Virus record (IMG/VR): IMGVR_UViG_3300042698_000010
Span: 1 to 56,698 of that record
Length of the DNA stretch: 56,698 nt
Origin: a virus
Direction: 5' to 3' (one strand)
The notes below the pieces were generated by a model. The model ran no database searches. It was not told the origin of the DNA and saw nothing but the letters and a program-made list of their open reading frames with translations. Positions 1-56,698 of the stretch are shown here, in pieces. The first letter of the stretch is position 1. Every line of letters starts with the position of its first letter. Position numbers and translations under genes: made by a program.

Positions 1-127
1 GATGGACGCGGTCGACAGCGAGGCTGCCACGCTGTTCGTCAAGATCGAAGGCAAGCTGGCCTTCCAGCCGGTCACCGCGGCGCGGCGCCTCATGGACCGG
101 GCCCCGGCCGCCATCACCGCCGAACGC
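1..127. repeat. 127-bp redundancy, left copy
   Basis: These bases are identical to 56572-56698. The repeat lies inside the primase-helicase gene and keeps its reading frame across the join. The length 127 equals the largest k-mer of common short-read assemblers, so this most likely marks a circularly closed contig and not a biological terminal repeat. Confidence 0.95.
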
Positions 128-1546
128 AACATCGCGATGTACCGGAACGGCGTCTACGGCGTCCACCAGGACGACGTGCTGGCAGCCTTCGTGGGCATGC
201 TGGGCAACTTCTACAGCCCCGGTCACATGAACAGCGCACGGGACGCGCTGATCGGCCAGCTGCACCTGGACGGGCTTCGTCTTCCCGAGCGCATGACCGA
301 GCCGCTGCTGAACTGCCCCAACGGCATGGTGGACCTGCGGACCGGCCAGCTGCTCGATCACGACCCGGCGTACCTCTCGCACATCCAGGTGACGACCGAG
401 TACGCGCCCGACATGGCGACCCCGGTTTACGATGCCTGGCTGCGCGAGGCGCTGCGGCAGGACGGCCACACGGACGCCGATGTGGAAGCCCTGATCGCTG
501 ACCTGGAAGAGACCGCGGGCACCATGCTGGACCCCACCATGACGCCGTCGAAGGCGCTGTTCCTCTTCGGCCCGTCGCGCTCTGGGAAGTCCACCTTCCT
601 GCGGCTGCTGAAGGCCGTGTCGGGCGCCGTCAACACGTCGGCCGTCACGCTGCACGAGCTGGGCGCCGACCAGTTCGCGACGGCCAACCTCTACGGGAAG
701 ATGCTGAACGTCGCGGCCGACCTGAGCAGCGCCCACGTGGCGGACCTGTCGAAGTTCAAGATGGCGACCGGTGAGGATCTGCTGCACGCGAACCGGAAGT
801 ACGGCCAGCAGTTCAGCTTCACCAATCAGGCGCTGTTCGCCTTCAGTGCCAACGAGCTGCCGACGGTGTCCGAGGCAAGCCGCGCGTACGCCGAGCGCAT
901 GAAGCCCTTCAACTTCCCGAACACCTTCGCCGGACGCGAGGACAAGACGCTGGAAGCCAAGCTGCTGGCCGAGCTGCCCGGCATCCTGGCCCGCTGGGTG
1001 AAGGCCTACGGCCGCTACCTGGCGCGCGGCGGCTACGCACCCACGGACGCGGTCACGCAGGCCATGTTCGAAGCGAAGTCGGACCGCGTGGTCCAGTTCT
1101 TCCAGGACATGTGCACGCTGACCGAGGCGGCGCACGGGGCCCGGCTGTCCGACCAGCAGGCGACCGGCCGCCGTGACGTCGCCGTGGCCTTCAACGCGTG
1201 GGCCGAGCGCAACGGCGGCAGCAAGATGGGCGAGCGCGCGTTCTTCCAGCGCTTCGCCCAGATCACCGGGATCAACGACGTGAAGATCGGCCCGAAGGAC
1301 CGGCGCGGCTTCAACGTCACGGTGGCCCGCGCGGACGAGGACGAGTGGTCCGAGGTCGACACCGAGCCGAAGGCCGACCCGATCCCCGCCTCGGGTGTGG
1401 CCTCTGAGGACGACTGGGCTGCCTACGTCGCGTTTTCCGAGGCGTGCCCGGTCCCCGGTGTCACCGCGGGTCTCAACGAGCCGCAGACGGCCGTACACGG
1501 CGCCGACCCCTTCGGCTCGGGTCTCGGTCTCAACTACGATCTGTGA
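1..1546 (+). CDS. Primase-helicase, 3' part (5' end cut by window)
   Basis: This is the C-terminal 515 codons of a replicative primase-helicase. The rest of the gene is at 55934-56698, in the same frame, and the closed circle gives a 727-residue protein. The part here carries the helicase: a Walker A loop GPSRSGKS at about residues 403-410 of the joined protein, preceded by the D5-type linker region seen in phage and plasmid P4-family primases. Such proteins unwind DNA as a ring and make primers at the fork. The DNA polymerase follows one small gene later. The gene ends at a TGA followed by a strong terminator hairpin. Family assignment is by motif only. Confidence 0.88.
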   Translation, partial: MDAVDSEAATLFVKIEGKLAFQPVTAARRLMDRAPAAITAERNIAMYRNGVYGVHQDDVLAAFVGMLGNFYSPGHMNSARDALIGQLHLDGLRLPERMTEPLLNCPNGMVDLRTGQLLDHDPAYLSHIQVTTEYAPDMATPVYDAWLREALRQDGHTDADVEALIADLEETAGTMLDPTMTPSKALFLFGPSRSGKSTFLRLLKAVSGAVNTSAVTLHELGADQFATANLYGKMLNVAADLSSAHVADLSKFKMATGEDLLHANRKYGQQFSFTNQALFAFSANELPTVSEASRAYAERMKPFNFPNTFAGREDKTLEAKLLAELPGILARWVKAYGRYLARGGYAPTDAVTQAMFEAKSDRVVQFFQDMCTLTEAAHGARLSDQQATGRRDVAVAFNAWAERNGGSKMGERAFFQRFAQITGINDVKIGPKDRRGFNVTVARADEDEWSEVDTEPKADPIPASGVASEDDWAAYVAFSEACPVPGVTAGLNEPQTAVHGADPFGSGLGLNYDL

Positions 1547-1579
1547 CCAGGCCGGGTCAGCACGACGGGTGATCGTTCC

Positions 1580-1610
1580 ACCGCGGGGGTTGCATCACAG
1601 CCCCCGCGGT
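1580..1610 (+). terminator. Terminator hairpin after primase-helicase
   Basis: A perfect 10-bp stem (ACCGCGGGGG with CCCCCGCGGT) with an 11-base loop follows the stop codon at 1546. The loop contains TTGCAT, the -35-like element of the next unit, so terminator and promoter overlap. There is no U-tract, as is usual in high-GC actinobacteria. Confidence 0.7.
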
Positions 1611-1618
1611 GCTTCACT
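1590..1618 (+). promoter_or_regulatory. Candidate promoter (weak -10)
   Basis: TTGCAT is followed after exactly 17 bases by TTCACT, upstream of the gene at 1647. The -35 and spacing match the phage's recurrent promoter type, but the -10 is poor. Confidence 0.35.
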
Positions 1619-1646
1619 GGAAGCAACGGAACGGAAGGAAGCGACC

Positions 1647-1847
1647 ATGAGCCGCACGAACTACACGCGCACCATCCTGGCCCAGCTGGCCCTCGGTGAC
1701 TTCGTCGCCGTGGTGACCTTCGGTCTCGGGCGCACCGCCTACTACCACCCGCGCAACGGCCACGACCCGCGCCCCTGGACCGATGGTGCGTCCCGCTACT
1801 CGGGCCGCCAGCTGCACGCCGAGCTGGCCGCCACCGCCCACGCCTGA
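1647..1847 (+). CDS. Hypothetical protein, 66 aa
   Basis: A short ORF between primase-helicase and DNA polymerase. The ATG is preceded by GGAAGGAA at a good distance, which decides the start. The product contains LALGDFVAVVTFGLGRTAYYH and ends in an alanine-rich tail. No family is recognised. Its position suggests a minor role in replication or its control, but that is only inference from context. Confidence 0.65.
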   Translation: MSRTNYTRTILAQLALGDFVAVVTFGLGRTAYYHPRNGHDPRPWTDGASRYSGRQLHAELAATAHA

Positions 1848-1848
1848 G

Positions 1849-1877
1849 TTGCATCGCAGGTACAGGTCTGCTAGGCT
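1849..1877 (+). promoter_or_regulatory. Promoter of DNA polymerase gene
   Basis: TTGCAT, 17 bases, TAGGCT. This matches the recurrent promoter type of the genome and starts at the stop codon of the preceding small gene. The expected transcript has a leader of over 110 nt that contains a strong hairpin. Confidence 0.65.
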
Positions 1878-1904
1878 CACCCTGCGGTTGACGGGATGGT
1901 CAAC

Positions 1905-1932
1905 GGCCCCACCTTTTGCCGAAGGTGGGGCC
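1905..1932 (+). terminator. Leader hairpin upstream of DNA polymerase
   Basis: GGCCCCACCTT pairs perfectly with AAGGTGGGGCC around a 6-base loop. It lies between the promoter at 1849-1877 and the polymerase start at 1999, so it would act as an attenuator, or as a barrier overcome by antitermination, rather than as a simple gene-end terminator. Confidence 0.6.
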
Positions 1933-1998
1933 ACCCCCGGAAGCCGCGATTCCCGGTATCCGCCACAGCGCGGTCACCCAACCACCGGAAGGAACACC

Positions 1999-4089
1999 AT
2001 GCGCATCCTTGCCTTCGACATCGAGACGGCGGCAGCCGAAGAGCTGCACAGCTACGGCCACGGCTTCGTCCGCCTCTGCGGCTGGCAGTGGATCGGCGGC
2101 CCGGACGCCGCTGGCGTTATGACGAGCCCGGATGCCAGCGGGCTGATCGACGCGATCAACGCGGCCGACGCGCTGACCGCGCACAACGGACTGAACTTCG
2201 ACCTCTTGGCCCTGGCGAAGTGGAACGGCCTGGACTACGAGCGGGCCGCGGTCAAGATGTTCGACACGCTGGTTACCGAGAAGCACCTGGTTCCCGTCGC
2301 TGCGAAGGGCGCGCAGGCCAACGGCTTCTATCAGCTGGGCAACACCGCCGAGCGCTACGGGCTTGACGGGAAGGACACCGTCGACTTCGCCGGGAAGGTA
2401 GAGATCTACCGCCGGATCAAGGGCGACGCGTACGCGGACAAGATGCTGAAGAACCGCGCGGCCGCGCTGGTGAAGGCCGTCGGACGTGAGCTGGACAGCG
2501 ACACCGACTACGTGCGCTACCTGGCTTCCGGTGACATCGAGCGTTGCCACCTGATCCGCGAGGCGACCGAGGCGCGTATCGCGGCCAAGACACAGCCCGC
2601 CGAGACCAGCGTTCTGAAGATCCTGGCCGACGTCTTCGGCGGATTCGACAAGATCCCCGTTGACGACCCGGACTACGTCAGCTACCTGATCAAGGACGTC
2701 ACGGCGCAGGCCGCGCTGTTCGGGGCGCAGCGGGCCGCCGTCGCCCGCGAGGACGCCGCCTCGCAGCGCTACCTTCGCCGCGAGCACTACGTCTCGGCGG
2801 CCATGGGCCGGGTCACCCTGGAAGGCTTCCGCACGGACGTCGACCTCACCATGAAGCGGTGGGCCGAGGGCCAGGCCCGGCTGGAAGAGGCCAAGCAGCG
2901 GCTGCACGAGCAGCACGGCATGCCGCTCGAAGGCGCTAAGCCTCACACCACCAACCCCGGCAAGGCAGCCTTCCGCGCGGCCATCCTGGCGACCGGTATC
3001 CGGGAAGAGGCGCTGGACAGCAACTGGCCGCTCAACAAGGACGGGTCCCTGTCGACGGCGAAGGAAACGCTCACCCGGATGATCGGGGTCTTCGAAGGGC
3101 GCAACACGCCCGCGGCAGAGCTCTGCCGGACCATCCTGGCGATGAACGGCGAGCGGACCGTCTACGGCACCGTCCTGGCCCACCTGGTGGGCGACCGGGT
3201 CCACCCGTACATCGGCCCCGACCAGGCTTCCGGCCGCTGGTCCATGAAGGACCCCGGTTTGACCGTCCTGGGCAAGCGCGGTGGCAAGGCGCGCGAGCGG
3301 GCCATGATGGTGGCCGACGAAGGCGACGTCCTGGTGGCGATCGATGCGGACCAGATTGACGCCCGCATGATCGCCGCGCTGTCGCAGGACCCCGAGTACA
3401 TGAAGCTGTTCGTCCCCGGCGTCGACCTTCACAGTGAGGTGGCGTTCCGCGTCTGGCCGGACATGGGCTTGCACGGCGCCGACTGCCACCAGGTGGTCAA
3501 GCCCGGCTGCGAATGCGGCGTGGTCCGCAAGTGTCACTGCGAGTACCGCGACCGGGCGAAGGTGTTCGGCCACGGGTGGAACTACGGCATGGGTCCCAAC
3601 AGCATGGTCCGTCAGCACGGCGTGGACATTGAGGTGGCCCGCCAGTTCGACCAGGGGATGCAGACGGGATTCCGGCGGCTGTGCGACTGGAAGGCCGAGG
3701 TCCGCGAGGCGGCCGGGGCCGTCGGCTTCGATGAGCCGGTTCCGGCGAACGACAGCTACCGCATCCTGCACACCGCCTTCGGGCGGCCGGTGCGTGTCGA
3801 GCGGCAGCGGGCGTACACGCAGGCCACTGCGCTGGTCGGCCAGGGCAGCACCCGCGACGGCATGGCCGAGGCGATCCTGAAGCTGCCTGCCGCCATCCGT
3901 CGCCGGATCCGGGCGATCATCCACGATGAGATCGTGATCAGCATCCCGGCCGGACCGGATGCGCAGGAACGGGCGCAGGCCATCGCCGACAGCATGGCCT
4001 ATGAGGTCCACGGCGTCACGATCAGCTTCGGGTGCAGCCGTGTGGCGAAGACCTGGGCGGGCTGCTACGGGGCCGAGTACGAAGTCTGA
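1999..4089 (+). CDS. DNA polymerase I-like (family A) DNA polymerase
   Basis: The 696-residue protein is the replicative polymerase. The N-terminus opens with the 3'-5' exonuclease motif FDIET (residues 7-11). The polymerase palm has motif A as DADQIDAR (about 449-456), motif B as the RAKVFGHGWNYG helix (about 517-528) and motif C as IIHDEIVI (about 640). Start ATG has GGAAGGA upstream. Between motifs A and B there is an extra cysteine-rich stretch (CECGVVRKCHC, about 499-509) directly before the O-helix, which could bind a metal. The gene sits behind its own promoter and leader hairpin and is followed by a UUCG-loop terminator. It should work with the primase-helicase and the RecB-like nuclease nearby. 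Confidence 0.95.
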   Translation: MRILAFDIETAAAEELHSYGHGFVRLCGWQWIGGPDAAGVMTSPDASGLIDAINAADALTAHNGLNFDLLALAKWNGLDYERAAVKMFDTLVTEKHLVPVAAKGAQANGFYQLGNTAERYGLDGKDTVDFAGKVEIYRRIKGDAYADKMLKNRAAALVKAVGRELDSDTDYVRYLASGDIERCHLIREATEARIAAKTQPAETSVLKILADVFGGFDKIPVDDPDYVSYLIKDVTAQAALFGAQRAAVAREDAASQRYLRREHYVSAAMGRVTLEGFRTDVDLTMKRWAEGQARLEEAKQRLHEQHGMPLEGAKPHTTNPGKAAFRAAILATGIREEALDSNWPLNKDGSLSTAKETLTRMIGVFEGRNTPAAELCRTILAMNGERTVYGTVLAHLVGDRVHPYIGPDQASGRWSMKDPGLTVLGKRGGKARERAMMVADEGDVLVAIDADQIDARMIAALSQDPEYMKLFVPGVDLHSEVAFRVWPDMGLHGADCHQVVKPGCECGVVRKCHCEYRDRAKVFGHGWNYGMGPNSMVRQHGVDIEVARQFDQGMQTGFRRLCDWKAEVREAAGAVGFDEPVPANDSYRILHTAFGRPVRVERQRAYTQATALVGQGSTRDGMAEAILKLPAAIRRRIRAIIHDEIVISIPAGPDAQERAQAIADSMAYEVHGVTISFGCSRVAKTWAGCYGAEYEV

Positions 4090-4125
4090 CGACTTCGGTC
4101 GTCGGTACGAAGCCTGATCGACTTC

Positions 4126-4157
4126 ACAGCGGGGGTTGCTTCGGCAGCCCCCGCTGT
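4126..4157 (+). terminator. Terminator with C(UUCG)G tetraloop
   Basis: ACAGCGGGGG-T-TGC pairs with GCA-G-CCCCCGCTGT around a TTCG loop closed by C-G, the classic very stable tetraloop. It follows the DNA polymerase stop. The 3' part overlaps the promoter-like element of the next gene. Confidence 0.75.
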
Positions 4158-4165
4158 GACATGCT
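4136..4165 (+). promoter_or_regulatory. Candidate promoter inside terminator
   Basis: TTGCTT, 18 bases, CATGCT upstream of the gene at 4200. It is a weaker match to the recurrent promoter and is embedded in the hairpin at 4126-4157. Confidence 0.35.
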
Positions 4166-4199
4166 GGGTGTTGCAACCACAACAACGAGAGGCACCGAC

Positions 4200-4850
4200 A
4201 TGATCGTCCCCGTTACGGACCGGCTGGCCGAAGAGCTGGTGACGACGGAAGCATTTATCGAGAAGCTGAAGTCCGAGCGCGTCAACGACCGCACCCACTA
4301 CGGCAGCATCGTGGCCCGGCTGGAATCCCTTGCACTCGCGCTGCTCAGCACCGGTTCCGCCGGTTCGCTGCTGGTGCCGAAGCGGGACGGGGCGCGGCTG
4401 AACCTCGGCCCGAACACGCGGCTGTCAGGCGAACTGTCCGAGACAGCTTCGTACCTCGGTGACACGGCGGCACGGCTGCTGAGCCGCGGCACCCTGAATG
4501 AGTTCAGCACCCTGAATGCCGAGGCGGCCATGGCACACCTGAAGAGTCTCTTCGGTCTCACCGGGACGGCCATCCGGCGCCAGGCTGAAGAGGACCTTCA
4601 CGCGATCCGCGAAGGCGGCGTGAGCGGCCTGCTGGCCGTGGCGCACACCCTGGCCCGGACCGCCGATTCCCCGGCCGGGTCACACGTCGACATCCCGGCG
4701 GAACGCATCACGGTGAAGAACCCGGCTGGCGAAACGGTGGTGGACACCTGGCCGCAGGGCTCGACCGTGCGGGTCAAGCGGCGCGCTACGGCGCCCACCA
4801 CGTCCGCCAGCTCGGCCGGGGACGTGGACGACAGCCTGATCCCCGAGTAG
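4200..4850 (+). CDS. Hypothetical protein, 216 aa
   Basis: The ATG has GAGAGG upstream, preceded by a CAACAACGAGAGG leader like those of other units here. The product has a helical N-terminal region (VTDRLAEELVTTEAFIEKLKSE), a middle with alternating small residues, and a C-terminal segment resembling a beta strand pair (ITVKNPAGETVVDTWPQGS) before a low-complexity acidic end. No family is recognised. It lies in the replication block, convergent with a small HTH gene. Confidence 0.75.
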   Translation: MIVPVTDRLAEELVTTEAFIEKLKSERVNDRTHYGSIVARLESLALALLSTGSAGSLLVPKRDGARLNLGPNTRLSGELSETASYLGDTAARLLSRGTLNEFSTLNAEAAMAHLKSLFGLTGTAIRRQAEEDLHAIREGGVSGLLAVAHTLARTADSPAGSHVDIPAERITVKNPAGETVVDTWPQGSTVRVKRRATAPTTSASSAGDVDDSLIPE

Positions 4851-4853
4851 TTC

Positions 4854-5045
4854 TCAGCACCGCCTCAGGTAATCGCGCGGCAGCGTGGCCAGCTCGGCCA
4901 CCTGCCGCGCTTCCACGCGTACCCACCGGCCCGCGATGCGGTACCGCGTCAGCACCCCGTGGGCGATGAGGCGGTCCACCACGGCGACGTCCACGCCGAG
5001 CGCTGCCGCTGCTTCCTGGCGGCTCATGAACCTGGTCTCTGTCAC
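4854..5045 (-). CDS. Small helix-turn-helix protein, excisionase/MerR-like
   Basis: The 63-residue product contains MSRQEAAAALGVDVAVVDRL followed by a wing-like IAGRWVRVEARQVAEL, the pattern of excise-type (HTH_17) DNA-binding proteins. I prefer the GTG at 5045 because a TATCAT -10-like element ends 6 bases before it, which would give a leaderless mRNA. An upstream GTG (5069) and a downstream ATG (5027) are possible. It is the only minus-strand gene in this block and diverges from the nuclease gene, so it may control that gene or the early region. No integrase was found, so an excision role is not implied. Confidence 0.65.
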   Translation of the reverse strand: MTETRFMSRQEAAAALGVDVAVVDRLIAHGVLTRYRIAGRWVRVEARQVAELATLPRDYLRRC

Positions 5046-5051
5046 TCGTCC

Positions 5052-5061
5052 ATGATAGAGT
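5052..5061. promoter_or_regulatory. Overlapping divergent -10 elements
   Basis: On the minus strand TATCAT (5052-5057) lies 6 bases from the GTG at 5045. On the plus strand TAGAGT (5056-5061) lies upstream of the nuclease gene at 5096. Neither has a clear -35, so this is tentative. Confidence 0.35.
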
Positions 5062-5095
5062 GGCAACACGGAATCACACAGTGAGAGGCAGCAGC

Positions 5096-6178
5096 ATGAG
5101 CGACACCTTTGACAGCCCGGACGAGTTCGACTCGGCCACCGCCGTGGTTGAGCAGATGGTGGGCAACCTGTCCAGCGACCCGGCCCGGCCCAGCGCCAAG
5201 CGCGGCCGCTACTACCTGCCCAACCCGGACACCGGGAAGACCGCGTCCTGGCAGCGCGTCACCAACTTCGTCAAGCTGACGGACGACACCTACCACCTGG
5301 ACCGGTGGAAGAACCGCAACATCCTGAAGGGCGTTGCGATCCTGTCGCAGACGCGGCCGCAGCTCATGAATGAGCTGGCCGAATCGAGCGTCAAGGCCGA
5401 CAAGGACCGGCTGAACAACATCGCAGACAAGGCCCAGGAAGCGGCCGACGCCTACAAGATGGCCGACGAGGGTACGGCGCTGCACCTCAGCACCGAGCTG
5501 GCCGACTACTCGGGCGGCGACCTGAACCGCGTCCCCGAGCACCACCGCGGCCGCGTGCGGCAGTACCTGGACGCGCTGGCGGTCAACGGCCTGCACGTGC
5601 TGCCGGACATGATCGAGCGCGTCACGGCGTCGACCCGCTACCAGGTGGCAGGGAAGTTCGACCGCATCTTCGGCCTGCGGGACGGCTCGGCCGTGATCGG
5701 CGACCTGAAGACCGGTGACTCGCTCGACTTCTCGTTTCCGTCCATCGCGGCTCAGCTGGACTGCTACGTGGACGGCGTGAACAACGTCGGCATCTTCGAC
5801 GGCGCTCGCTACGGCACCGGCGTCAAGGTGCGCACCGACTTCGCCATCGTGGTGCACCTGCCGTCGACCCGCGAAGAAGTGACCGTGTACGCGGTCGACC
5901 TGTCGCAGGGCCGGATCATCAACGCCGCGAACCTGGAAGTCCGGGCCGCCCGCAAGATCAAGGCGCAGCACGTGGCATGGGTGTTCAACGGCGCCAGCTA
6001 CCTGCCGACGGCCGATGAGCTGGACGCGCACTGGCTGGAAGCCATGAACGCCGTGCACACGCACGATGACCTGGTGGCCGTGGCGCAGCGCGCACGCAGC
6101 TTCGGCCAGTGGAATGAGCGCCTCGCCACTCAGGCCCGTCTTGTGGCCGCCGAGCTGCGCACGGGGGTGCTGTCGTGA
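5096..6178 (+). CDS. RecB/Cas4-like PD-(D/E)XK exonuclease
   Basis: The 360-residue protein has the nuclease signature GKFDRIFGLRDGSAVIGDLKTG around residues 185-207, where the first Asp, the second Asp and the Lys of DLK form the metal site typical of RecB/Cas4 nucleases. Start ATG 5096 has GAGAGG upstream. Phages of this group use such nucleases in recombination and end processing. The next gene starts by 4-base overlap (GTGA), so the two are translationally coupled. Function is by motif; partners are inferred from context. Confidence 0.85.
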   Translation: MSDTFDSPDEFDSATAVVEQMVGNLSSDPARPSAKRGRYYLPNPDTGKTASWQRVTNFVKLTDDTYHLDRWKNRNILKGVAILSQTRPQLMNELAESSVKADKDRLNNIADKAQEAADAYKMADEGTALHLSTELADYSGGDLNRVPEHHRGRVRQYLDALAVNGLHVLPDMIERVTASTRYQVAGKFDRIFGLRDGSAVIGDLKTGDSLDFSFPSIAAQLDCYVDGVNNVGIFDGARYGTGVKVRTDFAIVVHLPSTREEVTVYAVDLSQGRIINAANLEVRAARKIKAQHVAWVFNGASYLPTADELDAHWLEAMNAVHTHDDLVAVAQRARSFGQWNERLATQARLVAAELRTGVLS

Positions 6179-6513
6179 GCGCCTTCGAACGGGTCTGGGT
6201 CGGCGCCATCGGCCGCTGCACCAACCACGGCCAGCTGGAAGAGACCGTCAACGGCGCCATCCGTGCCCGCGCCTACGGCGAGCAGGCCCGCTGGGCCTAC
6301 GTCCAGCGCCTGAACCAGTTGCACACCGAAGAGGTGATACGGCTGGACGAGCGGATCAAGGTTCTTCGCGAGGTGCGCAACGCCGTGGCGTCCGCCGAGC
6401 GCGGGTCACACGATCCGTACCTGTGGGGTTACGGGACCATGCTGGTCCGGAAGTACCTGACGTGGATGCTGGCCGAGGCGCGCCGCGCAGCCGGGCTGGA
6501 ACCGCCGCGGTAG
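6175..6513 (+). CDS. Hypothetical protein, 112 aa
   Basis: The GTG start overlaps the stop of the RecB-like nuclease. The product is highly charged and probably all-helical (QRLNQLHTEEVIRLDERIKVLREVRNAV) with a C-terminal YLTWMLAEARRAAGLEPPR. No family is recognised. Coupling to the nuclease suggests a partner or accessory factor. A long hairpin at 6522-6559 ends the unit. Confidence 0.75.
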   Translation: MSAFERVWVGAIGRCTNHGQLEETVNGAIRARAYGEQARWAYVQRLNQLHTEEVIRLDERIKVLREVRNAVASAERGSHDPYLWGYGTMLVRKYLTWMLAEARRAAGLEPPR

Positions 6514-6521
6514 CCTGCTGG

Positions 6522-6559
6522 GGCCCGGTTGATACGTGAGTTCACGTTGACACCGGGCC
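6522..6559 (+). terminator. Compound hairpin with operator-like core
   Basis: An outer 8-bp stem (GGCCCGGT with ACCGGGCC) encloses an inner palindrome ACGTGA-GT-TCACGT (6534-6547). It probably terminates the nuclease unit. The inner palindrome could also be a protein-binding site because it abuts a TTGACA -35 element. Confidence 0.5.
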
Positions 6560-6576
6560 TCAGTTACTGGCAGAAT
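6547..6576 (+). promoter_or_regulatory. Candidate promoter, TTGACA type
   Basis: TTGACA, 18 bases, CAGAAT upstream of the gene at 6712. The -35 overlaps the 3' arm of the palindrome ACGTGAGTTCACGT by one base, so a bound repressor could block it. Confidence 0.4.
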
Positions 6577-6711
6577 AGAGGCAACGCACAGGGTTCGGAA
6601 GCACCCCGTGCAAGGGTCCGGCGGCCCGGCAGTTCCAAGGTTCCCCCAGGGCTTAGGACAGCAGCGGCCGCCGGACCGGCCACAACGACAGCAGCAGAAA
6701 GAGGTAGCAGC

Positions 6712-7167
6712 ATGAGCCGTGACGAGTTCGACAGCGCGAGCGCGTACGTCGCGATCAAGGACCTGATGGGTGAGCTGGTGCTCTTCACCCCGTCCGAGCA
6801 CGTCGAAGAGGTCCAGACCGACTTCGGTCAGAAGGACGCGGTCCTCACCGACATCGTGGTCCTGTCGCAGGACGGCGCCCCCGAGTTCAACGACGTGATG
6901 ATCTTCCAGGGGTCGCTGATCGGCCAGCTGAAGCGGCGCGTCCCGCAGCGCAACCAGGCCACCGGCCAGGTCATCCGCGAGGGCCGCAAGCTGCTCGGCC
7001 GCATCGGCAAGGGTGAGGCGAAGAAGGGCCAGAACGCCCCCTACATCCTGGTCGACCCGAGCGACGAGGACAAGCAGGCGGCCCGCGACTACCTGGCGGG
7101 ACGCATCGTCGCCGCTGCCGCCCCGGCGTCCACCCCCGCGGCCGAAGACCCCTTCGCGGTCAAGTAG
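6712..7167 (+). CDS. Conserved replication-region protein, possible ssDNA-binding protein
   Basis: The 151-residue product starts MSRDEFDSASAYVAIKDLMG, echoing the N-terminus of the upstream nuclease (SPDEFDSATAVVEQMVGNL). It is followed by a beta-rich segment (GELVLFTP, AVLTDIVVL, NDVMIFQGSLIGQLKRR) and ends in an alanine-rich linker with an acidic tail EDPFAVK. That architecture resembles a single-stranded DNA-binding protein with an acidic tip, and the position fits. The fold cannot be shown from sequence alone, so the function is an inference. ATG 6712 has AAAGAGG upstream. Confidence 0.7.
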   Translation: MSRDEFDSASAYVAIKDLMGELVLFTPSEHVEEVQTDFGQKDAVLTDIVVLSQDGAPEFNDVMIFQGSLIGQLKRRVPQRNQATGQVIREGRKLLGRIGKGEAKKGQNAPYILVDPSDEDKQAARDYLAGRIVAAAAPASTPAAEDPFAVK

Positions 7168-7228
7168 GCCAGCCCCGGCCCGGTGATCCTGTCGACCCCC
7201 ACTCGGCGGATCACCGGGCCGATGTTCC

Positions 7229-7303
7229 GCCCCCGTAGCTCAGTCTGGCCAGAGCAACCGCGTCGTAAGCGGTCAGCCGCAGGTTCGAATCCTGCCGGGG
7301 GCT
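7229..7303 (+). tRNA. tRNA-Thr (anticodon CGT)
   Basis: A complete cloverleaf: acceptor GCCCCCG/CGGGGGC, D-stem GCTC/GAGC, anticodon stem ACCGC/GCGGT with loop GTCGTAA, and T-arm GCAGG-TTCGAAT-CCTGC. Anticodon CGT reads ACG (Thr). CCA is not encoded. Antisense reading gives the GRIRTCG peptide typical of tRNA-antisense ORFs. Confidence 0.93.
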
Positions 7304-7305
7304 CT

Positions 7306-7386
7306 GGAAGTCCTGTGTACGCCAAGAGGTAGAGCGGCCCGGTCACGCGGGTGGATGCGGGTGTCCGGACCCGCCACAGGACTTCC
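7306..7386 (+). ncRNA. 81-nt stem-loop RNA 1 (tRNA-like)
   Basis: A perfect 12-bp inverted repeat (GGAAGTCCTGTG, 7306-7317, with CACAGGACTTCC, 7375-7386) closes a 57-nt interior. Inside are a CCCG/CGGG hairpin with loop GTCACG and a GCGGG/CCCGC hairpin in T-arm position, so a cloverleaf-like shape is possible. A T33 and a TTCRA T-loop are missing, so this is not a standard tRNA. It begins 2 nt after the tRNA-Thr. A second element of exactly the same length follows the next tRNA-like gene. Confidence 0.55.
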
Positions 7387-7388
7387 GC

Positions 7389-7454
7389 GGGACCGCAGCT
7401 TAACGGCCGAGCGGTGTGACGACACAGGTGCGGGTTCGAATCCCGCCGGTCCCA
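7389..7454 (+). tRNA. Short tRNA-like gene, anticodon arm reduced
   Basis: Acceptor GGGACCG/CGGTCCC with discriminator A, D-stem GCTT/GAGC and a canonical T-arm GCGGG-TTCGAAT-CCCGC are all present. Total length is only 66 nt, because the anticodon arm is reduced to TGTG-ACGA-CACA, a 4-bp stem with a 4-base loop. No amino acid can be assigned with confidence. It may be a decaying tRNA or a tRNA mimic. Confidence 0.55.
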
Positions 7455-7456
7455 CT

Positions 7457-7537
7457 GGAAGACCGAGACCGTCAACGTAGCGGCCAGAGTATCGGCGAAC
7501 GGGGAACAGTCGCGGCCCCGGTCGGTCTCGGTCTTCC
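7457..7537 (+). ncRNA. 81-nt stem-loop RNA 2
   Basis: A perfect 15-bp inverted repeat (GGAAGACCGAGACCG, 7457-7471, with CGGTCTCGGTCTTCC, 7523-7537) closes a 51-nt interior holding a CGGGG/CCCCG hairpin near the 3' side. Like element 1 it is 81 nt long, begins GGAAG, ends CTTCC and follows a tRNA-type gene after the bases CT. Beyond the GGAAG/CTTCC ends the stems differ in sequence yet stay paired, which points to a conserved RNA structure. Confidence 0.55.
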
Positions 7538-7569
7538 GTCCTAGCAGCAGCAGTAGCAGAGAGGTTCCC

Positions 7570-7764
7570 ATGGCCATTACCGAAGGGCGTCGCCTTGACG
7601 TCCGCGCCATCGCGCCGCACCGCGGCGTGTCCGAGCGCCGTAAGCAGTTCGACAAGCACATCGACGACTGCACCGACTGCCAGCCCGTCCTGTGTTCGAC
7701 CGCTCAGGCCATGTGGCGCGGCCTCTGCCTGGCGGCCCTGCGGGCCACCCCCGGCGGTGCGTGA
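7570..7764 (+). CDS. Hypothetical cysteine-containing protein, 64 aa
   Basis: ATG 7570 has AGAGAGG upstream, behind the RNA cluster. The product contains HIDDCTDCQPVLCSTAQAMW and a later Cys, a spacing that could form a small zinc site. The stop codon overlaps the ATG of the next gene by one base (TGATG), so the two are coupled. No family is recognised. Confidence 0.65.
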   Translation: MAITEGRRLDVRAIAPHRGVSERRKQFDKHIDDCTDCQPVLCSTAQAMWRGLCLAALRATPGGA

Positions 7765-8708
7765 TGGCGCGGCGTATCGACACGGGCTGGCGTGACACGC
7801 TGCTCGGCACGCGGCACGCGAAGTGGGGCTTCCACGCACCGGCCGCCGGGATGAAGATGCCGATGATCGAGTACGACCGCGGCCGCGCCGTCGGCATCGT
7901 CTCGTACCTGCCGCTCGGGCTCGACCTTCCCAGCGGCCCGGACGTGAACTCGGCGTACAGCGCCTTCGGCGCGCTGCGGGACGCCAGCGGCATGGACCAG
8001 CTGCCGTTCCTCACGGCCCGCTACGACGTGCGGGACTGGTCGATGGAAGTCTTCCCCCACAACGACGCGGCGCAGCGCCTGATGAGCCTTGCAGGGTCCG
8101 CATGGGTGAAGATGGCAGAGGCCGACTTCGCCGCGCTGCTCTACCGCATGCGCGGGCGTGAGCTGCCGGACCTGTCGCCGTACTGCGTGACATGGAACAC
8201 GGAATGGCTGCGGATCTACGGCGGGGACCTTCCGCTGGCCGACGGCTTCGAGCGCTGGCCCGGTGAGCCCATGAGCGTGCGGCGGCGGAACTACGAGCCG
8301 AAGGTGTCCATCCCGTTCGGCCAGCGGGTGCCGTGCCTGGACATCGACTTCGCCGTGATTGACCGCGAGAGCCGCGTGGCTGCCCTGGTCGACTACAAGG
8401 CGGCCGGTGGGCGGCTGCCGGTGAACCTGGTCCACCCGAACCTGAAGGCGCTGGCCAGCCTCACGAGCGGTGGCCTGAGCAGCGGCACCAACGTGGCTGC
8501 CTTCGTCGCCGAGTACACGCCGGTGCGGCACAGCTGGGAACTGAGGGTTCACCCGATCAACAAGTCGGCCCGGCTGCTGCTTGCCTACGCGCTCGGCGCC
8601 GTCAACGCCAACGTCTCGGCCCTGGCTTCCACCGTCGCCGGTGGCGAGTGGATCGCACTGACCGAGGACGAGTGGACCGACGTGCTTCGCTGCGCACGCG
8701 ACACCTAG
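7764..8708 (+). CDS. Probable PD-(D/E)XK-type nuclease
   Basis: The 314-residue product contains CLDIDFAVIDRESRVAALVDYKAA at about residues 190-213. An Asp followed about 15 residues later by Asp-x-Lys (VDYK) is the arrangement of restriction-enzyme-like PD-(D/E)XK nucleases, which often cleave or trim phage DNA. The region before it is not recognised. It is coupled to the small Cys gene upstream and is followed by a terminator fused to the next promoter. The motif is short, so the assignment is moderate. Confidence 0.6.
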   Translation: MARRIDTGWRDTLLGTRHAKWGFHAPAAGMKMPMIEYDRGRAVGIVSYLPLGLDLPSGPDVNSAYSAFGALRDASGMDQLPFLTARYDVRDWSMEVFPHNDAAQRLMSLAGSAWVKMAEADFAALLYRMRGRELPDLSPYCVTWNTEWLRIYGGDLPLADGFERWPGEPMSVRRRNYEPKVSIPFGQRVPCLDIDFAVIDRESRVAALVDYKAAGGRLPVNLVHPNLKALASLTSGGLSSGTNVAAFVAEYTPVRHSWELRVHPINKSARLLLAYALGAVNANVSALASTVAGGEWIALTEDEWTDVLRCARDT

Positions 8709-8721
8709 CCCGACCTGCGGT

Positions 8722-8756
8722 AACAGCCCCGCTGGATTCCTTCCGGCGGGGCTGTT
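8722..8756 (+). terminator. Terminator fused to next promoter
   Basis: AACAGCCCCGC pairs with GCGGGGCTGTT across a 13-base loop after the stop at 8708. Its last two bases start the TTGCAT -35 element of the next unit. The motif GACCTGCGG (8712-8720) stands directly before the stem. Confidence 0.75.
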
Positions 8757-8783
8757 GCATTCCCTGGCGACTAGATGTAGTGT
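8755..8783 (+). promoter_or_regulatory. Promoter, TTGCAT-N17-TAGTGT
   Basis: A clear member of the recurrent promoter type, upstream of the basic protein gene at 8828 and abutting the terminator at 8722-8756. Confidence 0.7.
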
Positions 8784-8827
8784 TGTTCCTGTCAGCAGGA
8801 CGCAGCAGCAGCAGAGAAGAGGACCCC

Positions 8828-9166
8828 ATGAACGCCAGCGCACGCAAGGCCCGCCGCCTGATCAACGAGCGCCGTGACCTGGCGAAGGGCATCGAGCGCA
8901 AGCGCCTCATCTCGGCCCACGTGGCCCGCGCCACTGCCGACACCGCGGCACGCAAGACAGTGACCGCCGCGCTTCAGAAGGCGGCCAAGCCGCTGCGCGA
9001 GGCTGGCGACCTGGGCACCGTGAAGACCCGCGTCTGCGCTGTCGCCGACGGCGTCCGCGGGAAGACCCACCGCTACACCGCCCGCCAGGTGGCGAAGATC
9101 GCCGCCCAGTACAACCCGCGCAAGGCCGAGGGCAAGGCCGCGAAGGCCGCGCTGCTCGGCGCGTAA
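8828..9166 (+). CDS. Small basic, possibly nucleic-acid-binding protein
   Basis: The 112-residue product is rich in Lys, Arg and Ala and should be mostly helical (ARKARRLINERRDLAKGIER, YTARQVAKIAAQYN), a composition often seen in DNA-binding or nucleoid-type proteins. ATG 8828 has AGAAGAGG upstream. It is a single-gene unit with its own promoter and a strong terminator. No domain is recognised, so DNA binding is inferred from charge only. Confidence 0.7.
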   Translation: MNASARKARRLINERRDLAKGIERKRLISAHVARATADTAARKTVTAALQKAAKPLREAGDLGTVKTRVCAVADGVRGKTHRYTARQVAKIAAQYNPRKAEGKAAKAALLGA

Positions 9167-9174
9167 GGACCTGC

Positions 9175-9205
9175 GGGGCCCGGCGTTCAACCGGGGCCGG
9201 GCCCC
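9175..9205 (+). terminator. Terminator hairpin
   Basis: GGGGCCCGGC pairs with GCCGGGCCCC around an 11-base loop, just after the basic protein gene. GACCTGCGG (9168-9176) overlaps its 5' edge. Confidence 0.75.
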
Positions 9206-9257
9206 TTCGCCAACCCGACTCGTGCCCGCTGGCACGGTTAAGCGAAAGGCCACCACC

Positions 9258-9581
9258 GTGACCGAAGCCGACAATCCCCGCACCACCTTCGAAGCGTTCG
9301 AATGGGTGGCCTTCGCTGCCTGTGGCCAGCTGGACGCGCCGCCGATGTTCCCCCACCCGACGGACGAAGTCGGCGTTGCGGCCGCCAAGGCGACCTGCGC
9401 CGTCTGCCCGGTCCAGCCCGAGTGCCTGGACCGGGCCATCGCCACTGGCGAGCAGCACGGCGTATGGGGCGGCATGACCGAGGAAGAGCGGCGCAACGCA
9501 CGGCGCCGTGAGTCTCGTGCCCGCAGCCGGAAGCCCGGCGCCATCGCCGTGACGATCGTGCCGCTCGGCGACCTTCTCTGA
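9258..9581 (+). CDS. WhiB-like iron-sulfur transcriptional regulator
   Basis: The 107-residue product has the four-cysteine WhiB pattern (Cys22, Cys47, Cys50, Cys56) and the GVWGG turn (68-72), followed by an Arg-rich DNA-contact tail. WhiB proteins carry a 4Fe-4S cluster and act with the principal sigma factor. Phage members can rewire host septation genes or exclude other phages. GTG 9258 has GAAAGG 9 bases upstream, which decides the start over an in-frame ATG-less extension. It stands alone between two terminators. Confidence 0.93.
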   Translation: MTEADNPRTTFEAFEWVAFAACGQLDAPPMFPHPTDEVGVAAAKATCAVCPVQPECLDRAIATGEQHGVWGGMTEEERRNARRRESRARSRKPGAIAVTIVPLGDLL

Positions 9582-9587
9582 TCCGCG

Positions 9588-9618
9588 GCGGCCCCCGCCC
9601 GATCTGGACGGGGGCCGC
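9588..9618 (+). terminator. Terminator after WhiB-like gene
   Basis: GCGGCCCCCG pairs with CGGGGGCCGC around an 11-base loop, 6 bases after the stop codon. The loop and 3' arm hold the TGGACG -35-like element of the next gene. Confidence 0.75.
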
Positions 9619-9633
9619 ATCTGCCGCTAGGAT
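9605..9633 (+). promoter_or_regulatory. Candidate promoter for leaderless HNH gene
   Basis: TGGACG, 17 bases, TAGGAT. The -10 ends 6 bases before the ATG at 9640, so transcription would start at or next to the start codon. Confidence 0.45.
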
Positions 9634-9639
9634 GAAACC

Positions 9640-10212
9640 ATGAACAATATCAACGGGACCTACCGCAACCCACGGCACGACGAAATCGCCGACGCGATCC
9701 GCCAGGGCCTGAGCGACCCGGCCGTGGCCAAGCGTATCGGCGTCGCCCGCAAGACCGTGACCCGTGTCCGGAAGATCGAAGGCCTGCCCGCGTTCACCGT
9801 GGCGCGGACCGTGGCACAGATCTTCCTTGAGGACGCCCGCACAGAGGACGACGGGCACACCTACTGGGACGGCTGCCGGGATACCGGCGGTGCGCCTCAG
9901 ATCCGCTTTGAGGGGCGGTACCTGCGGGCTTCGCACGTGGCCTTCGAGACCTTCCACGGGCGGCCGCCGGTGGGCTACGTCAAGGCCGACTGTGACGTGC
10001 CGCACTGCCTCACCCCGAGCCACATCCTTGATGACCTCGGCCGCCGGAAGCTGTACATGCAGCTGCGCACCCTGGAAGGCCTGTACGGCCACTGGGACGC
10101 GTGCACGGCCTGCGGTGCCGACTGGGACACGTGGGGCCGCGTGCAGCCCAACCTTCAGATCTACTGCGGCGCGTGCAGCCTGCGGCGCAGCCGGGGCCAG
10201 GCGGCGGCATGA
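9640..10212 (+). CDS. HNH-type endonuclease with N-terminal HTH
   Basis: The 190-residue product begins with a resolvase-like helix-turn-helix (EIADAIRQGLSDPAVAKRIGVARKTVTRVRK, split here as residues 15-45). It continues into an HNH-like core (HVAFETFHGRPPVGYVKADC, then CLTPSHI, about 90-130) and ends in a zinc-ribbon-like tail with CTACGAD and YCGACSLRR. That layout is typical of free-standing phage homing nucleases. There is no clear ribosome site, and the -10 is adjacent to the ATG. The stop overlaps the next start (ATGA). Confidence 0.8.
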   Translation: MNNINGTYRNPRHDEIADAIRQGLSDPAVAKRIGVARKTVTRVRKIEGLPAFTVARTVAQIFLEDARTEDDGHTYWDGCRDTGGAPQIRFEGRYLRASHVAFETFHGRPPVGYVKADCDVPHCLTPSHILDDLGRRKLYMQLRTLEGLYGHWDACTACGADWDTWGRVQPNLQIYCGACSLRRSRGQAAA

Positions 10213-10484
10213 GCCACGTCATGAAGTACGGGCCTCGCCGTCCGGCCCCGGTGGCGAGCACCGAGCAGCTGGCCGAGGCGACGTGCCGCAGGCTGCGGCT
10301 GAACGGCGGGGATGCAGCATTCTTCGCCACGGTGTTCGGCTACGTCCGCGAGGAAGAGTTGGCGGGCCGTGACACCTACGCGCTGTGGTCTCAGTACCGC
10401 CGCGACAAGCACAGCGACCTGGCCACCGCGGCGTACCTGGAAGCCCTGGCATCGACACGGAAGATGGGACGGCCAGCACTGTGA
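10209..10484 (+). CDS. Hypothetical protein, 91 aa
   Basis: Starts by 4-base overlap with the HNH gene and ends by 4-base overlap (GTGA) with the LuxR-type gene, so the three are one coupled operon. The product is helical and charged (TEQLAEATCRRLRLNGGDAAFFATVFGYV is followed by an acidic-basic stretch). No family is recognised. Confidence 0.7.
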   Translation: MSHVMKYGPRRPAPVASTEQLAEATCRRLRLNGGDAAFFATVFGYVREEELAGRDTYALWSQYRRDKHSDLATAAYLEALASTRKMGRPAL

Positions 10485-10708
10485 AGACGCGAGCGAGGAC
10501 CATGACCGAGCGCGAGCGTCTCGTGATGCTGGACACCGCGCGCGGCCTTACGGCGCAGCAGATCGCCGACCACCGGGACCTGTCGCTGTTCGGCGTACAG
10601 CACACGCTGCGCCGCGTGAAGCTAGCGCTCGGCGCCGAGACGATCGCCCACGCTGTGGCCCTGAGCATTGCCCTGGGCTACATCACCCCCGAGGACGTGA
10701 CGGCATGA
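10481..10708 (+). CDS. LuxR/GerE-type HTH regulator
   Basis: The 75-residue product is almost only a GerE domain: TERERLVMLDTARGLTAQQI then an HTH ending in TLRRVKLALGAETIAHAVAL. It lacks any sensor domain. The GTG at 10481 overlaps the previous stop; an ATG at 10502 is an alternative start that keeps the whole domain. Such stand-alone GerE proteins bind promoters directly, and this one is a candidate switch protein for the late or accessory promoters. The target is not known. Confidence 0.85.
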   Translation: MKTRARTMTERERLVMLDTARGLTAQQIADHRDLSLFGVQHTLRRVKLALGAETIAHAVALSIALGYITPEDVTA

Positions 10709-11445
10709 GCATGCGCTACTGCGACCGGTGCGACGGCTGCGCCGACGACTACTGCGGGGGCGGCTGCGGGTCGCCTCGCTGGTGCAACGCCGCTTACCAC
10801 GGCTTCGGCTGCGACGCCTGCCACAAGCCCGTGATGCGGCCCGCATGGGCCTTCCGTCCGGCCAAGTTGGTGCACTGCCACCTGAACCGCCACCACAGCG
10901 GCGACTGCTCACCTGGCAGCAAGGCCGTGCCGCAGCCCGAGCCGGTCAAGCAGCCCGAGCCCCCCGAAGGCGCCCCCGCGCCGGGTCACGTTCACGCTCT
11001 ACACCAACGAAGGGAACTGATCATGCAGCACATCCAGTACACCGACCGCGACTTCGTCGCCCACGCGGCCGAGGTGATGGCCGACCGGATCCTGGAAGAG
11101 GGCGGCTACACGCACGCGGACGAGCAGGCGTGCCGGAAGCTCGAAGCCATCGGCAAGGGCGGCACCGCGCTGGTGCTGACCGGGGCCGAGCTGGACCTGT
11201 CGCAGGCTTCCTCGCTCATGGGCAAGGTGATCCAGGCCGAGCTGGACCACTGGGTCCCCGGTTCCTCGCAGCGCCTGATCTGGCGTGCGGCGCAGGCCCT
11301 CGGCTTCACGGCACCCGCCGTCCTGAAGCACCCGTTCAACGACACCGACTGTGGCACCGAGCCGCGCTATCACTCGCTGACGCCGAGCTGGCTGGCCGGT
11401 CGCTACCTCATGTGCTGCTCGGTGTGCGGGCGGCTCTACAGCTGA
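10705..11445 (+). CDS. Cysteine-rich protein fused in frame to second module
   Basis: The 246-residue frame begins with a dense Cys/His zinc-binding region (CDRCDGCADDYCGGGCGSP and CDACHKP, then HCHLNRHH), followed by a Pro-rich linker. After that comes MQHIQYTDRDFVAHAAEVMA and a C-terminal CCSVCG. An internal ATG at 11023 has its own AAGGGA ribosome site. In the next frame the sequence before it reads like a natural gene end (VTFTLYTNEGN then stop at 11020). Two ancestral genes may thus have been fused, or a frameshift in the C-run near 10970 may hide a gene boundary. No function is assigned. Confidence 0.65.
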   Translation: MSMRYCDRCDGCADDYCGGGCGSPRWCNAAYHGFGCDACHKPVMRPAWAFRPAKLVHCHLNRHHSGDCSPGSKAVPQPEPVKQPEPPEGAPAPGHVHALHQRRELIMQHIQYTDRDFVAHAAEVMADRILEEGGYTHADEQACRKLEAIGKGGTALVLTGAELDLSQASSLMGKVIQAELDHWVPGSSQRLIWRAAQALGFTAPAVLKHPFNDTDCGTEPRYHSLTPSWLAGRYLMCCSVCGRLYS

Positions 11446-11476
11446 CCCTGGACAACCGCGGACAACCGTGGACAGC

Positions 11477-11515
11477 GAAGGGCCCCCACCGATCCGAACT
11501 CGGTGGGGGCCCTTC
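11477..11515. terminator. Bidirectional terminator between convergent operons
   Basis: GAAGGGCCCCCACCG pairs perfectly with CGGTGGGGGCCCTTC (15 bp, 9-base loop). It separates the plus-strand early region from the end of the minus-strand late operon. Confidence 0.85.
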
Positions 11516-11523
11516 GGGTTGCG

Positions 11524-11799
11524 CTACTTCGTGATCAGGTACGTTGCGACGGCCGCGAGGGCACTCACAACGCCCGAAGCGGCAGCCACCGGGGCCAGTG
11601 GCCAGCGCCGCTCTTCCAGTGCGCCTACACGCCCTTCCAGGGCCGTGACGCGGTTGTTCACGGTGTCGATGTCCTTGACGGCGTTGGCCTGAGCCTGACT
11701 GATCAAGTTCAGCTTCCCGTCTAGGCGCTCGAATCCGGCAGCCATTTCCCCTCGAAGGGTAGCTAGGGCGGCTGCAACGTTCACTTCGTCGTCAGCCAT
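11524..11799 (-). CDS. XhlA-like holin accessory protein
   Basis: The 91-residue product has a coiled-coil with repeated hydrophobic positions (ATLRGEMAAGFERLDGKLNL, then KDIDTVNNRVTALEGRVGAL) and one C-terminal membrane segment (LAPVAAASGVVSALAAVATYL). That is the layout of XhlA-type lysis proteins, which work with a holin. ATG 11799 is chosen; a longer form from 11820 is possible. It is the last gene of the late operon, next to a holin and the amidase. Confidence 0.7.
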   Translation of the reverse strand: MADDEVNVAAALATLRGEMAAGFERLDGKLNLISQAQANAVKDIDTVNNRVTALEGRVGALEERRWPLAPVAAASGVVSALAAVATYLITK

Positions 11800-11832
11800 G
11801 ACAGCCCCCCACGGCTGCAACGACCGCCACGG

Positions 11833-12060
11833 CTACTCGCCCTGGTCGCGGGTGTCCACCGCGAGTGCGCTGTTGCGGTTGCCGAGCGCCTTGACGACGG
11901 CGCCGTACAGCACCACCAGGACGGACGGGAACGCGGCGACACCAGCGGCCTTGACGGCGGTCAGGTTCGTGATGTCGAACCCGGACGCCGTGAGCAGGCC
12001 CAGGAAGCTGGCCGCGTAGGTCAGCCCCGCCAGCTCAGCGAGCGACTTCAGGTACTTCAT
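11833..12060 (-). CDS. Holin, r1t-type
   Basis: The 75-residue product has two hydrophobic segments (GLTYAASFLGLLTASG and AAGVAAFPSVLVVLYGAVVKAL) joined by a short polar turn and a charged C-terminus, matching small r1t-type holins that open the membrane for the endolysin. It lies directly after the amidase gene in the late operon. Confidence 0.75.
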   Translation of the reverse strand: MKYLKSLAELAGLTYAASFLGLLTASGFDITNLTAVKAAGVAAFPSVLVVLYGAVVKALGNRNSALAVDTRDQGE

Positions 12061-12119
12061 GATGTGATCCTCTCGGGACGGTTACCGCGCAGCCCCCGCG
12101 CCCGCCGTACGGCTTCGCC

Positions 12120-12968
12120 TCAGCTGGCGTTGCCGTGCACGTTGACGTCCACCGAGACGGCGTTGGCCGCCAGTGCCTCGGTGACGGCAGCCTTCACCTT
12201 CGCGGCCACCTCATCGGCGGACAGGCCGTGCTGCGCGGCCACCAGGCCGGACAGCGCGCTGATCGCAGCGAGCAGTGCGGCCAGGTCATTCTTGTTGCCC
12301 CACAGCATGGCGTTCAGCTGGCCGAACCAGGCGCGGACTTCCTCATCCATGATGAGCCCCTTCGGTGCATCGGCCGCGAACAGTTCGAAGATCGGGCCGG
12401 GGTCGGTGTGGTCGTTCTCGGGGATCTGGCTGTGCCCGTAGTGTCCGGGCACCGACTGCCAGGTCCCGCTGTTGCGGTTGCCGTTCCAGGTGGGCTGGCC
12501 CATGGGCCAGACGTCGGGCACACCCCAGCTGCGCAGCCAGGACATGATCCGGTCCAGGCCTGCGGCCGGCGTGTCCTTCAGCGTGGGGTAGACCTTCCCG
12601 CCGACGCGGCAGTACGGGAAGAACAGCCACTCGATCTGGATGTTCACCGTGCCGTGCCGGTTCGTCTCGACGCCGCCGCTGGCATTGATCAGGGCCCGAG
12701 CGGACCGGTCCGCCGGGATGAACTGCGCCACGCGGCCGGTGAACGGATCGGCCAGCAGATGCGGTGCGCTGCCCGCACCGGCGCCGCTGAAGTATCCGGC
12801 GAGGCTGTCGAACGGGATGAGGTCCAGTGGCGCAGCGGCGGTGCCGTTCTTGTCCCACGTGATGTGGTGGGTAGCGCGTGCGCCGCCTACGCCGTCCATG
12901 GTCCCGCCGTTGTTGGTCGGGCGCTGCTCGGCGCCCGGAAGCCAGATGGCTGGCATCGCGGTTGTCAC
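12120..12968 (-). CDS. Endolysin, N-acetylmuramoyl-L-alanine amidase
   Basis: The 282-residue product has an Amidase_2/PGRP-like core: THHITWD supplies one zinc His, and VPGHYGHSQIPENDHTDPG the second His and the Asp of the zinc site. The C-terminal 90 residues are helical and Ala-rich (LAALLAAISALSGLVAAQ) and may mediate wall binding or oligomerisation. It cleaves the amide between muramic acid and the peptide stem. The GTG at 12968 sits very close to GAGAGGAA, and an ATG four codons later is an alternative start. It precedes the holin genes. Confidence 0.85.
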   Translation of the reverse strand: MTTAMPAIWLPGAEQRPTNNGGTMDGVGGARATHHITWDKNGTAAAPLDLIPFDSLAGYFSGAGAGSAPHLLADPFTGRVAQFIPADRSARALINASGGVETNRHGTVNIQIEWLFFPYCRVGGKVYPTLKDTPAAGLDRIMSWLRSWGVPDVWPMGQPTWNGNRNSGTWQSVPGHYGHSQIPENDHTDPGPIFELFAADAPKGLIMDEEVRAWFGQLNAMLWGNKNDLAALLAAISALSGLVAAQHGLSADEVAAKVKAAVTEALAANAVSVDVNVHGNAS

Positions 12969-12974
12969 TTCCTC

Positions 12975-13781
12975 TCAGTTGGGGCAGAGCGTGCTGTCCG
13001 GCACGGGCACCGGCAGCGGGTTGGCGCCCGAGCGGACCACGCCGTCGGCCGAGAGCAGCGGGCCCATGCAGCGCCACCACACCCACGCCATGTACCGGTA
13101 GCCGGTGTCGCCGGGGTGGACGCCGTCCGGCAGCAGCCCGGACGGGACGGCAGCGCTCATGCGGGCCAGCGACACGCGGGGCCCGGCCGCCGAGACGATC
13201 TGGGGCAGCCGCTCGTTGAAGCGCTGCTGCGCCACGGACGCCACGTCGCTGTAGGTGCCGTACCAGTTCGGGATCAGGTCGCCGACCACTACCCGCACCG
13301 TCGGCGACGCCGAGGTGATCCGGCCGATCAGGTCGGCCATCCGGCTGGCCATGACGTCGGCATTGGCACCCTGGCGCGCGTCGTTCGTCCCCGCGTCCAG
13401 CAGGACAACGTCAGGCTGATACGCGGCCATCCACCCGTCGATCTGCTCGGACAGCTGGTCGATGCGCCAGCCCGAGTGGCCTTCGTGGTGGGGGTTGGAC
13501 TGCTGGCCGCTCGACTGTGAGCCGACCCATGTGGCGGTATAGATCTGCTGGACTTCGACCATGTAGCGGGCGACGTCCCATCGGTATCCGTCGCCGGTCG
13601 AGCTGCCGACACCGGCCGTGATGCTGTCGCCCAGCGGCATGACCCGCAGATGCTTCGACGTGTCGATCGGCGGCAGCGTCGACTCTGCGCCGGTGGCGGC
13701 CGGGCCCGGTATGAGCAGCGCTGCGGCGACCGAGGCGGCCAGGGCCGCACCGAGAACTGCCGGAAGGGTGGTGGTGCGCAA
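12975..13781 (-). CDS. Secreted SGNH/GDSL hydrolase
   Basis: The 268-residue product has an N-terminal signal-peptide-like region (residues 1-32). The SGNH blocks follow: GDSITAG with Ser53, GTND with Asn133, and DGVHPGD with Asp219 and His222, so the catalytic Ser-Asp-His set is complete. These enzymes remove acyl groups from sugars or lipids. The start is TTG with AGGA upstream. It lies between minor tail genes and the amidase, so it may act on cell envelope polymers during lysis or entry. The substrate is not known. Confidence 0.85.
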   Translation of the reverse strand: MRTTTLPAVLGAALAASVAAALLIPGPAATGAESTLPPIDTSKHLRVMPLGDSITAGVGSSTGDGYRWDVARYMVEVQQIYTATWVGSQSSGQQSNPHHEGHSGWRIDQLSEQIDGWMAAYQPDVVLLDAGTNDARQGANADVMASRMADLIGRITSASPTVRVVVGDLIPNWYGTYSDVASVAQQRFNERLPQIVSAAGPRVSLARMSAAVPSGLLPDGVHPGDTGYRYMAWVWWRCMGPLLSADGVVRSGANPLPVPVPDSTLCPN

Positions 13782-13789
13782 GGGTGGTC

Positions 13790-14161
13790 CTAGTCGTTGG
13801 TGGTGAAGGCCTGAGTGCGCAGCGACAGCCAGGTCAGAGAGTGCTGGTCCGGGCGGCCGGTGGGCCGGTTGCCGAGGTACTTCTGAAGCCCTGCCAGGCT
13901 GTCACGGAAGGTGTCGCCAGGCTGCTGGAAACCGCACTGATCGAGAGCCGACCAGACGATCATCTCGGCGTCCGCGTCCCGCTCGACCAGATCGAGAAGG
14001 CGGACGTGAGGCTTCGTCGGCACCGCGGGCTGCTGAAGCGCCTTCCGCACGGCCGAGGCGGCCGAGCGCTTCCCGGCCGTCCCCTTCGGGTGCGCCTCGG
14101 GCGCCAGGTCGCCGAACTCGGCCGGGCCGTCCTCGGCCGCGGGCACGTCAATGTCTGTCAC
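13790..14161 (-). CDS. Hypothetical late protein, 123 aa
   Basis: GTG start with AAGGGG upstream. The product has an acidic N-terminus, a basic middle (AGKRSAASAVRKALQQ) and an RLLDLVERDADAEMIVWSALDQC stretch. No family is recognised. It lies in the tail-to-lysis part of the late operon. Confidence 0.65.
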   Translation of the reverse strand: MTDIDVPAAEDGPAEFGDLAPEAHPKGTAGKRSAASAVRKALQQPAVPTKPHVRLLDLVERDADAEMIVWSALDQCGFQQPGDTFRDSLAGLQKYLGNRPTGRPDQHSLTWLSLRTQAFTTND

Positions 14162-14188
14162 GGTGTTACCCCTTCCGGTCCGTAAAGT

Positions 14189-14458
14189 CTACTGGGCCGC
14201 GGGGGCTGCCCCGGCCCGCTGCGCCGCCAGGTAGAAGGCCAGTGCCTCGTTGACAAGAGCAGCCTGCTGGGCTGCCTGCTCGGCCTCTGCCGTCCGGGCT
14301 GCGTGCTCGCGCTCTTCCTCGGCCTTGACGTAGTCGAAGTAGTCCTTCGGGTCGATCAGTTCGCAGCCCTCGGGCAGCTCGGGCGCCGGGGTGCCCGAGT
14401 GCTCTACCAGCGCGCCGCCGGTGGTGCGGTAGTAGATCGTTCCGGGGGTGATGTCCAT
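14189..14458 (-). CDS. Hypothetical late protein, 89 aa
   Basis: ATG 14458. The first half is beta-like (ITPGTIYYRTTGGALVEH). The second half is a charged alanine-rich helix likely to form a coiled coil (KAEEEREHAARTAEAEQAAQ). It follows a tail-fibre-like gene, so a small chaperone or tail-tip role is possible but unsupported. Confidence 0.65.
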   Translation of the reverse strand: MDITPGTIYYRTTGGALVEHSGTPAPELPEGCELIDPKDYFDYVKAEEEREHAARTAEAEQAAQQAALVNEALAFYLAAQRAGAAPAAQ

Positions 14459-14468
14459 GGCAGCCTTC

Positions 14469-15314
14469 CTACAGGGTGAACATGCGGACGCGGAACGCCA
14501 TCACGAACTGGCTGATCAGCGAGGACGCGGCACCCGCACCGGCCATCGGCTGCATGGACAGCAGGATGGACGCGCCGGGGGCGAGGCTCGCCGATTCCTG
14601 GACGGTGCGGCTGACGTACGAGTGGATGCCCGTCATCGTGGTGGCCGCACCGGTGTTCATCATGCGGTAGACCTCAAGCCCGTCGACCCCGATTGAAGCG
14701 GCGCCGCCAGCAGGCATGGTCAGCTTGGCATCGAACTCACGGTCAGAGACCACCATCACGGACCGGAAGCTGTTCGGGTTGGTGACCGAGAACGTGAACG
14801 GCGAATCGATGTTGGCCAGTGCCGCCGTAGGGACGGCCAGGGCCGGGGCCGTGAAGTTGCGCGTCACGGTCGACTCGAAGTAGTAGGTCGGCCAGTCGGG
14901 CGAGGCGCGAAGCAGGCCCGTGCTGTCGACGTAGACGCCCGAGCCGCCCAGGTCCGCGGTGGACGGGAACGGCCACGCCGAGACGTTGGCCCGCACCGTG
15001 TTGCCCACCGAGCCGTTGCCCAGGATGCCGGGGCCCGTCGTGACGGTGTTGTTGTTGGGCGAGATGTACAGCCCACCGTCGACACCGAAGGTGACGCCGT
15101 TGCCCGCGGTGGTCGACAGCTTCGCCGCGATGACGCCGGTGCCCGAGGTGTACGTGATGCCGTTGCCAGCCGAGACGCACAGGCGGGCTTCCGCGCAGCT
15201 GGTGTGCGCAGCGACCTGGTAGGGGCTGGCGGGCGTGCCGGACCCCGTGACAACGGTGTTCGTCCCGCTGACCAGGACGCCCCCGCTCGTGGAACCGCAA
15301 CCGCAGCGTGCCAT
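14469..15314 (-). CDS. Probable tail-tip or fibre protein, 281 aa
   Basis: The product opens MARCGCGSTSGGVLVSG and then repeats GNG, SGTGVI, GNGVTF and GNGSVGNTV units, giving a beta-helix or fibre-like N-terminal half. The C-terminal half is a beta-rich domain (FTFSVTNPNSFRSVMVVSD). Composition and position among minor tail genes suggest a virion tail component, perhaps in host recognition. This is by composition, not by homology. Confidence 0.65.
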   Translation of the reverse strand: MARCGCGSTSGGVLVSGTNTVVTGSGTPASPYQVAAHTSCAEARLCVSAGNGITYTSGTGVIAAKLSTTAGNGVTFGVDGGLYISPNNNTVTTGPGILGNGSVGNTVRANVSAWPFPSTADLGGSGVYVDSTGLLRASPDWPTYYFESTVTRNFTAPALAVPTAALANIDSPFTFSVTNPNSFRSVMVVSDREFDAKLTMPAGGAASIGVDGLEVYRMMNTGAATTMTGIHSYVSRTVQESASLAPGASILLSMQPMAGAGAASSLISQFVMAFRVRMFTL

Positions 15315-15328
15315 GTGTCAACCCCCGA

Positions 15329-16054
15329 TCAGAAGTAGAGCTCAAGGAAGACGGCACCGGTCGCACCCGCGCCGCCGTTGGTGGCCGCGCCGCCGTTGAC
15401 CGTCTGGTTGCCGGATCCGCCGCCGCCGTACGCCTTGCCTGCCGTGCTGAGGGACGAGCCACCGGCGCCGTAGCCGCCGCCCGCGTCGCCGCCGGGGCCA
15501 CCGGCCGCCACCGAGTTCGACACCGCAACGCCGTTCATCGACGCGCCGCCGGGAACGGTGATGTTGCCCGTGCCCGCGGTACCGCCGAGAACGCCGAAGC
15601 TGGTGGCCGCACCGGTGGCCGCGTTGGTGACACCGACGCTGCCGCCCGCGCCGCCGTTGGCGATCACGATGCCGCCGAAGTTGGACGCGGTTCCGGCCGT
15701 ACCGGCATTCGCACCGACGCCACCGGCGCCGCCCGCGCCGACGGTGATCGCCGTGACGGCGCCGAGCGAGGACGCCGCGAGGACCGATTCGCTGTAGCCG
15801 CCGCCGCCACCGCCGGACGAGACAGCCGAGCCGGTACCCGACGGACCGGCCGGGGTACCGCCACCGCCGCCACCGCCGCCGATCACCCGGACGCGGACGC
15901 GGACCAGGCCGGGGAAGGACGCCTTCGTGAAGCTGGCTGCACCGGCCGTGGTGAAGGCGACGATCTGGCGAAGGCCGATGTTCTCGGGCTTCAGCGTCAG
16001 CTCACCGGCGCCGGTGATGTCGAAGTAGTTCGGGTCCACACACACGCGGGCCAA
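15329..16054 (-). CDS. Glycine-rich tail protein
   Basis: The 241-residue product begins with an ARVCVDPNYFDITG tag and contains long glycine runs (IGGGGGGGG and repeated GGAGG, GGSG units) with a hydrophobic end (GAVFLELYF). Glycine-rich tail domains of this kind occur in actinophage minor tail proteins. I prefer the TTG at 16054, because AGAAGG lies 8 bases upstream, over the GTG at 16063 that would be too close to that site. Confidence 0.75.
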   Translation of the reverse strand: MARVCVDPNYFDITGAGELTLKPENIGLRQIVAFTTAGAASFTKASFPGLVRVRVRVIGGGGGGGGTPAGPSGTGSAVSSGGGGGGYSESVLAASSLGAVTAITVGAGGAGGVGANAGTAGTASNFGGIVIANGGAGGSVGVTNAATGAATSFGVLGGTAGTGNITVPGGASMNGVAVSNSVAAGGPGGDAGGGYGAGGSSLSTAGKAYGGGGSGNQTVNGGAATNGGAGATGAVFLELYF

Positions 16055-16108
16055 GGTGACCACCTTCTGTCTCTCGGGGTGCCCGGCCCGCAGAGGGCCG
16101 AGCCCAGT

Positions 16109-16492
16109 CTAACGGGGGTGGACCACCACGTGGACGGGCGTCCCGGTCGGCACGGCGTTGCCGTCGAAATCCCAGACCCGCAACGCGACGGCGGCATACG
16201 TCGCCCATGCAACGGCGACCATCGCGGGCAGATCGGACACCGCAACGGCTGCAACGACGGGCGTCGCATCCAGCGTTGCGGGGAAGACGAAGTGGGCCAG
16301 CCCGCTGGCGTTGGTCTCGACCACCGCAACGAACGGGCCCGGCTGCGCCGCAGCGGGTGCAACGGCTTCGGCCTCTTCGACCGGCCGCGTGACGCGCCGC
16401 GTTGCAGCCCGAGCCTGGCGTTGCGTCGCACGCATCACCCCGCCGAGCGCGTTGCCCGGCAGGCTGCGCGCCGCGCTGGTCCGTCGTCCCAT
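16109..16492 (-). CDS. Hypothetical tail-region protein, 127 aa
   Basis: ATG 16492 overlaps the stop of the Gp37-like gene (TGATG). A basic N-terminus (MGRRTSAARSLPG) precedes a compact beta-sandwich-like domain (FVAVVETNASGLAHFVFPAT and TPVHVVVHPR). That domain could be a small tail appendage. No family is recognised. Confidence 0.7.
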   Translation of the reverse strand: MGRRTSAARSLPGNALGGVMRATQRQARAATRRVTRPVEEAEAVAPAAAQPGPFVAVVETNASGLAHFVFPATLDATPVVAAVAVSDLPAMVAVAWATYAAVALRVWDFDGNAVPTGTPVHVVVHPR

Positions 16493-17553
16493 CAGCTCAC
16501 TTCCAGTTCGTTGCCGTGCGCGGCCACCTGAATGGTCACCTTTTCCTGACCGGGGCTGCCCTCGGTCCCGCCGTCCTCGGACACCTGAAGCCCGGTGATC
16601 TTCAGCCGCTGCGTGATCGTGCGGCAGGTGCTGTCGCTCGTCACGTCCAGGCACCATCCGGGCACCAGGTTGGACACGTCCACGTCGGCCAGCGGGGACA
16701 GCGTGATGTCCTGCGTGTCGATGAACACGGGGACGGCCAGCAGAGGCGCCAGCGCCCCCGCTGCGGCTGCATCGGCAGCGGCCTGGTCCGGGATGTTCCG
16801 CTGCTCGATGTAGCGTTCCAGCAGCCCGTAGTAGGCGTTCGTGCCGCCCGCCGTGCCGACCGGGTCGCCGTCCTCGGTGCCCGCCACGATGACCCGCGTA
16901 GCGAGGCTCGCGCCGTCCTCGGCCACGGACAGGCCCGACGGAAGGTCATCGTCGGACAGCCGCCCGACCACGTCGCAGAAATCGTCGGGCAGGACGATGA
17001 CGCTGGCGCCCACGGCCGTGAAGTCGATCCCGGTGTCTGCCAGGTCGCGGACGTGATCGAGCGTCTGGCCGACGTTGGCCGCGTAGGTCCGGCCGCCCAG
17101 GACGTTGCACGGCCCGATCACGGTGGTGGTGTGTCCGGGGTCGTCAGGCTGGAAGCCGTCGTCAATGAGGGCGGCCGCAATCTCGGTGAGGTCGGTGAGG
17201 TCGAAGGCGAAGTCCTGGTGCGGCACGCGGCGTTCCAGCCAGCCGAGCACGTCGACCGCGCTGATCGACACCTGGTCCTGGTTCCAGTCCACGTTGATGA
17301 TCGGGCCGGTCCACACCAGCCCGGACGCCCCGGTCTCGGTCACGCGGTAGATGTTCAGCTGGTGGCGCCAGCTGCGGATCCCGCCCAGCTCGGCGCAGCA
17401 CTCAAGGCCCGAGACGCCGATGATGGCGGCCGCGGTGCTGACCTCATTCAGCACGCGGTTCCAGCTGACCGCGGTCAGGATGCCCGAGCTGTTGACGTCC
17501 CCGCCGTCCCGGTCGGTGATCGTGTACGCGTGGGTTGCGCAGCCGAGTGCCAT
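16492..17553 (-). CDS. Minor tail protein, Gp37-like
   Basis: The 353-residue product has features of the siphophage Gp37-like minor tail family: an N-terminal beta domain with WNRVLNEVSTAA, then LVWTGPIINVDWNQDQVSISAVDVLGWLERR, and a later VDVSNLVPGWCLDV before a C-terminal beta region. These proteins sit at the distal tail. Start ATG 17553 overlaps the stop of the preceding minor tail gene. Homology is judged by eye. Confidence 0.75.
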   Translation of the reverse strand: MALGCATHAYTITDRDGGDVNSSGILTAVSWNRVLNEVSTAAAIIGVSGLECCAELGGIRSWRHQLNIYRVTETGASGLVWTGPIINVDWNQDQVSISAVDVLGWLERRVPHQDFAFDLTDLTEIAAALIDDGFQPDDPGHTTTVIGPCNVLGGRTYAANVGQTLDHVRDLADTGIDFTAVGASVIVLPDDFCDVVGRLSDDDLPSGLSVAEDGASLATRVIVAGTEDGDPVGTAGGTNAYYGLLERYIEQRNIPDQAAADAAAAGALAPLLAVPVFIDTQDITLSPLADVDVSNLVPGWCLDVTSDSTCRTITQRLKITGLQVSEDGGTEGSPGQEKVTIQVAAHGNELEVS

Positions 17554-18971
17554 CAGTAGCCCCGTCCCGAGATGGACAGTTCGAAGGAAGAGTCGGTGCC
17601 CGGCGGGAACAGCGGGTCGGCTTCCAGGCAGACACAGTATTCGGCACAGTCCAGCGTCTTGATCACCAGCGGGCCGCCGTCGGCCGAACCGAATACGGTC
17701 GACGCGTTGCGGCACTCACCACCACAGTCGAGCGTGGCCCGCCCCGTCTGCCCGTCGATCGTGATAACGCTGCCCGCCGGAACGAACGTGATGTAGAAGT
17801 CATTGACCGGGGCGCAGCGGTCAGCCTCTGCGATCTGGTCGCACGTGAGGCTGGTGCCCGTCGGCTTCTCGTAGAAGGTGACCCGGACGTTGCGCAGCGC
17901 GTTGGCCCCCGCGGTGATCGTCATGATCGGGACGTCCGTCGACCACGTCGGCCGGTTGGTCAGATCGATGCTGTAGCAGGCCGACTCGGGCGCCAGCGGG
18001 GTGCAGAACGGGGCCGAGGGTGAAGAGGGCTGCGGCGGCGCGACCACCGGGTTGAGCGGGTCCGCGCACGCGTCGGCGGCCGGTACGCACTCGGCGTGAA
18101 GGCAGGTCTCGCCGGGGCACGGGTCAGCCGTGAGCACGTCGATGCAGAGGTCGCCGCCCGAGGTGTCCCAGGTGCAGCCGCCCACGCCGGACAGGTCCCA
18201 CAGAATGCAGTCGTCCGCCGTCGCCTCGGGGAAGCACCAGACCAGGCAGTCGCCCTCGCCAGCCTGCGGCCAGCCGACGTCCAGCAGCGGGGTGGGGTCG
18301 GTCCACGCCCACGGGGTGGCGGCCACCAGGACGAACTCAACCGTGACCAGGTCCCCGCCCGCGCAGTTCCCGCGCGCGCAGCTGCCGGTGCTCTGGCGGG
18401 CCACCTCGGTCGGGCCGGACACCAGCGCCGTACGGCGGAAGGTCCGCTTGTGCGCGGCGTCCAGCTGCACGTTGGTGAGCAGCTCGGTCGGGCAGCAGTC
18501 GAACATCTCGAAGCAGTCGCCGTCGCAGCCGCCCGAGCAGCCTGACAGGACCTCGCTCAGGTACTGCATGCCGTAGTCCACGCCGCAGCAGCTGGTGCCC
18601 AGCAGGACGCCCTGCACGGTCATGGTCCTCGGCTGCACCCGGACCGGGCCGAACACACCGCCGCCGCCCACCGCGTTCGTCACGGTCCTGGCGCGCGGGT
18701 TGTCGGTCGTCCCGGTCACCGTGAGCGGCATGAAGCCGAGGAACTCGGCCGAGACGGGAAGGTCGACGTCGAACCAGGGTGCCGGATGCAGCGGATCATC
18801 CGGCGTGGTGTACAGGGTGCCCGGTGCTTCCAGGTTGGCGGGCGTCAGCGTGTCGCAGCTGCACAGCTCGGGGCCCGAGTCGAACGGGCTGCCAACACTC
18901 GTGAGGTAGGCCTGAGTTCGAATGAGGTTCCAGACCTCAATCCCGTTCGCCGCGGCGTAGTCCTTCAGCAT
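17553..18971 (-). CDS. Cysteine-rich minor tail protein
   Basis: The 472-residue product contains dozens of cysteines (CSGGCDGDCFEMFDCC, CARGNCAGG and many singles), plus a distal-tail-like N-terminal domain (FDVDLPVSAEFLGFMPLTVTG). It lies directly before the Gp37-like gene, where distal tail proteins usually are. The high cysteine load suggests disulfide or metal stabilisation of the tail tip. ATG 18971 has AAAGGA upstream at a somewhat long distance. Confidence 0.75.
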   Translation of the reverse strand: MLKDYAAANGIEVWNLIRTQAYLTSVGSPFDSGPELCSCDTLTPANLEAPGTLYTTPDDPLHPAPWFDVDLPVSAEFLGFMPLTVTGTTDNPRARTVTNAVGGGGVFGPVRVQPRTMTVQGVLLGTSCCGVDYGMQYLSEVLSGCSGGCDGDCFEMFDCCPTELLTNVQLDAAHKRTFRRTALVSGPTEVARQSTGSCARGNCAGGDLVTVEFVLVAATPWAWTDPTPLLDVGWPQAGEGDCLVWCFPEATADDCILWDLSGVGGCTWDTSGGDLCIDVLTADPCPGETCLHAECVPAADACADPLNPVVAPPQPSSPSAPFCTPLAPESACYSIDLTNRPTWSTDVPIMTITAGANALRNVRVTFYEKPTGTSLTCDQIAEADRCAPVNDFYITFVPAGSVITIDGQTGRATLDCGGECRNASTVFGSADGGPLVIKTLDCAEYCVCLEADPLFPPGTDSSFELSISGRGY

Positions 18972-19004
18972 GCCCAGGGCGTCCTTTCGGCGGTGGTTGG
19001 TCCC

Positions 19005-19010
19005 ATCGTA
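19005..19010 (-). promoter_or_regulatory. Late -10-like element TACGAT
   Basis: On the minus strand the sequence CTGCGCCGGTACGATGG almost repeats the element before the tape measure gene (CTGCGCCGGTAGCATGG). No -35 matches, so a phage activator would be needed. It is 34 bases upstream of the minor tail gene start. Confidence 0.4.
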
Positions 19011-19047
19011 CCGGCGCAGCGCTGCTCGGCCGGTAGGCGGGCACACA

Positions 19048-19102
19048 GCGGCCCCGGTGCTCACCACCACCGTCAGGGGTGTGGTTGTTGCACCGGGGCC
19101 GC
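19048..19102 (-). terminator. Long-stem hairpin in late operon
   Basis: GCGGCCCCGGTGC pairs perfectly with GCACCGGGGCCGC around a 29-base loop that contains further pairing. It sits in the gap between the gp10-like gene and the minor tail gene and may terminate, process or protect the late mRNA. Confidence 0.6.
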
Positions 19103-19163
19103 CGGTCGTCGCCAGGAAGGCTCTGCCATCCTACCGCGTCTGCGCCGCGGGCCCGGACCGCCC

Positions 19164-19547
19164 TTAGCCAGCGCTCAGCACCAGGGCGTCATGCAGGAAC
19201 GGGTTGCCCGCGTAGCCGGGGTGGCGGACCAGCTTCGTATAGATCACCCGCCCGCCGATCTGGAAGCGCAGGTACTTGGCCCGCCTCGGACGGATCAGGT
19301 GGGCCCGGCTGCCGTTGTGCACCAGCACCGTGTGCGGGTTGCTGCTGATCACCTTGATCTCTTTGCCGATCACCGGGCCTTCGTAGATGCCCAGCGGGAT
19401 CGAGCCGTTGTGGGCCGAGAAGATCCGGGCGTAGGTCGCCACGATGGCAGCCCGGCGGCGCAGCAGCGCCTGTCCGTCCGGCCCCTCGGCCAGCCGCCCG
19501 ATGGCGCCCGGTCGGATGACCACCGTTGCGTTACCCCTGCGGGCCAC
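19164..19547 (-). CDS. Neck protein, HK97 gp10-like
   Basis: The 127-residue product (IRPGAIGRLAEGPDGQALLRR, YEGPVIGKEIKVISS, GNPFLHDAL) has the size and pattern of HK97 gp10-type head-tail joining proteins. GTG 19547 has AAGGGG upstream. It follows the connector genes in the late operon, which supports the call. Confidence 0.7.
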   Translation of the reverse strand: MARRGNATVVIRPGAIGRLAEGPDGQALLRRRAAIVATYARIFSAHNGSIPLGIYEGPVIGKEIKVISSNPHTVLVHNGSRAHLIRPRRAKYLRFQIGGRVIYTKLVRHPGYAGNPFLHDALVLSAG

Positions 19548-19559
19548 AGAACACCCCTT

Positions 19560-20156
19560 CTACGGCGTTACGGGCATGGGGCCAACCACGTCGTCCAGGG
19601 CAACCAGGACGCGTGTCTGAAAGCCCACGCAGGCCCCAGCAGGCCCCAGCGTGTTGGTGGCTGCCAGGACGTAGCGGCGCCCCTTGCGCCCCTCGATCGT
19701 TCCGGCGTAGCAGCACAGCACCGCCCGCTGGACCGCGAGCATGTCGGCATGCAGCTGCATGGCGGTCATGCCCAGCTCTTCGCAGCTCGGCGGGCAGCCC
19801 TCGTCGGTCGGCATAGGCGAGCACCGCCACAGCGTGACCGCCAGCTCGACTACCGTCACCGCGGGAAGAGCACAGTTCTTCGAGTCGCGGACCGTGCTGA
19901 TCTCTCGCGGGAAGCTGACCGCGTCCGAGGTGAACAGACGGACCACGTTCACAGTCAGCTGACCAGGGTACTCACCGGGCTGTATGTCGCAGCCGCCGTC
20001 GCAGCCGTCGGCCGCCGGGGCGCCGGGCACCACGCAGACGCGGCATGGGCAGCCAGCCAGCCCCGGCACCTCGGTAGGAAGGCCCGCCAGTGAGTCGCAC
20101 GCGCAGTTCAGCAGCGCCTCGGCCGCCTCATGGACGGCCAGGATCGAGAGCGTCAC
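19560..20156 (-). CDS. Head-tail completion or tail terminator protein
   Basis: The 198-residue product (LSILAVHEAAEALLNCACDSL, QLTVNVVRLFTS, VTVVELAVTLWRCSP and an LVALDDVVGP-like end) has the mixed alpha-beta layout of small connector or tail terminator proteins, but with about a dozen extra cysteines. GTG 20156 overlaps the stop of the upstream connector. The precise role is inferred from gene order. Confidence 0.65.
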   Translation of the reverse strand: MTLSILAVHEAAEALLNCACDSLAGLPTEVPGLAGCPCRVCVVPGAPAADGCDGGCDIQPGEYPGQLTVNVVRLFTSDAVSFPREISTVRDSKNCALPAVTVVELAVTLWRCSPMPTDEGCPPSCEELGMTAMQLHADMLAVQRAVLCCYAGTIEGRKGRRYVLAATNTLGPAGACVGFQTRVLVALDDVVGPMPVTP

Positions 20157-21025
20157 GGCGAGACCACCGGCCCGTACCAGACCCGCGGCGGACGGGGGCT
20201 GTCCGGCGAGACGACCCTCATCTGTCGGGGCAGCTTCGACGGGTTCACCATGTGCAGCCACTGATCCACCAGCGGGATGCCGGTCCGGCCGTCGGTCAGC
20301 GCCTGCTGGGGGTCGACGAACTCAAGCTCGACACCCTGGCGCGACAGCCGCGAGAGGTTCTGCCGCGACCCGACCCCGCAGCCGCAGCCCTTGCAGCCCT
20401 GAAGGTAGTGCTCGGTCAGCTTGGACAGCGCCTGGATGCCGAGCTTGGACAGCGGCAGCCCGGTGCGGTACACGACCGTGAAGGTGTTGGCCGAGCCCGG
20501 CGGTCGGCTCATGTCCTGGCAGCTCGGCCAGCACGTCCCGCCGGGGGTGTCCTCGGGCGCCAGGTCGCTGCGCACCAGGTACCGGCCGTCCAGGATCCCG
20601 TAGGTAGCCGGGTCGACAACGTCCCCGTCGATGTCCACCGAGACAATGTCGTAGATCGGCCCCGGAAGGTAGACCTCGCACAGCTCGGGCCCGCAGTGGC
20701 ACTGGGCGGCGCAACCGCACAGCGAGGCGTTGAACATCAGGCCGCGGTCCATGAAGGGGATGAACTGGCCCGTCCCCTGGTAGGCCTGGCCCTGGTAGAG
20801 GAACCGGCCGAAGAGGCCGAAGCTCTCGGCGCAGGACTTGCGGCAGGGGCGCACGGTGACCGGGCAGCTCGGCCCGAAGCGGTTGCCGGACAGGCCGAAG
20901 AGCAGCTCGGCGGCGGCCCACTGCTGCGTGGTGATCTGCTCTTCCGTGGTCCCGTCCGGGATCTTCATGCACGTGCGGTCGATCGTCCAGCCGTCAAGGC
21001 TGCACAGACCCGAGGCGAGAGGCAC
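20153..21025 (-). CDS. Head-to-tail adaptor, cysteine-rich
   Basis: The 290-residue product has an adaptor-like helical N-terminus (TTEEQITTQQWAAAELLFGL) and an unusual cysteine-rich middle (CGCAAQCHCGPELC), then CKGCGCG. It is placed after the major tail protein and before the gp10-like neck protein, where adaptors are found in these phages. GTG 21025 has AAGGGA upstream. Confidence 0.7.
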   Translation of the reverse strand: MPLASGLCSLDGWTIDRTCMKIPDGTTEEQITTQQWAAAELLFGLSGNRFGPSCPVTVRPCRKSCAESFGLFGRFLYQGQAYQGTGQFIPFMDRGLMFNASLCGCAAQCHCGPELCEVYLPGPIYDIVSVDIDGDVVDPATYGILDGRYLVRSDLAPEDTPGGTCWPSCQDMSRPPGSANTFTVVYRTGLPLSKLGIQALSKLTEHYLQGCKGCGCGVGSRQNLSRLSRQGVELEFVDPQQALTDGRTGIPLVDQWLHMVNPSKLPRQMRVVSPDSPRPPRVWYGPVVSP

Positions 21026-21067
21026 AGCCCGTCCCTTCGTTGCGGTGGTTGCAGGTGTTGCAGTGCC

Positions 21068-21107
21068 GCAACGGGCCGCGTTGCAGAGGCGCAACGCGGC
21101 CCGTTGC
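21068..21107 (-). terminator. 17-bp terminator after major tail gene
   Basis: GCAACGGGCCGCGTTGC pairs perfectly with GCAACGCGGCCCGTTGC around a 6-base loop. It is the longest perfect short-loop stem seen here and lies 3' of the major tail gene on the minus strand. Confidence 0.8.
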
Positions 21108-21115
21108 CCCGGCGC

Positions 21116-21817
21116 TTACGGGGCCGGGGTCGGAACCGTGGTGTAGTCGCAGTTGGGGTCCGGGGTCGGCGGCGCCACCGTGGTCGTCTGGATACGGCGG
21201 TGGCAGGTGCTGCCCAGCGGGGTCAGCAGCGGGCCGGGGGTGCCCGGCGCAACGCCGTTCAGCACGACGTTGTACGGGCCGACACCCCACTGGCCGCCCG
21301 CACGGGTCGAGCCGAGAAGCTGGAAGGTGACCGCCTCGGAACCGATCGACAGGTCCGAGATGTAGCCGTTGCTGATCCACGGCATGAGCACGTAGAGGAA
21401 CTTCGGCAGCCCGGTAGCCGAGCAGGCCTGGCCCACCAGCTCGGCCCAGAATTCCAGCGCGAAGCCACCGTCGCACTTGATCGAGCAGTCGTCCCAGCCC
21501 GCCGGGTCACCGGTGTTGTCGAGCACCAGCGGCGAACTGGTGAGGACGTCGACCAGCTCGGGGCTGACCTGGAAGAAGTTGAACTCGGTGTCGTAGCCAA
21601 GCAGCGTCGGGCAGCCGCGCTTGACACCGCAGAGGTTGCCGTTCGCCGCGCGGTAGAGCACGTCGTCCGGCGTGTCGATGTTCGGGTTCATCGCGATGGA
21701 CGCGACGCACTCGCTGACGAAGGCGTTCGGGCCGGGGATCGGCTTGCCACACGCGTCCAGCTTCGTGACGCGGACCACGTCAAGGTTGGCAATCAGGTCG
21801 CAGGTAATGGGAACCAC
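21116..21817 (-). CDS. Major tail protein
   Basis: The 233-residue product has the beta-rich pattern and features of actinophage major tail subunits (GYDTEFNFFQVSPELVDVL, FALEFWAELVGQAC, VTFQLLGSTRAGGQWGVGPY). It is flanked by a late-type promoter element upstream and a strong terminator downstream, as expected for a highly expressed virion gene. GTG 21817 is very close to GAAGAGG, so the exact start is uncertain. Confidence 0.8.
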   Translation of the reverse strand: MVPITCDLIANLDVVRVTKLDACGKPIPGPNAFVSECVASIAMNPNIDTPDDVLYRAANGNLCGVKRGCPTLLGYDTEFNFFQVSPELVDVLTSSPLVLDNTGDPAGWDDCSIKCDGGFALEFWAELVGQACSATGLPKFLYVLMPWISNGYISDLSIGSEAVTFQLLGSTRAGGQWGVGPYNVVLNGVAPGTPGPLLTPLGSTCHRRIQTTTVAPPTPDPNCDYTTVPTPAP

Positions 21818-21846
21818 CTCTTCGGGCGGGGGCGCCGAGCGCCCGA

Positions 21847-21911
21847 CATGCCCGGCCTACCGCCAGCGGCTTCACCGGTCAGGATACCTGGCCCGGCATG
21901 CCGCTGGCGGC
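21847..21911 (-). promoter_or_regulatory. Late hairpin with -10-like TATCCT
   Basis: CCGCCAGCGGC and GCCGCTGGCGG form an 11-bp stem whose loop holds TATCCT (minus strand, 21881-21886). The same stem and the GCTGGCGGTAGGCCGGG flank occur before the capsid gene, so this is a repeated late control element rather than a chance hairpin. Confidence 0.5.
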
Positions 21912-21920
21912 CGTGGCAGC

Positions 21921-22280
21921 CTACGTGTAGGTCCACCCGCTGATCGTCGCCGAGCTGGACCCGGCGGCGCCAGTGGCGAACACGAGCGTGACGGCGTTCT
22001 CGGCGGGTGCCTTGACCACCACCTCGAATTCGCAGGAATCGGCGGCAGCCGCAGCCAGCAAACCGGTGACGGTCAGCCGCGCGATGACGGTCCCCGCGGC
22101 CGGGGCCGCGTTGGTGCCCTGGACCGTGACGGTCGGGGTCGACGTACCGGCCACGGCCACGGCCGCGGTCAGCAGGATGTTGGCGGTCAGCGTGTTGCCC
22201 GCCGGAACGGTGGCCAGCGTCCCGTTGGCCGTGAGCGAGTTGCCGATGATCTGGTCTGAGCCGGGGCTGCCGGGGAACAT
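21921..22280 (-). CDS. Small virion protein, 119 aa
   Basis: ATG 22280 overlaps the stop of the upstream gene. The product is Thr/Ala/Val-rich and beta-like (ANGTLATVPAGNTLTANILL, TVTVQGTNAAPAAGTVIARL, CEFEVVVKAPAENAVTLVF), which suggests a small beta-sandwich decoration or cement protein on the head. No direct family match is recognised. Confidence 0.65.
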   Translation of the reverse strand: MFPGSPGSDQIIGNSLTANGTLATVPAGNTLTANILLTAAVAVAGTSTPTVTVQGTNAAPAAGTVIARLTVTGLLAAAAADSCEFEVVVKAPAENAVTLVFATGAAGSSSATISGWTYT

Positions 22281-22819
22281 CAGGCCTCATTCCATGCGAT
22301 CGAGAGGTTCCAGCGCTGGTCGGTGTCGCCGGTCTCGGTGCGCAGCACGGTGCCTTCACCGGGCAACAGCGTGATCGAGCCGGACGCGATGGTGGCGGGC
22401 ACCTGGTGGATGAACGGTGACGAACCCTTGGACGCACCGAGCAGCGGGGGCGAGTTGAACCACGCTGCGCCGAGCGTCGCCGCCGGGTTGCCGGTACGGA
22501 TCTGGGCCGTCGGTGTCGGCATGTTGGACCGCACCTTGCCGATGGACGCCGATGCTTCCAGCGTCCCGCCCGAGATGGCGGTGGCCAGCCACCCGCGCAT
22601 CGGGTCGACGGTCGCCGCCACGTCGGCGACGATGATCGAGCTGATGAATACACCGGCGACCAGGATCGTGCGGCCGCTGCCCACGGGGTTGACCAGGGCC
22701 AGGAAGTTGTTCGCCGCGACCACCCCCGGAATCTGCGGCTGACTGAAGACGTACCCGCCCTTGAACACCGGGTTCGTGACCGGGTAGGTCCCGGTCAGCC
22801 CGTTGATTGCTACTACCAT
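22280..22819 (-). CDS. Virion structural protein, 179 aa
   Basis: ATG 22819. A beta-rich product (LALVNPVGSGRTILVAGVFI, ITLLPGEGTVLRTETG, WNLSIAWNEA) typical of actinophage structural proteins between capsid and major tail genes. It overlaps the following gene by one base and probably forms a head decoration set with its neighbours. Confidence 0.65.
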   Translation of the reverse strand: MVVAINGLTGTYPVTNPVFKGGYVFSQPQIPGVVAANNFLALVNPVGSGRTILVAGVFISSIIVADVAATVDPMRGWLATAISGGTLEASASIGKVRSNMPTPTAQIRTGNPAATLGAAWFNSPPLLGASKGSSPFIHQVPATIASGSITLLPGEGTVLRTETGDTDQRWNLSIAWNEA

Positions 22820-22831
22820 GCCTCACACCCC

Positions 22832-23500
22832 CTAGGCGTACATCAGAGTTGCGGTGACCGAGCCGCCACCGACAACAACCTCGGACACTGTCCCGCGGAA
22901 GTACCGGAAGGCGCCCCCGTCAAGCGTCAGATACTGGTTCACGCCCGTGGCCAGGTTGCCGGTGGACGCCAGCCGCACCCAGTTGGCCCCGTCCTGGCTG
23001 GCCTGAAGGTCGACCACGCCGGACGTTACGGTGCCGTTCACCAGGGCAAAGAGGGTGACGTTCTTCTTCGCGTTGGCGAAGTCCACGGTGGTGCCGTTGC
23101 TGACCGCGGTGGCGGTCGTTAACGTCGTGCTGGCTGTGGTGGACCCGGCCGGGGCCGTGGTCACGGTACCCGCGACGCTGGACACCGCGACGGTTCCGCC
23201 GACGGTCACCGTGCCCGCGACGCTGGACACCGCGACGGTGCCGGACACGCCGATCGGCTGGCCGGTGATGCTGACCGGGACCGTGCCGACGATGGTGGCG
23301 TTGGTAGAGATCGGCTGGCCGGTGATCCCGACGCTGCCCGAGACCGGGACCGTGCCCAGTACGTTGACGTCCACCGGCTCGGCGATGGCAACCGTGTTGA
23401 GCACGTTGACGTCAATGGGCTGGTCCGTGATCTCTACCTGCTGGACCACACCGGGCGCGCCGCCGCAGCACGGCTGCGGGTCGAAGCTCGGCGTGCTCAC
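22832..23500 (-). CDS. Repeat-containing virion fibre-like protein
   Basis: The 222-residue product carries tandem short repeats: PIDVNVLNTV/PVDVNVLGTVPVSG, ITGQPI three times, and GTVAVSSVAGTVT twice, followed by a globular beta domain with WVRLASTGNLATGVNQYLTL. This fits a head fibre or decoration protein with a repetitive stalk. The repeats are visible in the DNA as well. GTG 23500 overlaps the stop of the upstream gene (GTGA). Confidence 0.7.
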   Translation of the reverse strand: MSTPSFDPQPCCGGAPGVVQQVEITDQPIDVNVLNTVAIAEPVDVNVLGTVPVSGSVGITGQPISTNATIVGTVPVSITGQPIGVSGTVAVSSVAGTVTVGGTVAVSSVAGTVTTAPAGSTTASTTLTTATAVSNGTTVDFANAKKNVTLFALVNGTVTSGVVDLQASQDGANWVRLASTGNLATGVNQYLTLDGGAFRYFRGTVSEVVVGGGSVTATLMYA

Positions 23501-23871
23501 TTCCCAGCCAGCTTCGCGGACGATTCCGCACGCTTGCGGGGACGGCGGGTCGGCAGCGTGGACTTGACCGTGGTGGCGGGCTGCTCACCGGCCAGGTCCC
23601 GCAGGACAGCCAGCGGGTCGGCCTCTTCCCGGCCCGTGGCGGGGGTCTCAGGGGCCTTCGGCTCGGGCTGCGGTACGTCGGGGCCGCCGTAGGCGTAGCC
23701 GTCCACGTAGGCCCCTTCCAGCAGCTCGGGCGGGACGCTCGGGTACAGGTCCAGCGGCACGTCCCAGGACGTTGCGCTGGACGTCTGAAGGGGCGGGTCC
23801 TGCGACAGCCCCCACAGCGCGAAGGCCGGACGCTTCGGGCCGTCCGGTTCAATGGAAATCGGGTCGTTCAC
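23497..23871 (-). CDS. Hypothetical head-region protein, 124 aa
   Basis: GTG 23871 gives a product with an N-terminal ISIEPDGPKRPAFALWGLSQD, a Tyr/Pro-rich middle (LDLYPSVPPELLEGAYVDGY), an acidic Pro-rich linker and a basic tail (RRPRKRAESSAK). It is probably flexible and may bind DNA or capsid. No family is recognised. Confidence 0.65.
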   Translation of the reverse strand: MNDPISIEPDGPKRPAFALWGLSQDPPLQTSSATSWDVPLDLYPSVPPELLEGAYVDGYAYGGPDVPQPEPKAPETPATGREEADPLAVLRDLAGEQPATTVKSTLPTRRPRKRAESSAKLAGK

Positions 23872-23888
23872 TGCGCTTCCCCCTCGGA

Positions 23889-24758
23889 TCAGCAGCAGGC
23901 GGACAGGTCGACGCGGACCGCGGCTGCCTTGCAGCACGCGACCTCGGTAACGAAGGTGGTCTCGGCCAGCGACCGGCGGTCGTTGACGGTGGTGTTCACG
24001 CCCTGCCACTCGCGGTTCATGACCAGGCTGCGGTCATCGCGGCGGATGCGCAGCGGCGGCGTGATGTACAGCCAGGCCTCGCCCGTCGGGGCTGCGACCG
24101 GCGGGCCGGGCAGCGCGACGGGGCCGACGTTGGCGGCGTAGCCCGCACCGATGATGACGGCGTTCCCGGCCCAGGTCCGGTAGCACTCTTCGTCACCGGT
24201 GCCGGTGATCTGGTGGTGCATGCCGAGCAGCGACGCGGTCCCGATCGGCGCGTGAAGGATGCCCTGGCCGCCGTAGTTGGTGCCGAGCCACGATTCCAGG
24301 ATGCCGATGCCGTTGACGATGTGGACGGCACCGGCGCCGGGGGTGAGGTCGACCGTGTGCGTGGCGTTGGCAAGCCAGCGGGTCATGAACCAGTTCTCAA
24401 GGGCCGCCTGCTCGCCCCTGGCCAGCTGGTCCATGGCTGCCTGTCCGGCTTCCTGGAAGCTCATGCCGATGGTGCTGCACTCGAAACCGGCATACGCCGT
24501 GAACGGCTCGAAGGTGCACGCGTCCGGCCGGTCGAAGATCTTCGACGCCGGGTTGGTCCAGGGGAACTCACCTGCCGTGGCGGTCGGGCAGTTCTGCCAC
24601 GGGTGGGCGGCCTCACAGCTGGCGGGCAGCAGATCAGTGCCGTTCAGCTGGTGCCCGTCGGTGGCGACCACCACCGGCACGCAGCCGCCGAGCAGGCCGT
24701 GAGGCGAAGGCTCGCCAGTGATCGGCGGGACGAGTGCCCGCATTCCGGCGTCAGGCAT
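23889..24758 (-). CDS. Virion structural protein, 289 aa
   Basis: It lies directly after the capsid gene and has its own upstream element (TACCAT at 24788-24793, minus strand). The product has YRTWAGNAVIIGAGYAANVG and WLYITPPLRIRRDD, features seen in actinophage head proteins, and ends in CC. It is probably a second major head component. The exact role is not known. Confidence 0.65.
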   Translation of the reverse strand: MPDAGMRALVPPITGEPSPHGLLGGCVPVVVATDGHQLNGTDLLPASCEAAHPWQNCPTATAGEFPWTNPASKIFDRPDACTFEPFTAYAGFECSTIGMSFQEAGQAAMDQLARGEQAALENWFMTRWLANATHTVDLTPGAGAVHIVNGIGILESWLGTNYGGQGILHAPIGTASLLGMHHQITGTGDEECYRTWAGNAVIIGAGYAANVGPVALPGPPVAAPTGEAWLYITPPLRIRRDDRSLVMNREWQGVNTTVNDRRSLAETTFVTEVACCKAAAVRVDLSACC

Positions 24759-24809
24759 GGTGGCCCCTTCTGATTGACGTCGCTCTTATGGTATCCGCCG
24801 CAAATGCAG

Positions 24810-24843
24810 ACGGGCCCCGGCCGCCGTAGCAGCCGGGGCCCGT
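24810..24843 (-). terminator. Terminator after capsid gene
   Basis: ACGGGCCCCGGC pairs with GCCGGGGCCCGT around a 10-base loop, 17 bases past the capsid stop on the minus strand. Confidence 0.8.
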
Positions 24844-24859
24844 CCTCACCCGATCAGGA

Positions 24860-26503
24860 TCACGGGCAGGTGTCGACGGCGTTGCGCGCGCCGACCTCGC
24901 CCGAGGCGCAGACGGTCACGGTGACGCGACGGGCCAGGCCCATGCGGTCGATCAGGACGACGGCCTCTTCCGAGAAGATCTTCTCGTCGTTGGTCGTGAC
25001 GGTCACCGAGTCGATGATGACACCCAGGTTGACCTCGGGACCACGGCCGATCTGGAAGTTGCCCGCCGGGTAGATCAGGAACTCGACATCCGCGGGCCAC
25101 ACGGTCGCCGGGGTGGCGTTGCCGATGTTGGTCGGGACGTCCGGGGCCAGGCCGCGGGCGAACTGGATCGACACGCCGAGCTGCGCGAACGCGGCGCGAA
25201 GGTCCGCCTCGGACACATCCAGGGTGTCCTTGCCCTGCTGGCGGGCCAGGTCTGCCAGCATCATGTTCCGCATCCAGAACGGGAACACGACTTCGAGCTC
25301 GGTCCCGTCGCAGAGGTTGAACCGCTCGATCATGTCCGCGGCCTGAAGGGCCACGGCGTAGTAGAGCTGGCTGAAGGCGGCGAAGCTGGTCGCGGCCGGG
25401 ATGGTGACAGCCGTGGTCGCGGCGGACAGCCGGGCCTGGTTGTACATCTCGGTCTTGACCCGGATCTCATGCGCCACCATGGCGTTGCGGACGTACCAGT
25501 CCACCATCTCGGGGAAGAAGCGCTGGGTCAGGATGCCCACCGAGAGGCAGACACCGATCGCCTCGGCACGGACGTCGATCGGGGCCGGGCAGGGGATGAC
25601 GAAGCACGGCTTGTCCGGGCCCGCGGGCTGCGTGGCGGCCGCGATGTCCTGCGCCTCGGTCCAGGTCCACGTCAGCGACGCGACGTCCAGGGTCGGGGTG
25701 CGGAAGAACCGCAGGCCACCGCGGTTCAGCTGGACCTCGGGCGCGTCCCACAGCATGTCCGGGCACGCGATGTCCGCGATGTCGTAGATCGTCTCGGACG
25801 GGGCGCACCAGCCACCGGACGCCACCAGGTCGCCCGCGGGCAGACGCGACTGCTTGGCGGCCAGCATGACCGCCTTGCTGCCCTCGGGGGCCGAGGACGA
25901 GTCCTTGACGACCAGCGAGTCCGGGAACGGCAGGCGGTAGGACGCCACCATGCCCGTGCCGCCGCCGGACGTCTTCAGACCCTGGGCGCGCTTCATGGCG
26001 CCGTCTACGATCTGGTCCAGCTCGATGTCCTCGCCCGGACGGTAGCCGGGGACGTCGACCGAGGCGGTGATCTCGATGCCGGTCGGGCTCTCGGCGGGCA
26101 GGTAGCGGGACAGCCCCGACGGCGTGCCGCTCTGCTTGGCGCGGACGGCGGCCAGGTTGAGCGAGCGGCGCGCGGCAGCGGTCACCACGGCGGTCGGCTC
26201 GATCACCTCGGGCTCGGTCACCTCGGGCTCGGTCACCTCGGCCTCAGGCTCGCCGAACACCTCGGCGGTGAGCGCGTCGATCTCGGCGGCGGCGGCCTCG
26301 GCCGCGGCGGTGCGCTCGGCCTGCTCGGCCTTCAGTGCGGCGATGGACGCCTTCAGCGAACGCAGGTTCGGAAGGGTGCTGGTGGTCGCCACGGTGGTGG
26401 AAGAGACGGCCTTGAAGGACCGCACGGCGGCCGCGAGGTTCGCGTCCAGGTCCTCGTCCGAGAGACGCGTGATGTCCTCGGGCAGTTCGTAGATCTCGGC
26501 CAT
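24860..26503 (-). CDS. Major capsid protein (HK97-like)
   Basis: The 547-residue product begins with a long charged coiled-coil region (LKASIAALKAEQAERTAAAE) with EVTEPEV repeats, acting like a scaffold or delta domain. The HK97-type coat follows from about residue 150, ending with FLIYPAGNFQIGRGPEVNLG and VTVTTNDEKIFSEEAVVLID. The order portal, MuF-protease, capsid supports the call. It is preceded by a hairpin with a late-type -10 and followed by a strong terminator. The coiled-coil part is probably removed by the protease in the upstream fusion. Confidence 0.92.
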   Translation of the reverse strand: MAEIYELPEDITRLSDEDLDANLAAAVRSFKAVSSTTVATTSTLPNLRSLKASIAALKAEQAERTAAAEAAAAEIDALTAEVFGEPEAEVTEPEVTEPEVIEPTAVVTAAARRSLNLAAVRAKQSGTPSGLSRYLPAESPTGIEITASVDVPGYRPGEDIELDQIVDGAMKRAQGLKTSGGGTGMVASYRLPFPDSLVVKDSSSAPEGSKAVMLAAKQSRLPAGDLVASGGWCAPSETIYDIADIACPDMLWDAPEVQLNRGGLRFFRTPTLDVASLTWTWTEAQDIAAATQPAGPDKPCFVIPCPAPIDVRAEAIGVCLSVGILTQRFFPEMVDWYVRNAMVAHEIRVKTEMYNQARLSAATTAVTIPAATSFAAFSQLYYAVALQAADMIERFNLCDGTELEVVFPFWMRNMMLADLARQQGKDTLDVSEADLRAAFAQLGVSIQFARGLAPDVPTNIGNATPATVWPADVEFLIYPAGNFQIGRGPEVNLGVIIDSVTVTTNDEKIFSEEAVVLIDRMGLARRVTVTVCASGEVGARNAVDTCP

Positions 26504-26532
26504 GGGTCGGCCTGTCCTTTCATCGGGGGCTG

Positions 26533-26593
26533 ACCCGGCCTACCGCCAGCGGCGCACACCGGCCATGATAGCCGGTTGCTGCGCCGCTGGCGG
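26533..26593 (-). promoter_or_regulatory. Late hairpin with -10-like TATCAT before capsid
   Basis: CCGCCAGCGGCGCA and TGCGCCGCTGGCGG form a 14-bp stem whose loop contains GGCTATCATGGCC on the minus strand (TATCAT at 26565-26570). The stem and flank repeat those before the major tail gene. Confidence 0.5.
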
Positions 26594-26614
26594 ACGCCGA
26601 GTCGATCGGGTGGT

Positions 26615-26794
26615 CTAGGCGCTCTGGCCCGGTGGCAGGATCGTTGCGTCGGCGAAGCGGGCCGCAACGGCCTGAGCGGCCGGTTCGCTGGTCGACTCGT
26701 AGACCTTGCGGCTGCCGACCATCACGCGGTAGGTACCGGATACGGTGGTGCTACCTGCCGAAGCGGTCCGGTTCTTGCTGCACGCGCACGCCAC
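26615..26794 (-). CDS. Small conserved-looking head-region protein, 59 aa
   Basis: This ORF is below the usual length cut-off. It starts with GTG 26794, 4 bases past the stop of the fusion protein gene. The product reads VACACSKNRTASAGSTTVSG, then YRVMVGSRKVYESTSEPAAQ and a short helical end. Two beta strands with a Cys-x-Cys start look like a real small domain. No function is assigned. Confidence 0.6.
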   Translation of the reverse strand: MACACSKNRTASAGSTTVSGTYRVMVGSRKVYESTSEPAAQAVAARFADATILPPGQSA

Positions 26795-26798
26795 TTCG

Positions 26799-29700
26799 TC
26801 ACTTCCCGTCGTCGGTGGTGTCCGTGACCATGGTACGGGCTTCGGCGAGCAGCTCGGCCAGCTCAGCTGCCTCGGCAGCCTTGCGGTCCTCGGCCCGCGA
26901 CATGGCCGCCACCAGGCTGTCGGCCAGCTTGTCGTAGTCGATGACGGGCTCGACCGCGATGCGGGCCTCTTCCTGCTGCCGGGCCTCTTCGGCCTTGACG
27001 GCCGCGCTGGTCTCGACCATGAGAGCGGCCGCCGTCAGCGCCAGCTGGCTGCGCTCGACCACGGCCGAGGCGAGCAGCGGGGACGAGTGACCGGGCACCG
27101 GCACAGACAGCACCGCGCGAAGTTCCCACCGGCCGCTCTGGCCCTGCTTCAGGTGGTAGCTCGGCTGGCACGTGGCGAACACGTTGCGGTCCCACTCGCT
27201 CATCCACGGGGCGGCCGCACCGCTGAACCACATGCCGCGCTCGGACATGCCCACGGTGATGATGCCCGCCACGGTCCGGGTGTCGTCGAACTGGCACGCC
27301 GCGGTTTCGCACTCGGCGCCGTCGCGGTGGTGGCCCGCGTTCATGGTGAAGGCACCGGCCTTGACCACCGAGCCGTCGTCCAGCGCGAACCGCTGGCGCA
27401 GGAAGTGGGTCGTGTCGATCTTGCCCAGCTCGTTGATCACGATCCGCTTCGCGTACCCGGCGTGAGGCTGGTTGGCCTGCGCCACCCAGCCGAAGATCCG
27501 GCCGTTGGCGTAGTTGACGCCGGGGCCACCGGGCGGCAGCTCTTCGGCGGTGGGCTCACGGAACCACGCCGCGGGCATAGGCGGAAGGTCGGCCATCGCC
27601 GCCCACGCGCTCGACTGCATCTCGTCCATGTTCTCGCTTCCGGTGACTTCGTCCACGTGCGCCCGCACGGCGGCCAGCCGGTCCTTGACGGCAGCAATCT
27701 CGTCCTGGGGGATGTCCGGCGTCTGGCCGTGGCTGCCGTTCAGCGCGCCCTCGGCCGCGAACACCCCGCGGGGGATGATCGTCAGCGTGCCGTCCACCAC
27801 GTCCGCGTAGCCCAGCTTGTAGGCAGCCTTCGTCGCCGGGTCCGCGCTGTCGTCCCGGTAGGCGTAGGCCCGGCCGATCTTCTCGGTGTCGCCGTCGGCC
27901 CACTCGAAGACGCGGGCGGTGGCCGCGTCCCCGTCCCACTGGACCTCGCGGCCCGCCACGGGAAGGTCCACGGCGCCGGTGACGGACGCCACCAATTCGC
28001 CGCTCGCGGCCAGCCGGTCGTCGTCCATCACGTGGTCCGCCTTCGCGGACGTGGTCGCGTCGGTGTACAGCCCGCGCGTCAGCTTCACAACCTCACCCCT
28101 CGAAGCGGCCAGCGCGAGCAGGCGCTGTGCCGCACTGATCGGAATCTTCAGGTACTGAGCCACGCGGCCAGGGCCCACCGGCGACTTCGAGCGGCGCACG
28201 TGGCGCAGCACCCGCGCGTAGTCGGTGTCGCTCTGGACGCCGGTGCTCTTGCGCTCGGCCCACGTGGCGGCGGTGCGCTCGGCCGATCCGGGCTGCGCGG
28301 CTTCCAGCGTGATCGACGCGCTCAGCTCGGCCAGCTCGGGCTCGGCAGCGGCGTAGAGAGCCGGGTCGTCCAGGGTGATGCGGGCACCGGCGAAGGCGGG
28401 GATGTTGACCAGCGTGGCGCCCCGGATGCGGCCGCGGGTGATCCGCATGAGGTAGTCACCGCACTTCTGTCCGTCGACCACCACGCCGTCCGTTGCGTCC
28501 GGGTCACCCGCGGCCGCCTCAATCTCGAAGGCCTCGCGCGGTACGGTCCCGTCCGGGCCGACGGTGAACAGCACGCGGGCCGACTCGGTCACGGTCGCGG
28601 TTCCGGACGCCTTCATGGTCGGCGCCAGCTCACCCCGCAGGAAGTACCCGCCGTCCGGGGTGGGCAGCATGGACGCGCGCAGCAGACGGGCACGGTAGAC
28701 GGCCTCGCCACCGGCGGTGGCGTCGACCATCTCAACATCCACGTCGTCCAGGTCGACGCTGACGCCGAGCGGCGCGCCCTGCGAGAGCAGCATGGCGGCG
28801 TCAAAGCCCTCTTCGCGCGACAGGTACAGGCAGCCGTCGGCGGCGATCCGGTCGCCGTCGCGGGCCAGGTTCATGATCGCACCGGCCAGCGCTGCATCGT
28901 CGTGGCTGTCGAAGTTGTCGTTCGCCATAAGCGGCCACGGGCCGGGGCCATCCCAGTAGAGAGCGCCGGGGGTGAACACCCGCCCGTCGCCCGTCTGCTG
29001 GTTCTCGTAGGCCAGCGCGTCGGTGCCCGGCGTCGACCACATGGCGAGCGCGGGCCCTTCCGGCGCGACGTAGTCGGCAGCTTCTTCGATGTCCATGGGT
29101 TCCACCTCAGGGTTGACGGTCAGCGGGAAGTCCGTGTACTGCCCGCCGAAGCCGACGCGAAGGCGGTCGAAGACGACCGGGCCGCAGGCCGACGCGAAGT
29201 CGCCCACATCGCCCACGTCGCCGTACCCGATCGCCATGTGCGGCGCCCACGGGGTGTGCTGGTCGGGCATCTGCGGCATGTCCGGTGACTCGCCACCGCG
29301 GTCTTCCAGCGAATACTGGACTTCCAGGTGGACGTCCCGCAGCCGCTGGCCGGTGTCGGCGATGTGGTCCACGTCGTCCCCGATGTTCCACACCCAGCAC
29401 GGGTTATCGCTGTCCGGGTTCCACAGCGCGACGCCGAAGGCCTTCGCGTTGACCGGCTGAAGCCACTCGGCCGCCGTACCCATGGCGCGGATCACCTCGG
29501 CCCGCGCGGCTTCGTCCCACTCGGCCGCCTCGCCCAGGTAGAACAGCGTCACGTGCAGCTGGTCCTCGGCTTCGCTGGCGTAGGCCGCGAGACGCGCAGC
29601 GTCCTCGGCACTCGGCATGAGCGCGACCATGGCGCCGGTGTGCTCGGCCGAAGCGGCCATGCTGGCGGTCCTTCCGTCGGGGCGCGGCGGCGCGGTTGCC

Positions 29701-30428
29701 ACCATCACGCACCGGCAGTTTACCGTCAGATCCGCGGGGGCCGTCGGGTCGCCGGGGTACTGCATCTCGAAGCCACCAACGTCGAACGGGTCGGCGAGAA
29801 GACGGATCTGTCCGTTCACCTCGCGGTGCGCCTCGCGGACCTTCGCGTCGTTGCGCGTCAGCCACTGCTTGACCAGCGGCCGGTCCGGCCCCTGGATCAC
29901 CTCGGCCGAGGCGAGCGCCCCGGCGTTGAAGGCGCGGACGGCTTCCGTCTGCGCAATGCGATCCGCACGGACCGGGCCGAGCTGGCTGCTGGTGTCGCTG
30001 AACGCAGCCAGCAGACGGGCCTTCAGCTGGTCCAGCGACTCACCCGCGTTGACGCCGTCGGCCAGCGTCTGCTGGGCTGCCTGCGCCAGGTTGTCGCCGA
30101 CCGTGCGCAGCAGCGGGCTGACGGCGTCGCCGTAGGCTGCCAGAGCGTCGGCCAGCTCGGCCGAGGACGGCTCGGGCGCCTGGACGTCCTCGGCCGTCAG
30201 CCGCGCGCTGCGCCGGAAGATGCTGCGCAGCGACGTCATGATCCGCGGGATCCGGCGGTTCCACAGCTCACGGATGTCGGACACGCTGTAGACGGCTGCG
30301 ACCAGCTCGGTGGCCGAGTCCACGTTGTCGGCGAACTCGGCCGACACCTGGTCAAGCTGGTCCTGGACGATCGGGACAAGCTCTGCCTCGAAGCCTTCGA
30401 GCAGCGCGTCCAGCTCGGCTTCGGTCAT
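26799..30428 (-). CDS. MuF-like head protein / 2H phosphoesterase / maturation protease fusion
   Basis: The 1209-residue product is a head polyprotein. Residues 1-240 are MuF-like and end in the GQIRLLADPFDVGG and NCRC pattern. About 265-415 is a 2H (LigT-like) phosphoesterase domain with both histidine motifs, HVTLFYLG (His292) and HMAIGYG (His397). About 455-700 resembles actinophage capsid maturation protease regions (ANDNFDSHDDAALAGAIM, GAPLGVSVDLDD). About 733-790 is a winged-helix-like segment (GRVAQYLKIPISAAQRLLAL). The rest is a structural region with a charged coiled-coil end. ATG 30428 overlaps the portal stop. The fused protease probably matures the capsid. Confidence 0.85.
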   Translation of the reverse strand: MTEAELDALLEGFEAELVPIVQDQLDQVSAEFADNVDSATELVAAVYSVSDIRELWNRRIPRIMTSLRSIFRRSARLTAEDVQAPEPSSAELADALAAYGDAVSPLLRTVGDNLAQAAQQTLADGVNAGESLDQLKARLLAAFSDTSSQLGPVRADRIAQTEAVRAFNAGALASAEVIQGPDRPLVKQWLTRNDAKVREAHREVNGQIRLLADPFDVGGFEMQYPGDPTAPADLTVNCRCVMVATAPPRPDGRTASMAASAEHTGAMVALMPSAEDAARLAAYASEAEDQLHVTLFYLGEAAEWDEAARAEVIRAMGTAAEWLQPVNAKAFGVALWNPDSDNPCWVWNIGDDVDHIADTGQRLRDVHLEVQYSLEDRGGESPDMPQMPDQHTPWAPHMAIGYGDVGDVGDFASACGPVVFDRLRVGFGGQYTDFPLTVNPEVEPMDIEEAADYVAPEGPALAMWSTPGTDALAYENQQTGDGRVFTPGALYWDGPGPWPLMANDNFDSHDDAALAGAIMNLARDGDRIAADGCLYLSREEGFDAAMLLSQGAPLGVSVDLDDVDVEMVDATAGGEAVYRARLLRASMLPTPDGGYFLRGELAPTMKASGTATVTESARVLFTVGPDGTVPREAFEIEAAAGDPDATDGVVVDGQKCGDYLMRITRGRIRGATLVNIPAFAGARITLDDPALYAAAEPELAELSASITLEAAQPGSAERTAATWAERKSTGVQSDTDYARVLRHVRRSKSPVGPGRVAQYLKIPISAAQRLLALAASRGEVVKLTRGLYTDATTSAKADHVMDDDRLAASGELVASVTGAVDLPVAGREVQWDGDAATARVFEWADGDTEKIGRAYAYRDDSADPATKAAYKLGYADVVDGTLTIIPRGVFAAEGALNGSHGQTPDIPQDEIAAVKDRLAAVRAHVDEVTGSENMDEMQSSAWAAMADLPPMPAAWFREPTAEELPPGGPGVNYANGRIFGWVAQANQPHAGYAKRIVINELGKIDTTHFLRQRFALDDGSVVKAGAFTMNAGHHRDGAECETAACQFDDTRTVAGIITVGMSERGMWFSGAAAPWMSEWDRNVFATCQPSYHLKQGQSGRWELRAVLSVPVPGHSSPLLASAVVERSQLALTAAALMVETSAAVKAEEARQQEEARIAVEPVIDYDKLADSLVAAMSRAEDRKAAEAAELAELLAEARTMVTDTTDDGK

Positions 30429-32191
30429 GCCGCCACCGCCTTGACGCGCAGCTGCGCGAGCAGCCGGGGGACGTTGTCGAACTCGTGCGGCTGGCCGGTC
30501 ACCAGCAGCGCGGTGACGTAGTCGTGCAGTGCCGAGGTCAGCTCGATCGAGTCGACGCCGTAGCGAGCTGCGATGACGGGCACGCGCACCCACGCGTCGT
30601 TCAGCAGGCCGAAGGCGTTCACGTCGTCCTCGCTGCGCAGCGGGTGGGACGTGTGAAGGCTGCCGCGGGCGGCCAGCTCACGGGCCGTACCGCGGTTCGG
30701 CCGGGGGACGACCGGGGTGAGCGTCAGCTTGCGGCCAGCGACCACCAGCGCGGACCACACCAGGCCGTCGACCGCTTCGGCGAGCGCTGCATCGGTGCCC
30801 GCGGTGAAGCTGTCGAGAACGGCCTCAGAGGCGGCCAGGGCGGTCTCGTTGGGCGTCCCGGTGTTCGGGGCTGACTGAGTGCTGTCCACGGGCAGGGTGC
30901 CCCCTTCGGGCTGGGTGGTGGCGGTTTGCTGCTCGTCCGGGGTGCTGCCGACGGCGCCCGGTGCGTCCGCCTCGGTGAAGCCGAGCTCACGCCGCGCGGC
31001 CTGGTCGCTGATCAGGCCCAGCTTGAATGCTTCCAGCGCGCTGGCCCCCTTGTTGCTGCTGGCCCGCAGCCCGGACGTGTCGTACCAGACCAGGAACTCG
31101 GCGGCGTTCGCCTCGCCCTCGGACGCCAGGATCGGCTGAAGCCACTGCGTGGTGAGCGACTGGCAGATGAGCGCGAGGCGGGGCTCTGCACCCAGCCGCA
31201 GCGCCTCGGCCGTGATGGCCCACGCGCCCCAGTGGTTCGCGTCGCCCATGCCCAGCAGGATTTCGGCCGGGATGTCGGCGCCAGCGGCGAAGCGGCGCAC
31301 GGCCTCATCGCGCAGCTGAAGGGCCATGGCGTCGAATTCGCTGGTGAACTGAAGCCACTTCACGCCGCTGATCAGGTCGCCGGGAACTTCCAGCACGATC
31401 GGCACGGTGGCGGCAGCGCTGTCCGGCTCACGGATGGCGGTGGACGCCACTTCGATGAACGTGTCCAGCAGCGAGTCTTCCGCACCGTCCTGGCCCGGCT
31501 GTGTCGGGAACCGGGTACCGGCGGGGATCAGCAGGATGCCCCGGCCGGTGATCCGGCTCTTGGCGATGGCGGCCACCGCGGCATTGAGCAGGCGCAGCTC
31601 TTCCAGCACCACCAGAGACCGGATGACGGGGCTGGTGGCCTGGCTGTGGCGGCGCGGGGACGGCTTCCAGATCCGCATGTAAACCGGGGCCGTGGGGTCC
31701 TGCTCGGCCTTCGGGTCGTACTCGGGGATCTCGATCTCTTCCCCGTCGATCACGGCCTTCAGCTTCCCGCGCTGAACGGTGACTTCCTCGGTGGACAGGA
31801 CCACCCAGCGGTCGTCCGCCATGTTGTCCGACTCGGGGGCGGGGATGACGATCAGCCACAGGTCGCCGGTGACGCACAGCTGCGTGCCCGCGTCGCCGAG
31901 CATGACGCCCTGGCCCTCGGGGCCGCCCGCGATGGACGCGACCAGCTCGGCGGCGCGGCTGCCCTCGGCAGCGGGCAGGATCTCACCGTCCGGCCCGCGG
32001 TACCCGGCGAACAGCGTCGCACCGGACATGGCGTTGGACACCCAGTCGCTGAAGGCGCCGACCTCGGGGATCGTCTCGAAGCAATCCCATGCCAGCGTGG
32101 CGCTGCCGTTGCTGGCGCTGTTGGCCGACCCCTTGCCCTTACCGCCCAGCAGCCGCGAGGCGGCCGCGGTGATCGTTGCGATAGCGCTCAT
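30425..32191 (-). CDS. Portal protein
   Basis: The 588-residue product has portal hallmarks: an N-terminal FSDWVSNAMSGATLFAGYRG region, YMRIWKPSPRRHSQATSPV, and a clip-and-stem region with LRLLNAAVAAIAKSRITGRGIL. A membrane-distal ILLGMGDANHWGAWAITAEA stretch follows. It precedes the MuF fusion by 4-base overlap. Portals form the dodecameric DNA gate of the head. ATG 32191 is clear. Confidence 0.9.
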   Translation of the reverse strand: MSAIATITAAASRLLGGKGKGSANSASNGSATLAWDCFETIPEVGAFSDWVSNAMSGATLFAGYRGPDGEILPAAEGSRAAELVASIAGGPEGQGVMLGDAGTQLCVTGDLWLIVIPAPESDNMADDRWVVLSTEEVTVQRGKLKAVIDGEEIEIPEYDPKAEQDPTAPVYMRIWKPSPRRHSQATSPVIRSLVVLEELRLLNAAVAAIAKSRITGRGILLIPAGTRFPTQPGQDGAEDSLLDTFIEVASTAIREPDSAAATVPIVLEVPGDLISGVKWLQFTSEFDAMALQLRDEAVRRFAAGADIPAEILLGMGDANHWGAWAITAEALRLGAEPRLALICQSLTTQWLQPILASEGEANAAEFLVWYDTSGLRASSNKGASALEAFKLGLISDQAARRELGFTEADAPGAVGSTPDEQQTATTQPEGGTLPVDSTQSAPNTGTPNETALAASEAVLDSFTAGTDAALAEAVDGLVWSALVVAGRKLTLTPVVPRPNRGTARELAARGSLHTSHPLRSEDDVNAFGLLNDAWVRVPVIAARYGVDSIELTSALHDYVTALLVTGQPHEFDNVPRLLAQLRVKAVAA

Positions 32192-32538
32192 GCGGCATCA
32201 GCCCGGTGACCGGGGCGGGAATCGTCCCAGCGGTTCAGCAGCGCCTGGACACCGGCGACGGCCCAGCAGTCGACGGCCACGGACCACAGCGGCAGGTTGG
32301 CCCACTGGCCGGTCGCGGTGACGTAGACCAGCACGGTGACCACGGACAGCCAGAAGCCGATGCAGTAGATGCAGCTGATCAGCTGGCGGACGAAGCTGCG
32401 CACCTTGCTCTCGTGACGCCTGGCGTGCCACAGCTCGATCCAGTTCCGGACGGGGTCGCCGATGCTGTCCCATACGAACAGCTGCGTGGCGCGATAGGCG
32501 GCGAAGCCCAGCACGATGACGGTTGCGAGGTGATCCAC
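32188..32538 (-). CDS. DUF1360 membrane protein
   Basis: The 116-residue product matches DUF1360: LGFAAYRATQLFVWDSIGDPVRNW, then CIYCIGFWLSVVTVLVYV with the Cys-x-x-Cys pair, and two more hydrophobic segments. Members occur near phage structural genes, but the role is not known. GTG 32538 overlaps nothing upstream; the gene is coupled to the portal downstream (ATGA). It is the first gene of this late segment, right beside the palindromic locus. Confidence 0.8.
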   Translation of the reverse strand: MDHLATVIVLGFAAYRATQLFVWDSIGDPVRNWIELWHARRHESKVRSFVRQLISCIYCIGFWLSVVTVLVYVTATGQWANLPLWSVAVDCWAVAGVQALLNRWDDSRPGHRADAA

Positions 32539-32650
32539 AGCGTCCCCTTCGGTCGGTCGGTTGCCTGGTCCAGCTTACCGGCGACGGTTCCCGCCACCGC
32601 ACGGCGCAGCCGTGACCGGTCGTACCAGGCAAACCGGACAGGAAGTGGAT

Positions 32651-32982
32651 CTTCCCGCGTTACGGGCCCGCGTTTCCCGGGAAACGCGGGAAGGACGTTT
32701 CCGCAGGTCAGGCCAGGTATTGGGGGTCAATCGCCCGCGTATCCCGACTTTGGTCGGAAGACTAGGACCCGTAAGGGGTTAATACAATGATTGGTACATA
32801 CGACGCCGTTACACAGGGTCACATAACTGCGCCTACTGGGGGGCCGTTCATGTCAAGTGTTCATACCCCGCTCAGCTCAAAGTGTTGGGCCGAAACTCGG
32901 GTAACGCGGGAATCCGGGCTCTAAAGGCCCTCTGACCTGCGGAAACGGTTTCCCGGGAAACGCGGGACCGTTTCGCGGGAAG
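32651..32982. other. Palindromic noncoding locus A (duplicate of locus B)
   Basis: The 526-bp gap between divergent genes (32539-33064) holds no ORF of note. It does hold a 332-bp element that shares most of its sequence with 55345-55675. It starts CTTCCCGCG and ends TTTCGCGGGAAG. Both flanks carry TTTCCCGGGAAA and GACCTGCGGAAAC or its inverse, so the element is roughly self-complementary. The core has TTAATACAATG and TGGTACATA, the most AT-rich stretch around, and the right half has CCCCGCTCAGCTCAAAGTGT, as in locus B. Candidates are an origin, a centromere or clt-like site, or a recombination site. Confidence 0.85.
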
Positions 32983-33000
32983 CCCGTTCCCCGGCGGGGG

Positions 33001-33029
33001 TTGCACTGCAACACGAAGCCAGGTACCGT
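33001..33029 (+). promoter_or_regulatory. Promoter, TTGCAC-N17-TACCGT
   Basis: A good member of the recurrent promoter type, at the right edge of locus A. It is followed by the conserved leader GCAACCGCGAGAGAGGAA before the ATG at 33065. Confidence 0.7.
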
Positions 33030-33064
33030 TAGGTCTATCAGCAACCGCGAGAGAGGAACCCACG

Positions 33065-33688
33065 ATGAACACGACCCACGCCGCAGCCGGTGTCTACTTC
33101 CCCGTCACCGAGCAGGACGACGTGCTGGTGAACCTCACCCTTCAGGGCCAGGTGATCCGGGCCGACGTCTACGCCGATGGCGCCTACACCGTCTGGGCGG
33201 GCTTCGAGTCCATCGCCACCGGCCAGCTGAACGGGACCGAGGGCCCGCTGATGGTCTTCTTCGCGGCCGAGGCGATGGTCTGGTCCTACGGCATCGACAC
33301 CGACCGAGAGGCCAACGCCGCCGCCGCCGAGCTGGCCGCCACGATCGAGCACGTGGACGCCAACGAGGTCAGCGAGGCGGTTGCCCAGGTCCGCGCCGAC
33401 GGTGCCGAGAAGCTGGCCGAGGCTGCCGAGATGGAAGCGCAGGGCAACGAGCCGATCGTGATCGCGGTCCGCCGCAACGGCGAGGTCCGGGGCCACCGCA
33501 AGATCGGCGCATGGGACCCGCGCCACCCCGCCCGTGCTGCCGCGTCCGTCCGCCGGGCCGGTGAGCGCCTGTCCCGCTGGACACAGGCTGACGAGGACGC
33601 CTACGGCCGCTACGTCTCGGACGGCCTGGCCGACACCGACGGCTACTACGCACCGCTGGACCGGGCGGCCTGGTCCTACGGCCGGTAG
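33065..33688 (+). CDS. Hypothetical protein in plus-strand island, 207 aa
   Basis: A single gene opposing the late operon, with its own promoter, leader and terminator. The N-terminal half is beta-like (VLVNLTLQGQVIRADVYADG). The middle is an Ala/Glu-rich helix (ANAAAAELAATIEHVDANEV), and the C-terminal part is rich in Tyr, Asp and Arg. No family is recognised. The same promoter type drives the early or accessory genes, so it is probably expressed with them rather than with the virion genes. Confidence 0.75.
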   Translation: MNTTHAAAGVYFPVTEQDDVLVNLTLQGQVIRADVYADGAYTVWAGFESIATGQLNGTEGPLMVFFAAEAMVWSYGIDTDREANAAAAELAATIEHVDANEVSEAVAQVRADGAEKLAEAAEMEAQGNEPIVIAVRRNGEVRGHRKIGAWDPRHPARAAASVRRAGERLSRWTQADEDAYGRYVSDGLADTDGYYAPLDRAAWSYGR

Positions 33689-33696
33689 CCAGCAGT

Positions 33697-33728
33697 GAAG
33701 CGGCCCCCGCTACGGCGGGGGCCGCTTC
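33697..33728. terminator. Bidirectional terminator
   Basis: GAAGCGGCCCCCGC pairs perfectly with GCGGGGGCCGCTTC around loop TACG. It lies between the island gene and the convergent tape measure gene and serves both. Confidence 0.85.
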
Positions 33729-33732
33729 GCCG

Positions 33733-36624
33733 TCAGAGCAGGAACGTCCCCGCCCCGGTGACCATGCGGTTGATCACCCGCTGCGCCGTCACCTCGCCGT
33801 CACCCACTTCGTTGATCGTGAAGTTGTTGACCACGGCCGGGCCGCCGTTGCCCGTGGGAACGGCCTGAGCGGCCCCCTGGCGGGTCGTACGGTTGCCGGT
33901 GGCACTCGGGGCCACGGACATCCCGAACGGCTGCGTGATGGCCCCCACAGCCGCGACGCCGGATGCCGGTACGGTCACACTCGCCAGCGGTGAGACGGCT
34001 GCGGCAGCCATGCCGATGGCTGCCCGGCTGGCCGCCGAGTTCATCGCGTCGATGCCGTTGACGAAGCCCTGGCCGACCTGCTCGCCGATGACCGTGAACA
34101 CCTTCGACGGCGAGTGAATCCCCAGGAAGTCCTTCGCCGCGTTGACAGCGCCGCTGGCCACGTCCTTGATCGCGCCCGCCAGGCTGCCCGCCAGGTTCTT
34201 CACGCCGTTGATCAGGCCCCGGATCAGGTCCTCACCCGCGTCGACCAGCAGCAGGCCGAAGCCACCGACGGCCTGAAGGATCTTCAGCGGCAGCTCGGTG
34301 AAGTTGTCGATCACGGTAGAGATGACGCCCGAGACCGTTTCCTTCAGCGACTTGAAGGCGCCCGAGAAGTCGCCCTTCAGCAGCGCGGCCACGGTGTTCA
34401 GCGCGGGCACGACCACGCTGGTCAGCATTGCGGCCAGCCGTCCCGCAAAGATGGCCGCCAGTTCGCCGATCAGTCCGATCAGCGGGGTGAGCAGAGGCAT
34501 GAGCGCGGTCAGGATCTGGGCCGCCAGCGCGCCGATCTGCTGAAGCACGGGCGCGAGCGCGAGCGCGACCTGAGCGAGCGCGGTAGAGATCTGGGCGAGC
34601 GACGGCTGAAGGGCCGTGAGCAGCGCGTTCAGGGGCGGCAGCAGTGCAGAGATCAGCGTGTTGAAGTTGTCCAGCAGCGGCTGGATCACAGTCGGCAGCG
34701 CCTGAAGGATCGGCGTCAGAACGGCGTCCAGGATGTTGGCGAGGGTCTGGAAGATCGGCGCCGTCTGGGCGATCACGGAACTCAGGGTGGTGAAGATCGG
34801 CGTCAGGATGGGGCCGATCTGGGCGACCAGCTGACCGGCCACGGCGAGCAGCGGCGCGACGGCGGTAACCAGCTGGCCGATGGCGCCGACCACGGTTCCG
34901 AGGACGGGGGCCAGCGCGATGATCACGGGGGTGAGCGCGGTGCCCAGCTCGGCGATCAGCTGCGCGGCGATCGGCAGCACCGGCGCGATGGCCACCGCCA
35001 CCTGACTGATCGCGTTCGCCAGGTCCTTCAGTACCCCGCTGTCCGCAATGCTGGTGATCGCGTCGCTCAGTCCGGTGGCGAGCGCCTGGACACCGGGCGC
35101 CAGCTCGGCCAGGGCCGGGCCGACGGCGCCGATCGCCTTCACGATGGCTGGCCCCAGGGTGTTCAGGACGGGCGCGAGCAGCGGCGCGAGGGTGCCGAGC
35201 TGCGTGGCGATGGCGCCGATGATCGGGCCGAGCTGCGCGGCCACGACGGCCAGGGTGCGGAAGACTTCCTGAAGCGCCTTCGTCCCCTCGGCCGACTTGA
35301 CCAGCGTCTCGACCTGGCCGGTGATCTGCACCAGGTTGTTGAGCAGCCCGCCGCCCACGCTCTGCGCTGCCGAGAACACGGCGCTCAGGATGCCGCCCAC
35401 GTTGCCGATGATGCCGCCCAGCTGGGCGAACACCGTAAGCGCGGTGTCGACCCACCGCACGGCGTTTCCACCGGTGGCCGCGTTGGTCAGGAACGCGCCG
35501 AGCTTGGACGAGACCGTGGCAATGCCGCTCGACAGCTGCGACCCGAAGGCCTTCGACACCGCACCGGCGATGGACAGGAAGCCCTGCGTAACGTCCTGAA
35601 GCGCCTGAGGCAGGCTGCCGAGCGCGTCGCCCGTTCCCTGAAGGATGTTGGTGACGTTCTTCACGCCCTCGGTCGACGCCACGTACGTCAGCACCGCGGA
35701 CGTGGCCCGGCCGAACTGGCTGCTGATCGTGGCCAGGCCGTCGCGCAGCGGGCCGCCGATAGCCTGCGCCGTTTCCTTGATCTGCCCCGAGAACTTCTCG
35801 AAGAAGACACCCTGGACCCGCTTGCGCAGGTCATCGAACTGGGGCTTCAGCGCGCGGACTTCCTTCGCCGCGGCCTGGGCCGAGGGGGCCAGGTCCTTGA
35901 TCGCCTTCTCGAAGGCCTTCGTGTCCCCCGTCAGCCCCGCCTTGAAGGCGTCGCCCACCCCGGCCGTCGCCAGCTTCAGCGCGCCGATGGCGGCCGCGCC
36001 GCCGAGGATCACGGCGGGCAGCGCGGCGAAGATGCCGACGGCCGGGGCCAGCGCGATGCCCAGCGAGAGAACGGACTGGGCGGCCGAGGCGGCGGCGATT
36101 CCGAGCGCGGCGATTCCGAGCGCGGCCGAGGTTGCCTTGCCCACCCCAGCCAGCGCGCCCGAGACGGTCTTCAGTGCGGACGCCAGCCGGGCACCGTTGA
36201 ACCGCGGTTCGATGTCGGCCCGGATGGTCGGGTTGCGGATCTCACGGATCCGGCGGTCGAAGCCGCGCACGTCCGGAACGACCCTGATCGGAATCTCGAT
36301 GCCAGCCGTCGCGGCCAGGATCATGCGGCGCCAGACGGCGGCGTTGACCTTCGGGACGACAGTGATCTCTACGGTGGGCAGCTTGCGCGTGAGAAGCGAC
36401 AGCTCGAACTGGAAGTCGCTGGTGTCCGCCGTGACCTGAATGGCCACGGGTGAGATCTTGCGGACGGCTCGGGTGATCGCCCGTTCCATGCGCTGTGCAG
36501 CGACACGGGCCCCGCGGTCCAGCGCTCGGGCGAGGCGGTCGGCGAGGTCTTCCGCGGCACGCTCGGCCGGTCCGTCGTCCAGCCTGATCGTGACGAAGCC
36601 AGAGCCGAGGTCCTCATCGGCCAC
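33733..36624 (-). CDS. Tape measure protein
   Basis: The 963-residue product is a long helical protein with many hydrophobic, proline-containing repeats (LAPVLNTLGPAIVKAIGAVG, LLPPLNALLTALQPSLAQIS) and a typical C-terminal GIHSPSKVFTVIGEQVGQGFVNGI motif. It sets the tail length. The GTG at 36624 has AAGGGG upstream. It follows the tail assembly chaperones, but a plus-strand island with a bidirectional terminator separates them, so it probably has its own promoter. Confidence 0.95.
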   Translation of the reverse strand: MADEDLGSGFVTIRLDDGPAERAAEDLADRLARALDRGARVAAQRMERAITRAVRKISPVAIQVTADTSDFQFELSLLTRKLPTVEITVVPKVNAAVWRRMILAATAGIEIPIRVVPDVRGFDRRIREIRNPTIRADIEPRFNGARLASALKTVSGALAGVGKATSAALGIAALGIAAASAAQSVLSLGIALAPAVGIFAALPAVILGGAAAIGALKLATAGVGDAFKAGLTGDTKAFEKAIKDLAPSAQAAAKEVRALKPQFDDLRKRVQGVFFEKFSGQIKETAQAIGGPLRDGLATISSQFGRATSAVLTYVASTEGVKNVTNILQGTGDALGSLPQALQDVTQGFLSIAGAVSKAFGSQLSSGIATVSSKLGAFLTNAATGGNAVRWVDTALTVFAQLGGIIGNVGGILSAVFSAAQSVGGGLLNNLVQITGQVETLVKSAEGTKALQEVFRTLAVVAAQLGPIIGAIATQLGTLAPLLAPVLNTLGPAIVKAIGAVGPALAELAPGVQALATGLSDAITSIADSGVLKDLANAISQVAVAIAPVLPIAAQLIAELGTALTPVIIALAPVLGTVVGAIGQLVTAVAPLLAVAGQLVAQIGPILTPIFTTLSSVIAQTAPIFQTLANILDAVLTPILQALPTVIQPLLDNFNTLISALLPPLNALLTALQPSLAQISTALAQVALALAPVLQQIGALAAQILTALMPLLTPLIGLIGELAAIFAGRLAAMLTSVVVPALNTVAALLKGDFSGAFKSLKETVSGVISTVIDNFTELPLKILQAVGGFGLLLVDAGEDLIRGLINGVKNLAGSLAGAIKDVASGAVNAAKDFLGIHSPSKVFTVIGEQVGQGFVNGIDAMNSAASRAAIGMAAAAVSPLASVTVPASGVAAVGAITQPFGMSVAPSATGNRTTRQGAAQAVPTGNGGPAVVNNFTINEVGDGEVTAQRVINRMVTGAGTFLL

Positions 36625-36683
36625 GGGTGCACCCCTTCCCGGTGGTTTGCGGGGTGCCCGGCCTAGCGCTCAGCAGCACGACC

Positions 36684-36689
36684 ATGCTA
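36684..36689 (-). promoter_or_regulatory. Late -10-like element TAGCAT before tape measure
   Basis: On the minus strand CTGCGCCGGTAGCATGG stands 60 bases before the tape measure start and is nearly identical to the element at 19005-19010. There is no recognisable -35. Confidence 0.4.
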
Positions 36690-36702
36690 CCGGCGCAGCG
36701 GC

Positions 36703-36731
36703 TTGCGTTCCGTTCCCCGTTACGGGACAAT
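36703..36731 (+). promoter_or_regulatory. Promoter, TTGCGT-N17-GACAAT
   Basis: A recurrent-type promoter facing the lipoprotein gene, divergent from the tape measure gene. Confidence 0.6.
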
Positions 36732-36797
36732 GGTGGCAACGCAACCACACCAATGAACGGCGCGACGACCACCACCGTGACCACGAAGGAAGAGCTC

Positions 36798-37148
36798 ATG
36801 CAACGGACGGCAGTGCTCGCACTGACCGCAGCAGCCGTGACGGCCACGCTGCTCACCGGGTGCTCGGACGCATCCGACGATGACCGCAACCCGTGCGGCG
36901 CGCAGCCGATCGTCTACGTCGAACGCGAGGACGGCGAAGACGAGTACCACTGCGGCAGCACCGCGGGCAGCATCGTCCCGATCTACCTGATCGACATGGA
37001 CACGCAGCACAAGGCGAAGTCGACGCCGGGCAAGGCGGTCCCGTTCAGGCCCGCCCCGAAGCCCGCTGCGCCGAAGGTCAACGTCAACAAGCCCGCAGCC
37101 CCGGCGCCGAAGGCACCGGTCGCACCGCGTCCCGCCGGGAAGCGGTGA
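36798..37148 (+). CDS. Phage-encoded lipoprotein
   Basis: The 116-residue product has a signal peptide and lipobox: MQRTAVLALTAAAVTATLLTGC with Cys22, then acidic SDASDDD. A small Cys-containing domain follows (CGAQPIVYVEREDGEDEYHC), and then a long Pro/Ala/Lys tail (PAPKPAAPKVNVNKPAAPAP) that could span the wall. Exposed phage lipoproteins often block injection by related phages. That role fits the early-type promoter and isolated island, but is inference. ATG 36798 has GAAGGA upstream. Confidence 0.85.
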   Translation: MQRTAVLALTAAAVTATLLTGCSDASDDDRNPCGAQPIVYVEREDGEDEYHCGSTAGSIVPIYLIDMDTQHKAKSTPGKAVPFRPAPKPAAPKVNVNKPAAPAPKAPVAPRPAGKR

Positions 37149-37152
37149 CGAC

Positions 37153-37515
37153 ATGGGCTACTTCTACAGCGCCTACCACTTCTACGGCGTCCACGTGCCG
37201 CAGGGCCAGTGGACCGAGGGCTACGCCGCGGCCGAAGGCGACCGGATCAGCGGCGTGATCCGCGACCTGGGCTTCAGCACCCGCGGCACGAAGGTGGGCC
37301 ACCTGTCCGCCGGGAAGTACGACCAGGACATGTTCTTCCTGCTGATCGACATTGATGGGCTGGACGCCGAGGTTGAACTGGGCGAGTACCGTGTGTCGAT
37401 GCCGCCCGCGTCGATCCCGCGAGAGTGGGACAAGGCGCTGGCCCAGGTGGCGTCCGCGGCGGGCTACAGCGGGCTGGCAAGGCCCGGCTGGATCACGGTT
37501 CCGTCGGTGGACTGA
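37153..37515 (+). CDS. Hypothetical protein, 120 aa
   Basis: It starts 5 bases after the lipoprotein gene and belongs to the same unit. The product is a compact alpha-beta protein (GYFYSAYHFYGVHVPQGQW, FFLLIDIDGLDAEVELGEY). No family is recognised. Pairing with an exclusion-type lipoprotein suggests an immunity or partner role, without direct support. Confidence 0.7.
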   Translation: MGYFYSAYHFYGVHVPQGQWTEGYAAAEGDRISGVIRDLGFSTRGTKVGHLSAGKYDQDMFFLLIDIDGLDAEVELGEYRVSMPPASIPREWDKALAQVASAAGYSGLARPGWITVPSVD

Positions 37516-37525
37516 ACGGGCGGCA

Positions 37526-37560
37526 GAAGGGCCCCGCAGCTTCCCGCTGCGGGGCCCTTC
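37526..37560. terminator. Bidirectional terminator
   Basis: GAAGGGCCCCGCAGC pairs perfectly with GCTGCGGGGCCCTTC around loop TTCCC. It lies between the convergent ends of the lipoprotein island and the tail chaperone gene. Confidence 0.85.
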
Positions 37561-37568
37561 GTCGTACA

Positions 37569-38287
37569 TCACCCGTATGCCGCGTCCGCGGCCGCCAGAC
37601 GGGCCATGAGCGCCTCTGCCGCTTCCACCGACATGACACCCCGGCTCGGCGCAGCCCGGCCGCTCAGGGCCGCCTCGCGGGCTTCCTTGCGCCTCTTCTC
37701 GCGGACGTCCGGCGGCTCGGCGGTCAGCTGCGCCTGAAGGCGCTGCCACTCGCTGTCGTCCTTCGCGCTTCGGCGCATCGAGACTTCGAAGGCCGCGAGC
37801 ACCCGGTTCAGGTCCCACCCGCGGGGGTCGGCCCCGCTCAATGCCAGGTCGCCCAGCCAGGCGTCCCAGCTGTCCGCCGCCAGCGTGGTCAGTCGGAAGA
37901 CGTGCCAGTGGCGGCGTCCTGGTTTCCCGAGCCACCGCCGTACAGCTCGGCGGTCCACTCGATCATCTCGACCAGCACCCGCTGGGGGATGCGCGTGGCG
38001 GCGAACGCCTCGCGCGACTCTTCGAGCATGAGCCCCGAGAGGAACTCACGCATAGCACGGTCCAGGTCGGCGACGATGGACAGGTCGGTCTCGGCCTGCT
38101 TGGCGTGCTTGCTGGACGAAGCCTTGACGGGCTTCAGCTTGCGCGAGACCTCGGCCTGCACGTCCTGAAGCTCGGTGTACGCCGCGACGAACTCGGCCCC
38201 CTCTGCCTCGGGCTGGAAGAGGAAGGTCTGGTCCCCGATGCGCGCCGTATGGGGCTTCGTCCGGACTTCGAATACGCGCTCTGCCAT
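37569..38287 (-). CDS. Tail assembly chaperone, gpG-gpT-like frameshift product
   Basis: The second chaperone ORF (frame running to 37569) has no good start and overlaps the end of the first. Ribosomes can reach it by a -1 shift at the slippery heptamer GGGAAAC (37928-37922, minus strand), which fits the first frame as G GGA AAC. The joined protein passes from GGGSGN into PGRRHWHVFRLTTLAADSWD and ends in an Ala-rich helix. This G/GT pair, just before a tape measure gene, is standard for siphophages, and the products help fold the tape measure protein. Confidence 0.85.
37889..38287 (-). CDS. Tail assembly chaperone, gpG-like
   Basis: The unshifted 132-residue product: an N-terminal beta domain (RTKPHTARIGDQTFLFQPEA) followed by helices (EFVAAYTELQDVQAEVSRKL, MLEESREAFAATRIPQRVL) and a Gly/Ser/Thr-rich tail. 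It follows the large terminase directly. The slippery site lies near its 3' end, so a minority of ribosomes make the longer form. Confidence 0.85.
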   Translation of the reverse strand: MAERVFEVRTKPHTARIGDQTFLFQPEAEGAEFVAAYTELQDVQAEVSRKLKPVKASSSKHAKQAETDLSIVADLDRAMREFLSGLMLEESREAFAATRIPQRVLVEMIEWTAELYGGGSGNQDAATGTSSD

Positions 38288-38333
38288 GGCGGTGCCTCTC
38301 TTCGGCGGTTGCGTTGCCCGACCAGCTTAGCGG

Positions 38334-39713
38334 TTAGCGCCCGACCGGCCGGGCCCACCGCGAACCCTGCCGCTGCGCCGCCTCGGGCCGCGCGGCGGCA
38401 GGGTTGTGCTTGCGCGGGGGCTCGTTCCAGTCCAGGTAGGCGACGGCGTACCGGCCCGCGTCCATGCTGTGGTCATGCAGCTTCAGCGGGACTTCCTTCG
38501 GGATGCCGTCGGGCCCCCGCTCGACGGCCCAGACGTAGCCGTTCACCTCGCCCAGGAAGCCGCGCGGCCGCTTCTGCTGCTCGCCGACCAGGTCCCTGCC
38601 CAGGACGCATCCCCTGAAGACGTACAGGCGGGGCTTCCCGTCGCCCGCCGGACGCATGCGCGACTGCATGAGCTGCACGCCGCGAGAGACCGCCTTGCGG
38701 GCCGCCACGGTGGGCAGCCCGAGGTGCTTCGTCAGCGTGGCCCGGTCCTCGGCATCGTGGTCACAGACCACCGCGACCGGCATGCCCTCGGCGTCGCGGT
38801 TCTCGGCCAAAATTTCCTTGATCCGCTTGGCGTGGTCTTCGACCAGGGTCTGTGTCTGGTGGATCTCACGGGTCAGGTACATCCGGCCGTCGGGGTCGAC
38901 CCGCCACCACTGGCAGACGAACGGGTTGCTGTACCCGAAGTCCACGCTCAGGATCAGCGGCCAGTCCTTCGGGATCGGGAACCACTCGATCGCGTTGACG
39001 TTGTCGCGCCAGTCATCGAAGACCAGGCCTTCGGCTGCGGCCCAGAGGCCGTCCCGGTAGCGCAGCCGACGGACGCCGGTGAGTGAGTCCAGGAACGCCA
39101 GGTAGTCGGTTCCCGCGTCGGTCCAGGTCCCGTCCGGGTTGCACAGGTACGGGTTGTCCTCATGCACGGACGTGTACATGCGCATCTTGTTGGACGCGTC
39201 GTCGGCGCGCTTCTTCAGCCAGTGGTCCGGGTGGTCCGGGTTGCACGCCGCAACGATCTGCTTGTAGGTCGCCGCGCTGCCGCGCAGACGGGTGAGCAGC
39301 GTCTCGTAGGCAACCACCGACACCTGGTTGGCCTCGTCGATCAGCACCCGGTCCAGAGACATGGACAGCACCTTGCCGGGGTTGTCCATGCCGCCGACCA
39401 TGATCATGCTGCCGTTCGGGTAGCGGTAGCCCGCGGGCTTCGACGCCGAGCCGCCGAACCACTTCACCTTCCCGCTGGCGATCTCTTCCGCCGCTACGAA
39501 CTGCTCGAAGGCGACCAGGGTCGACGCGGTCAGCGAGGCGTGCGTCTGGCGCACGATCAGCGACTGCATGCCGCGGACCGAGCTGCTGTCCGCATGCAGC
39601 TTCATCAGCGCGGCAGCGGTCTTGCCCGTGCCCGCGCTGCCCACGATGGCCACCTCGGGCCCGTGGTCGCGGATCAGGTCGGCCGCTGCGCCGCGGGCGA
39701 CGAACTCACGCAC
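38334..39713 (-). CDS. Terminase large subunit
   Basis: The 459-residue product has the packaging ATPase motifs: Walker A GSAGTGKT near residue 24, Walker B VLIDEA near residue 121, and a nuclease half with LSVDFGYSNP and VVCDHDAEDR supplying the acidic metal ligands. It drives DNA into the head and cuts the concatemer. I chose GTG 39713, which overlaps the small-subunit stop, over upstream starts that have no support. Confidence 0.93.
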   Translation of the reverse strand: MREFVARGAAADLIRDHGPEVAIVGSAGTGKTAAALMKLHADSSSVRGMQSLIVRQTHASLTASTLVAFEQFVAAEEIASGKVKWFGGSASKPAGYRYPNGSMIMVGGMDNPGKVLSMSLDRVLIDEANQVSVVAYETLLTRLRGSAATYKQIVAACNPDHPDHWLKKRADDASNKMRMYTSVHEDNPYLCNPDGTWTDAGTDYLAFLDSLTGVRRLRYRDGLWAAAEGLVFDDWRDNVNAIEWFPIPKDWPLILSVDFGYSNPFVCQWWRVDPDGRMYLTREIHQTQTLVEDHAKRIKEILAENRDAEGMPVAVVCDHDAEDRATLTKHLGLPTVAARKAVSRGVQLMQSRMRPAGDGKPRLYVFRGCVLGRDLVGEQQKRPRGFLGEVNGYVWAVERGPDGIPKEVPLKLHDHSMDAGRYAVAYLDWNEPPRKHNPAAARPEAAQRQGSRWARPVGR

Positions 39714-40191
39714 TACGGGGCCGCTCTTCCAGGATGATCCGGATGCCGCCGTTGCCCTGGCTGTCATCGTCGGCCTTCGGCGCCGTGACGCCGTTCAGCT
39801 TCGTGATGCTCTCGACAAGGCGGCGCGCCTCATCGACGGCGCGCAGCTTCACGGCCCGGTCGTCCGGCGTCAGCTCGTTGCCGTTCTCGTCATAGATCGC
39901 CGGGGCATCCGCGTCCAGCATGTCGAGCGTCTCGGACAGAAGGTGTTCCAGCCGCAGGTTCGCCGTGTCCCGCATCGTGTCCGCGGTCTCTTCGGCGCGC
40001 AGCGTGGCGGCGGCCATGGCGTCGCCGACGGCGCGCAGCGCTGCGGCCGGGCTCGGCCGCCCCTCGCTGTCCGTGAAGCCGCACTTGTCGGCGATCTCGG
40101 ACCAGTGCGCGCCGCGCACCCGCAGCTTCATGGCCCTGTCCAGCCGCTGCTGGGCGAGCAGCTCGGCGGCCACGTTGTCGCTGTCGGCCAC
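39706..40191 (-). CDS. Terminase small subunit
   Basis: The 161-residue product has an N-terminal helix-turn-helix-like region (LLAQQRLDRAMKLRVRGAHW then SEIADKCGFTDSEGR) and a helical oligomerisation part (EETADTMRDTANLRLEHLLS), and it overlaps the large subunit. GTG 40191 has GGAAGGGGG upstream. Small subunits recognise the packaging site. It is the first gene of the late operon, but two terminator-like hairpins lie between it and the promoter. Confidence 0.85.
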   Translation of the reverse strand: MADSDNVAAELLAQQRLDRAMKLRVRGAHWSEIADKCGFTDSEGRPSPAAALRAVGDAMAAATLRAEETADTMRDTANLRLEHLLSETLDMLDADAPAIYDENGNELTPDDRAVKLRAVDEARRLVESITKLNGVTAPKADDDSQGNGGIRIILEERPRSA

Positions 40192-40236
40192 GATGGCCCC
40201 CTTCCGTCGTGACCAGGGTATCGGGCCCGGACACAG

Positions 40237-40273
40237 CGAAGCCCCGGCAGCGGTTGAGACTGCCGGGGCTTCG
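40237..40273. terminator. Late-leader terminator T1
   Basis: CGAAGCCCCGGCAG pairs perfectly with CTGCCGGGGCTTCG (14 bp, 9-base loop). It is one of two tandem hairpins in the 362-bp gap between the small terminase gene and the FtsK-like gene. Confidence 0.75.
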
Positions 40274-40344
40274 CCGCGCAACCACCCGAAGGGCACCACC
40301 GGGACCGGGGCGGACACAGTCAGGATAACGCACGCATGGCACAG

Positions 40345-40380
40345 CGAAGCCCCCGGTCCGCCAGGATGCCGGGGGCTTCG
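40345..40380. terminator. Late-leader terminator T2
   Basis: CGAAGCCCCCGG pairs perfectly with CCGGGGGCTTCG around a 12-base loop. Both hairpins carry the same CACAGCGAAGCCCC and GGGGCTTCGCCGCG flanks, so they are a duplicated unit. Confidence 0.75.
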
Positions 40381-40459
40381 CCGCGAGCGCGGGGGAAGCG
40401 CGTGCGGGCAGTACCCACCCTATCGCTACAGCCGTGGTGCAACCGACCGTCGCGGACAT

Positions 40460-40488
40460 GTCATACACCATCGGCGTCCGTGGTGCAA
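40460..40488 (-). promoter_or_regulatory. Late operon promoter
   Basis: On the minus strand TTGCAC, 17 bases, TATGAC. It faces the terminase genes and has the best -10 nearby. Transcripts must cross T2 and T1 before reaching the small terminase gene. Confidence 0.65.
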
Positions 40489-40514
40489 CAGCATCCGTGA
40501 TCATGTGCTAGTGT
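40484..40514 (+). promoter_or_regulatory. Candidate promoter of FtsK-like gene
   Basis: A TAGTGT -10 with only a weak upstream element (TGCAAC, 19 bases away). It overlaps the -35 of the divergent late promoter, so the two could compete. Confidence 0.35.
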
Positions 40515-40553
40515 TGAAAGTCACGCGAAGAAACACACCAAAGGCGGTGTCCC

Positions 40554-42404
40554 GTGGCTATCGACCCCTTCCCCAGCAAGCGCAACGATCCTGCGTGGGC
40601 CGACTTCACCGAGTCGCACGATCTCACCCAGGTTCCCCGCCATGCCCCGGCCGTCCCGCCGGGCATCGACGTCCAGGCGATGATCAAGCTTGTCGAGCAG
40701 GCACAGAACGTACAGTCGGCGATCCTCGCGCCCGAGCGCGAGAAGCTGCCCTGGTGGGCGAAGCACGACGTGGCCAAGACGACGTACTGGACGCTGCTCG
40801 TCCCCACGCTGGTGACCGGCTGCGCCAACACCGCGGCGCACCAGTGGGGGTCCACCGGCCCCGCCATCACCGGTGGCCTGGTCTCGGCCGCCGCCACCAC
40901 GCTCGGCGTGGTCGGCCTGAACAACAACTGGCGCAGCCAGGGGTTGGCCGTGATGCTCGCCGGTGCCGTCGGCGGTGCGTCCTGGTCGGCCGCTGCGGCC
41001 GGTGGCGGCTGGACCGAGGTCATGGCGTGGCTGGCCGCCGCCAGTGCCACGCTCGGGTTCAAGCTGATCTGGAACCGGAAGCACGCCGAGTCGAAGGCGA
41101 AGGTGGCCCTCACCGAGGCGAAGGTTCGCACCGAGCTGGCGAAGGGTGACGCGGTCAAGTCGAAGTCAGCCATCACGGACTCACTCGGCCTGCTGCGCCT
41201 TCAGGAAATGCAGCGCGCTGCAACGGCCGCCGCCGCACCCGCGTTGCACGGTGCAACGCCCGAAGAGCGCGCGTTGCGCTGCGCTGTCTGGGACGTGTTC
41301 CAGGTCGAGCTGTACAGCTGCAACGTGCGTTACACCAGGACCGGCTACGTCGCAACGGTCGGCCTGCCCGTTGCGCTGTCGCGCAACATCGCGCACTCGG
41401 CATGGGACAAGGTCTCGTCCGCGTTGCGGGCCGACGGCCGGTTCGTCGTCACGGACGGGCGGCTGTCCAACGAGCTGGATGTCAAGTTCCTGGACAACGC
41501 GAAGGTGTCGACCGAGCCGCTTCCGTGGGACGTATCGGTCATGCCGGACAACCCGGCGCAGCTGATGAGCATCGGCGTGGACACCGAGACCGGTGAGCCG
41601 GTCCATGTCCAGTTCGATGAGCGCCTTCTCGTCTGCGGCGCCTCGGGCACGGGCAAGTCCTGGTCGACCCGGCCCATGCTGGGCCATGCGCTGATCAACG
41701 GCGACATGGTCATGATCGATGGCAAGGGTGAAGAGGCGAACGTCTGGTGCAAGGTCTGCCGCGTCGCGGTCGAAGCCGAAGAGATCGAGCAGCTGATCGA
41801 TGCGCTGCACGCCGAGATGAACACGCGGAAGGCCATCCTGGCCGCCCGCGGGATCAGCGTCTGGGACGGCCCGCAGCTCACCGTGTTCGTGGACGAGAAC
41901 CAGGTTGTCCTGTCCGCCATCGGGAAGGACGCCGGTCGGATGCAGCGCTACCGCGAACTGAGCAGCCTCGGCCGCTCGCGCGGGATCGTGCTGTGGATCG
42001 CCACGCAGAAGCCGACCATGTCCGGCTCGGCCCCCGGCATCGACAGCCAGATGGCGGGCAACTTCCTGAACCGCTTCGCGCTGCGCGTGGCGAGCGAGCA
42101 GGAAGCCCGCACGGCTCTGGACGACAACGCCTACTACGAGCCCAACAAGATCCCCGAGGGGCGCGAGTGGCGGGGCCACGGCTACTGGAAGGGCTACGGC
42201 CCGGCGCTGATCCGCACCTGGACGATGGACGACGATGCGGTCCGGCGGCTGCCGGTGAGCATCTGGCGGGGCCAGTCGGAAGAGCCGCTGGACGTCCGCG
42301 CCAAGCGCTGGCTGGAAGCCAACCCGGACGGCTCACAGCGTGCGATGGCCGCTGCCCTCGGTGTCCCGCGCAGCACGCTGCAAGAGGCCCTGAAGGGCCT
42401 GTGA
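40554..42404 (+). CDS. Membrane-anchored FtsK/TraB-like DNA translocase
   Basis: The 616-residue product has several membrane segments at about residues 78-170 (YWTLLVPTLVTGCANTA, GPAITGGLVSAAATTLGVVG, LAVMLAGAVGGASW), and then an FtsK/HerA-type motor with Walker A CGASGTGKSW (near 361) and Walker B VFVDENQ (near 443). It ends in a helix-turn-helix (SQRAMAAALGVPRSTLQEAL). Membrane part, motor and C-terminal DNA-reading domain are the plan of FtsK and of Streptomyces plasmid TraB/Tra proteins, which move double-stranded DNA between hyphae. It is not a terminase. GTG 40554 has AAAGGCGG upstream. It stands alone between the late and accessory blocks. Confidence 0.85.
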   Translation: MAIDPFPSKRNDPAWADFTESHDLTQVPRHAPAVPPGIDVQAMIKLVEQAQNVQSAILAPEREKLPWWAKHDVAKTTYWTLLVPTLVTGCANTAAHQWGSTGPAITGGLVSAAATTLGVVGLNNNWRSQGLAVMLAGAVGGASWSAAAAGGGWTEVMAWLAAASATLGFKLIWNRKHAESKAKVALTEAKVRTELAKGDAVKSKSAITDSLGLLRLQEMQRAATAAAAPALHGATPEERALRCAVWDVFQVELYSCNVRYTRTGYVATVGLPVALSRNIAHSAWDKVSSALRADGRFVVTDGRLSNELDVKFLDNAKVSTEPLPWDVSVMPDNPAQLMSIGVDTETGEPVHVQFDERLLVCGASGTGKSWSTRPMLGHALINGDMVMIDGKGEEANVWCKVCRVAVEAEEIEQLIDALHAEMNTRKAILAARGISVWDGPQLTVFVDENQVVLSAIGKDAGRMQRYRELSSLGRSRGIVLWIATQKPTMSGSAPGIDSQMAGNFLNRFALRVASEQEARTALDDNAYYEPNKIPEGREWRGHGYWKGYGPALIRTWTMDDDAVRRLPVSIWRGQSEEPLDVRAKRWLEANPDGSQRAMAAALGVPRSTLQEALKGL

Positions 42405-42426
42405 GGCGGTGGCCGGACACCCGGCC

Positions 42427-42457
42427 GGGCCCCTGCCGGAACGATCGGCAGGGGCCC
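42427..42457 (+). terminator. Terminator after FtsK-like gene
   Basis: GGGCCCCTGCCG pairs perfectly with CGGCAGGGGCCC around a 7-base loop, 22 bases after the stop codon. Confidence 0.8.
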
Positions 42458-42522
42458 CTTGCAGCCTCGCACCGGCCGCCCTGCGGCCAACGGTCCGGCC
42501 GCCCACTGACCTGCGGAAACGG

Positions 42523-42559
42523 CGAAGCCCCCACCCTCTCGCGGAAGGTGGGGGCTTCG
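42523..42559. terminator. Bidirectional terminator
   Basis: CGAAGCCCCCACC pairs perfectly with GGTGGGGGCTTCG around an 11-base loop, next to the stop of the convergent accessory gene. GACCTGCGG (42508-42516) stands just before it. Confidence 0.8.
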
Positions 42560-42565
42560 TCCTGC

Positions 42566-42874
42566 TCAGCGCTTGTAGAGCGACTGCCACAGGTCTTCCA
42601 GCTCGGCGGGCCACTCGCATTCGTTCTCGCAGAAGTCGACGTGCGCGCCGCACTCGCAGTTCGGCGCCCGGTGCAGCAGCACAACCTTCGCCCAGCCGCT
42701 TCGGTAGAAGTCACCGCCGCCCTTCAGCTCGACCGTGTAGCTGCCGTCCACGTAGTCGAGCGTCCGGACGACCGGGCCGTAGCTGGTGCCGTCCAGGTCG
42801 CCGACGAAGCGGAAGCGGTCGCCGAACAAAAGCTGGTTGAAGTTCAGGACGGTGCCGGTCGGGGTAATCGCCAT
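42566..42874 (-). CDS. Hypothetical protein, 102 aa
   Basis: ATG 42874 has GAGAGAGGAA upstream within the conserved leader. The product is beta-rich (FNQLLFGDRFRFVGDLDG, SYTVELKGGGDFYRSG) and ends with a Cys/His set (HRAPNCECGAHVDFCENEC) that could bind zinc. A single-gene unit with promoter and terminator. No family is recognised. Confidence 0.75.
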   Translation of the reverse strand: MAITPTGTVLNFNQLLFGDRFRFVGDLDGTSYGPVVRTLDYVDGSYTVELKGGGDFYRSGWAKVVLLHRAPNCECGAHVDFCENECEWPAELEDLWQSLYKR

Positions 42875-42909
42875 GGTGTGTTCCTCTCTCGCGGTTGCTT
42901 GCAAGAGCA

Positions 42910-42938
42910 ACGCTACAGGGCCGGGGCTGCAAGTGCAA
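42910..42938 (-). promoter_or_regulatory. Promoter, TTGCAC-N17-TAGCGT
   Basis: A recurrent-type promoter. The -35 lies in the loop of a CCGGGG/CCCCGG hairpin (42926-42943 region), a small version of the terminator-promoter fusion. Confidence 0.7.
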
Positions 42939-42960
42939 CCCCGGCCCAGGATGATGTACA

Positions 42961-43299
42961 TCAGCTGTCGTACCCGTCCGGGTCGCCAGTCTCGCAGGTC
43001 ATCGAGAGCACCGTCACAGACCAGCTGCGGCAGTCGTCACGGTCGTTCAGGCCCGCGTCGATCCACGCGTCCAGCCGTGACGGGATCTCGTCCATCGGGA
43101 TGTAGTCGCCGTGGAAGGTGACGTCCAGCGTGGCCCGCACGCGCTTCGTGGTGCGCTTGCGGTCGACCGCCGCAGCGGCCTCACGGGCCGCTTCCAGCTG
43201 CGCCGCCTTCTCACGGACGCGGGCTTCGTGGCGGGCGGCCCACTCGTCCCATGCGGCCGCGTCTTCCAGCGCGTCCCAGTCCACCGGCTCGAAGCTCAT
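42961..43299 (-). CDS. Hypothetical protein, 112 aa
   Basis: ATG 43299 overlaps the upstream stop. The first half is a charged helix (WAARHEARVREKAAQLEAAR) that may form a coiled coil. The second half is a beta domain with RVRATLDVTFHGDYIPMDEI and SWSVTVLSMTCE. Third gene of a three-gene coupled unit. Confidence 0.7.
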   Translation of the reverse strand: MSFEPVDWDALEDAAAWDEWAARHEARVREKAAQLEAAREAAAAVDRKRTTKRVRATLDVTFHGDYIPMDEIPSRLDAWIDAGLNDRDDCRSWSVTVLSMTCETGDPDGYDS

Positions 43300-43634
43300 A
43301 CCGGGTCCTCGCTTCCCAGGTTCATCGTCCACCGGTCGGTCTTGACGGCGATGTCCAGGCCGATCTTGCCTTCGCGGTGAAGCTCGTCCGCCAGCTTCAT
43401 GCGAACGGACAGCTCGGCCATGTCGCGGATCATCTCGTGCCCGTCGTACTGATGGGCGGGCACCGACTCACTGGCGTACCAGACACTCACGCCGTCGGTC
43501 GCCTCGGCGATCACCGTTACCAGGTCAAGCCCGGTGGCCAGCTGTGACACCACGGCCAGGTGCTCGGCGGCCAGCTGCTCATCGGCCGGGGCCGCCCCCT
43601 CGGGGGCGGCCTGGCTCTGCTGCTCGCTGCTCAC
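43296..43634 (-). CDS. Hypothetical protein, 112 aa
   Basis: GTG 43634 overlaps the upstream stop (GTGA). An Ala/Gln-rich N-terminus leads into a helical domain (DGHEMIRDMAELSVRMKLAD). No family is recognised. Confidence 0.7.
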   Translation of the reverse strand: MSSEQQSQAAPEGAAPADEQLAAEHLAVVSQLATGLDLVTVIAEATDGVSVWYASESVPAHQYDGHEMIRDMAELSVRMKLADELHREGKIGLDIAVKTDRWTMNLGSEDPV

Positions 43635-43801
43635 GACTCGTCCACCGCACCGGCCGGACGGCCGTAGGTGACGTCGCTCTCGCGGACCGGCTGGACCGCG
43701 CTGTAGTCGACCTGGTGCGGCCGGTCGGTGGCGGGCTGCGCCTGGCTGCTCGCGGCCGCCTGCTTGGCCGCCCAGTCCGTGCCCGGCTTGTCGTCGCTCA
43801 T
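43631..43801 (-). CDS. Hypothetical protein, 56 aa
   Basis: ATG 43801 with GAGAGGAA upstream in the conserved leader. A short polar, probably disordered product (MSDDKPGTDWAAKQAAASSQ). First gene of a three-gene coupled unit. Confidence 0.6.
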   Translation of the reverse strand: MSDDKPGTDWAAKQAAASSQAQPATDRPHQVDYSAVQPVRESDVTYGRPAGAVDES

Positions 43802-43832
43802 GGTGCGTTCCTCTCGGTTGGTTGCTGATACA

Positions 43833-43861
43833 AGACTACAGCCCCCGCCCTCAAGTTGCAA
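43833..43861 (-). promoter_or_regulatory. Promoter, TTGCAA-N17-TAGTCT
   Basis: The -35 lies in the loop of a hairpin formed by GCCCCCGCC and GGGCGGGGGC (about 43841-43870), so the terminator of the upstream unit and this promoter overlap. Confidence 0.7.
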
Positions 43862-43900
43862 GGCGGGGGCAGGTGGGGTGTCAGCGAAGCTGCCGAAGGC

Positions 43901-44101
43901 TCACGGCGCGTCAATCAGGTTGGCGGCCGAGTCGTGCGCGGCCAGCCAGGTGTTGTTGTAGGCGCTGTCGCCGCTGGGCTGCGGCATGCTGGCGCGGATG
44001 TGGTCGGCCAGCTCACGCCGGATCAGCGCGGTCGAGCACGGCCAGCGATCGTGGCACCAGATGCAGATGCCGTCGTGCTTCGCGTGGTCCATGGCAGCCA
44101 T
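43901..44101 (-). CDS. Small Cys/His protein, 66 aa
   Basis: ATG 44101 has GAAGGGGG upstream. The product contains HDGICIWCHDRWPCSTALIRRE, a possible zinc knuckle. It follows the next upstream gene closely and ends before a promoter-terminator cassette. No family is recognised. Confidence 0.65.
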   Translation of the reverse strand: MAAMDHAKHDGICIWCHDRWPCSTALIRRELADHIRASMPQPSGDSAYNNTWLAAHDSAANLIDAP

Positions 44102-44114
44102 GTCGGCGCCCCCT

Positions 44115-44405
44115 TCAGTCGTTGTCGCGGTTGTAGCGCAGCAGCGCTCGGGCCACGTCGTCCAGCCGCAGCATCACGATGCTGTCGACCAGCTTCGGCA
44201 GCCGGTGCGGCTCGTTGGCCGAGAGCTTGAAGAAGCCCGCCCAGAGGTTCGCCCGGACGACCGGCCCCCGCAGCGCAGCGGCTTCGTCCAGGGTCGTCAG
44301 AGCCCGCGTGGCCTTCGCCACGATGGCGTTGTGCCGGATGTCCCAGGCCGGGATGTTCGCGGCGTGGACGGCGTCCTGAACGGCCGCGGTGATGTAGTCG
44401 CGCAT
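44115..44405 (-). CDS. Hypothetical protein, 96 aa
   Basis: ATG 44405 has GAGAGGAA upstream. A mostly helical product (DYITAAVQDAVHAANIPAWD, KLVDSIVMLRLDDVARALLR). Its leader is longer than usual and has an internal repeat (GAGACAGAGACTACGTCTC). No family is recognised. Confidence 0.65.
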   Translation of the reverse strand: MRDYITAAVQDAVHAANIPAWDIRHNAIVAKATRALTTLDEAAALRGPVVRANLWAGFFKLSANEPHRLPKLVDSIVMLRLDDVARALLRYNRDND

Positions 44406-44464
44406 CGGGCTTCCTCTCTCGAAGATCTGAGACGTAGTCTCTGTCTCGCGGTTGCTTCGCTGCC

Positions 44465-44493
44465 AGCCTAGCGGTCCTGCCTCAGAAACGCAA
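44465..44493 (-). promoter_or_regulatory. Promoter, TTGCGT-N17-TAGGCT
   Basis: A recurrent-type promoter abutting the terminator at 44494-44530. Confidence 0.7.
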
Positions 44494-44530
44494 CACCCCG
44501 CCAGCAACCGGGGGGTTTGCTGACGGGGTG
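44494..44530. terminator. Terminator fused to promoter
   Basis: CACCCCGCCAGCAA pairs with TTTGCTGACGGGGTG-type sequence with one mismatch. The same stem occurs at 48744-48780 and 53975-54005, always touching a TTGCGT -35. Confidence 0.75.
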
Positions 44531-44614
44531 CTACGGGCCTCGCGGCCGTGGGGGGTACAAACCACCCTAGAGGGTGACGGGGTGTGCCAGTTACCGCGAC
44601 GCCTTGACGGGCCC

Positions 44615-45625
44615 TCAGTCCAGGCCGAGCACGTCGTTCGGGTGGTACATCGGGACCCCGTCGACCATGGTGTAGGGCAGCCGCCCGCGGTGCTTCAGCG
44701 AGCGGATCGTTCCGGGGGCGCAGCCCTTCAGCGCGGCCGCCTCGGCCGTGGTCAGCAGCTTCACCGTGGGGTCGCTGGTGACGGCCAGCTCGGCCTCGGC
44801 CATGGCGGCGGCCAGCGTATCCTCACGGTCCTGGCTGTGAAGCTGGACGCCGCGGAAGTAGTCGGCGATCGGCGCACGCGAGATGCTGCGGTATCCGCCG
44901 TTGTCCTCGGCCTTGTACGGCCCCTCAGACGCCTCGGGCGCAGCAGCCGGGGTGATGGACCGGGCAGCCGGTGCGGGGGCCACAGCGGGCCGCTCAGGGC
45001 CCGTGGCGGTACCGGCGAGCACGGCGGCCAGGTTGGCGTCCGCGCCCTGGCTGATCCGATAGCGCTGGATCTCACCGAGCTGGACCGAGAGCTGAGCGTC
45101 CGTGGCGGCGAAGCCCTTCGTCAGCCGCCAGACGGCCGCCTTGCTGAGCTTGCGGCCGAGCCCCTTGCCGTTGGCCGCGCGGTTCGCGTGCCAGAGCAGC
45201 AGGCCGCTGCGCCGCTGCTGCTCGATGTCGGTACCCGTCCGGTAGGCGACGACCCGGCGCGCGACGAAGGCGACGCCCTCACCGGCCGCGGTCATCGCCA
45301 GCGGCGTGAACGCCATGACGACCGCCTCGGCCGTGGTCGGGGCCAGCGCGATGCCGACGCCCGAGGCGGCCAGCGGCACCAGCCACATGCCCGCTCGGAC
45401 CGTGGCGGGGGTGTGCTGCCCCATGAGCGTGACGGCCAGCGCGACCAGTGCGCAGATGAGCGTTGCGCCCTCACCGGCGGCCACCAGGCCGAGGGCCGAG
45501 GCGCCGCGGTGAAGCACGTGGTTCATGTTGACGTAGGTGGCGACGGCGCCAGCAATGCCGACGGCGGCCATCGGGGTGGCGGCCAGCGCGAGGACGGCTG
45601 TCTGGCCCTTCGTGAGCTTCAGCAT
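44615..45625 (-). CDS. DUF2637/SpdB-like membrane protein with C-terminal HTH
   Basis: The 336-residue product has four hydrophobic segments in its first half (TAVLALAATPMAAVGIAGAV, GEGATLICALVALAVTLMG, TVRAGMWLVPLAASGVGIAL, AVVMAFTPLAMTAAGEGVAF), then a basic cytosolic region. It ends with a MerR/excise-type HTH (LLTTAEAAALKGCAPGTIRS followed by a wing). The membrane half resembles DUF2637 proteins of actinomycete mobile elements, including SpdB-type plasmid spread proteins. ATG 45625 has GAGAGG upstream. With the FtsK-like gene it suggests a DNA-transfer or anchoring function. The DUF call is by eye. Confidence 0.7.
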   Translation of the reverse strand: MLKLTKGQTAVLALAATPMAAVGIAGAVATYVNMNHVLHRGASALGLVAAGEGATLICALVALAVTLMGQHTPATVRAGMWLVPLAASGVGIALAPTTAEAVVMAFTPLAMTAAGEGVAFVARRVVAYRTGTDIEQQRRSGLLLWHANRAANGKGLGRKLSKAAVWRLTKGFAATDAQLSVQLGEIQRYRISQGADANLAAVLAGTATGPERPAVAPAPAARSITPAAAPEASEGPYKAEDNGGYRSISRAPIADYFRGVQLHSQDREDTLAAAMAEAELAVTSDPTVKLLTTAEAAALKGCAPGTIRSLKHRGRLPYTMVDGVPMYHPNDVLGLD

Positions 45626-45642
45626 GATCGTTGCCTCTCGGT

Positions 45643-45834
45643 TCATCGGTGGGTGCGACGCCGGTTGCGTGTGCGTCGCGGTCGGGTGTTGCGGGGGTGC
45701 AGCAGTGCGACGACCAGTGCGACGTTGCACGCGACACCGGTTGCGGTCCACGTCGCATCGGCCGGGGTGGTGGCGATCAGCGCCCAGCTCAGGGCTGCGA
45801 CGGTCCATGCGACGGCGTGCAACGGGCGCTTCAC
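45643..45834 (-). CDS. Small membrane protein, 63 aa
   Basis: GTG 45834 has GAGGGG upstream. Two hydrophobic segments (AVAWTVAALSWALIATT and TGVACNVALVVALLHP) precede a strongly basic tail (RRTRNRRRTHR). It is directly upstream of the DUF2637-like gene, which recalls the small Spd genes of Streptomyces plasmids. Confidence 0.7.
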   Translation of the reverse strand: MKRPLHAVAWTVAALSWALIATTPADATWTATGVACNVALVVALLHPRNTRPRRTRNRRRTHR

Positions 45835-45855
45835 GGCGGGCCCCTCTGCGTTGGG

Positions 45856-45894
45856 GACGGGCGGCCCGGCCTGTCGACATCCGGGCGGCCCGTC
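45856..45894 (-). terminator. Leader hairpin before small membrane gene
   Basis: GACGGGCGGCCCGG pairs with CCGGGCGGCCCGTC with one mismatch around an 11-base loop. It lies between the promoter at 45909-45937 and the gene start, so it is an attenuator-like element. Confidence 0.6.
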
Positions 45895-45908
45895 GTCTTT
45901 CTACTTCC

Positions 45909-45937
45909 AGTGTTGCACCAGCGTCGCAGGCTGTCAA
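45909..45937 (-). promoter_or_regulatory. Candidate promoter, TTGACA-N17-AACACT
   Basis: A perfect -35 with a modest -10, upstream of the small membrane and DUF2637-like genes. It differs from the TTGCxx type of most units. Confidence 0.5.
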
Positions 45938-45969
45938 GCACGGTGTTGCAAGAGGGCGTTGCACGTTGC

Positions 45970-45999
45970 GGCCCCTGTTGCAGTGTCGCAACGGGGGCC
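45970..45999 (-). terminator. Terminator hairpin
   Basis: GGCCCCTGTTGC pairs with GCAACGGGGGCC (one G-U) around a 6-base loop, 3' of the gene at 46011. Confidence 0.75.
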
Positions 46000-46010
46000 G
46001 TGGCAGCGTC

Positions 46011-46976
46011 TCAGTCCAGCGGCCGAGCAACCGTGGTGGTGACCGGCCCGGTGACGCCGAGGTGGCGTGCAACGCCTACAGCGGCCCCCTTCAGGCTGCT
46101 GCTGCTGACGCCGAACCCGAGGGTCGTCCAGCGGCCCCGCAGCAGGGCCACGGCCACCTCTGTCCCGTCAGCGTGGATGATGCCGACCGAGTCGCTGTCC
46201 ATCACGATGCGGACCTCGGTCACGGCGGGCGGCTCGGGCTGCTGCGCGGTCAGCGCCGTTGCAGCTGCGGACAGCTGCTCGGGCGTGAACACGATGCCCG
46301 CCGAGCTGAGGGCGGCCGCCAGGACGTCTTCCTCGGCGTCACCGGCGACTCGGGACGGGTCGACCGCCGGTGCCTCGGTGGTGCTGGTGACCGAGACGGC
46401 GGTGCTGTACTCGCGGGTCACGGTGATCCGGACCGTTCCGGCGAAGCCGTCGCTGCGGGCCAGGCCGTCGGCCGCCGCGGTGACCGAGCCGAAGCCGTCG
46501 CGGTGCCACATGGTCTCGGCGTAGGGGTCCTCGGCGTAGAAGCCCCCGTCGCCATCGGCGCCGATCAGGCCCTGGAAGCCGTCCGCGCCGTGGACCAGGG
46601 CAACGCCCTGGGTCTCGCTCTGCATGTCAACGCTCACCTGCCGGGCCTTGACCGGCTCGGCGTCGGGCTGCTGCGCCTCGGGCTTGGCCGGGGCCAGGTA
46701 GTCGCCCTCGCCGGTCGCGGGCTGCATGCTGGCATCCACGCGGTCCTGGTGCGCCAGCTCGGCCGCCTCTTCGGCCGCCAGCAGCTTCAGGCAGCGCTTG
46801 CAGTCGACATCGGCGGTGGTGACGTAGTACCGCTCGCTGGCCCGGTTGCCACCGCACTGCGGGCTGACACCCCAGCCGTCGTACTTGCGGGCGTAGTGGA
46901 CCTTGCCACTGCCGAGCTTCACAGCCACGCGGGTGAAGGTCTGGCCGCTGCGGTCGGTGTCCGTGGTGCCGATCAT
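46011..46976 (-). CDS. Hypothetical protein, 321 aa
   Basis: ATG 46976 has GAAGGG upstream. The N-terminal part (FTRVAVKLGSGKVHYARKYD, CGGNRASERYYV, CKRCLKLLAAEE) looks like a small zinc-ribbon domain with Cys near CGG and CKRC. The middle is acidic, and the C-terminal half repeats a beta-strand pattern (TVRITVTREYSTAVSVTSTT, AVTEVRIVMDSDSVGIIHAD). No family is recognised. A single-gene unit with a recurrent-type promoter. Confidence 0.75.
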   Translation of the reverse strand: MIGTTDTDRSGQTFTRVAVKLGSGKVHYARKYDGWGVSPQCGGNRASERYYVTTADVDCKRCLKLLAAEEAAELAHQDRVDASMQPATGEGDYLAPAKPEAQQPDAEPVKARQVSVDMQSETQGVALVHGADGFQGLIGADGDGGFYAEDPYAETMWHRDGFGSVTAAADGLARSDGFAGTVRITVTREYSTAVSVTSTTEAPAVDPSRVAGDAEEDVLAAALSSAGIVFTPEQLSAAATALTAQQPEPPAVTEVRIVMDSDSVGIIHADGTEVAVALLRGRWTTLGFGVSSSSLKGAAVGVARHLGVTGPVTTTVARPLD

Positions 46977-47016
46977 CGTGTTGCCCTTCGTTCGTTGCTT
47001 CCTGCTGACAGAAGTA

Positions 47017-47045
47017 ACTCTAGCCGGTCCTGCGTTGCAGTGCAA
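47017..47045 (-). promoter_or_regulatory. Promoter, TTGCAC-N17-TAGAGT
   Basis: A clear recurrent-type promoter for the gene ending at 46011. It is followed by GTCAGCAGGAAGCAAC, a leader shared with the unit at 48675. Confidence 0.75.
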
Positions 47046-47089
47046 CCCCTTCCCAGCAACGTTCTGATCCGCACGGCGGGCGGCATGCG

Positions 47090-47123
47090 ACGGCCCCCGT
47101 TGCAGTGGTGCAACGGGGGCCGT
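47090..47123 (-). terminator. Terminator hairpin
   Basis: ACGGCCCCCGTTGC pairs perfectly with GCAACGGGGGCCGT around a 6-base loop, 3' of the HicA-like gene. Confidence 0.8.
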
Positions 47124-47135
47124 GACCTGCGACGT

Positions 47136-47342
47136 TCAGAGCTCGATGCCGAGGTAGCGCCTCACGTCCTGGCGGACGTTCATCAGGGTCCGGTGGTCGC
47201 TCGGCGACTTCGCCATGGTGATGGACTGGTGGCCGTCTCGGCTCACCCGCCAGTGGCCGCCACCGGTGGGCCGGACGGTACAGCCCCGGCGCTTCAGCTC
47301 TCGCAGGATCTTGTTAATCTCTTTGTTCATGCCGACGCTCAC
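47136..47342 (-). CDS. HicA/YcfA-like small RNA-binding protein
   Basis: The 68-residue product has the HicA pattern: an N-terminal helix (NKEINKILRELKRRGCTVRP), GGGHWRVSR with the conserved Gly-His stretch, and a C-terminal helix. HicA proteins are mRNA-cleaving toxins normally paired with HicB. No HicB is seen next to it; the upstream gene (47752) has no HicB features that I can recognise. The GTG start overlaps that gene's stop. It may be a solo toxin-like protein used against host RNA, or a harmless RNA binder. Confidence 0.7.
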   Translation of the reverse strand: MSVGMNKEINKILRELKRRGCTVRPTGGGHWRVSRDGHQSITMAKSPSDHRTLMNVRQDVRRYLGIEL

Positions 47343-47752
47343 GACGCACGCTCGATCCGCAGCGACTTGACTTCAAGCGCCTTGACCTCGCCCGACGGGC
47401 GGCACTGCTCGATCAGCTCGACCACCAGCAGAGGCGTGCCTTCCAGCTCGGCCACATCCTTGGCGTAGCTGTTCCAGCTGGCCTGGTGCGTGGTCACGTC
47501 GCTGACGCGCAGCTCACCGTTGGGGCCGGGCTTCAGCACCCGGTAGCCGATCAGCTTGGCGCCACGGCAACGCCAGGTGTGGTGGGTCCAGCCAGCCTGG
47601 TCCGTGGCCCCGTTGTAGACGTAGACCAGCTCGGCGTAGAACGGCTGGATCAGGTGGCTGACGTAGTCGGCCTTCATGATCCCGGCGCCGGTGAAGCGGG
47701 CGCGGACTGTGGTGACGGTGAACGGTGTGACCTCGGTCAGCTTGGCGACCAT
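47339..47752 (-). CDS. Hypothetical protein, 137 aa
   Basis: ATG 47752 has GAAGGGAA upstream. A beta-rich product (TPFTVTTVRARFTGAGIMKA, FYAELVYVYNGATDQAGWTH, TPLLVVELIEQC, VKALEVKSLRIERAS). It is coupled to the HicA-like gene. An antitoxin role would fit the coupling, but the sequence does not show it. Confidence 0.7.
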   Translation of the reverse strand: MVAKLTEVTPFTVTTVRARFTGAGIMKADYVSHLIQPFYAELVYVYNGATDQAGWTHHTWRCRGAKLIGYRVLKPGPNGELRVSDVTTHQASWNSYAKDVAELEGTPLLVVELIEQCRPSGEVKALEVKSLRIERAS

Positions 47753-47788
47753 GGTGCTTCCCTTCGGGGTAGGGTCCTGCGGGGGATA

Positions 47789-47815
47789 GGGGCGGCCGCC
47801 GGTTGCGGCCGCCCC
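47789..47815 (-). terminator. Terminator hairpin
   Basis: GGGGCGGCCGC pairs perfectly with GCGGCCGCCCC around a 5-base loop, between two minus-strand genes. Confidence 0.7.
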
Positions 47816-47823
47816 GTCGTTCC

Positions 47824-48675
47824 TCAGATGCGGGTCAGCGTGTCCACGAAGGGCCGGTTGCGCGGCATCATCCACTGACCGGGGGTCTCGTCCCAGTTGA
47901 CGCCCACGTAGGCCCGGCCGAAGTTCGGGTGGTCGGTGCTGGTGACGTAGGACACGTCCAGGCCGTTGACGGTCCCGGTGCGCAGGTTGCCCGCGGTGTC
48001 GATGCCGCGGACGGTGGTTCCCTTCGGCCACAGCGCTGCAATGCAGTCCACGAACCGCGCCTTCGACCCGGCGTCCGCGTTGGTCCGCTGGATCCGGCCC
48101 GCCTTCGCCCACGTGGCCACCTCGCTGTCCGCGCTGGCCAGCTTCCGGATGCGGTTCATCAGCGCGGCGGACGCCTCGCGGCTGGCGTAGACCACGTCGG
48201 TGCGCTCGGCCAGGTCCGCCTCGGTGATCGGGTCGGCTTCCATGTTGCGGCGGAAGGCGTCCTCACCCGCGGCGTAGCGGCTGCCGATGCGCTCGGCCAC
48301 GTAGGTGCCGTCGGTGCGGTCCTCGACCGCGAAGCCGTCGCGGGTCTCGACCACCCGGTAGCGCTCGGGCTGCGAGGGCTTCGGCTCGGCGGGCTGCGGG
48401 ACGATGTGGGCCGGGCCACCGGCCTGGCCGGTGAGGACGCGGGTGTCGTTGTTGTCCTTGTCCAGCTGCGCCTTCGCGTCCGCGCCCAGGTCGGTGAGGT
48501 CCGCGTACTCGTGCGGCGCGACCATCAGGCCGAGGCGGTACAGCCGTACGTAGGTCGCCGACTTGGCGTTCCGGGCGTGGTGCACCCGCAGCGTGGTCGG
48601 GCCGCCGTTGACGGTGTGCGTGGTGGCGGTGCGGATGATGTAGGCCTGGATGCCGCTCAGTCGGTTGTAGCTCAT
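47824..48675 (-). CDS. Hypothetical protein, 283 aa
   Basis: ATG 48675 has GAGAGG upstream. The product opens with a beta region (SYNRLSGIQAYIIRTATTHT, VRLYRLGLMVAPHEYADL), has a Pro-rich linker (PQPAEPKPSQPERYRVVET), and a helical part (ALMNRIRKLASADSEVATWA), and ends PFVDTLTRI. No family is recognised. A single-gene unit with a fused terminator-promoter cassette upstream. Confidence 0.75.
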   Translation of the reverse strand: MSYNRLSGIQAYIIRTATTHTVNGGPTTLRVHHARNAKSATYVRLYRLGLMVAPHEYADLTDLGADAKAQLDKDNNDTRVLTGQAGGPAHIVPQPAEPKPSQPERYRVVETRDGFAVEDRTDGTYVAERIGSRYAAGEDAFRRNMEADPITEADLAERTDVVYASREASAALMNRIRKLASADSEVATWAKAGRIQRTNADAGSKARFVDCIAALWPKGTTVRGIDTAGNLRTGTVNGLDVSYVTSTDHPNFGRAYVGVNWDETPGQWMMPRNRPFVDTLTRI

Positions 48676-48717
48676 GGTCGTTGCCTCTCGCTTCGTTGCT
48701 TCCTGCTGACAGATCTA

Positions 48718-48746
48718 AAGCTACACGACTCGGGGCCGCAACGCAA
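48718..48746 (-). promoter_or_regulatory. Promoter, TTGCGT-N17-TAGCTT
   Basis: A recurrent-type promoter. Its -35 overlaps the 3' arm of the terminator at 48744-48780 by three bases. Confidence 0.75.
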
Positions 48747-48780
48747 CACCCCGCCAGCAACGGATGCTGACGGGGTGTTG
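48744..48780 (-). terminator. Terminator fused to promoter
   Basis: CAACACCCCGCCAGCA pairs with TGCTGACGGGGTGTTG (one mismatch) around a 5-base loop. GACCTGCGG lies just outside (48791-48799). Confidence 0.8.
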
Positions 48781-48801
48781 TTGCACGTCTGACCTGCGGT
48801 G

Positions 48802-49047
48802 TTACGCCTGCTGCGACGGCTCGGGCTGCGCCGTTGCGCTCTGGCACTTGCCGTTGCAGTCCGGGCTGCAACGCTGCGACGCGTCGCGCGACGGCTGCGG
48901 CAGCGCGTTCCAGGAAGCCATGGCGCCCAGGAACGCCAGGGCCAGGACGACCAGCCACACCGCGATCGGCAGGCCGCGGAAGATGCCGAGGACGATCACG
49001 CACCATGCGCCCGTATAGCCCAGCGCGGCGATGTACTTGACGGTCAT
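48802..49047 (-). CDS. Small membrane protein, 81 aa
   Basis: ATG 49047. Two hydrophobic segments (YIAALGYTGAWCVIVLGIF and IAVWLVVLALAFLGAMASW) and a Cys-containing polar tail (CSPDCNGKCQS). It is the last gene of a unit with the resolvase. No family is recognised. Confidence 0.7.
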   Translation of the reverse strand: MTVKYIAALGYTGAWCVIVLGIFRGLPIAVWLVVLALAFLGAMASWNALPQPSRDASQRCSPDCNGKCQSATAQPEPSQQA

Positions 49048-49049
49048 GG

Positions 49050-49271
49050 TCAGCCCTTCTTCGACGGGGTGTTCTCTTCCAGCCACAGTTGCCAGCGCCG
49101 GTCGCGCCGCACCTCGGCCAGGTCCTCGGTGATGCACAGCCAGGCCACGCAGAAGTTGACCAGTGACAGGGCCGCGACGGCCCACCAGTTGCCCCATGCG
49201 CCGAACACGATCAGCACCTGAAGCCCGGCCGATGCGGCCGCGGTGACGCCGAGCAGAGTGCGAGCGTTCAT
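49050..49271 (-). CDS. Small membrane protein, 73 aa
   Basis: ATG 49271 overlaps the resolvase stop. Two hydrophobic segments (LLGVTAAASAGLQVLIVFGA and WWAVAALSLVNFCVAWLCI) and a charged C-terminal helix (EDLAEVRRDRRWQLWLEENT). No family is recognised. Confidence 0.7.
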   Translation of the reverse strand: MNARTLLGVTAAASAGLQVLIVFGAWGNWWAVAALSLVNFCVAWLCITEDLAEVRRDRRWQLWLEENTPSKKG

Positions 49272-49843
49272 GATCCGATTCCTTCCGGCCACTTGACGGC
49301 CAGCAGCGAGTCAAGCCGGGGACGTCCGGCGGTGGGCAGCGGCTGCCCGATGCGGGCGTAGCCCATGGCTGCCAGAGCGTAGGCGTCCGCCATGTCGTAC
49401 TTCCCGTGCGCCACCTTGTGCGCCTTCAGGTCCAGCCCGTGACGCTCGGCCAGGGCTGACACCATCTCTGCCTTGCTGGCCCGGCCGTTGCCCGTGGTGT
49501 AGGCCTTCAGGCTGGTGGGCGCGATCACGGCGAACGGGACGCCCATGCGCCACAGGCGGGTGCGGACCATGAGGCGCAGCCCCGCCAGCTGGTCGACCGC
49601 GTCGCCCTTCGAGCCGTAGGCCGCGCCTTCGATGCAAACCAGGTCGGCGCGCTTGCCCTCGGGCTGCCCGTCCGTCCACTGCGTGGGCGACAGGACGAAC
49701 ATCACGCACTGCCGCGTGAGGCGGTCAAGGCGGGCTTCCAGCCTCTCGTCCGCGGACGTCTGGAAGACGTGCACCGACTGGCCGTCGCTGACGCCGGTGG
49801 ACGTCAGCGACAGGTCCAGCCCTACAACGCGCAGCGGCCTCAC
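49268..49843 (-). CDS. RuvC-like Holliday junction resolvase
   Basis: The 191-residue product has the RNase H-fold RuvC pattern: VVGLDLSLTSTG with Asp10, VCIEGAAYG with the second acid, SKAEMVSALAERHGL, and the late YDMADAYALA pair. RuvC-type enzymes cut branched DNA, which a phage needs before packaging. GTG 49843 overlaps the upstream stop. The neighbours are a DNA-binding protein and a helicase, consistent with recombination work. Confidence 0.85.
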   Translation of the reverse strand: MRPLRVVGLDLSLTSTGVSDGQSVHVFQTSADERLEARLDRLTRQCVMFVLSPTQWTDGQPEGKRADLVCIEGAAYGSKGDAVDQLAGLRLMVRTRLWRMGVPFAVIAPTSLKAYTTGNGRASKAEMVSALAERHGLDLKAHKVAHGKYDMADAYALAAMGYARIGQPLPTAGRPRLDSLLAVKWPEGIGS

Positions 49844-50277
49844 TGGTTCACCCGCCGGATCTGGTTCAGGTTCCCGGTCACCTGGTACGCGTCGGCCACG
49901 GACATGTCCACGCTGACGTGCCAGTCCATCCGGCGCCCGAGCATGTACGGGTGGATGGTCCAGGACCAGCCCGCGTCCAGCGCTGCGCGCACGTCGTCAT
50001 CGGACGGGTCACCCGCTGCGCCCAGCTCGGACAGCGTCAGGCAGGAAGCCGAGGCGCGGTCGTAGAGGGTGCCCGCGGTGTGGTCCGAGGGGACGCCCAG
50101 CGACACCATGGTCTCGGCGTCACGGATGTCCGCGAAGGCCACGCTCACGTCACCGTCGCTGGCGACGTAGCAGCCCAGATGATTGATGCCGAGACCTTCC
50201 AGCGTGATGGCCAGTTCCTCGGCCGCCACGGTGGCCAGTGACTCGGCACTGGTCCAGTCGTTGTCCGTCATGTCCAT
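49840..50277 (-). CDS. Hypothetical protein, 145 aa
   Basis: ATG 50277 has AAGGA upstream. An acidic N-terminal helix (AESLATVAAEELAITLEGLG) is followed by a mixed alpha-beta domain (CYVASDGDVSVAFADIRDAE) and a Trp-containing end. It is coupled to the resolvase. No family is recognised. Confidence 0.7.
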   Translation of the reverse strand: MDMTDNDWTSAESLATVAAEELAITLEGLGINHLGCYVASDGDVSVAFADIRDAETMVSLGVPSDHTAGTLYDRASASCLTLSELGAAGDPSDDDVRAALDAGWSWTIHPYMLGRRMDWHVSVDMSVADAYQVTGNLNQIRRVNQ

Positions 50278-50319
50278 GTTCCCGTCCTTCGGTGATCGCG
50301 GTTGTCGCTGCTGCTGGTG

Positions 50320-50934
50320 CTACTCGGCCGCGGGCTTGCGACGGCGGCGCGCTGGCTTGCCACCGCTGTACTGATTGCGGCTGGCCTCGCGGTGCATCGG
50401 CTGGACGCCCGCCTTGCGCGCGATGCGCAGCACGTGGTTGCGGTCGACGTTGACGGCGGCCGCGATGGCCGACGGGCCGAGGATCTTGCTCGCGTAGACC
50501 ATGGCCACGGTACGGTCGCGCTCGGCGCGGGCGGTCTTGACCGCCTTGGCCGCCTCGGCCTGCGCCTTGTTGGCCGAGGCCAGCGCGGCCTTCGTCTCGG
50601 CCACGAGCTTCTCGTCCAGGGACCGGCCAGAGCTGACGCGGGTCTGCTTGCCCGTGGTCGTGTCGCCGAAGGCGGACCACGTGCTGTCGATGTAGTTGCG
50701 GTCACGGCCGATCGCCGCCGCCATGGCGTCGACGGACAGGACGCCGGTCGGGCGCACGCGCACGATGGTCTCGCGAAGAGCGTCGATAGCGTCTTCCGAA
50801 GAGGTGACCGCGGCGTCCAGCGCCTCGCGCACCTGGCGCAGCGCGGCGATGGCGGTTGCCTGGTCGGCCAGTACGGACTTGTTGGCCGCGGCCAGGCCGG
50901 GGCTCTCGGCTTCGGTCCTCATGGTGGCATTCAT
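50320..50934 (-). CDS. Double helix-turn-helix DNA-binding protein
   Basis: The 204-residue product contains two similar HTH units, LSVDAMAAAIGRDRNYIDS and LGPSAIAAAVNVDRNHVLRI, separated by a charged helix (AALASANKAQAEAAKAVKTA). It ends in a basic tail (GGKPARRRRKPAAE). The two units share A-x-AA-hydrophobic-x-x-DRN, so they arose by duplication. A protein with two DNA-reading heads could bridge or bind repeated sites. ATG 50934 is chosen. Confidence 0.75.
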   Translation of the reverse strand: MNATMRTEAESPGLAAANKSVLADQATAIAALRQVREALDAAVTSSEDAIDALRETIVRVRPTGVLSVDAMAAAIGRDRNYIDSTWSAFGDTTTGKQTRVSSGRSLDEKLVAETKAALASANKAQAEAAKAVKTARAERDRTVAMVYASKILGPSAIAAAVNVDRNHVLRIARKAGVQPMHREASRNQYSGGKPARRRRKPAAE

Positions 50935-50972
50935 GGTCCTGTCCATTCTGGTCGATGTTGCTTCGTCGGTCC

Positions 50973-51001
50973 ATACTGGCATAGGTGAGGGCCGGATGCA
51001 A
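50973..51001 (-). promoter_or_regulatory. Promoter, TTGCAT-N17-CAGTAT
   Basis: A recurrent-type promoter whose -35 lies in the loop and 5' edge of the hairpin at 50989-51016. Confidence 0.65.
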
Positions 51002-51016
51002 CAGTGCATCCGGCCC
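50989..51016 (-). terminator. Terminator overlapping promoter
   Basis: GGGCCGGATGC pairs perfectly with GCATCCGGCCC around a 6-base loop, 3' of the helicase gene. The TTGCAT -35 of the next unit is inside it. Confidence 0.75.
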
Positions 51017-51031
51017 AGTCACAGCCCCTGA

Positions 51032-52870
51032 TCAGGCGGTCACGTACTTCCCGAAGCGCTCGTCCAGCGCCTTGCTGGCACGGGCCACGGCGATGGCGTC
51101 GGACGCCTCACCCTTCTTCATGCCCTCGGCCACCGCACCGCCCAGTCCGCGCAGCATCTTCAGCTGGCCGTCGCTGGCCGGACCCCGGCGCCAGCTGGCC
51201 TTCCGGTTGTTGTAGGTGTAGCCGGTGTCGGCTGCCAAGGCTTCCAGCGCGGCCACGGCCGTGACCGCATCGGTGGCGCCGCTGTCCAGCCGCTTGACGT
51301 CCACGCTGCGCCCCGACCCGCAGGCAAGCCCGTGGAAGAATCCGCCGTCCGGGGCGGGCAGAAGGAACACGTTCACCTCGTTGCCCACCGGCAGGAACTT
51401 GATCCCGGCCCGAGTGGTCAGCCAGGTGTAGCCAGAGCTCTTCAGCTCTTCGCCCAGGATGTCGACCTCGGTCAGCTTCTTCAGGACCGCGACGTCGACT
51501 TCCTTCGTCTCGATCTGGGGGCCCTCGCCACGGCAGTAGCAGCCGTCCGGGTTCAGCGAGCAGGCGCACGCATCCAGCCCGGTCCCGTCCTGGTCGCCGG
51601 GGCAGCCGCAGCCACAGTCCTCGGAACCGGCGCAGCGGCAGATGTTCGACGGCTTCTCGTGCTGCTCGACACAGCGGCAGCCGCACTGCCGGATGCCGCA
51701 CTTGCAGCGGTCCGAGCAGCCGCACGACAGGCAGTTGCAGTCACACCGGCCCGAGCAGTCGGATTCCAAGTCGTTGACACCGGCCAGGCTGTGCTTCAGC
51801 GAGGCGCCCGCGATGTCCAGGACCAGGCAGTCGCTCTTGCCCGACTCGGGGTGCAGCCGAAGCCCGCGGCCCACCATCTGAATGTAGAGACCGGGGTTGA
51901 GCGTCGGACGGCCGATGATCACGCAGCTGGTCTGGGGTGCGTCAAAGCCCTCGGTCAGCACCATGCAGCTAACCAGGATGCGTGTCTGGCCGGACGAGAA
52001 GCGCCCGTAGATGGCCTTCCGCTCGGTCGACGGGGTCGCGCCCGTGACAACCTCTGCCGAGGCGCCACAGACGGCTTCAAAGGCTTCCGCGGTCCGGGTC
52101 GCGGTGTGGACGTCCGGCATGAAGACGATCGTCGGACGCTCGCTGGCCTCTGCGCACCACGCCTCGGCAATGGCCGTGAACGCGTGGCTGTCTTCCAGCG
52201 CCTCGGCAACGTCCTTCGCGTTCAGGTCACCGGCGGTCACGCGGGTGGACGCCAGGTTGAGGCCCGGAACCTCGATCGACTTGGCGACCGGCGGCACCAG
52301 AAAGCCGCTCTTGATCATCCAGTGAATCTTCTTCGAGTACGCCACCGACTGCCAGACGTCGGGAAGCCCGCCGTCCATGCGGGTCAGCGTCGCCGTGAAG
52401 CCCACGGTGGGGGTGGCCCGGTCGTCCATGCAGCCGTAGTGGTCCAGGACCTCTCGGTAGGACTTCGCGGCGTAGCGGTGGCACTCGTCCACGATGACCA
52501 GGCCGATGCGGTCGACTGCCTCTCGGCGGGCGGGACGGGCCAGCGTCTGAACGGACGCCACGATCACGTCGGCGAACTGGTGCTTCTTCGCGCCCCGGCC
52601 GCCCTTGACGATGGCGGTCCAGACGCCGGGGACCATGGCTTTGATCTTCGCCTCGGCCTGTTCAAGCAGCTCTTCCCGGTGGGCCAGGACGAGCACCCGC
52701 TTCCCGTCCTTGCGCAGCTGATCGATGTGGCTGGCGATCAGGCCGCTGAAGCACACGGTCTTGCCAGCCCCCGTCGGCAGCACGACCACGGGCCGATTCA
52801 CGCCTTCAGCCCAACTGGCATCGACAGCCGCCAGCGCCTGTGACTGGTAGTCGCGCAACTGGAATCCCAT
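51032..52870 (-). CDS. SF2 DEAD/DEAH helicase with 20-cysteine insert
   Basis: The 612-residue product is an SF2 helicase: Walker A PTGAGKT (32-38), DECH box (128-131), TATLTRMDGG, and motif VI QMVGRGLRLH. Right after the second RecA domain, at about residues 368-446, comes a stretch with 20 cysteines in roughly 75 residues (pairs such as CDCNC, CGCRC, CGCGC). The C-terminal half then has a small domain (EVNVFLLPAPDGGFFHGLAC) and a helical end. Such helicases remodel replication or recombination forks. The insert probably binds several metal ions or Fe-S clusters. Confidence 0.9.
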   Translation of the reverse strand: MGFQLRDYQSQALAAVDASWAEGVNRPVVVLPTGAGKTVCFSGLIASHIDQLRKDGKRVLVLAHREELLEQAEAKIKAMVPGVWTAIVKGGRGAKKHQFADVIVASVQTLARPARREAVDRIGLVIVDECHRYAAKSYREVLDHYGCMDDRATPTVGFTATLTRMDGGLPDVWQSVAYSKKIHWMIKSGFLVPPVAKSIEVPGLNLASTRVTAGDLNAKDVAEALEDSHAFTAIAEAWCAEASERPTIVFMPDVHTATRTAEAFEAVCGASAEVVTGATPSTERKAIYGRFSSGQTRILVSCMVLTEGFDAPQTSCVIIGRPTLNPGLYIQMVGRGLRLHPESGKSDCLVLDIAGASLKHSLAGVNDLESDCSGRCDCNCLSCGCSDRCKCGIRQCGCRCVEQHEKPSNICRCAGSEDCGCGCPGDQDGTGLDACACSLNPDGCYCRGEGPQIETKEVDVAVLKKLTEVDILGEELKSSGYTWLTTRAGIKFLPVGNEVNVFLLPAPDGGFFHGLACGSGRSVDVKRLDSGATDAVTAVAALEALAADTGYTYNNRKASWRRGPASDGQLKMLRGLGGAVAEGMKKGEASDAIAVARASKALDERFGKYVTA

Positions 52871-52902
52871 GGGGTTGCCTTTCTCGCGGTTGGTGTGGTG
52901 CA

Positions 52903-52931
52903 ACTCTACCGAAGATCCGTAGATGATGCAA
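52903..52931 (-). promoter_or_regulatory. Promoter, TTGCAT-N17-TAGAGT
   Basis: A recurrent-type promoter for the helicase. It overlaps the 3' end of the HNH gene. Confidence 0.7.
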
Positions 52932-53475
52932 CCCCGATACCGAGAGGGCCCGAGTACCAGTTCAGCTCTGAGAGCAGTAGCACCGACTTCCGGTTGTTGC
53001 ATGCCTTGTGAGTCGGTGCCAAGTTGTCCAGGCAGTGCGCGCCACCACGAGCCAGCGGAATGATGTGGTCCAACTGAATCGGACCTGCCAACGGCTTTCC
53101 GCAGAGGTAACAGTCAGACGCGCTGGCCATGACTTCCGCTTCGTTGACGTCCCCGATCGTTGCACCCGCCTTGACAGCACGCCGCTTCTGAGCCCCCTTG
53201 CGCGCAGCTGCGCGAACAGCTTCGGGATTGTCCGCGTACCGGCGTCGCATCTTGTCGCGGTTGTACTCGCGGGCCGCTTCAGGGTCGGACCAGTACCGGG
53301 CCCGCTGCGCTTCCAACTGCGGAACCGGGTTGTCCGCGTACTTCGCGCGGGCCGCAGCGCTCTTGCAGCTGCGGCACCGGCTATTACGGCCATAGGCGCC
53401 AAGCTTGTTAAGGCTGAAGTCGTCAAGAGGCTTGGCCTCATTGCAGCCGGTACAGACCTTGATAATCCCGTTCAC
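52906..53475 (-). CDS. HNH endonuclease with zinc-finger N-terminus
   Basis: The 189-residue product starts with a zinc-finger-like region (VCTGCNEAKPLDDFSLNK, CRSCKSAAARAKY), has a long basic helix, and ends in an HNH core (DCYLCGKPLAGPIQLDHIIP then NLAPTHKACNNRKS). This is the plan of phage-borne HNH homing-type nucleases. GTG 53475 has GGAAGAG upstream. Codon use and lack of coupling fit a mobile gene. Confidence 0.88.
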   Translation of the reverse strand: MNGIIKVCTGCNEAKPLDDFSLNKLGAYGRNSRCRSCKSAAARAKYADNPVPQLEAQRARYWSDPEAAREYNRDKMRRRYADNPEAVRAAARKGAQKRRAVKAGATIGDVNEAEVMASASDCYLCGKPLAGPIQLDHIIPLARGGAHCLDNLAPTHKACNNRKSVLLLSELNWYSGPLGIGVASSTDLR

Positions 53476-53501
53476 GTCGGCTCTTCCCGAGAGATAACAC
53501 A

Positions 53502-53531
53502 GGATGCCCGCGGTTGCTGCCGCGGGCATCC
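53502..53531 (-). terminator. Terminator hairpin
   Basis: GGATGCCCGCG pairs perfectly with CGCGGGCATCC around an 8-base loop, between two minus-strand genes. Confidence 0.75.
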
Positions 53532-53551
53532 TTCCTTCTGACCAGTCTACC

Positions 53552-53902
53552 TCACAGGCCGAGCAGGGCCATGCGGTCCGCGTGGCGGGCCAGGAAGCCC
53601 GTCAGAACGCGGGCCCGGCTGAAGCGGTTGGCCCGCTTCGCCATCTTCCGGGCCGCCTCGCTGCCGAGGTTCCACAGGTCACCGGCGGCGGTCAGCTCTC
53701 GGGCGTACGCCATCGTGGTGGTGTCCATGGACGCGACACCCTCGCCGTACCACCAGACCACCAGGACGCGCGGGTCATCGGTCATCATGCCGAGCACCAC
53801 GCCCTTCTTCGGGCGGGCCGACGGCTTGCCCTCTCGGACCGGGCGGCCGGTGACGACGTCGCCGGTGAGGAAGGTGGCGGTGGCGGTGGCGGTGGCGGTC
53901 AT
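53552..53902 (-). CDS. Hypothetical protein, 116 aa
   Basis: ATG 53902 with GAAGGG upstream; it begins with a Thr-Ala repeat (MTATATATATF). A beta-rich middle (GVVLGMMTDDPRVLVVWWYG) is followed by a basic helical end (EAARKMAKRANRFSRARVLT). No family is recognised. A single-gene unit with a cassette-type promoter. Confidence 0.7.
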   Translation of the reverse strand: MTATATATATFLTGDVVTGRPVREGKPSARPKKGVVLGMMTDDPRVLVVWWYGEGVASMDTTTMAYARELTAAGDLWNLGSEAARKMAKRANRFSRARVLTGFLARHADRMALLGL

Positions 53903-53945
53903 GGTGTGTCCCTTCGTTGTGGTGAGCAACGTGCTCACAGGAAGA

Positions 53946-53974
53946 ACAGTACAGGCTGCGCCGCGGGAACGCAA
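53946..53974 (-). promoter_or_regulatory. Promoter, TTGCGT-N17-TACTGT
   Basis: A recurrent-type promoter touching the terminator at 53975-54005. Confidence 0.7.
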
Positions 53975-54005
53975 CACCCCGCCAGCAACTGTGGCTGGCG
54001 GGGTG
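53975..54005 (-). terminator. Terminator fused to promoter
   Basis: CACCCCGCCAGC pairs perfectly with GCTGGCGGGGTG around a 7-base loop, 3' of the Cys-rich gene at 54020. Confidence 0.8.
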
Positions 54006-54019
54006 TCGACCTGCGCTGA

Positions 54020-54325
54020 TCAGTGGTGGAACGGGCAGACGGCGTGGACCGAGAGGGCGCAGCGGACCCGCAGCGGGCTGCACGTCTCGGCCGGGTAGCT
54101 TCCGTGCACGGGGCACGCCGCGCCCCCGCACGGTGCCGGGCAGTCGGGCTCGGGCGCGTTGGGGCAGCCGTCCACGTGGTCGTCCTCACCCGCCGTCCCA
54201 CCGCAGCCACACGTCAGATCGCGCGGATCGGGGAAGCACCGCGGGCAGTCGTAGTTCTCTGCCACCTTGATCTCACCTACGCCGATATCGACGTACTCGC
54301 ACCAGCAGGACGGCTCAGCAGCCAT
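54020..54325 (-). CDS. Cysteine-rich protein, 101 aa
   Basis: ATG 54325 overlaps the upstream stop. About 15 cysteines and several histidines (CWCEYVD, CPRCFPD, TCGCGG, CPAPCGGAACPVHG) suggest several zinc fingers. The CPVHG unit also occurs in the upstream gene, so the two may be related by duplication. No family is recognised. Confidence 0.7.
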   Translation of the reverse strand: MAAEPSCWCEYVDIGVGEIKVAENYDCPRCFPDPRDLTCGCGGTAGEDDHVDGCPNAPEPDCPAPCGGAACPVHGSYPAETCSPLRVRCALSVHAVCPFHH

Positions 54326-54975
54326 CACGCACCGTCCACGCACTCGGTACCGTGCGACGGCTCGGCGCCGCAGCCGGGGCAGACGTCGGCCGGACGGTCG
54401 GACAGCCGCGCGAGGGCGGGCATCCCGTGCACGGGGCACGTGGCGTCCCAGTCGCACGCCGGGCCCTGGCCGCCCGGAAGGATGGGGCAGTCGTCGGCCG
54501 GGCCAGCGTTCAGCTGGGCGGCCGCCCACTCGGTCACCGCTACACGCTGCGAACAGCTGGGCTGGTGCGCCAGCTCGGTGAAGGTGCGCCCCTCGGCCCC
54601 GTACTGGACGTCCGAGTACAGGCCGACCCGAACGCCGCACTCGGGGCAGCGCGGCCGCCACACCGGCGCGCCCCACTTCGAGTCTTCGTAGCGGGCCAGG
54701 TCGGCCACCATGGACTCTTCCACGGCCCATGTGGCACCGCGCTGGATCTGCTCGCCGGTGAGGTACCGGGTGTGCGCCGAGACGCGGTCTTCGAAGTCCT
54801 CGGGGTCGTTCAGGTCGCTCTCGCCGTCGGTGGCCACGGACTTGCCTACGGCCTGGATCATCAGGCCGATCAGGCCGATCAGGTCATCCGCCATGGCGGC
54901 GCGCTTCTCGGGGTCCTGCGTGACGTGCTGCGCGACGTCCAGCGCGGCTGCCTTGAGCTCATCCAGCCGGTTCAC
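54325..54975 (-). CDS. Zinc-finger-like protein, 216 aa
   Basis: GTG 54975 overlaps the upstream stop. A helical N-terminal half (LKAAALDVAQHVTQDPEKRA, DDLIGLIGLMIQAVGKSVAT) is followed by Cys pairs (RCPECGVRVG, CPVHGMPALARLSD, VCPGCGAEP). No family is recognised. It is probably an accessory DNA- or protein-binding factor. Confidence 0.7.
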   Translation of the reverse strand: MNRLDELKAAALDVAQHVTQDPEKRAAMADDLIGLIGLMIQAVGKSVATDGESDLNDPEDFEDRVSAHTRYLTGEQIQRGATWAVEESMVADLARYEDSKWGAPVWRPRCPECGVRVGLYSDVQYGAEGRTFTELAHQPSCSQRVAVTEWAAAQLNAGPADDCPILPGGQGPACDWDATCPVHGMPALARLSDRPADVCPGCGAEPSHGTECVDGA

Positions 54976-55298
54976 TTCTCGGCCCCCTTCGCCTCGGCCA
55001 GCTTCTCGCCGTAGTGCTGCGCCACCAGGTCCTTCATGGCCCGCAGCGTCTTGGCCTGGCGGGCGTCGCGGTACAGGCAGAAGCTGCCGTTGACCCACCC
55101 GCGGGCGACCCACTGGTGCTGCCGGGGCTGGTCGATCACGTAGCGGTAGACATCGTCACCGATGGCGACCTCGGCGTAGTGGGTCATCCCCACCGTGCCC
55201 CAGACCCGCTTCTGCGACCAGGCCAGTGCGCCCGTCGCAAGCTGCTGCTGTACGGCGCCGACCTCGGGCGCCTCGGTGTTCCTCGCGGTGTCGTTCAT
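54972..55298 (-). CDS. Hypothetical protein, 108 aa, leaderless
   Basis: The ATG at 55298 lies 6 bases after a perfect -10 (TAGTCT) and has no ribosome site, so the mRNA should begin at the start codon. The product has a compact alpha-beta middle (HYAEVAIGDDVYRYVIDQPR, WVARGWVNGSFCLYRDARQA) and a helical end. First gene of a three-gene coupled unit beside locus B. No family is recognised. Confidence 0.75.
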   Translation of the reverse strand: MNDTARNTEAPEVGAVQQQLATGALAWSQKRVWGTVGMTHYAEVAIGDDVYRYVIDQPRQHQWVARGWVNGSFCLYRDARQAKTLRAMKDLVAQHYGEKLAEAKGAEK

Positions 55299-55304
55299 GG
55301 CTAC

Positions 55305-55333
55305 AGACTACCGGACCTGTGGCCGTAGTGCAA
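55305..55333 (-). promoter_or_regulatory. Promoter, TTGCAC-N17-TAGTCT (leaderless gene)
   Basis: A strong member of the recurrent type at the left edge of locus B. The -10 ends 6 bases before the ATG at 55298. Confidence 0.75.
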
Positions 55334-55344
55334 CTGGTACTGAG

Positions 55345-55675
55345 CTTCCCGCGAAACTTCCCGCGTTTCCCGCGGAACGCGGGAAGGGGTATCACCGCAG
55401 GTCAGGGGGTGTTTCAGGGCCCGCCGTCCCGGGTTTCCCGAGGTTGGCCGGAAAACTAAGACCCCTATAGGTGTTAATACAATGCCTGGTACATAACACC
55501 CACGAATCCGGACATACAGCACCAACGCGCGCGGGCATGAACAGATCAAGTAGTTGATACCCCGCTCAGCTCAAAGTGTTCAGCCGAAAGTTGGGAAACC
55601 CGGGACATCCGACCCTAAAGGGCCTCTGACCTGCGGAAACGGTTTCCCGGGAAACGCGGGAAGTTTCGCGGGAAG
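55345..55675. other. Palindromic noncoding locus B (duplicate of locus A)
   Basis: The 635-bp gap 55299-55933 lies between divergent units and contains this 331-bp element plus the primase leader. It begins CTTCCCGCGAAA and ends TTTCGCGGGAAG, perfect 12-bp terminal inverted repeats, and carries TTCCCGCG three times in its left arm. It shares with locus A the TTAATACAATG and TGGTACATA core, CCCCGCTCAGCTCAAAGTGT, and CTGACCTGCGGAAACGG followed by TTTCCCGGGAAACGCGGGA. The 18 bases CGCGGGAAGATCCACTTC (55667-55684) are the exact inverse of 32642-32659 at the opposite edge of locus A. Confidence 0.85.
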
Positions 55676-55797
55676 ATCCACTTCGGGCCCGGCGTGGCGT
55701 CAGCCGGTCGGCCCGCAGGGGTACAGTGGACACGCCGTCAGCGGCCCGCCCGGTCCCGCTGCCCCTGGCCACACGAGTGGTCGTCTCTGAGCAGCGG

Positions 55798-55827
55798 TTG
55801 CACTGATCACATGGTGTGTGTCACCAT
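55798..55827 (+). promoter_or_regulatory. Primase promoter with operator-like palindrome
   Basis: TTGCAC, 18 bases, CACCAT. The inverted repeat CATGGTG-TGTGT-CACCATG (55810-55828) covers the spacer and -10, a likely rep- or activator-binding site. Confidence 0.45.
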
Positions 55828-55845
55828 GGGCCCAGCAACGACGAA

Positions 55846-55874
55846 GGGGACCAGCCCTCGGAAGGCCGGTCCCC
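55846..55874 (+). terminator. Leader hairpin before primase-helicase
   Basis: GGGGACC pairs with GGTCCCC, with further GCC/GGC pairing inside. It lies between the promoter and the GTG at 55934, as in the DNA polymerase leader. Confidence 0.5.
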
Positions 55875-55933
55875 AACAGTTGGCGCGACAACCGCGAAGA
55901 AGCACACCCCAACAACCGAAGGGTACCACCGCT

Positions 55934-56698
55934 GTGGCCATCACTTCAGCCCACATGGACATGCTGCGAGGCAGCGCTATCAGCGAGGACGTCATCGCGG
56001 CCAGCGGCATTGAGTCGCGCGAGGACGGCCTGTACTTCCCGTGGGCGGACGGCGTCGGCGCCACCGTGTGGCAGGCCCGGCCGGACAGCCCCCGCACCAG
56101 CACGGACGGGAAGCCGATCAAGTACGAGTTCCCGAAGGGTGCGAAGGTCCCCTTCAACCGGCTGCGCGACGGGGACGACTACAGCCAGGTGATCCTGGCC
56201 GAGGGCACGAAGCAGCAGTACGCGGTGCTCTCGCACGCACCCGCCACCTTCGCCGTCTACGGCATGTCCGGGTGTTGGGGCTTCAGCCACGCTGACCTGT
56301 CCGTCCTGTCCGGCCGTGACGTCTTCCTGCTGCTGGACGCGGACTTCGAGACCAACGCGGATGTCTGGCTGGCGGCCGAGAAGCTGACGAAGCTGGCCAA
56401 GCGCAGCGGCGCCAAGTCGGTCCGCTACGTCGGCACCACCGGTACGGGCAAGCAGGGCGTTGACGACGTGCTGGCCGCCCTGCCTGAGGACAAGCGGGCA
56501 GCCTCGCTGCGCACCTGGCTGGCCACCGCGGCCGAGAAGCTCGGCCGCCGCCCGAAGGCGAAGGCGGCCGAGATGGACGCGGTCGACAGCGAGGCTGCCA
56601 CGCTGTTCGTCAAGATCGAAGGCAAGCTGGCCTTCCAGCCGGTCACCGCGGCGCGGCGCCTCATGGACCGGGCCCCGGCCGCCATCACCGCCGAACGC
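55934..56698 (+). CDS. Primase-helicase, 5' part (3' end cut by window)
   Basis: The GTG at 55934 has GAAGGG 10 bases upstream, which decides the start. The part here encodes a DUF3854/Toprim-like primase region: VILAEG with Glu90, then LLLDAD with Asp135 and Asp137, the acidic triad of Toprim domains, and a spacer into the helicase. It continues in frame at window position 2. The unit lies next to locus B, where replication functions would be expected if that locus is an origin. Confidence 0.9.
   Translation, partial: MAITSAHMDMLRGSAISEDVIAASGIESREDGLYFPWADGVGATVWQARPDSPRTSTDGKPIKYEFPKGAKVPFNRLRDGDDYSQVILAEGTKQQYAVLSHAPATFAVYGMSGCWGFSHADLSVLSGRDVFLLLDADFETNADVWLAAEKLTKLAKRSGAKSVRYVGTTGTGKQGVDDVLAALPEDKRAASLRTWLATAAEKLGRRPKAKAAEMDAVDSEAATLFVKIEGKLAFQPVTAARRLMDRAPAAITAER
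56572..56698. repeat. 127-bp redundancy, right copy
   Basis: Identical to 1-127. Removing one copy closes the genome at about 56,571 bp. Confidence 0.95.

What the first reader, a model, noticed from the sequence alone, without database searches (positions are those of the whole stretch)
7306..7537. Two 81-nt stem-loop RNAs, each placed right behind a tRNA-type gene, with compensating stems
The order is tRNA-Thr, CT, GGAAG-stem RNA 1, tRNA-like gene, CT, GGAAG-stem RNA 2. Both stem-loops are exactly 81 nt, begin GGAAG and end CTTCC. Their long stems (12 and 15 bp) otherwise differ completely but stay perfectly paired, a hallmark of selected RNA structure. Interiors hold T-arm-like hairpins near the 3' side. 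They may be tRNA mimics, decoys for tRNA-targeting host defences, or processing modules.
Basis: seen in the sequence. Interest (0 to 1): 0.82.

Follow-up and report, generated by a model that had tools for sequence, protein, structure and literature searches.

The report
Phage tRNA array hiding clamped RNAs
A Streptomyces-type phage carries, wedged between its tRNA genes, two unannotated small RNAs sealed by long, perfectly paired end stems; related phages keep such stems paired while changing their letters, so these are probably real small RNAs (at least one looks like a reshaped tRNA) whose job in infection is still unknown.

Summary
RNA1 (7306-7386) and RNA2 (7457-7537) are 81 nt, start GGAAG, end CTTCC, have terminal stems of 12 and 15 Watson-Crick pairs, and each starts 2 nt (CT) behind a tRNA or tRNA-like gene. 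Both fold about 4 sd better than shuffles. The strongest support is comparative. Related Woodruffvirus-type phages hold unannotated tRNA-like and long-stem RNAs at the same spot. In Geonosis and contig L015 the 84-nt interior is 75/84 identical, yet 4 of 10 aligned stem pairs changed on both sides and none broke. Contig L012 carries a homologue of RNA1 and further GGAAG..CTTCC RNAs. Long-stem RNAs also sit behind tRNAs in unrelated phages: 4 of 97 tRNAs against 1 of 768 control positions. The exact 81-nt length is not conserved. RNA1 reads as a cloverleaf with an over-long acceptor stem; RNA2 hardly resembles a tRNA. The gene between them has a tRNA body with a mini anticodon arm and cannot decode. 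Best model: tRNA processing releases small clamped RNAs that act as tRNA mimics. Structure and arrangement are shown; release and function are inferred. Nearest precedents: T4 RNAs C and D (function unknown) and bacterial YrlA, whose membership tests fail here.

The parts
6547..6576 (+). sigma-70-like promoter TTGACA-18-CAGAAT with TG, the only one found on either strand in 6450-8900; probable start of the transcript that runs into the array
   Evidence: consensus match only; 0.1 expected in shuffles
6712..7167 (+). upstream gene, phrog_870 (unknown function), the conserved left neighbour of the RNA locus in relatives
7177..7220 (+). 13-bp hairpin between the phrog_870 stop codon and tRNA-Thr (GGCCCGGTGATCC/GGATCACCGGGCC), no T tract; a hairpin stands at this place in the relatives too
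   Evidence: sequence; relatives; no terminator called
7229..7303 (+). tRNA-Thr(CGT), ordinary; followed by CT
   Evidence: conserved in L010, L011, L012
7306..7386 (+). long-stem RNA1, 81 nt: 12-bp terminal stem, D-arm-like, anticodon-arm-like and T-arm-like hairpins
   Evidence: fold; homologue L012:2907-2989
7389..7454 (+). tRNA-like gene: acceptor, D-arm and consensus T-arm, but mini anticodon arm (4 bp, GACG loop); followed by CT
   Evidence: Rfam tRNA 45.1 bits; not called by ARAGORN; fold; counterpart in L012
7457..7537 (+). long-stem RNA2, 81 nt: 15-bp terminal stem, interior only vaguely tRNA-like
   Evidence: fold; stem census
7571..7765 (+). 64-aa ORF right after the array, no family match
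7764..8708 (+). downstream gene, phrog_16357 (unknown function), the conserved right neighbour in relatives

Best explanation
RNA1 and RNA2 are small non-coding RNA genes built into a phage tRNA array. The array is read as one transcript. Enzymes that mature the tRNAs (RNase P at the 5' ends, tRNase Z or equivalent after the discriminator base, before the CU) would cut on both sides of RNA1 and on the 5' side of RNA2 and so release them. The long terminal stem closes the two ends and protects the RNA; only its pairing, not its sequence, is under selection. The cores are derived from tRNAs (clear for RNA1, weak for RNA2): D-, anticodon- and T-arm-like hairpins sit on an acceptor stem lengthened to 12-15 bp, and the tRNA-like gene between them has lost a usable anticodon loop. 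The RNAs most likely act as tRNA mimics that engage a host tRNA-binding or tRNA-cutting protein during infection. Shown: structure, compensatory change in relatives, position behind tRNAs, recurrence in other phages. Inferred: processing route, tRNA descent of RNA2, mimicry as function.
For: Perfect 12- and 15-bp end stems, z -4.0/-4.5. Among the four GGAAG RNAs of window and L012, 48 of 48 outer pairs are standard, against a mean of 35 when 3' arms are exchanged; 3-7 pairs per comparison changed on both sides, none broken. Geonosis vs L015: interior 75/84 identical, 4 of 10 aligned stem pairs changed on both sides, the other 6 unchanged. Satis vs Frankenweenie: 3 of 12 stem pairs changed on both sides, none broken. 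The same intergenic site in relatives holds tRNA-like RNAs with hypervariable anticodon arms (4 to 27 predicted pairs) or two T-arms. In known phages, 4/97 tRNAs are followed within 6 nt by a >=9-bp long-range stem vs 1/768 control positions, p = 0.0007. RNA1 and its L012 homologue share a D-arm-like segment (CGCCAAGAGGTAGAGCG / CGCCGAAAGGTCGAGCG) and cloverleaf order; L012:3065-3154 has a consensus T-arm. T4 RNAs C and D, also abutting a tRNA, are detected by Northern blot.
Against: No expression data. Rfam's tRNA model does not recognise RNA1 or RNA2 even at E<=10, so the tRNA descent of RNA1 is a structural reading and that of RNA2 is weak. A covariance model of RNA1 finds only the L012 homologue among 30 sources, 345 kb. 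L010, L011 and TP1604-like phages lack the RNAs, so they are dispensable. Nothing points to a particular protein target.
Confidence: 0.5

Rival explanations
1. Anti-defence decoys: the RNAs and the anticodon-less tRNA-like gene soak up or block host nucleases that attack tRNAs during infection.
For: Phage tRNAs counter tRNA-cutting defences (PMC11555353; PMC10264068). Tips, anticodon arms and stem letters differ from phage to phage while the framework stays, as in an arms race.
Against: Published cases work by supplying functional, insensitive tRNAs, not dead mimics. No defence gene was linked to presence or absence. Stem divergence alone can be neutral drift under pairing constraint.
Confidence: 0.25
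2. Processing or stability spacers: the stems only separate tRNAs, serve as RNase III sites or protect 3' ends of processing intermediates; the interiors do nothing.
For: Constant CT spacing behind tRNA or tRNA-like genes; long dsRNA stems; freely varying stem sequence.
Against: The Geonosis/L015 interior is far more conserved (75/84) than its stem, the reverse of what a spacer predicts; RNA1 and its L012 homologue share interior segments. The tRNA-Thr in L010 and L011 has no such RNA behind it.
Confidence: 0.2
3. Y-RNA-like tethers: end stem plus tRNA-like core, working with a Ro/Rsr-type ring protein of the host, as YrlA does.
For: YrlA has the same plan: 5'/3' stem plus tRNA-like domain (PMC8394870). 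Two other array-bearing phages with clamped RNAs, L074 and L091, encode a TROVE (Ro) protein, and L091 has a YrlA-like hit of 34.5 bits.
Against: The window region scores 13.3 bits against a gathering score of 69 and the phage has no TROVE protein. YrlA has the T-arm before the D-arm (model line), RNA1 has D before T. The stem sequences are hypervariable, unlike a sequence-specific protein site.
Confidence: 0.08
4. Decaying tRNA genes: pseudo-tRNAs left by array turnover, with stems surviving by chance.
For: Neighbours are defective tRNAs; arrays differ strongly between phages; RNA2 is only vaguely tRNA-like.
Against: Acceptor stems became longer and stay perfectly paired through two-sided changes; decay would break pairs. 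tRNA-like genes keep consensus T-arms and acceptors while only the anticodon arm varies.
Confidence: 0.05

Closest known systems
Bacteriophage T4 small stable RNAs C and D (rnaC 139 nt, rnaD 119 nt)
   Same: Two unexplained small RNAs directly abutting a tRNA in a phage tRNA array; rnaC ends in a consensus T-arm (CCGGGTTCGAATCCCGG) and has long extra hairpins. Function unknown (PMC3014915; PMC9697503).
   Different: No sequence relation; no perfect 12-15-bp terminal clamp in T4; Rfam's tRNA model does not match rnaC.
Bacterial Y RNA YrlA (RF02553) with Ro/Rsr
   Same: Terminal 5'/3' stem plus tRNA-like core in one small RNA (PMC8394870).
   Different: Different arm order, covariance model not met, no TROVE gene in the window or the Woodruffvirus-type records tested, stem sequence free to change.
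GOLLD and ROOL RNAs of phage and prophage tRNA islands
   Same: Structured non-coding RNAs of unknown function embedded near phage tRNA islands (PMC12286853).
   Different: GOLLD exceeds 800 nt in many members and both are elaborate cage-forming RNAs; no Rfam match here.
Phage tRNAs that counter tRNA-targeting defences (T5 tRNA-Tyr vs retron-Eco7, tRNA-Lys vs PrrC)
   Same: Phage-encoded tRNA-shaped RNAs placed in arrays (PMC11555353).
   Different: Those are functional tRNAs; RNA1, RNA2 and the 7389 gene cannot decode.

Membership tests
tRNA (RF00005) | covariance-model score at or above 29 bits over the full model | tested here: not met
   RNA1 and RNA2: no hit at E<=10. The gene at 7389-7454 does pass (45.1 bits).
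tRNA (RF00005) | 7-bp acceptor stem and 7-nt anticodon loop | tested here: not met
   RNA1 12-bp end stem with 6-nt loop; RNA2 15-bp; gene 7389 has a 7-bp acceptor but a 4-nt loop on a 4-bp stem.
YrlA / bacterial Y RNA (RF02553) | covariance-model score at or above 69 bits | tested here: not met
   Best in the region 13.3 bits, straddling tRNA-Thr and RNA1.
YrlA / bacterial Y RNA (RF02553) | 5'/3' terminal stem plus tRNA-like domain | tested here: inconclusive
   Terminal stem present in both; tRNA-like core plausible in RNA1 only, with different arm order.
YrlA / bacterial Y RNA (RF02553) | partner Ro/Rsr (TROVE) protein | tested here: not met
   No TROVE in the window record; a host protein was not testable.
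Phage small stable RNAs in tRNA arrays (T4 RNA C/D type) | structured non-coding RNA directly abutting tRNA genes | tested here: met
   2-nt spacing behind tRNA-Thr and the tRNA-like gene; T4 compared.
Phage small stable RNAs in tRNA arrays (T4 RNA C/D type) | detected as a stable transcript | not testable with these tools
   No RNA data for this phage.
GOLLD / ROOL | match to the Rfam model | tested here: not met
   Only tRNA matches in the window at gathering threshold.

The most novel reading that the evidence does not exclude
Phage tRNA arrays, at least in Streptomyces phages, are nurseries of a general class of 'clamped' tRNA-derived RNAs with fast-changing stems and tips, released by tRNA processing and used as decoys or inhibitors against tRNA-targeting host proteins; T4 RNAs C and D would belong to the same functional class.
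Probability: 0.2. Interest if true: 0.85.

Novelty: new variant of a known kind. Interest (0 to 1): 0.6.

Why it matters
Phage tRNA arrays are annotated as tRNAs plus empty gaps. The gaps examined here in several Streptomyces phages hold structured, unannotated RNAs, some with conserved interiors and freely changing but always paired stems. That gives a concrete, testable family next to the old question of what T4's stable RNAs C and D do, and candidate RNA-based counter-defence.

Tried and rejected
YrlA membership: not met. GOLLD/ROOL or another Rfam family: none. Rho-independent terminators: no T tracts, and the RNAs' interiors are far longer than a terminator loop. Wide homologues of RNA1 by covariance model: only L012. 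Homologues of the Geonosis/L015 RNA in viral and genome contigs by pattern: only L015. Prophage homologues of the downstream gene in bacterial genomes: none. A general pattern for tRNA-CT-GGAAG mostly returned ordinary tRNA neighbours starting GGAAG, plus L012, L074 and L091. MAFFT alignment of all four GGAAG RNAs is unreliable, so stems were compared from the ends inward. The idea that 81 nt is a fixed length was dropped.

Full report
What the window is. The record is a 56.7-kb IMG/VR virus contig. A 3.5-kb stretch around the array matches Streptomyces phages of the genus Woodruffvirus (TP1604, YDN12, Xkcd426, phiSAJS1) at about 70% DNA identity. Gene content is that of a tailed phage: primase and polymerase on the + strand, portal, capsid, tape measure and terminase on the - strand. 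The array lies between a phrog_870 gene (6712-7167) and a 64-aa ORF followed by a phrog_16357 gene (7764-8708).

Observation. The order is hairpin 7177-7220, tRNA-Thr(CGT) 7229-7303, CT, RNA1 7306-7386, GC, tRNA-like gene 7389-7454, CT, RNA2 7457-7537. Both RNAs are 81 nt and are closed by 12 and 15 uninterrupted Watson-Crick pairs. RNA1's minimum-energy fold is itself a cloverleaf: three hairpins on a long stem. Energies lie 4.0 and 4.5 sd below dinucleotide shuffles. A census of the whole window finds 7 stems of at least 11 WC pairs spanning 60-110 nt; first-order Markov resamples of the window give 0-4, nearly all 11 bp (longest 14). The finding is confirmed.

The middle gene. It scores 45.1 bits as a tRNA and has a consensus T-arm and acceptor, but its anticodon arm is GTGT-GACG-ACAC. 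It cannot read codons in the usual way, and ARAGORN does not call it.

The same site in relatives. All the relatives below have a hairpin after the phrog_870 gene. Then follow: (I) tRNA bodies whose anticodon arm is a long hairpin of very different length (Xkcd426, phiSAJS1, L016, L020, L021; 11 to 27 predicted pairs where a tRNA has 5); (II) an RNA of about 106 nt with acceptor GCGGYG../..CGCCGY and two T-arms (Abt2graduatex2, Geonosis, YDN12, L017; L018 similar but divergent); (III) long-stem RNAs (Geonosis, L015, L012). L010 and L011 have only tRNA-Thr; BayC/TP1604 have only hairpins. None of this is annotated in the public records. L012 carries a fuller version of the window array: an extended-anticodon tRNA-like, GGAAG RNA, GGGACCG tRNA-like, GGAAG RNA with a 19-bp stem (one G-T pair) and consensus T-arm, tRNA-Thr, a serine-tRNA-like gene also starting GGAAG and ending CTTCC, and another clamped RNA with a T-arm-like loop TTGGATT.

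Compensation. Geonosis and L015 share an interior identical at 75 of 84 positions. Their stems differ in 4 of the 10 aligned pairs, each on both sides, and L015 adds further outer pairs. For the four GGAAG RNAs of window and L012, all 48 of 48 outer pairs are standard; exchanging 3' arms between RNAs lowers this to 35 on average. These four are not all alignable inside, so they show paired stems across relatives and paralogues rather than a strict column-by-column test. Satis versus Frankenweenie, a different phage group, has 3 of 12 outer pairs changed on both sides and none broken.

Generality. Among 404 tRNAs in the loci then fetched, 8 had a stem of at least 11 bp starting within 8 nt behind the tRNA, against none at a +400 control; that set is partly biased by the GGAAG search. 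In a set of T4 and seven known actinophage regions not chosen for such stems, 4 of 97 tRNAs against 1 of 768 control positions had a stem of at least 9 WC pairs starting within 6 nt (Fisher p = 0.0007). JustBecause has two such RNAs, each behind a CT. L074 and L091, from another phage group, have tRNA-Leu, CT, GGAAG...CTTCC with related interiors.

How it may work. A single promoter-like site in the region lies upstream of the phrog_870 gene, and only a few bases separate the hairpin from tRNA-Thr, so co-transcription is likely (inferred). Cleavage at tRNA 5' and 3' borders would liberate RNA1 whole and free the 5' end of RNA2 (established tRNA maturation; inferred for this transcript). The blunt clamp would then guard the ends. 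The target is unknown. Mimicry of tRNA is my leading reading for RNA1, because of arm order and the D-arm-like segment kept in L012, and because every neighbour is a tRNA or a reshaped tRNA. RNA2 is weaker.

Comparison with the known. T4 RNAs C and D are the nearest in kind: they abut tRNA-Arg, rnaC ends in a consensus T-arm, they are detected as RNAs, and their function is unknown (PMC9697503; PMC3014915). YrlA shares the plan but its membership tests fail. GOLLD and ROOL are far larger (PMC12286853). In the open-access papers searched I found no description of clamped RNAs of this sort; most subscription journals are not covered.

Limits. There is no expression evidence. RNA1's only model-detectable relative is in L012. 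The tRNA model does not see RNA1 or RNA2. Function is inference.

Noticed in passing
window 26802-30593 (-): The 1264-aa portal protein has residues about 312-509 matching a stretch shared with unrelated phage proteins (an RNA ligase family and a head maturation protease family), which looks like an inserted mobile domain such as an intein.
   Followed up: no
window 6615-6677 (+): A 63-nt element closed by 12 WC pairs (GGTCCGGCGGCC/GGCCGCCGGACC) between the promoter-like site at 6547 and the phrog_870 start codon; possibly a leader RNA.
   Followed up: no
L074 and L091: Two non-Streptomyces-like phages with tRNA arrays encode a TROVE (Ro60) protein; L091 also has a YrlA-like RNA hit (34.5 bits, E 1.8e-7 in that record), and both have a clamped RNA behind tRNA-Leu.
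   Followed up: partly
L131 (JustBecause), L139 (Frankenweenie), L140 (Satis): Gaps between annotated tRNAs hold clamped RNAs and very large tRNA-like RNAs, e.g. behind tRNA-Arg and tRNA-Asn, ending in a T-arm and acceptor followed by ACT in most copies.
   Followed up: partly
L130:1109-1247 (-), T4 rnaC: T4 RNA C ends in a textbook T-arm, CCGGGTTCGAATCCCGG, and can form a 7-position acceptor-like end with two U-U mismatches (own reading).
   Followed up: partly
L136 (Gordonia phage Smoothie) 2869-3939: Several features annotated 'tRNA undetermined' or tRNA-Ser with very low scores sit in the tRNA array; probably more tRNA-like RNAs.
   Followed up: no
L003, L006, L007, L017, L018: An RNA of about 106 nt with acceptor GCGGYG../..CGCCGY, a T-arm, a closed GC hairpin and a second T-arm; cmscan links it only weakly to tRNA-Sec.
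   Followed up: partly

Follow-up and report, generated by a model that had tools for sequence, protein, structure and literature searches.

Short intergenic elements in Streptomyces phages of cluster BG probably act as composite terminator-promoters, a reading to which we assign a probability of about 0.77 on the basis of sequence comparison. In these elements, the -35 box of a promoter would be embedded in an RNA hairpin, one made only when transcription arrives from the upstream gene. The window (the whole stretch of 56,698 nt that was analysed) represents the complete genome of a Woodruffvirus-like (cluster BG) Streptomyces phage, and the same element was found in all 11 relatives examined, which are Woodruffvirus siphoviruses. 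Multi-genome counts were taken over 13 loci (52.8 kb intergenic, 405.5 kb genic), with genes called by our own simple caller based on codon usage.

Within the window, the promoter motif TTGC[AG]N-N17-TANNNT matches 11 times when the spacing is exactly 17, never at 16 or 18–23, and once each at 12, 13, 14 and 15; read backwards, the pattern has no match. The original prediction had listed 14 sites with this layout. Of these, 11 match exactly, and the remaining three retain TTGC[AG]N with a degenerate -10 (Table 1). These three score 9.2 (36703+), 10.7 (40488-) and 10.3 (51001-) with a weight matrix, compared with 14.5–25.9 for the exact sites. Over the 13 loci, 79 matches are intergenic and 2 genic, so the pattern is not equally frequent inside genes, in agreement with the original prediction. 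The layout is not genome-wide, since in the leftward block from about 11.5 to 32.5 kb (structural genes, judging from the maps of relatives) the single TTGC match with a spacing of 17 on either strand is the genic site 23097+ (TTGCTG). The full form of the promoter is TTGCRN-N17-(TG)TANNNT, preceded by a G-rich flank, and there is a second -10 subclass, CATRYT, that had not been predicted. A leaderless type of TTGAC promoter coexists with the TTGC class: the 13 TTGAC sites listed over all loci each have a start codon 0–7 nt past the -10, and the window has no TTGAC-N17-TANNNT site versus 11 with TTGC[AG]. A scan of 40.2–56.0 kb for E. coli-type promoters found none. The motif was also considered as a general Streptomyces-phage promoter, and this was rejected (matches: phiC31, 0; R4, 1; phiHau3, 0; TG1, 0).

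Table 1. Elements, promoters and promoter-like sites in the window, with the WhiB-family gene. Listed sites are those of the original prediction, given by -35 position and strand.
Position (strand)	Type	Listed site, match	Hairpin	-35	-10	Context
1579..1618 (+)	class B-type hairpin	absent from original prediction	1579-1611	TTGCAT (at 1590)	TTCACT, degenerate	
1849..1877 (+)	promoter-like site	1849+, exact	none on -35	TTGCAT	TAGGCT	
8720..8783 (+)	class A element	8755+, exact	8720-8758; 3' arm ends in TTGC of -35	TTGC (8755-8760)	TAGTGT (8778-8783)	upstream of gene 8828-9166 and WhiB gene
9222..9581 (+)	WhiB-family gene (PF02467, E 6e-19)					candidate sigma-associated regulator
33001..33029 (+)	promoter	33001+, exact	none			lone + gene 33065-33688; divergent context
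36703..36731 (+)	promoter-like site	36703+, degenerate	none strong		GACAAT	
40460..40488 (-)	promoter-like site	40488-, degenerate	none strong		TATGAC	
42910..42947 (-)	class B element	42938-, exact	42918-42947; TTGC in 5' arm	TTGC	TAGCGT	predicted promoter for gene 42566-42874 (family 63, relocates among relatives)
43833..43870 (-)	class B element	43861-, exact	43841-43870; -35 in arm and loop	TTGCAA	TAGTCT	
44465..44535 (-)	class A element	44493-, exact	44489-44535; ends in TTGCG of -35	TTGCG	TAGGCT	
47017..47045 (-)	promoter	47045-, exact	none on -35; separate strong hairpin farther upstream in same gap	TTGCAC	TAGAGT	
48718..48780 (-)	class A element	48746-, exact	48744-48780	TTGCGT	TAGCTT	
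50973..51016 (-)	element	51001-, degenerate	50989-51016, strong, over -35	TTGCAT	CAGTAT	
52903..52931 (-)	helicase promoter	52931-, exact	none here, unlike most relatives	TTGCAT	TAGAGT	overlaps 3' end of HNH gene
53946..54008 (-)	class A element	53974-, exact	53972-54008	TTGCGT	TACTGT	upstream of DUF6409 gene 53552-53902 (family 39)
55305..55333 (-)	promoter	55333-, exact	none			first leftward gene, divergent origin-like region; ATG 6 nt past -10

All seven of the predicted hairpins were located, with folding energies of -24 to -37 kcal/mol, and at the other seven listed sites the -35 carries no strong hairpin (Table 1). The -35 had been described as lying in or touching a hairpin, which is correct but understates the overlap, as in most elements TTGC itself belongs to the stem or to the loop. 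Hairpin centres are bimodal, lying at -16 or +6 relative to the first base of the -35. Class A hairpins have a 3' arm that finishes with TTGC or immediately ahead of it; in class B hairpins, TTGC belongs to the 5' arm or the loop, and the 3' arm occupies the spacer and stops just short of the -10. Conserved flanks surround TTGCA. The idea that pairing alone dictates TTGC over TTGAC proved insufficient, as hairpin-free promoters also have TTGC and 6 TTGA sites carry a strong stem. A scan of IMG/VR for the class-B core retrieved 18 stretches, of which the 8 with 67–70% G+C (five contigs, all either known relatives or equal to one in length) have a strong stem at the match and the 10 with at most 48% G+C do not.

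The presence of a hairpin depends on the orientation of the upstream gene. In the non-redundant set, hairpins accompany 46/57 co-directional promoters (absent from the remaining 11) versus 1/11 divergent promoters (Fisher p 1.1e-5), and the median RNA folding z is -3.6 versus +0.2. With orthologues included, the redundant counts are 75/85 and 2/21, in which one region is counted twice (the overlapping loci L001 and L015). Such placement suggests that the hairpin terminates the upstream transcript rather than serving as an operator and, together with the co-variation of the arms, favours the predicted insulation of gene units. The further claim that each gene or small operon forms a cassette was too strong, as 203 of the 288 co-directional gaps of at least 45 bp lack a strict promoter; 152 of those 203 have a hairpin.

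The hairpin arms vary in sequence yet remain complementary, both between sites and at one site across phages; for families 17 and 5, orthologous loci retain a hairpin while their stems differ. Arm-swap comparisons were made on selected sets (38 class-B sites and 23/34 class-A sites, drawn from 76 sites that include one genic site, 23097) and, because these were selected, were repeated on all 66 unselected 17-spaced sites. The selected sets gave the stronger signal, but in the unselected sites the pairing scores of real arms still exceeded those of swapped arms, at 16.70 versus 12.12 +/- 0.44 for class-B-type pairing and 17.38 versus 10.39 +/- 0.61 for class-A-type pairing. Among 15 class-B elements, retained from 17 sites of that geometry if at least 10 of 13 pairs form, 99.0% of cells are paired and two-sided changes occur at 5/13 pairs. 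None of 500 shuffles had as high a pair count, and slid versions were 33–55% paired.

We suggest that RNA polymerase arriving from upstream transcribes the hairpin and most likely then terminates at the element, while a new polymerase would start just past the -10, so that its own RNA lacks the hairpin. The gene unit would thereby be insulated from its neighbour by about 60–70 bp. The position of the start site just downstream of the -10 is inferred, and at WblC-activated promoters of S. coelicolor starts are described 7–8 bp past the -10 (PMC7157823). The promoter may be read by the host's HrdB sigma factor or by a variant of HrdB. The -10 of 11/14 listed sites agrees with the host consensus TANNNT, whereas the host -35 is NTGACC and less conserved, in contrast to the TTGC and near-invariant spacing of 17 seen here (PMC4895711).

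That the hairpins terminate transcription is likewise a prediction. They resemble canonical intrinsic terminators in being G+C-rich but differ in having no T run directly after the stem, and canonical U-rich terminators in the 40.2–56.0 kb region are at chance level (8 versus 5.4 +/- 2.9 in shuffles). The T content after promoter-linked hairpins (0.36–0.38) is confounded by the promoter's own Ts, and is 0.25 after promoterless hairpins. The poor U-tracts, and the frequency of promoterless hairpins in co-directional gaps, would suit hairpins that serve as sites of RNA processing or shield upstream messages at their 3' ends, next to a real promoter. We consider this rather unlikely, as the hairpins are very stable and their co-directional placement suits termination equally well with no extra factor. 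Terminators lacking poly-U were also reportedly found by Ingham and colleagues (1995) in the Streptomyces phage phiC31, which we count against the processing or protection reading. It is very unlikely that the inverted repeats are operators, with a phage repressor or activator binding a DNA dyad over the -35. Such a role could draw on dyads centred on or beside the -35, the conserved flanks of TTGCA and the short helix-turn-helix genes present (4854-5027, weak Pfam match), but it was rejected because the arms vary by site and co-vary, unlike the binding site of one protein, and divergent promoters of the same type have no dyad. Randomly taken segments of these genomes often contain strong stems (the stem score reaches 25.5 at its 95th percentile), as a chance or composition artefact of a 69% G+C genome would require; the spacing, backward-pattern, intergenic, co-directional-context and arm-swap results oppose this, and leave it a negligible probability.

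A possible, though still unlikely, view is that the promoters form a phage-specific class in which a phage factor, e.g., WhiB with the housekeeping sigma, reads TTGC and not TTGAC, the hairpin being secondary; this is compatible with composite terminator-promoters and does not exclude them. Promoters without a hairpin, those of the primase and the first gene, also have C at position 4 of the -35, a WhiB gene is present in this phage and annotated in the six named relatives, and WblC/WhiB7-type factors act beside the -35 (PMC7157823). Against it, the upstream flank is G-rich with no A/T-rich WhiB7-type motif, and leaderless-type TTGAC promoters coexist. An extension of the composite terminator-promoter model, which we regard as improbable, is a relay, in which the hairpin releases RNA atop the next promoter and the same polymerase stays on the DNA, binds sigma again and begins transcribing the next gene. 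Few polymerases would then suffice to transcribe an entire arm as one-gene units rather than as a single operon. We know of no DNA element that is built for polymerase restart. Polymerase that is retained and restarts after intrinsic termination has been described (PMC6978380, PMC6978322).

Single-gene units relocate among the phages. Families 39, 58, 63 and 66 differ in position among phages, and 15/16 occurrences have their own strict promoter. In the case of family 66, element and gene together form a block of 432 bases that aligns exactly between TP1604 and an IMG/VR phage (L021), where it occupies different loci. The proposal that cassettes let genes be gained and lost easily is thus borne out by examples, but the statistical link is weak: accessory genes have their own promoter in 37/90 cases and core genes in 45/159 (p=0.049, uncorrected for relatedness). 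No significant preference of accessory genes for single-gene cassettes was seen (12/90 versus 12/159, p=0.18).

The closest known kind are PeSLs, the composite promoter-terminator motifs of T4-like phages (Arbiol 2010; Comeau 2014), which a citing paper describes as an intergenic stem-loop plus promoter tied to gene shuffling in T4-like myoviruses (PMC4503421). Judged by that citing description, both have a stem-loop joined to a promoter between genes, and gene shuffling among relatives is matched here by the four relocated families and one exact block, with weak enrichment. PeSLs belong to T4-like myoviruses with a T4-type early promoter, in contrast to TTGCRN-N17-TANNNT in Woodruffvirus siphoviruses, which infect a different host. 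A possible further difference is that here the stem or loop includes the -35 hexamer itself, in either of two set registers. The early region of phiC31, also a Streptomyces phage, has multiple promoters and hairpins without U-tracts between its early genes, but phiC31 has no TTGC[AG]-N17-TANNNT match and carries its own annotated sigma factor gene. Morons of lambdoid phages are similarly autonomously transcribed single-gene insertions (promoter-gene-terminator), whereas here the terminator and the next promoter would be fused, as a general junction that includes core genes. Genome announcements for this phage group do not mention such elements, and the portion of the Geonosis paper available contains neither 'promoter' nor 'terminator'; within the limited literature searched, they are apparently undescribed in this group.

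At many sites across the phage group, one short sequence would thus be under two codes, RNA pairing and promoter recognition. Since the arms are free to differ but must pair, while the -35 and -10 are fixed, the elements are in effect natural mutants, suited to tests of how promoters and terminators overlap, of transcriptional insulation and of polymerase recycling. They could also supply compact insulators for use in G+C-rich actinomycetes, and may explain how small genes come and go in these phages.

The 56,698-base window, an IMG/VR virus record, has 14 matches among 50,697 phage records; these are Woodruffvirus-like Streptomyces phages, a group named cluster BG with circularly permuted genomes (PMC5511901). 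An exact direct repeat of 127 bases occurs at both ends of the record, which therefore closes on itself; the relative YDN12 is oriented opposite to its + strand. The window also carries a tRNA-Thr (cgt) gene, tRNA-Thr being present in the phiC31 and TG1 records as well, and a 335-bp duplication (77% identity), both copies of which contain GCGGGAA/TTCCCGC iterons and lie in divergent intergenic regions. The two copies resemble a replication origin and its duplicate, the latter next to the lone + gene of the structural block.

The original prediction was of 14 promoters sharing one layout with a spacer of exactly 17 bases. Eleven fit TTGC[AG]N-N17-TANNNT (the strict promoter), the other three having a degenerate -10, and the spacing was borne out, with 11 matches in the window at 17 bases, none at 16 or 18–23, one each at 12, 13, 14 and 15, and none to the reversed pattern used as control. 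Six related IMG/VR records gave 50 matches against one for the reversed control, in sums where two of the records have sites in common. Nor is the motif as frequent inside genes, the outcome that was to count against the prediction: in 13 loci, the window plus 12 taken from 11 relatives, there are 79 intergenic and 2 genic matches (reversed control, 0 and 1). Strict matches in control phages number one in R4 and none in phiC31, phiHau3 or TG1. The weight matrix of 66 sites favours TG before the -10 (T in 41 and G in 24, then G in 55), and has the consensus CnTnCTTGTAAGCAACC 3' of it. By eye, many elements show CTTCCTT 3' of the -10, just before the expected start; in an RNA that reads through, this stretch might base-pair with the GAAGGAAG region that binds the ribosome.

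In 58 of 76 non-redundant TTGC sites the best stem scored above the 95th percentile for random stretches, and two hairpin registers predominate, the centre lying at -16 from the start of the -35 in 10/46 and at +6 in 17/46. In class A, TTGC contains or directly follows the end of the 3' arm; in class B, it falls within the 5' arm or the loop, while the spacer up to the -10 is taken up by the 3' arm. When arms were swapped among 66 unselected sites, class-A-type pairing fell from 17.38 to 10.39 ± 0.61 and class-B-type pairing from 16.70 to 12.12 ± 0.44; 44 of these sites passed one of two pairing thresholds. Among 15 class-B elements, two-sided changes were found in 5 of 13 pairs, a value reached in 0 of 500 shuffles, and sliding the structures lowered the paired fraction to 33–55%. 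At individual loci the stem varies from phage to phage with pairing retained: upstream of family 17 the hairpin is class A in seven phages and class B in two, and nine strong stems upstream of the helicase differ in sequence, all with the -35 in an arm or loop. It is the complementarity of the predicted arms, not their sequence, that is conserved.

Features in the window and in loci from related or control phages
Feature	Sequence	Position	Strand	Remark
Terminal direct repeat	window	1-127; 56572-56698		
tRNA-Thr (cgt)	window	7229-7304	+	
335-bp duplication	window	32648-32982; 55342-55675		
Class A hairpins	window	8720-8758; 48744-48780		examples
Class B hairpin	window	42918-42947		example
WhiB-family gene	window	9222-9581	+	
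HNH endonuclease gene	window	52906-53475	-	PF01844, 8.1e-10
CATRYT site	L001	32088	-	
CATRYT site	L012	30185	-	
CATRYT site	L002	45946		
TTGAC site	L001	42100		right arm
TTGAC site	L012	35134		right arm
TTGAC site	L017	7595		right arm
TTGAC site	L011	23273		near WhiB
TTGAC site	L002	22596		near WhiB
TTGAC site	L012	22676		near WhiB
Inverted repeat across -35	L054 (phiC31)	38387		by eye
Inverted repeat across -35	L057 (TG1)	37096		by eye

A hairpin accompanies 46 of 57 non-redundant promoters with a co-directional upstream gene versus 1 of 11 divergent ones (Fisher 1.1e-5; 75/85 versus 2/21 in the redundant set), and its role is best read as predicted termination rather than as an operator. Against a simple termination reading count the weak U-tracts, a canonical terminator scan that gave only chance-level results, and the hairpins also held by 152 of 203 co-directional gaps that have no strict promoter. 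In the window, an HNH gene whose third-position G+C is low (0.73) has been inserted after the DUF6409 gene and before the helicase. It overlaps the helicase promoter, which lacks the hairpin present there in nine relatives; half of the putative element has apparently been lost naturally.

Other promoter types were also observed. Some of the co-directional gaps without a strict promoter contain a second -10 subclass, TTGC-N17/18-CATRYT (14 + 16 = 30 intergenic matches, 0 genic), which may be a separate expression class; the three sites tabulated are examples. TTGAC-type promoters have the start codon directly 3' of the -10 (leaderless type); at the first right-arm gene they have no hairpin. Near WhiB they lie within an inverted repeat that takes in TTGAC, so the principle of a -35 in a repeat extends beyond TTGC. 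In phiC31 and TG1, promoter-like sites directly before the integrase genes likewise lie, by eye, within an inverted repeat that crosses the -35.

The best reading of the elements is a fused terminator-promoter, at which an arriving transcript would be ended and the next begun. WblC-activated promoters of S. coelicolor are reported to start 7–8 bp after the -10 (PMC7157823); if the same applies here, the promoter's own RNA would lack the hairpin, which could thus act only on transcripts from upstream. The WhiB-family gene of the window is a candidate helper in reading TTGC. A relay, in which polymerase would be recaptured where it releases its RNA, is improbable; it is drawn from element geometry and from PMC6978380 and PMC6978322. 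T4-like phages have PeSLs, composite promoter-terminator motifs tied to gene shuffling, according to a sentence in PMC4503421 that cites the original work; the element would work as they do but lacks the T4-specific features, and it may differ from them in carrying the -35 within the stem.

It had also been suggested that such cassettes let genes be gained and lost easily. Accessory genes have a promoter of their own only a little more often than core genes do (p = 0.049, uncorrected for relatedness), and for solo units the excess is not significant (p = 0.18); the suggestion is favoured by units that have moved. In the right arms of 12 phages, families 39 (DUF6409), 58 (Nudix), 63 and 66 differ in position, with a strict promoter at 15 of 16 occurrences. 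YDN12 has near-identical sequence in two adjacent elements, and differs from TP1604 directly before the helicase by an element plus family 39 gene. For family 66, TP1604 and the IMG/VR locus L021 align over 432 bases, from the 5' edge of the element to the end of the gene, and this unit sits at different loci in the two.

What the first reader, a model, noticed from the sequence alone, without database searches (positions are those of the whole stretch)
32651..32982. Duplicated 330-bp palindromic loci with TTCCCGCG repeats (locus A here, locus B at 55345-55675)
Two noncoding loci, each in a divergent-promoter gap, share terminal CTTCCCGCG/CGCGGGAAG, the palindrome TTTCCCGGGAAA, GACCTGCGGAAAC, a TTAATACAATG...TGGTACATA core and CCCCGCTCAGCTCAAAGTGT. 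Each is roughly self-complementary end to end. The cores are in the same orientation, yet an 18-base outer flank of A (32642-32659) is the exact inverse of the outer flank of B (55667-55684), as if arms had recombined. Paired origins, centromere/clt-like sites for the FtsK-like motor, or recombination sites would all fit. I know of no named element like it.
Basis: seen in the sequence. Interest (0 to 1): 0.92.

Follow-up and report, generated by a model that had tools for sequence, protein, structure and literature searches.

The report
Three origin-like palindromes in Streptomyces phages
A group of Streptomyces viruses carries two or three near-identical, mirror-symmetric 0.3-kb DNA elements at fixed places in the genome, and their repeated "address label" changes together with the DNA-reading end of the virus's own replication enzyme, so they are most likely a multi-copy set of replication start sites.

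Summary
Loci A and B are 77% identical over 334 bp; each is a ~330-bp quasi-palindrome, and the 18-mer inverse is exact. The window is a circular Woodruffvirus (cluster BG) Streptomyces phage. All complete relatives examined carry three such elements at the same gaps: beside the portal operon, before the minor-tail genes, and between the primase and helicase operons. The window has lost the second. Arm repeats differ between phages (TTCCCGCG, TTCTGCC(AC), GCATGCTSWGTGAA) and are almost confined to the elements. Copies within a genome are homogenised and often flipped in place. One box, GCAGGTCAG, is shared by all and proves to be an Actinobacteria-wide intergenic motif.

What does follow it, in 14 of 14 genomes, is the predicted DNA-reading C-terminus of the phage's P4/SaPI-type primase-helicase (FFQR + long KxRR wing versus FFNR + short wing). 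The two switched together at least twice on the helicase tree. Best explanation: multi-copy, orientation-independent origin-type sites where the primase-helicase self-loads (0.6). Binding and replication are inferred, not shown. Rivals: operator/enhancer modules, partition sites, passive recombination hot spots.

The parts
32651..32982 (.). Locus A (site 1): quasi-palindromic element between the gp10/portal operon and the divergent 207-aa gene next to the tape-measure gene
   Evidence: homologous elements at this gap in phiSAJS1, TP1604, YDN12, Xkcd426, Mischief19, G003, G004
55342..55678 (.). Locus B (site 3): quasi-palindromic element in the gap between the helicase operon (-) and the primase-helicase operon (+)
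32651..32711 (+). A, left arm: TTCCCGCG units, palindrome GTTTCCCGGGAAAC, GCAGGTCAG box at 32703-32711
32932..32982 (+). A, right arm: CTGACCTGC box at 32932-32940, then GTTTCCCGGGAAAC and CGCGGGAA units
32779..32800 (+). A, conserved AT-rich core sequence TTAATACAATG..TGGTACATA; the 100 bp at the centre is 50% GC, in the lowest 0.04% of the genome
55342..55405 (+). B, left arm: three direct TTCCCGCG units plus one inverted, GCAGGTCAG box at 55397-55405
55474..55495 (+). B, conserved core sequence TTAATACAATG..TGGTACATA
55626..55678 (+). B, right arm: CTGACCTGC box at 55626-55634, GTTTCCCGGGAAAC and CGCGGGAA units
2..1546 (+). C-terminal 514 aa of the phage primase-helicase (P4 family: TIGR01613, D5_N, DUF5906); the gene begins upstream at the other end of the circular record, next to locus B
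   Evidence: record ends overlap by 127 bp
1133..1327 (+). Predicted DNA-reading C-terminal domain of the primase-helicase (about residues 378-442), carrying the residues that follow the arm-repeat class (H378, Q416, wing KDRR around 432-435)
   Evidence: weak Pox_D5 match at residues 359-422
32188..32538 (-). First gene of the portal operon, left of A
33065..33688 (+). 207-aa gene right of A; found beside site 1 or site 2 in relatives
54972..55298 (-). ORF left of B, helicase-operon side

Best explanation
A and B are two copies of an origin-type cis element, normally three per genome in Woodruffvirus phages. Each consists of two inverted arms, carrying phage-specific iteron-like repeats plus a conserved GCAGGTCAG box, around a core that is AT-rich in most of these phages. 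The phage's P4/SaPI-type primase-helicase is proposed to recognise the arm repeats with its C-terminal winged-helix-like domain, assemble symmetrically on both arms, melt the core and self-load, starting bidirectional replication from several equivalent sites. Because all copies answer to one protein, they are kept alike within a genome by recombination, can flip in place without harm, and change repeat sequence together with the protein. Shown: element structure, positions, copy number, homogenisation, flipping, near-confinement of the repeats to the elements, and co-variation with the protein's C-terminus. Inferred: binding, melting, helicase loading and origin activity.
For: (1) Positions conserved: three elements at the same gaps across the group although arm sequences have nothing in common between classes. 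(2) Repeat units are almost confined to the elements: Mischief19 22 of 22 GCATGCTSWGTGAA; TP1604 6 of 7 GTGGCAGAA; window 10 of 17 TTCCCGCG in 1.2% of the genome. (3) Site 3 is immediately upstream of the primase-helicase gene, which is P4 family (TIGR01613 E 4e-48) and resembles the solved 'DNA primase' 7ola/7om0 (E 4e-10). (4) Co-variation: all 7 TTCCCGCG genomes have FFQR plus a one-residue-longer KxRR wing; all 7 others have FFNR plus the short form, including five genomes not used to notice it. Of 34 shared protein families this domain has the densest cluster of class-marking residues. On the tree of the helicase core the TTCCCGCG group is not one clade (p-AU 0.04; 3 changes, at least 2 forced by well-supported branches), so repeats and domain switched together more than once. 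(5) Orientation-independence: whole elements inverted at 96-100% identity within a genome. (6) Cores of A and B are in the lowest 0.04% of the genome for GC. (7) A phage contig with the same design but GTAGTCAC units (L172) has it next to a Prim-Pol/D5 gene. (8) Precedent: SaPI Rep and SCC Cch2 helicases of this family bind origin iterons with their C-terminal domain (PMC7581432).
Against: No binding or replication data exist. The co-varying residues are few and rest on two or three evolutionary switches; the clade rejection is marginal (p 0.04), and the domain was singled out after looking. Across all proteins the 5-versus-4 split is not unusually frequent (23 columns; 27 of 126 splits as frequent or more). 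phiSAJS1's core is not AT-rich. Three origins per phage genome is unusual, and site 2 is dispensable (absent in the window). Three other contigs with similar elements (L098, L131, L147) show no D5_N gene, though they may be incomplete. AlphaFold models of the primase were too poor to confirm a winged helix, and Pox_D5 is matched only weakly (4 of 11). Promoter-like sequences lie just outside the right arm at site 3, so a regulatory role is also possible.
Confidence: 0.6

Rival explanations
1. The elements are bidirectional transcription-control modules: the arms are operators or activator sites for the promoters that flank the divergent operons, and three copies co-ordinate the three main transcription blocks.
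For: All sites lie in operon gaps. TTGAC(C/T/G)-N17/18-TAnnnT sequences lie about 15-45 bp outside the right arm at site 3 in TP1604, YDN12, Xkcd426 and G004. Multi-copy shared operators are common in phages.
Against: Elements are flipped freely. In TP1604 sites 1 and 2 have no annotated gene on the left side to serve. No regulator candidate (WhiB-like, MerR-like HTH, 71-aa HTH, 229-aa protein) follows the repeat class; the best follower is the primase. A ~330-bp mirror array is larger than usual operators.
Confidence: 0.2
2. They are centromere- or clt-like sites for partition or for a DNA motor of the FtsK/TraB type.
For: Most of these phages carry an FtsK-like gene, and inverted arrays of an asymmetric 8-mer around a centre resemble motor-orienting sequences.
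Against: phiSAJS1 has three elements and no FtsK-like gene; motor subtype does not follow arm class. No ParA/ParB was recognised among the window proteins scanned, and the one characterised member (Geonosis) is predicted to be strictly virulent (PMC11536984).
Confidence: 0.05
3. They are selfish or passive repeats: recombination hot spots or MITE-like palindromes that persist because palindromes recombine and homogenise, with no dedicated reader.
For: Strong homogenisation and flipping. In phiSAJS1 the gene blocks left of sites 1 and 2 are exchanged, and the 207-aa gene sits at either site. The GCAGGTCAG box occurs widely in Actinobacteria between genes.
Against: Fixed synteny in all complete relatives except one lost site; wholesale replacement of the repeat with the architecture kept; co-variation with the primase C-terminus.
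Confidence: 0.1

Closest known systems
SaPI / SCC replication origins with Rep or Cch2 primase-helicase (PMC7581432)
   Same: Same helicase family (Primase_Cterm/D5); short repeats recognised by the helicase's C-terminal domain; repeat specific to its own initiator
   Different: SaPI/SCC have one origin, just downstream of the gene; here there are two or three copies per genome, one upstream of the gene and the others far away, each an end-to-end quasi-palindrome
Phage P4 ori + crr with alpha protein (details from general knowledge; origin-binding winged helix cited in PMC4234260)
   Same: TOPRIM-type primase plus SF3 helicase plus C-terminal origin-binding domain; repeats at more than one separate cis site
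   Different: P4 is a satellite with one ori and one crr; here three equivalent mirror-symmetric elements in a ~57-kb virulent phage
pRN1 plasmid stem-loop origin (PMC4234260)
   Same: Conserved stem-loop architecture with poorly conserved sequence; primase-SF3-winged-helix protein
   Different: 100-bp single stem-loop without iterons, archaeal primase domain, one copy
Herpesvirus oriS/oriL (general knowledge)
   Same: Three palindromic origins per genome in divergent promoter gaps, initiator sites on both arms of an AT-rich centre
   Different: No homology of initiator or sequence; analogy only

Membership tests
Iteron origin of a P4/SaPI-type primase-helicase | Phage encodes a P4-family primase-helicase | tested here: met
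   TIGR01613 E 3.8e-48, D5_N 7.4e-11; all 11 scanned members match D5_N and DUF5906
Iteron origin of a P4/SaPI-type primase-helicase | C-terminal winged-helix origin-binding domain | tested here: inconclusive
   Weak Pox_D5 match (4 of 11); AlphaFold models low confidence
Iteron origin of a P4/SaPI-type primase-helicase | Arrays of a short repeat specific to the phage, near the initiator gene | tested here: met
   site 3 adjoins the gene
Iteron origin of a P4/SaPI-type primase-helicase | Repeat sequence matched to initiator specificity | tested here: met
   As sequence co-variation only: 14 of 14 genomes; at least 2 joint switches. Binding specificity itself not measured
Iteron origin of a P4/SaPI-type primase-helicase | AT-rich melting region | tested here: inconclusive
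   Met in A and B (lowest 0.04%), not in phiSAJS1
Iteron origin of a P4/SaPI-type primase-helicase | Supports autonomous replication and is bound by the initiator | not testable with these tools
   needs plasmid replication, EMSA and marker-frequency assays
FtsK/TraB motor site (clt, KOPS-like) | Motor gene present whenever the site is, with matching specificity | tested here: not met
Structured RNA family | Match to an Rfam model | tested here: not met
   Only two tRNAs in the window, none at A or B

The most novel reading that the evidence does not exclude
A phage genus replicates from a set of three interchangeable, invertible palindromic origins read by one self-loading primase-helicase, with origin code and reader domain evolving in lock-step. 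The conserved GCAGGTCAG box marks a wider actinophage class of such elements that exploits an unrecognised Actinobacteria-wide sequence signal.
Probability: 0.3. Interest if true: 0.85.

Novelty: new variant of a known kind. Interest (0 to 1): 0.66.

Why it matters
No origin of replication appears to have been described for cluster BG Streptomyces phages in the papers I could find (searches; passages read). If right, these give a natural series of matched origin/initiator pairs with different codes, in phages available from culture collections (for example Geonosis, DSM 114972), so that initiator specificity and the use of several equivalent origins in one phage can be tested directly. It also exposes a short intergenic motif, CTGACCTGCGGAAAC, that recurs across Actinomycetota and their phages without an explanation I could find.

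Tried and rejected
FtsK-motor/centromere site: rejected. HTH protein at 44615-46072 as reader: ranked first in a crude identity test, but inspection showed an apparent membrane protein with a MerR-like C-terminus whose variants do not follow arm class, the score resting partly on a truncated phiSAJS1 copy. Class-specific genes by presence or absence: no convincing candidate. Structured RNA: no Rfam match. Near matches by blastn: none in plasmids, one phage species (phiSAJS1) in the phage collection. GC skew: no clear signal. AlphaFold of the primase: too poor to use, so no fold search was made. Paper search for the motif string: no relevant hit. A Pfam request with wrong coordinates failed and was repeated.

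Full report
What was checked. A and B exist as described. They align at 77% over 334 bp and form the strongest internal repeat of the window apart from a 127-bp terminal direct repeat (1-127 = 56572-56698), which indicates that the record is a complete circular genome of about 56,571 bp. Each locus is an end-to-end quasi-palindrome (ssDNA fold z -8.9 and -10.3). The 18-base inverse of the outer flanks is exact.

What the genome is. Terminase, portal, primase and helicase all match Streptomyces phages of genus Woodruffvirus, actinobacteriophage cluster BG. The published BG phages are reported as virulent (Geonosis) and circularly permuted (PMC11536984, PMC5511901).

Relatives carry three. A sequence search finds three elements in phiSAJS1 and in the metagenomic phages G003 and G004, and two in G005, whose third position falls on the contig ends. 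A search for inverted repeats without any template finds three in TP1604, YDN12, Xkcd426 and Mischief19, and in Geonosis and Abt2graduatex2, with arm sequences unlike those of the window. The three sites are the same gaps: beside the portal operon, before the minor-tail genes, and between primase and helicase operons. The window keeps sites 1 and 3 only; its gap at site 2 is 93 bp and holds no element.

Anatomy. Every element has two inverted arms with a phage-specific repeat (TTCCCGCG; TTCTGCC(AC); GCATGCTSWGTGAA), a GCAGGTCAG box in each arm whose orientation varies between phages, and a core that is unusually AT-rich in A and B but not in phiSAJS1. The repeats hardly occur elsewhere in the genome. 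Within a genome the copies are homogenised; whole cores are inverted between copies at 96-100% identity in G003, G004, Xkcd426 and Mischief19. In phiSAJS1 the gene blocks left of sites 1 and 2 are exchanged.

Who reads the arms. If a phage protein reads the repeat, its reader domain should follow the repeat class. The FtsK-like motor does not: it is absent from phiSAJS1, G005 has a TP1604-type motor with TTCCCGCG arms, and Mischief19 a window-type motor with other arms. Other HTH candidates do not either. The primase-helicase next to site 3 does, at its C-terminus: TTCCCGCG genomes have FFQR and the wing GxK(D/Q)RR, the others FFNR and a wing one residue shorter. Five further genomes obeyed the rule. 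Among 34 shared families this domain holds the densest cluster of class-marking residues. On a tree of the helicase core alone the TTCCCGCG group is not one clade (p-AU 0.04), G005 falling with TP1604/Xkcd426 and Mischief19 with the window side, so repeat and domain changed together at least twice. These numbers are modest and the domain was noticed before the formal scan, so this is support and not proof.

What the protein is. It is a P4-family primase-helicase: TIGR01613 E 3.8e-48, D5_N, DUF5906, a TOPRIM-like DUF3854 in most relatives, and a weak Pox_D5 match at the C-terminus; the nearest solved structure by sequence is a 'DNA primase', 7ola/7om0. In SaPI and SCC elements such helicases bind origin repeats with their C-terminal domain (PMC7581432), and the P4 origin-binding domain is a winged helix (Yeo et al. 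as cited in PMC4234260). AlphaFold models were too poor to add to this.

Most likely mechanism. The primase-helicase binds both arms, melts the core and loads itself in both directions, from two or three equivalent sites per genome. This explains symmetry, multiplicity, tolerance of inversion, homogenisation and lock-step change. Promoter-like sequences just outside the right arm at site 3 leave room for a regulatory role in addition or instead.

A wider pattern. The box is not confined to these phages. Unrelated actinophage contigs show the same design with other repeats: GTAGTCAC in L098, L131 and L172, AAAAGTGGCAC in L147. L172's element adjoins a Prim-Pol/D5 gene, but L098, L131 and L147 show no D5_N. 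In the BG phages single boxes also sit between stop codons and terminator-like hairpins. I have no explanation for the box.

Verdict. Filed as a new variant of a known kind (iteron origins of P4/SaPI-type primase-helicases), with origin activity itself untested.

Noticed in passing
L213-L292 (bacterial genomes) and L093-L172 (viral contigs): CTCTGACCTGCGGAAACG, left half plus loop of a CTCTGACCTGCG-GAAA-CGCAGGTCAGAG hairpin, is an Actinomycetota-wide, mostly intergenic motif; function unknown.
   Followed up: partly
L247, L260, L271, L276: The same 18-mer lies among DnaA-box-like sequences, apparently in the dnaA-dnaN origin region, of four different actinobacterial genera.
   Followed up: no
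window 42506-42514 and 48789-48797; Misch 54348, 62177, 65404; TP1604 44096; Xkcd426 38348, 49825, 61743: Single CTGACCTGC boxes sit just after stop codons and before terminator-like hairpins.
   Followed up: partly
L147 8700-9000; L098 2540-2830; L131 13190-13480; L172 12000-12230: Unrelated actinophage contigs carry elements of the same design with other repeat units; L172's is beside a Prim-Pol/D5 gene.
   Followed up: partly
G009 (IMGVR 3300027711_000002) 10.2-11.0 kb; G010 (3300031548_000006) 26.8-27.6 kb: Distant relatives have one long noncoding region with three GCAGGTCAG boxes and many ATGGTTG/GTGGCAG repeats, and a different primase (RepB_primase + DUF3987).
   Followed up: partly
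window 1-127 and 56572-56698: Exact 127-bp terminal direct repeat: the record is a complete circular genome, and the primase-helicase gene runs across its ends.
   Followed up: yes
phiSAJS1 (KT989433.2) 4.2-7.3 kb and 17.8-22.3 kb: The tail-gene block and the tape-measure block upstream of sites 1 and 2 are exchanged relative to TP1604.
   Followed up: partly
window 44615-46072 (-): Conserved protein with apparent membrane helices and a C-terminal MerR-like HTH; unusual combination; truncated in the phiSAJS1 record.
   Followed up: no
window 48740-48778 and 53968-54006: 39-bp repeat at 90% identity.
   Followed up: no
window 7229-7303 and 7389-7454: Two tRNA genes.
   Followed up: no

Follow-up and report, generated by a model that had tools for sequence, protein, structure and literature searches.

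How do phages cross a multicellular, septated mycelium? This question is raised by a locus in the viral record IMGVR_UViG_3300042698_000010, a stretch of 56,698 nucleotides that we call the window in the following. In Streptomyces, plasmid-encoded TraB moves double-stranded DNA, and membrane proteins of the Spd kind act in spread within the mycelium (PMC12857230, PMC4170104). An earlier note had read the locus as a plasmid-transfer-like module, composed of a TraB-like motor, a DUF2637/SpdB-like membrane protein and a small Spd-like protein, and had suggested that the phage could spread DNA through the mycelium without lysis or persist as a phage-plasmid. The relevant features are as follows.

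38334..39713, minus strand: terminase large subunit gene
39706..40191, minus strand: putative terminase small subunit gene (homology, synteny), the neighbour that fixes the locus
40192..40553, no strand: intergenic region upstream of tra, with two hairpins; putative phage genome terminus
40554..42404, plus strand: tra-type translocase, 616 aa (FtsK_SpoIIIE profile, PHROG, homologs, tree), with a phage-specific N-terminal membrane half (~aa 1-320), a plasmid Tra-type FtsK motor (~aa 325-575) and an HTH tail (~aa 579-612)
44615..45625, minus strand: membrane protein with four transmembrane segments and a C-terminal MerR/BldC-like winged HTH (phrog_16651), 336 aa (Pfam, PHROG, model, homologs)
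45643..45834, minus strand: small two-segment basic protein, 63 aa, directly upstream of the membrane-protein gene (hydropathy, phmmer)

The translocase belongs to the FtsK/SpoIIIE motor superfamily. It matches the Pfam profile FtsK_SpoIIIE with 28.3 bits (cut-off 24), as the earlier note had anticipated, as well as phrog_17958 (E 1e-31) and a PDB profile of FtsK (E 3e-15); Walker A and Walker B stretches are seen in the alignments, and Foldseek matches its structural model to TcpA and FtsK. It is not a chance reading frame, since full-length homologs with 57-81% identity occur in synteny and dN/dS between close pairs is 0.04-0.06. Within the superfamily, sequence comparison places the motor inside the Tra family of Streptomyces plasmids and integrative elements, apart from chromosomal FtsK. 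It is 60.6% identical to the Tra of an 8.7-kb Streptomyces plasmid, in which tra is set in a GntR/tra/small/DUF2637 layout, compared with 43% for a pair of Tra proteins from plasmids in the same analysis. In the tree, type-B motors group with one plasmid and 10 genome loci (support 99/97). The ten genome loci included (L022-L031) were labelled AICE as shorthand and not from integrase evidence; a DUF2637-type gene lies near tra at 8/10 of them and a GntR gene at 6/10, and an eleventh scan match (L032, Bacteroides, 23%) was excluded. The motor profile gives 138-468 bits to Tra proteins of these lineages from plasmids and phages, but 46-48 bits to chromosomal FtsK and 52-63 bits to other FtsK-domain proteins, one on a 31-kb plasmid and one chromosomal. 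Together, tree and profile rule out an origin from chromosomal FtsK, and the identity of the protein as a plasmid Tra-type motor is well supported.

The rest of the protein follows the plan of TraB only in part. Membrane segments are present, as had been claimed: hydropathy gives three hydrophobic segments inside aa 104-172, and the low-confidence model has helices at 72-97, 103-123, 127-148 and 154-189. A search of 72,556 plasmids gave no match to this N-terminal half, nor did the plasmid loci compared, so that it does not appear to be homologous to its plasmid counterparts. The predicted HTH consists of three helices in a short tail (579-612, pLDDT ~54-76); it has no wing, its Pfam HTH matches are all below cut-off, and alignments and model agree that the C-terminal winged HTH of TraB is absent. 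Overall, the structural models are of low quality (mean pLDDT 48-49); we relied on them only for the core of the motor and for the C-terminal winged HTH in the membrane protein.

In related Woodruffvirus phages, this position is likewise occupied by a tra-type gene, with a conserved gene for a membrane protein on one side and the terminase genes on the other, but their motors come from three distinct lineages of plasmid Tra. A single clade of phage motors is rejected (AU p 5e-36), which rules out one acquisition followed by divergence, with the caution that contig L015 is a long branch and that the program flagged a meeting of long branches. Plasmids have thus supplied this locus with a motor more than once. 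L015 itself shows a domain swap: it keeps the N-terminal half of the window protein (61.3% over 315 aa) next to a different motor (24.7% over 243 aa). The sister (type-A) phages have a full-length pIJ101-like Tra with a winged helix; gp71 of the type-A phage Abt2graduatex2 aligns with pIJ101 Tra over 642 aa at 40% identity, and its winged HTH exceeds the Pfam cut-off (HTH_24, 29.3 bits versus 21.9). The central claim of the earlier note, a plasmid-transfer-type motor in a phage, is thereby upheld.

For the 336-aa membrane protein, the proposed architecture was borne out and the proposed family was not. Hydropathy shows four peaks, the model has N-terminal helices at 6-40, 44-69, 74-94 and 98-130 (low pLDDT), and the C-terminus is predicted to be a winged HTH (pLDDT ~80) resembling BldC/MerR/Xis. 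DUF2637 scores 13.5 bits, under the cut-off of 22.8, and hhalign gives probabilities of 0.1% and 0.6% in the DUF2637/SpdB tests, the latter for pIJ101 SpdB; as a positive control, plasmid DUF2637 proteins reach 99.4% against SpdB. Membership in DUF2637/SpdB is therefore ruled out. Instead, homology points to the family of pZL12/pSCL2-type transfer operons (phrog_16651 relatives), with 40-51% identity among the 30 matches listed of 34 plasmid records; the membrane domain matches plasmid relatives in 8/8 cases compared (phmmer E 2e-43 to 2e-57). In 7/8 plasmids examined, the family gene lies downstream of a GntR gene and upstream of a 751-863-aa protein, and the record of the eighth ends right after it; the family is also present in the pZL12-like phage-plasmid pSLE1. 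Because its family lies close to a large transfer protein in these plasmid operons and in pSLE1, the membrane protein is probably still a transfer partner. The 63-aa protein ahead of it has two hydrophobic segments and a basic tail, as described in the earlier note, and is conserved weakly but repeatedly at this position in relatives (phmmer E <=1e-4 to L016/L017, 0.0007-0.02 to Abt2graduatex2, not significant to L021); it is the positional counterpart of the small protein preceding spdB in plasmids. In the window, tra and the partner gene are ~2.2 kb apart on opposite strands and do not form an operon.

On the other side of tra, the putative terminase small subunit is 32% identical to the product of the gene preceding the pSLE1 terminase, and comparison with the end of the Mischief19 record suggests a phage genome terminus at ~40265-40290. 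In 6/6 type-A sequences examined, tra is preceded by a polar, one-stranded GGAACGG array; over the 250 bp upstream of tra in these six sequences, GAACGG words occur 35 times on the tra strand and once on the opposite one. This array is a possible clt, although it could be an operator instead. Xkcd426 alone gave no significant exact 7-mer cluster of the motif, its best 7-mer being a different one, and shuffles reached the exact 7-mer cluster in 4/100 cases for L020 and 2/100 for Geonosis. Around tra of the window and of other type-B/C phages, repeat scans found no array resembling a clt; in the window they gave nothing above shuffles, the best cluster between 38 and 50 kb being equalled in 9/100. 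The scan is insensitive, as it also picked no array at pIJ101 tra. The clt of pIJ101 is known to be short.

The tra gene is under purifying selection, with dN/dS of 0.04-0.06 among close type-B genes, close to the 0.064 of the terminase in the same contigs, and of 0.19-0.27 among type-A genes. All phage records matched at E 1e-5 (20/20) are Streptomyces phages, to which the detected phage relatives are thus restricted. Among 12 named phages with the partner gene, 11 have tra. The exception, phiSAJS1, retains no more of it than 32 codons of the C-terminus, and has its partner gene broken up over two frames, which shows that the module is dispensable for propagation.

The best reading of these data, to which we would give about an even chance, is that the locus encodes a double-stranded DNA transfer module, captured from conjugative plasmids or integrative elements of Streptomyces, by which phage genomes pass the cross-walls of the hyphae. 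Anchored in the membrane at these cross-walls (or at hyphal tips), the translocase would assemble into a hexameric pump of the FtsK/Tra type that drives double-stranded phage DNA into the adjoining compartment. Its partner would be the membrane protein, perhaps together with the small two-segment protein, and would keep DNA at the membrane in the way proposed for Spd proteins and plasmids. For the phage, the gain would be spread from compartment to compartment without particle building or re-adsorption. The hexamer, its location, phage DNA as the substrate and the spread function are what we infer here, and infection spread without lysis, as the earlier note proposed, may be a reasonable extension. 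Repeated renewal of the motor from plasmids suggests that the viral genome may travel down the filament with no need to make particles first. We also entertain, leaning slightly towards doubt, a wider proposal: that virulent phages of mycelial bacteria have cell-to-cell movement, in which plasmid motors swapped onto the phage's own anchor drive naked double-stranded phage DNA across the septa, and perhaps from hypha to hypha, with the clt-like array near the genome end as a guide in type A, so that infection fronts advance in the filament without virions. For the transfer module we counted motor identity, gp71, the tree, the L015 mosaic, dN/dS, the type-A array, the partner operons, phiSAJS1, the Streptomyces-only matches and the TraB/Spd literature; against it, the lack of a clt in the window and of the TraB winged HTH, the unmatched N-terminal half, a partner outside SpdB/DUF2637, the missing KorA/GntR, the separation of tra and partner, the dispensability in phiSAJS1 and the possible operator nature of the array.

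Other explanations have to be weighed against this transfer module. The translocase could act within one compartment, in phage DNA replication, recombination or segregation like FtsK, for example with a RuvC-like resolvase; the phage does have a RuvC-like gene (below the Pfam cut-off) and a D5-type primase. We consider this unlikely, given that the motors of all three lineages are of the plasmid Tra and not the chromosomal FtsK type, that the membrane partner stems from transfer operons, and that nothing explains why Streptomyces phages alone should need it. Somewhat less probable still is a toxic membrane pump of the KilA type, used in host take-over or competition, which would disturb septation or development or block resident conjugative plasmids and other phages. 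Two sources are compatible with it: pIJ101 traB also goes by the name kilA and is under the control of Kor repressors (PMC4170104), and actinobacteriophage ftsK is listed among genes possibly manipulating development (PMC10117723). Moreover, no GntR (KorA-type) repressor was found over cut-off in the window, the sole weak match being the tra tail, so that translocase expression could be toxic. For such a pump, however, neither the conservation of a partner family nor the polar repeats ahead of type-A tra would be required.

The persistence as a phage-plasmid that the earlier note suggested, with tra conjugating an episomal, non-lytic form as in pZL12, fared poorly, and we regard it as improbable. 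The partner family and the order of partner, translocase and terminase are common to pSLE1, and the window contig closes on itself by 127 bp; yet such an overlap is expected of any circular or end-joined assembly, and pSLE1 (39 kb compared) shares with the window the partner and a weak terminase-small match, but nothing else. Profile searches of the window for integrase, recombinase and ParA (PF00589, PF07508, PF13614) gave no match, which speaks against the pZL12-type class by the profiles searched, and the relative Geonosis is called virulent in its description (PMC11536984). Finally, tra might have no function and be a plasmid gene picked up accidentally at the end of the genome, in keeping with its terminal position and its loss in phiSAJS1. 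The selection estimate, comparable with that of the terminase, already disfavours this; the gene is retained in nearly all named partner-carrying phages, and its motors are replaced, not decayed, which makes chance capture very improbable.

Should the module move phage genomes, viral cell-to-cell movement would have its counterpart among bacterial viruses, and the border between conjugation and infection would be blurred. Regardless of movement, three plasmid Tra lineages at one locus show that conjugative elements and lytic phages exchange genes, and the locus offers a testable design, a motor swap on a constant anchor. In annotations of these phages, 'FtsK-like' is better read as 'Tra-like'. 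A connection between these phage genes and plasmid Tra was not found in the literature searched, which left out most subscription papers and thus does not prove its absence.

Plant-virus movement proteins also serve the cell-to-cell passage of viral genomes, but the likeness is one of analogy alone, with no relation in sequence or mechanism. Closest are the Tra/TraB proteins of Streptomyces plasmids (pIJ101 Tra, pSVH1 TraB) and integrative elements, whose FtsK-type motor is of the same family; the window protein differs in its N-terminal membrane half and short wingless tail, and its locus is phage-borne, with no adjoining KorA and no clt found. The likeness to Spd proteins (pIJ101 SpdB, pSVH1 SpdB2) is one of working, an integral membrane protein with a DNA-binding part tied to a Tra motor; the 336-aa protein of the window, with four transmembrane segments and a winged HTH predicted, has no detectable homology to pIJ101 SpdB. 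Like the window, pZL12/pSLE1 are phage genomes that encode a transfer protein and, ahead of the terminase genes, a member of the same membrane-protein family. The pSLE1 transfer protein, however, has almost no similarity to that of the window, and pSLE1, homologous to pZL12, has ParAB and integrases according to its description (PMC4487206), whereas none of the maintenance genes sought turned up in the window. The FtsK-like proteins of Satis, Kradal and JustBecause, Streptomyces phages of 184-200 kb, share the motor superfamily, with up to 42% identity; those of Satis and JustBecause are ~433 aa long and lack the N-terminal membrane half, and all three form a separate lineage in the tree.

The window and related phages of mycelial hosts carry a plasmid-derived translocase of the Tra type, repeatedly renewed, together with a membrane protein of transfer-operon type. 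Bases 1-127 of its 56,698 are identical to bases 56572-56698, an exact terminal overlap of 127 bases, so the assembly closes into a circle of about 56.6 kb and the genome is likely complete. Its relatives are the Streptomyces phages YDN12, TP1604, Abt2graduatex2, Geonosis and Mischief19; sequence records place Mischief19, Abt2graduatex2, phiSAJS1 and Xkcd426 in Woodruffvirus, to which Geonosis and YDN12 are also assigned (PMC11536984). Genes were predicted with a custom script, and the window also holds a WhiB-family regulator (9222-9581, 68.7 bits) and one tRNA-Thr (CGT) gene (7229-7304). The module consists of:

40554-42404, plus strand: tra, translocase of 616 aa (N-half, about aa 1-320; motor, about aa 325-575; HTH tail, about aa 579-612)
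44615-45625, minus strand: membrane protein of 336 aa with four predicted membrane segments and a predicted C-terminal winged HTH

The FtsK motor that an earlier note had read in the translocase was borne out by a profile check, in which the 616-aa product matched FtsK_SpoIIIE above the Pfam cut-off. A tblastn search of 50,697 phage records matched 20, all from Streptomyces phages, and only Mischief19 matched over the whole length (57%). Among 72,556 plasmid records, 21 matched (17 from Streptomyces), the best with 60.6% over aa 325-598, and the N-half had no match in this collection at E 0.01. In the best-matching plasmid, tra is followed first by a small gene and then by one for a DUF2637 protein, and a divergent GntR gene precedes it, the same layout as tra-spdA-spdB of pIJ101. 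Since the Tra proteins of these two plasmids share 43% identity, the phage motor is nearer to one plasmid Tra than the two plasmid Tra are to each other. Streptomyces phages of 184-200 kb encode an FtsK-like motor that is shorter and lacks the membrane half (L008 14674-15975; L045 2177-3475), a separate Tra-like lineage whose genes adjoin tRNA genes.

Three motor types occupy the locus. Type A (Abt2graduatex2, YDN12, TP1604, Geonosis, Xkcd426 and contig L020) comprises homologs of pIJ101 Tra, to which the four compared show 40-42% identity across 630-657 aa; the Abt2graduatex2 protein, the sole one scanned, has a winged HTH above cut-off, and Geonosis Tra is 89% identical to it over 628 aa, as far as the record end. 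Type B (the window, Mischief19 and contigs L010-L014) joins the phage N-half to a plasmid-Tra-like motor, whose kin are an S. californicus plasmid Tra and ten Streptomyces/Streptantibioticus genome loci. Type C, contig L015, combines the phage N-half, 61.3% identical to that of the window across 315 aa, with a motor that shares just 24.7% over 243 aa and is nearest to Tra of plasmid pSGL1 (40.7%); by contrast, identity between Mischief19 and the window is 50.8% for the N-half and 69.2% for the motor. In the window, L012, L015 and L020, where both sides are visible, tra is flanked by the membrane-protein gene on one side and the terminase genes on the other; the linear records of Mischief19 and Abt2graduatex2 have tra as their final gene and open with the terminase. 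Type-A tra points in the same direction as the terminase genes; in types B and C the directions are opposed. In a 35-row tree, the ten phage rows of the window's group fall in three places among plasmid sequences, a single clade for them is rejected (p-AU 5e-36) and one plasmid sequence nests inside type A, although branches are long, that of L015 above all, and the placement of type C calls for caution.

The membrane protein belongs to phrog_16651 (function unknown; 455 bits). Its proposed assignment to DUF2637 fails the Pfam test, and the suggested likeness to SpdB finds no support: profile comparison shows no homology with plasmid proteins of the DUF2637 or SpdB kind, which match each other (99.4%). 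The protein has homologs in 34 Streptomyces/Kitasatospora plasmid records. In seven of the eight plasmids inspected, the membrane-protein gene has a GntR gene upstream and, within some 0.1-4 kb downstream, a gene for a protein of 751-863 aa; the eighth record stops directly after the membrane-protein gene and lists no GntR. The seven large proteins form four groups without phmmer matches between them, and only some give weak FtsK or P-loop signals; that of pSLE1, a phage-plasmid, carries the annotation conjugative DNA transfer protein, and all seven are likely translocases. Plasmids, like the phages, seem to pair one membrane-protein family with exchangeable large transfer proteins. At plasmid loci L009, L065-L069 and L005, the family stands in GntR-controlled regions beside these mutually dissimilar groups. 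Upstream of the module, several relatives conserve a gene for a small protein, which in the window lies at 47136-47342 and is 39% identical to the HicA-like toxin of Mischief19.

The repeats that TraB recognises in the plasmid site clt are 8 bp long (PMC4170104, PMC12857230). Six type-A sequences together have, within the 250 bp preceding tra, 35 GAACGG words on the tra strand and one on the opposite strand, with conserved spacing; five upstream regions of types B and C, one of them 178 bp long, have none. Exact 7-mers cluster above 100/100 shuffles in three of the six, which, being related, are not six independent cases. The type-A array is a possible clt; alternatively, it may be an operator. 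In the window, GTGCAAC on either strand concentrates in the non-coding parts, which hold 18 of its 25 copies, and CCGTGGTGCAAC is present twice before tra, both perhaps promoter or operator elements. Recurrent hairpins of the GCGAAGCCCC/GGGGCTTCGC type on both sides of tra (40236-40274, 40344-40381, 42523-42559) are probably terminators. The small plasmid L041 has CCTGCCC six times upstream of its tra gene (610-757), a possible iteron or clt.

For tra, dN/dS is 0.04-0.06 among L010, L011 and L012 (terminase, 0.064 for L011-L012), 0.26-0.28 between these and the window, 0.19-0.27 within type A and, with sites close to saturation, 0.45-0.49 against Mischief19. Eleven of the 12 named phages with the membrane-protein gene (15 records) have a tra match. 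In the exception, phiSAJS1, a type-A Tra is reduced to 32 C-terminal residues and the membrane-protein gene is split between two frames, a frameshift that may be a sequencing error; the module is thus dispensable in the laboratory, and tra and the membrane-protein gene may, from this one case, decay jointly. In the window, searches for a tyrosine integrase, a large serine recombinase, a ParA-type ATPase and a GntR protein gave nothing above cut-off, and Geonosis is described as virulent (PMC11536984). In the same source, Geonosis plaques of about 4 mm2 at 24 h had reached about 38 mm2 at 72 h, a final area larger than any other reported there; this size is only suggestive, and hosts differ. 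A replication role is proposed there for the FtsK-like protein of Geonosis. The likeliest use of the module, we infer, is moving phage dsDNA through mycelium.

pSLE1 shares homology and synteny with the plasmid-phage pZL12 (PMC4487206); in it, the membrane-protein gene is followed by those for the transfer protein, the terminase and the capsid. Of the predicted window genes, only two match the 39 kb of pSLE1 compared, the membrane-protein gene and, with a weak match, that for the terminase small subunit. The TraB plan that the earlier note saw in the window translocase holds for the FtsK motor; its N-half differs from that of the TraB family, and among the features tested the winged HTH and KorA, the GntR-type repressor of plasmid tra, are absent and clt was not found. 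By these defining features it falls short of full membership in the TraB family, of whose hallmarks its type-A sisters display more.
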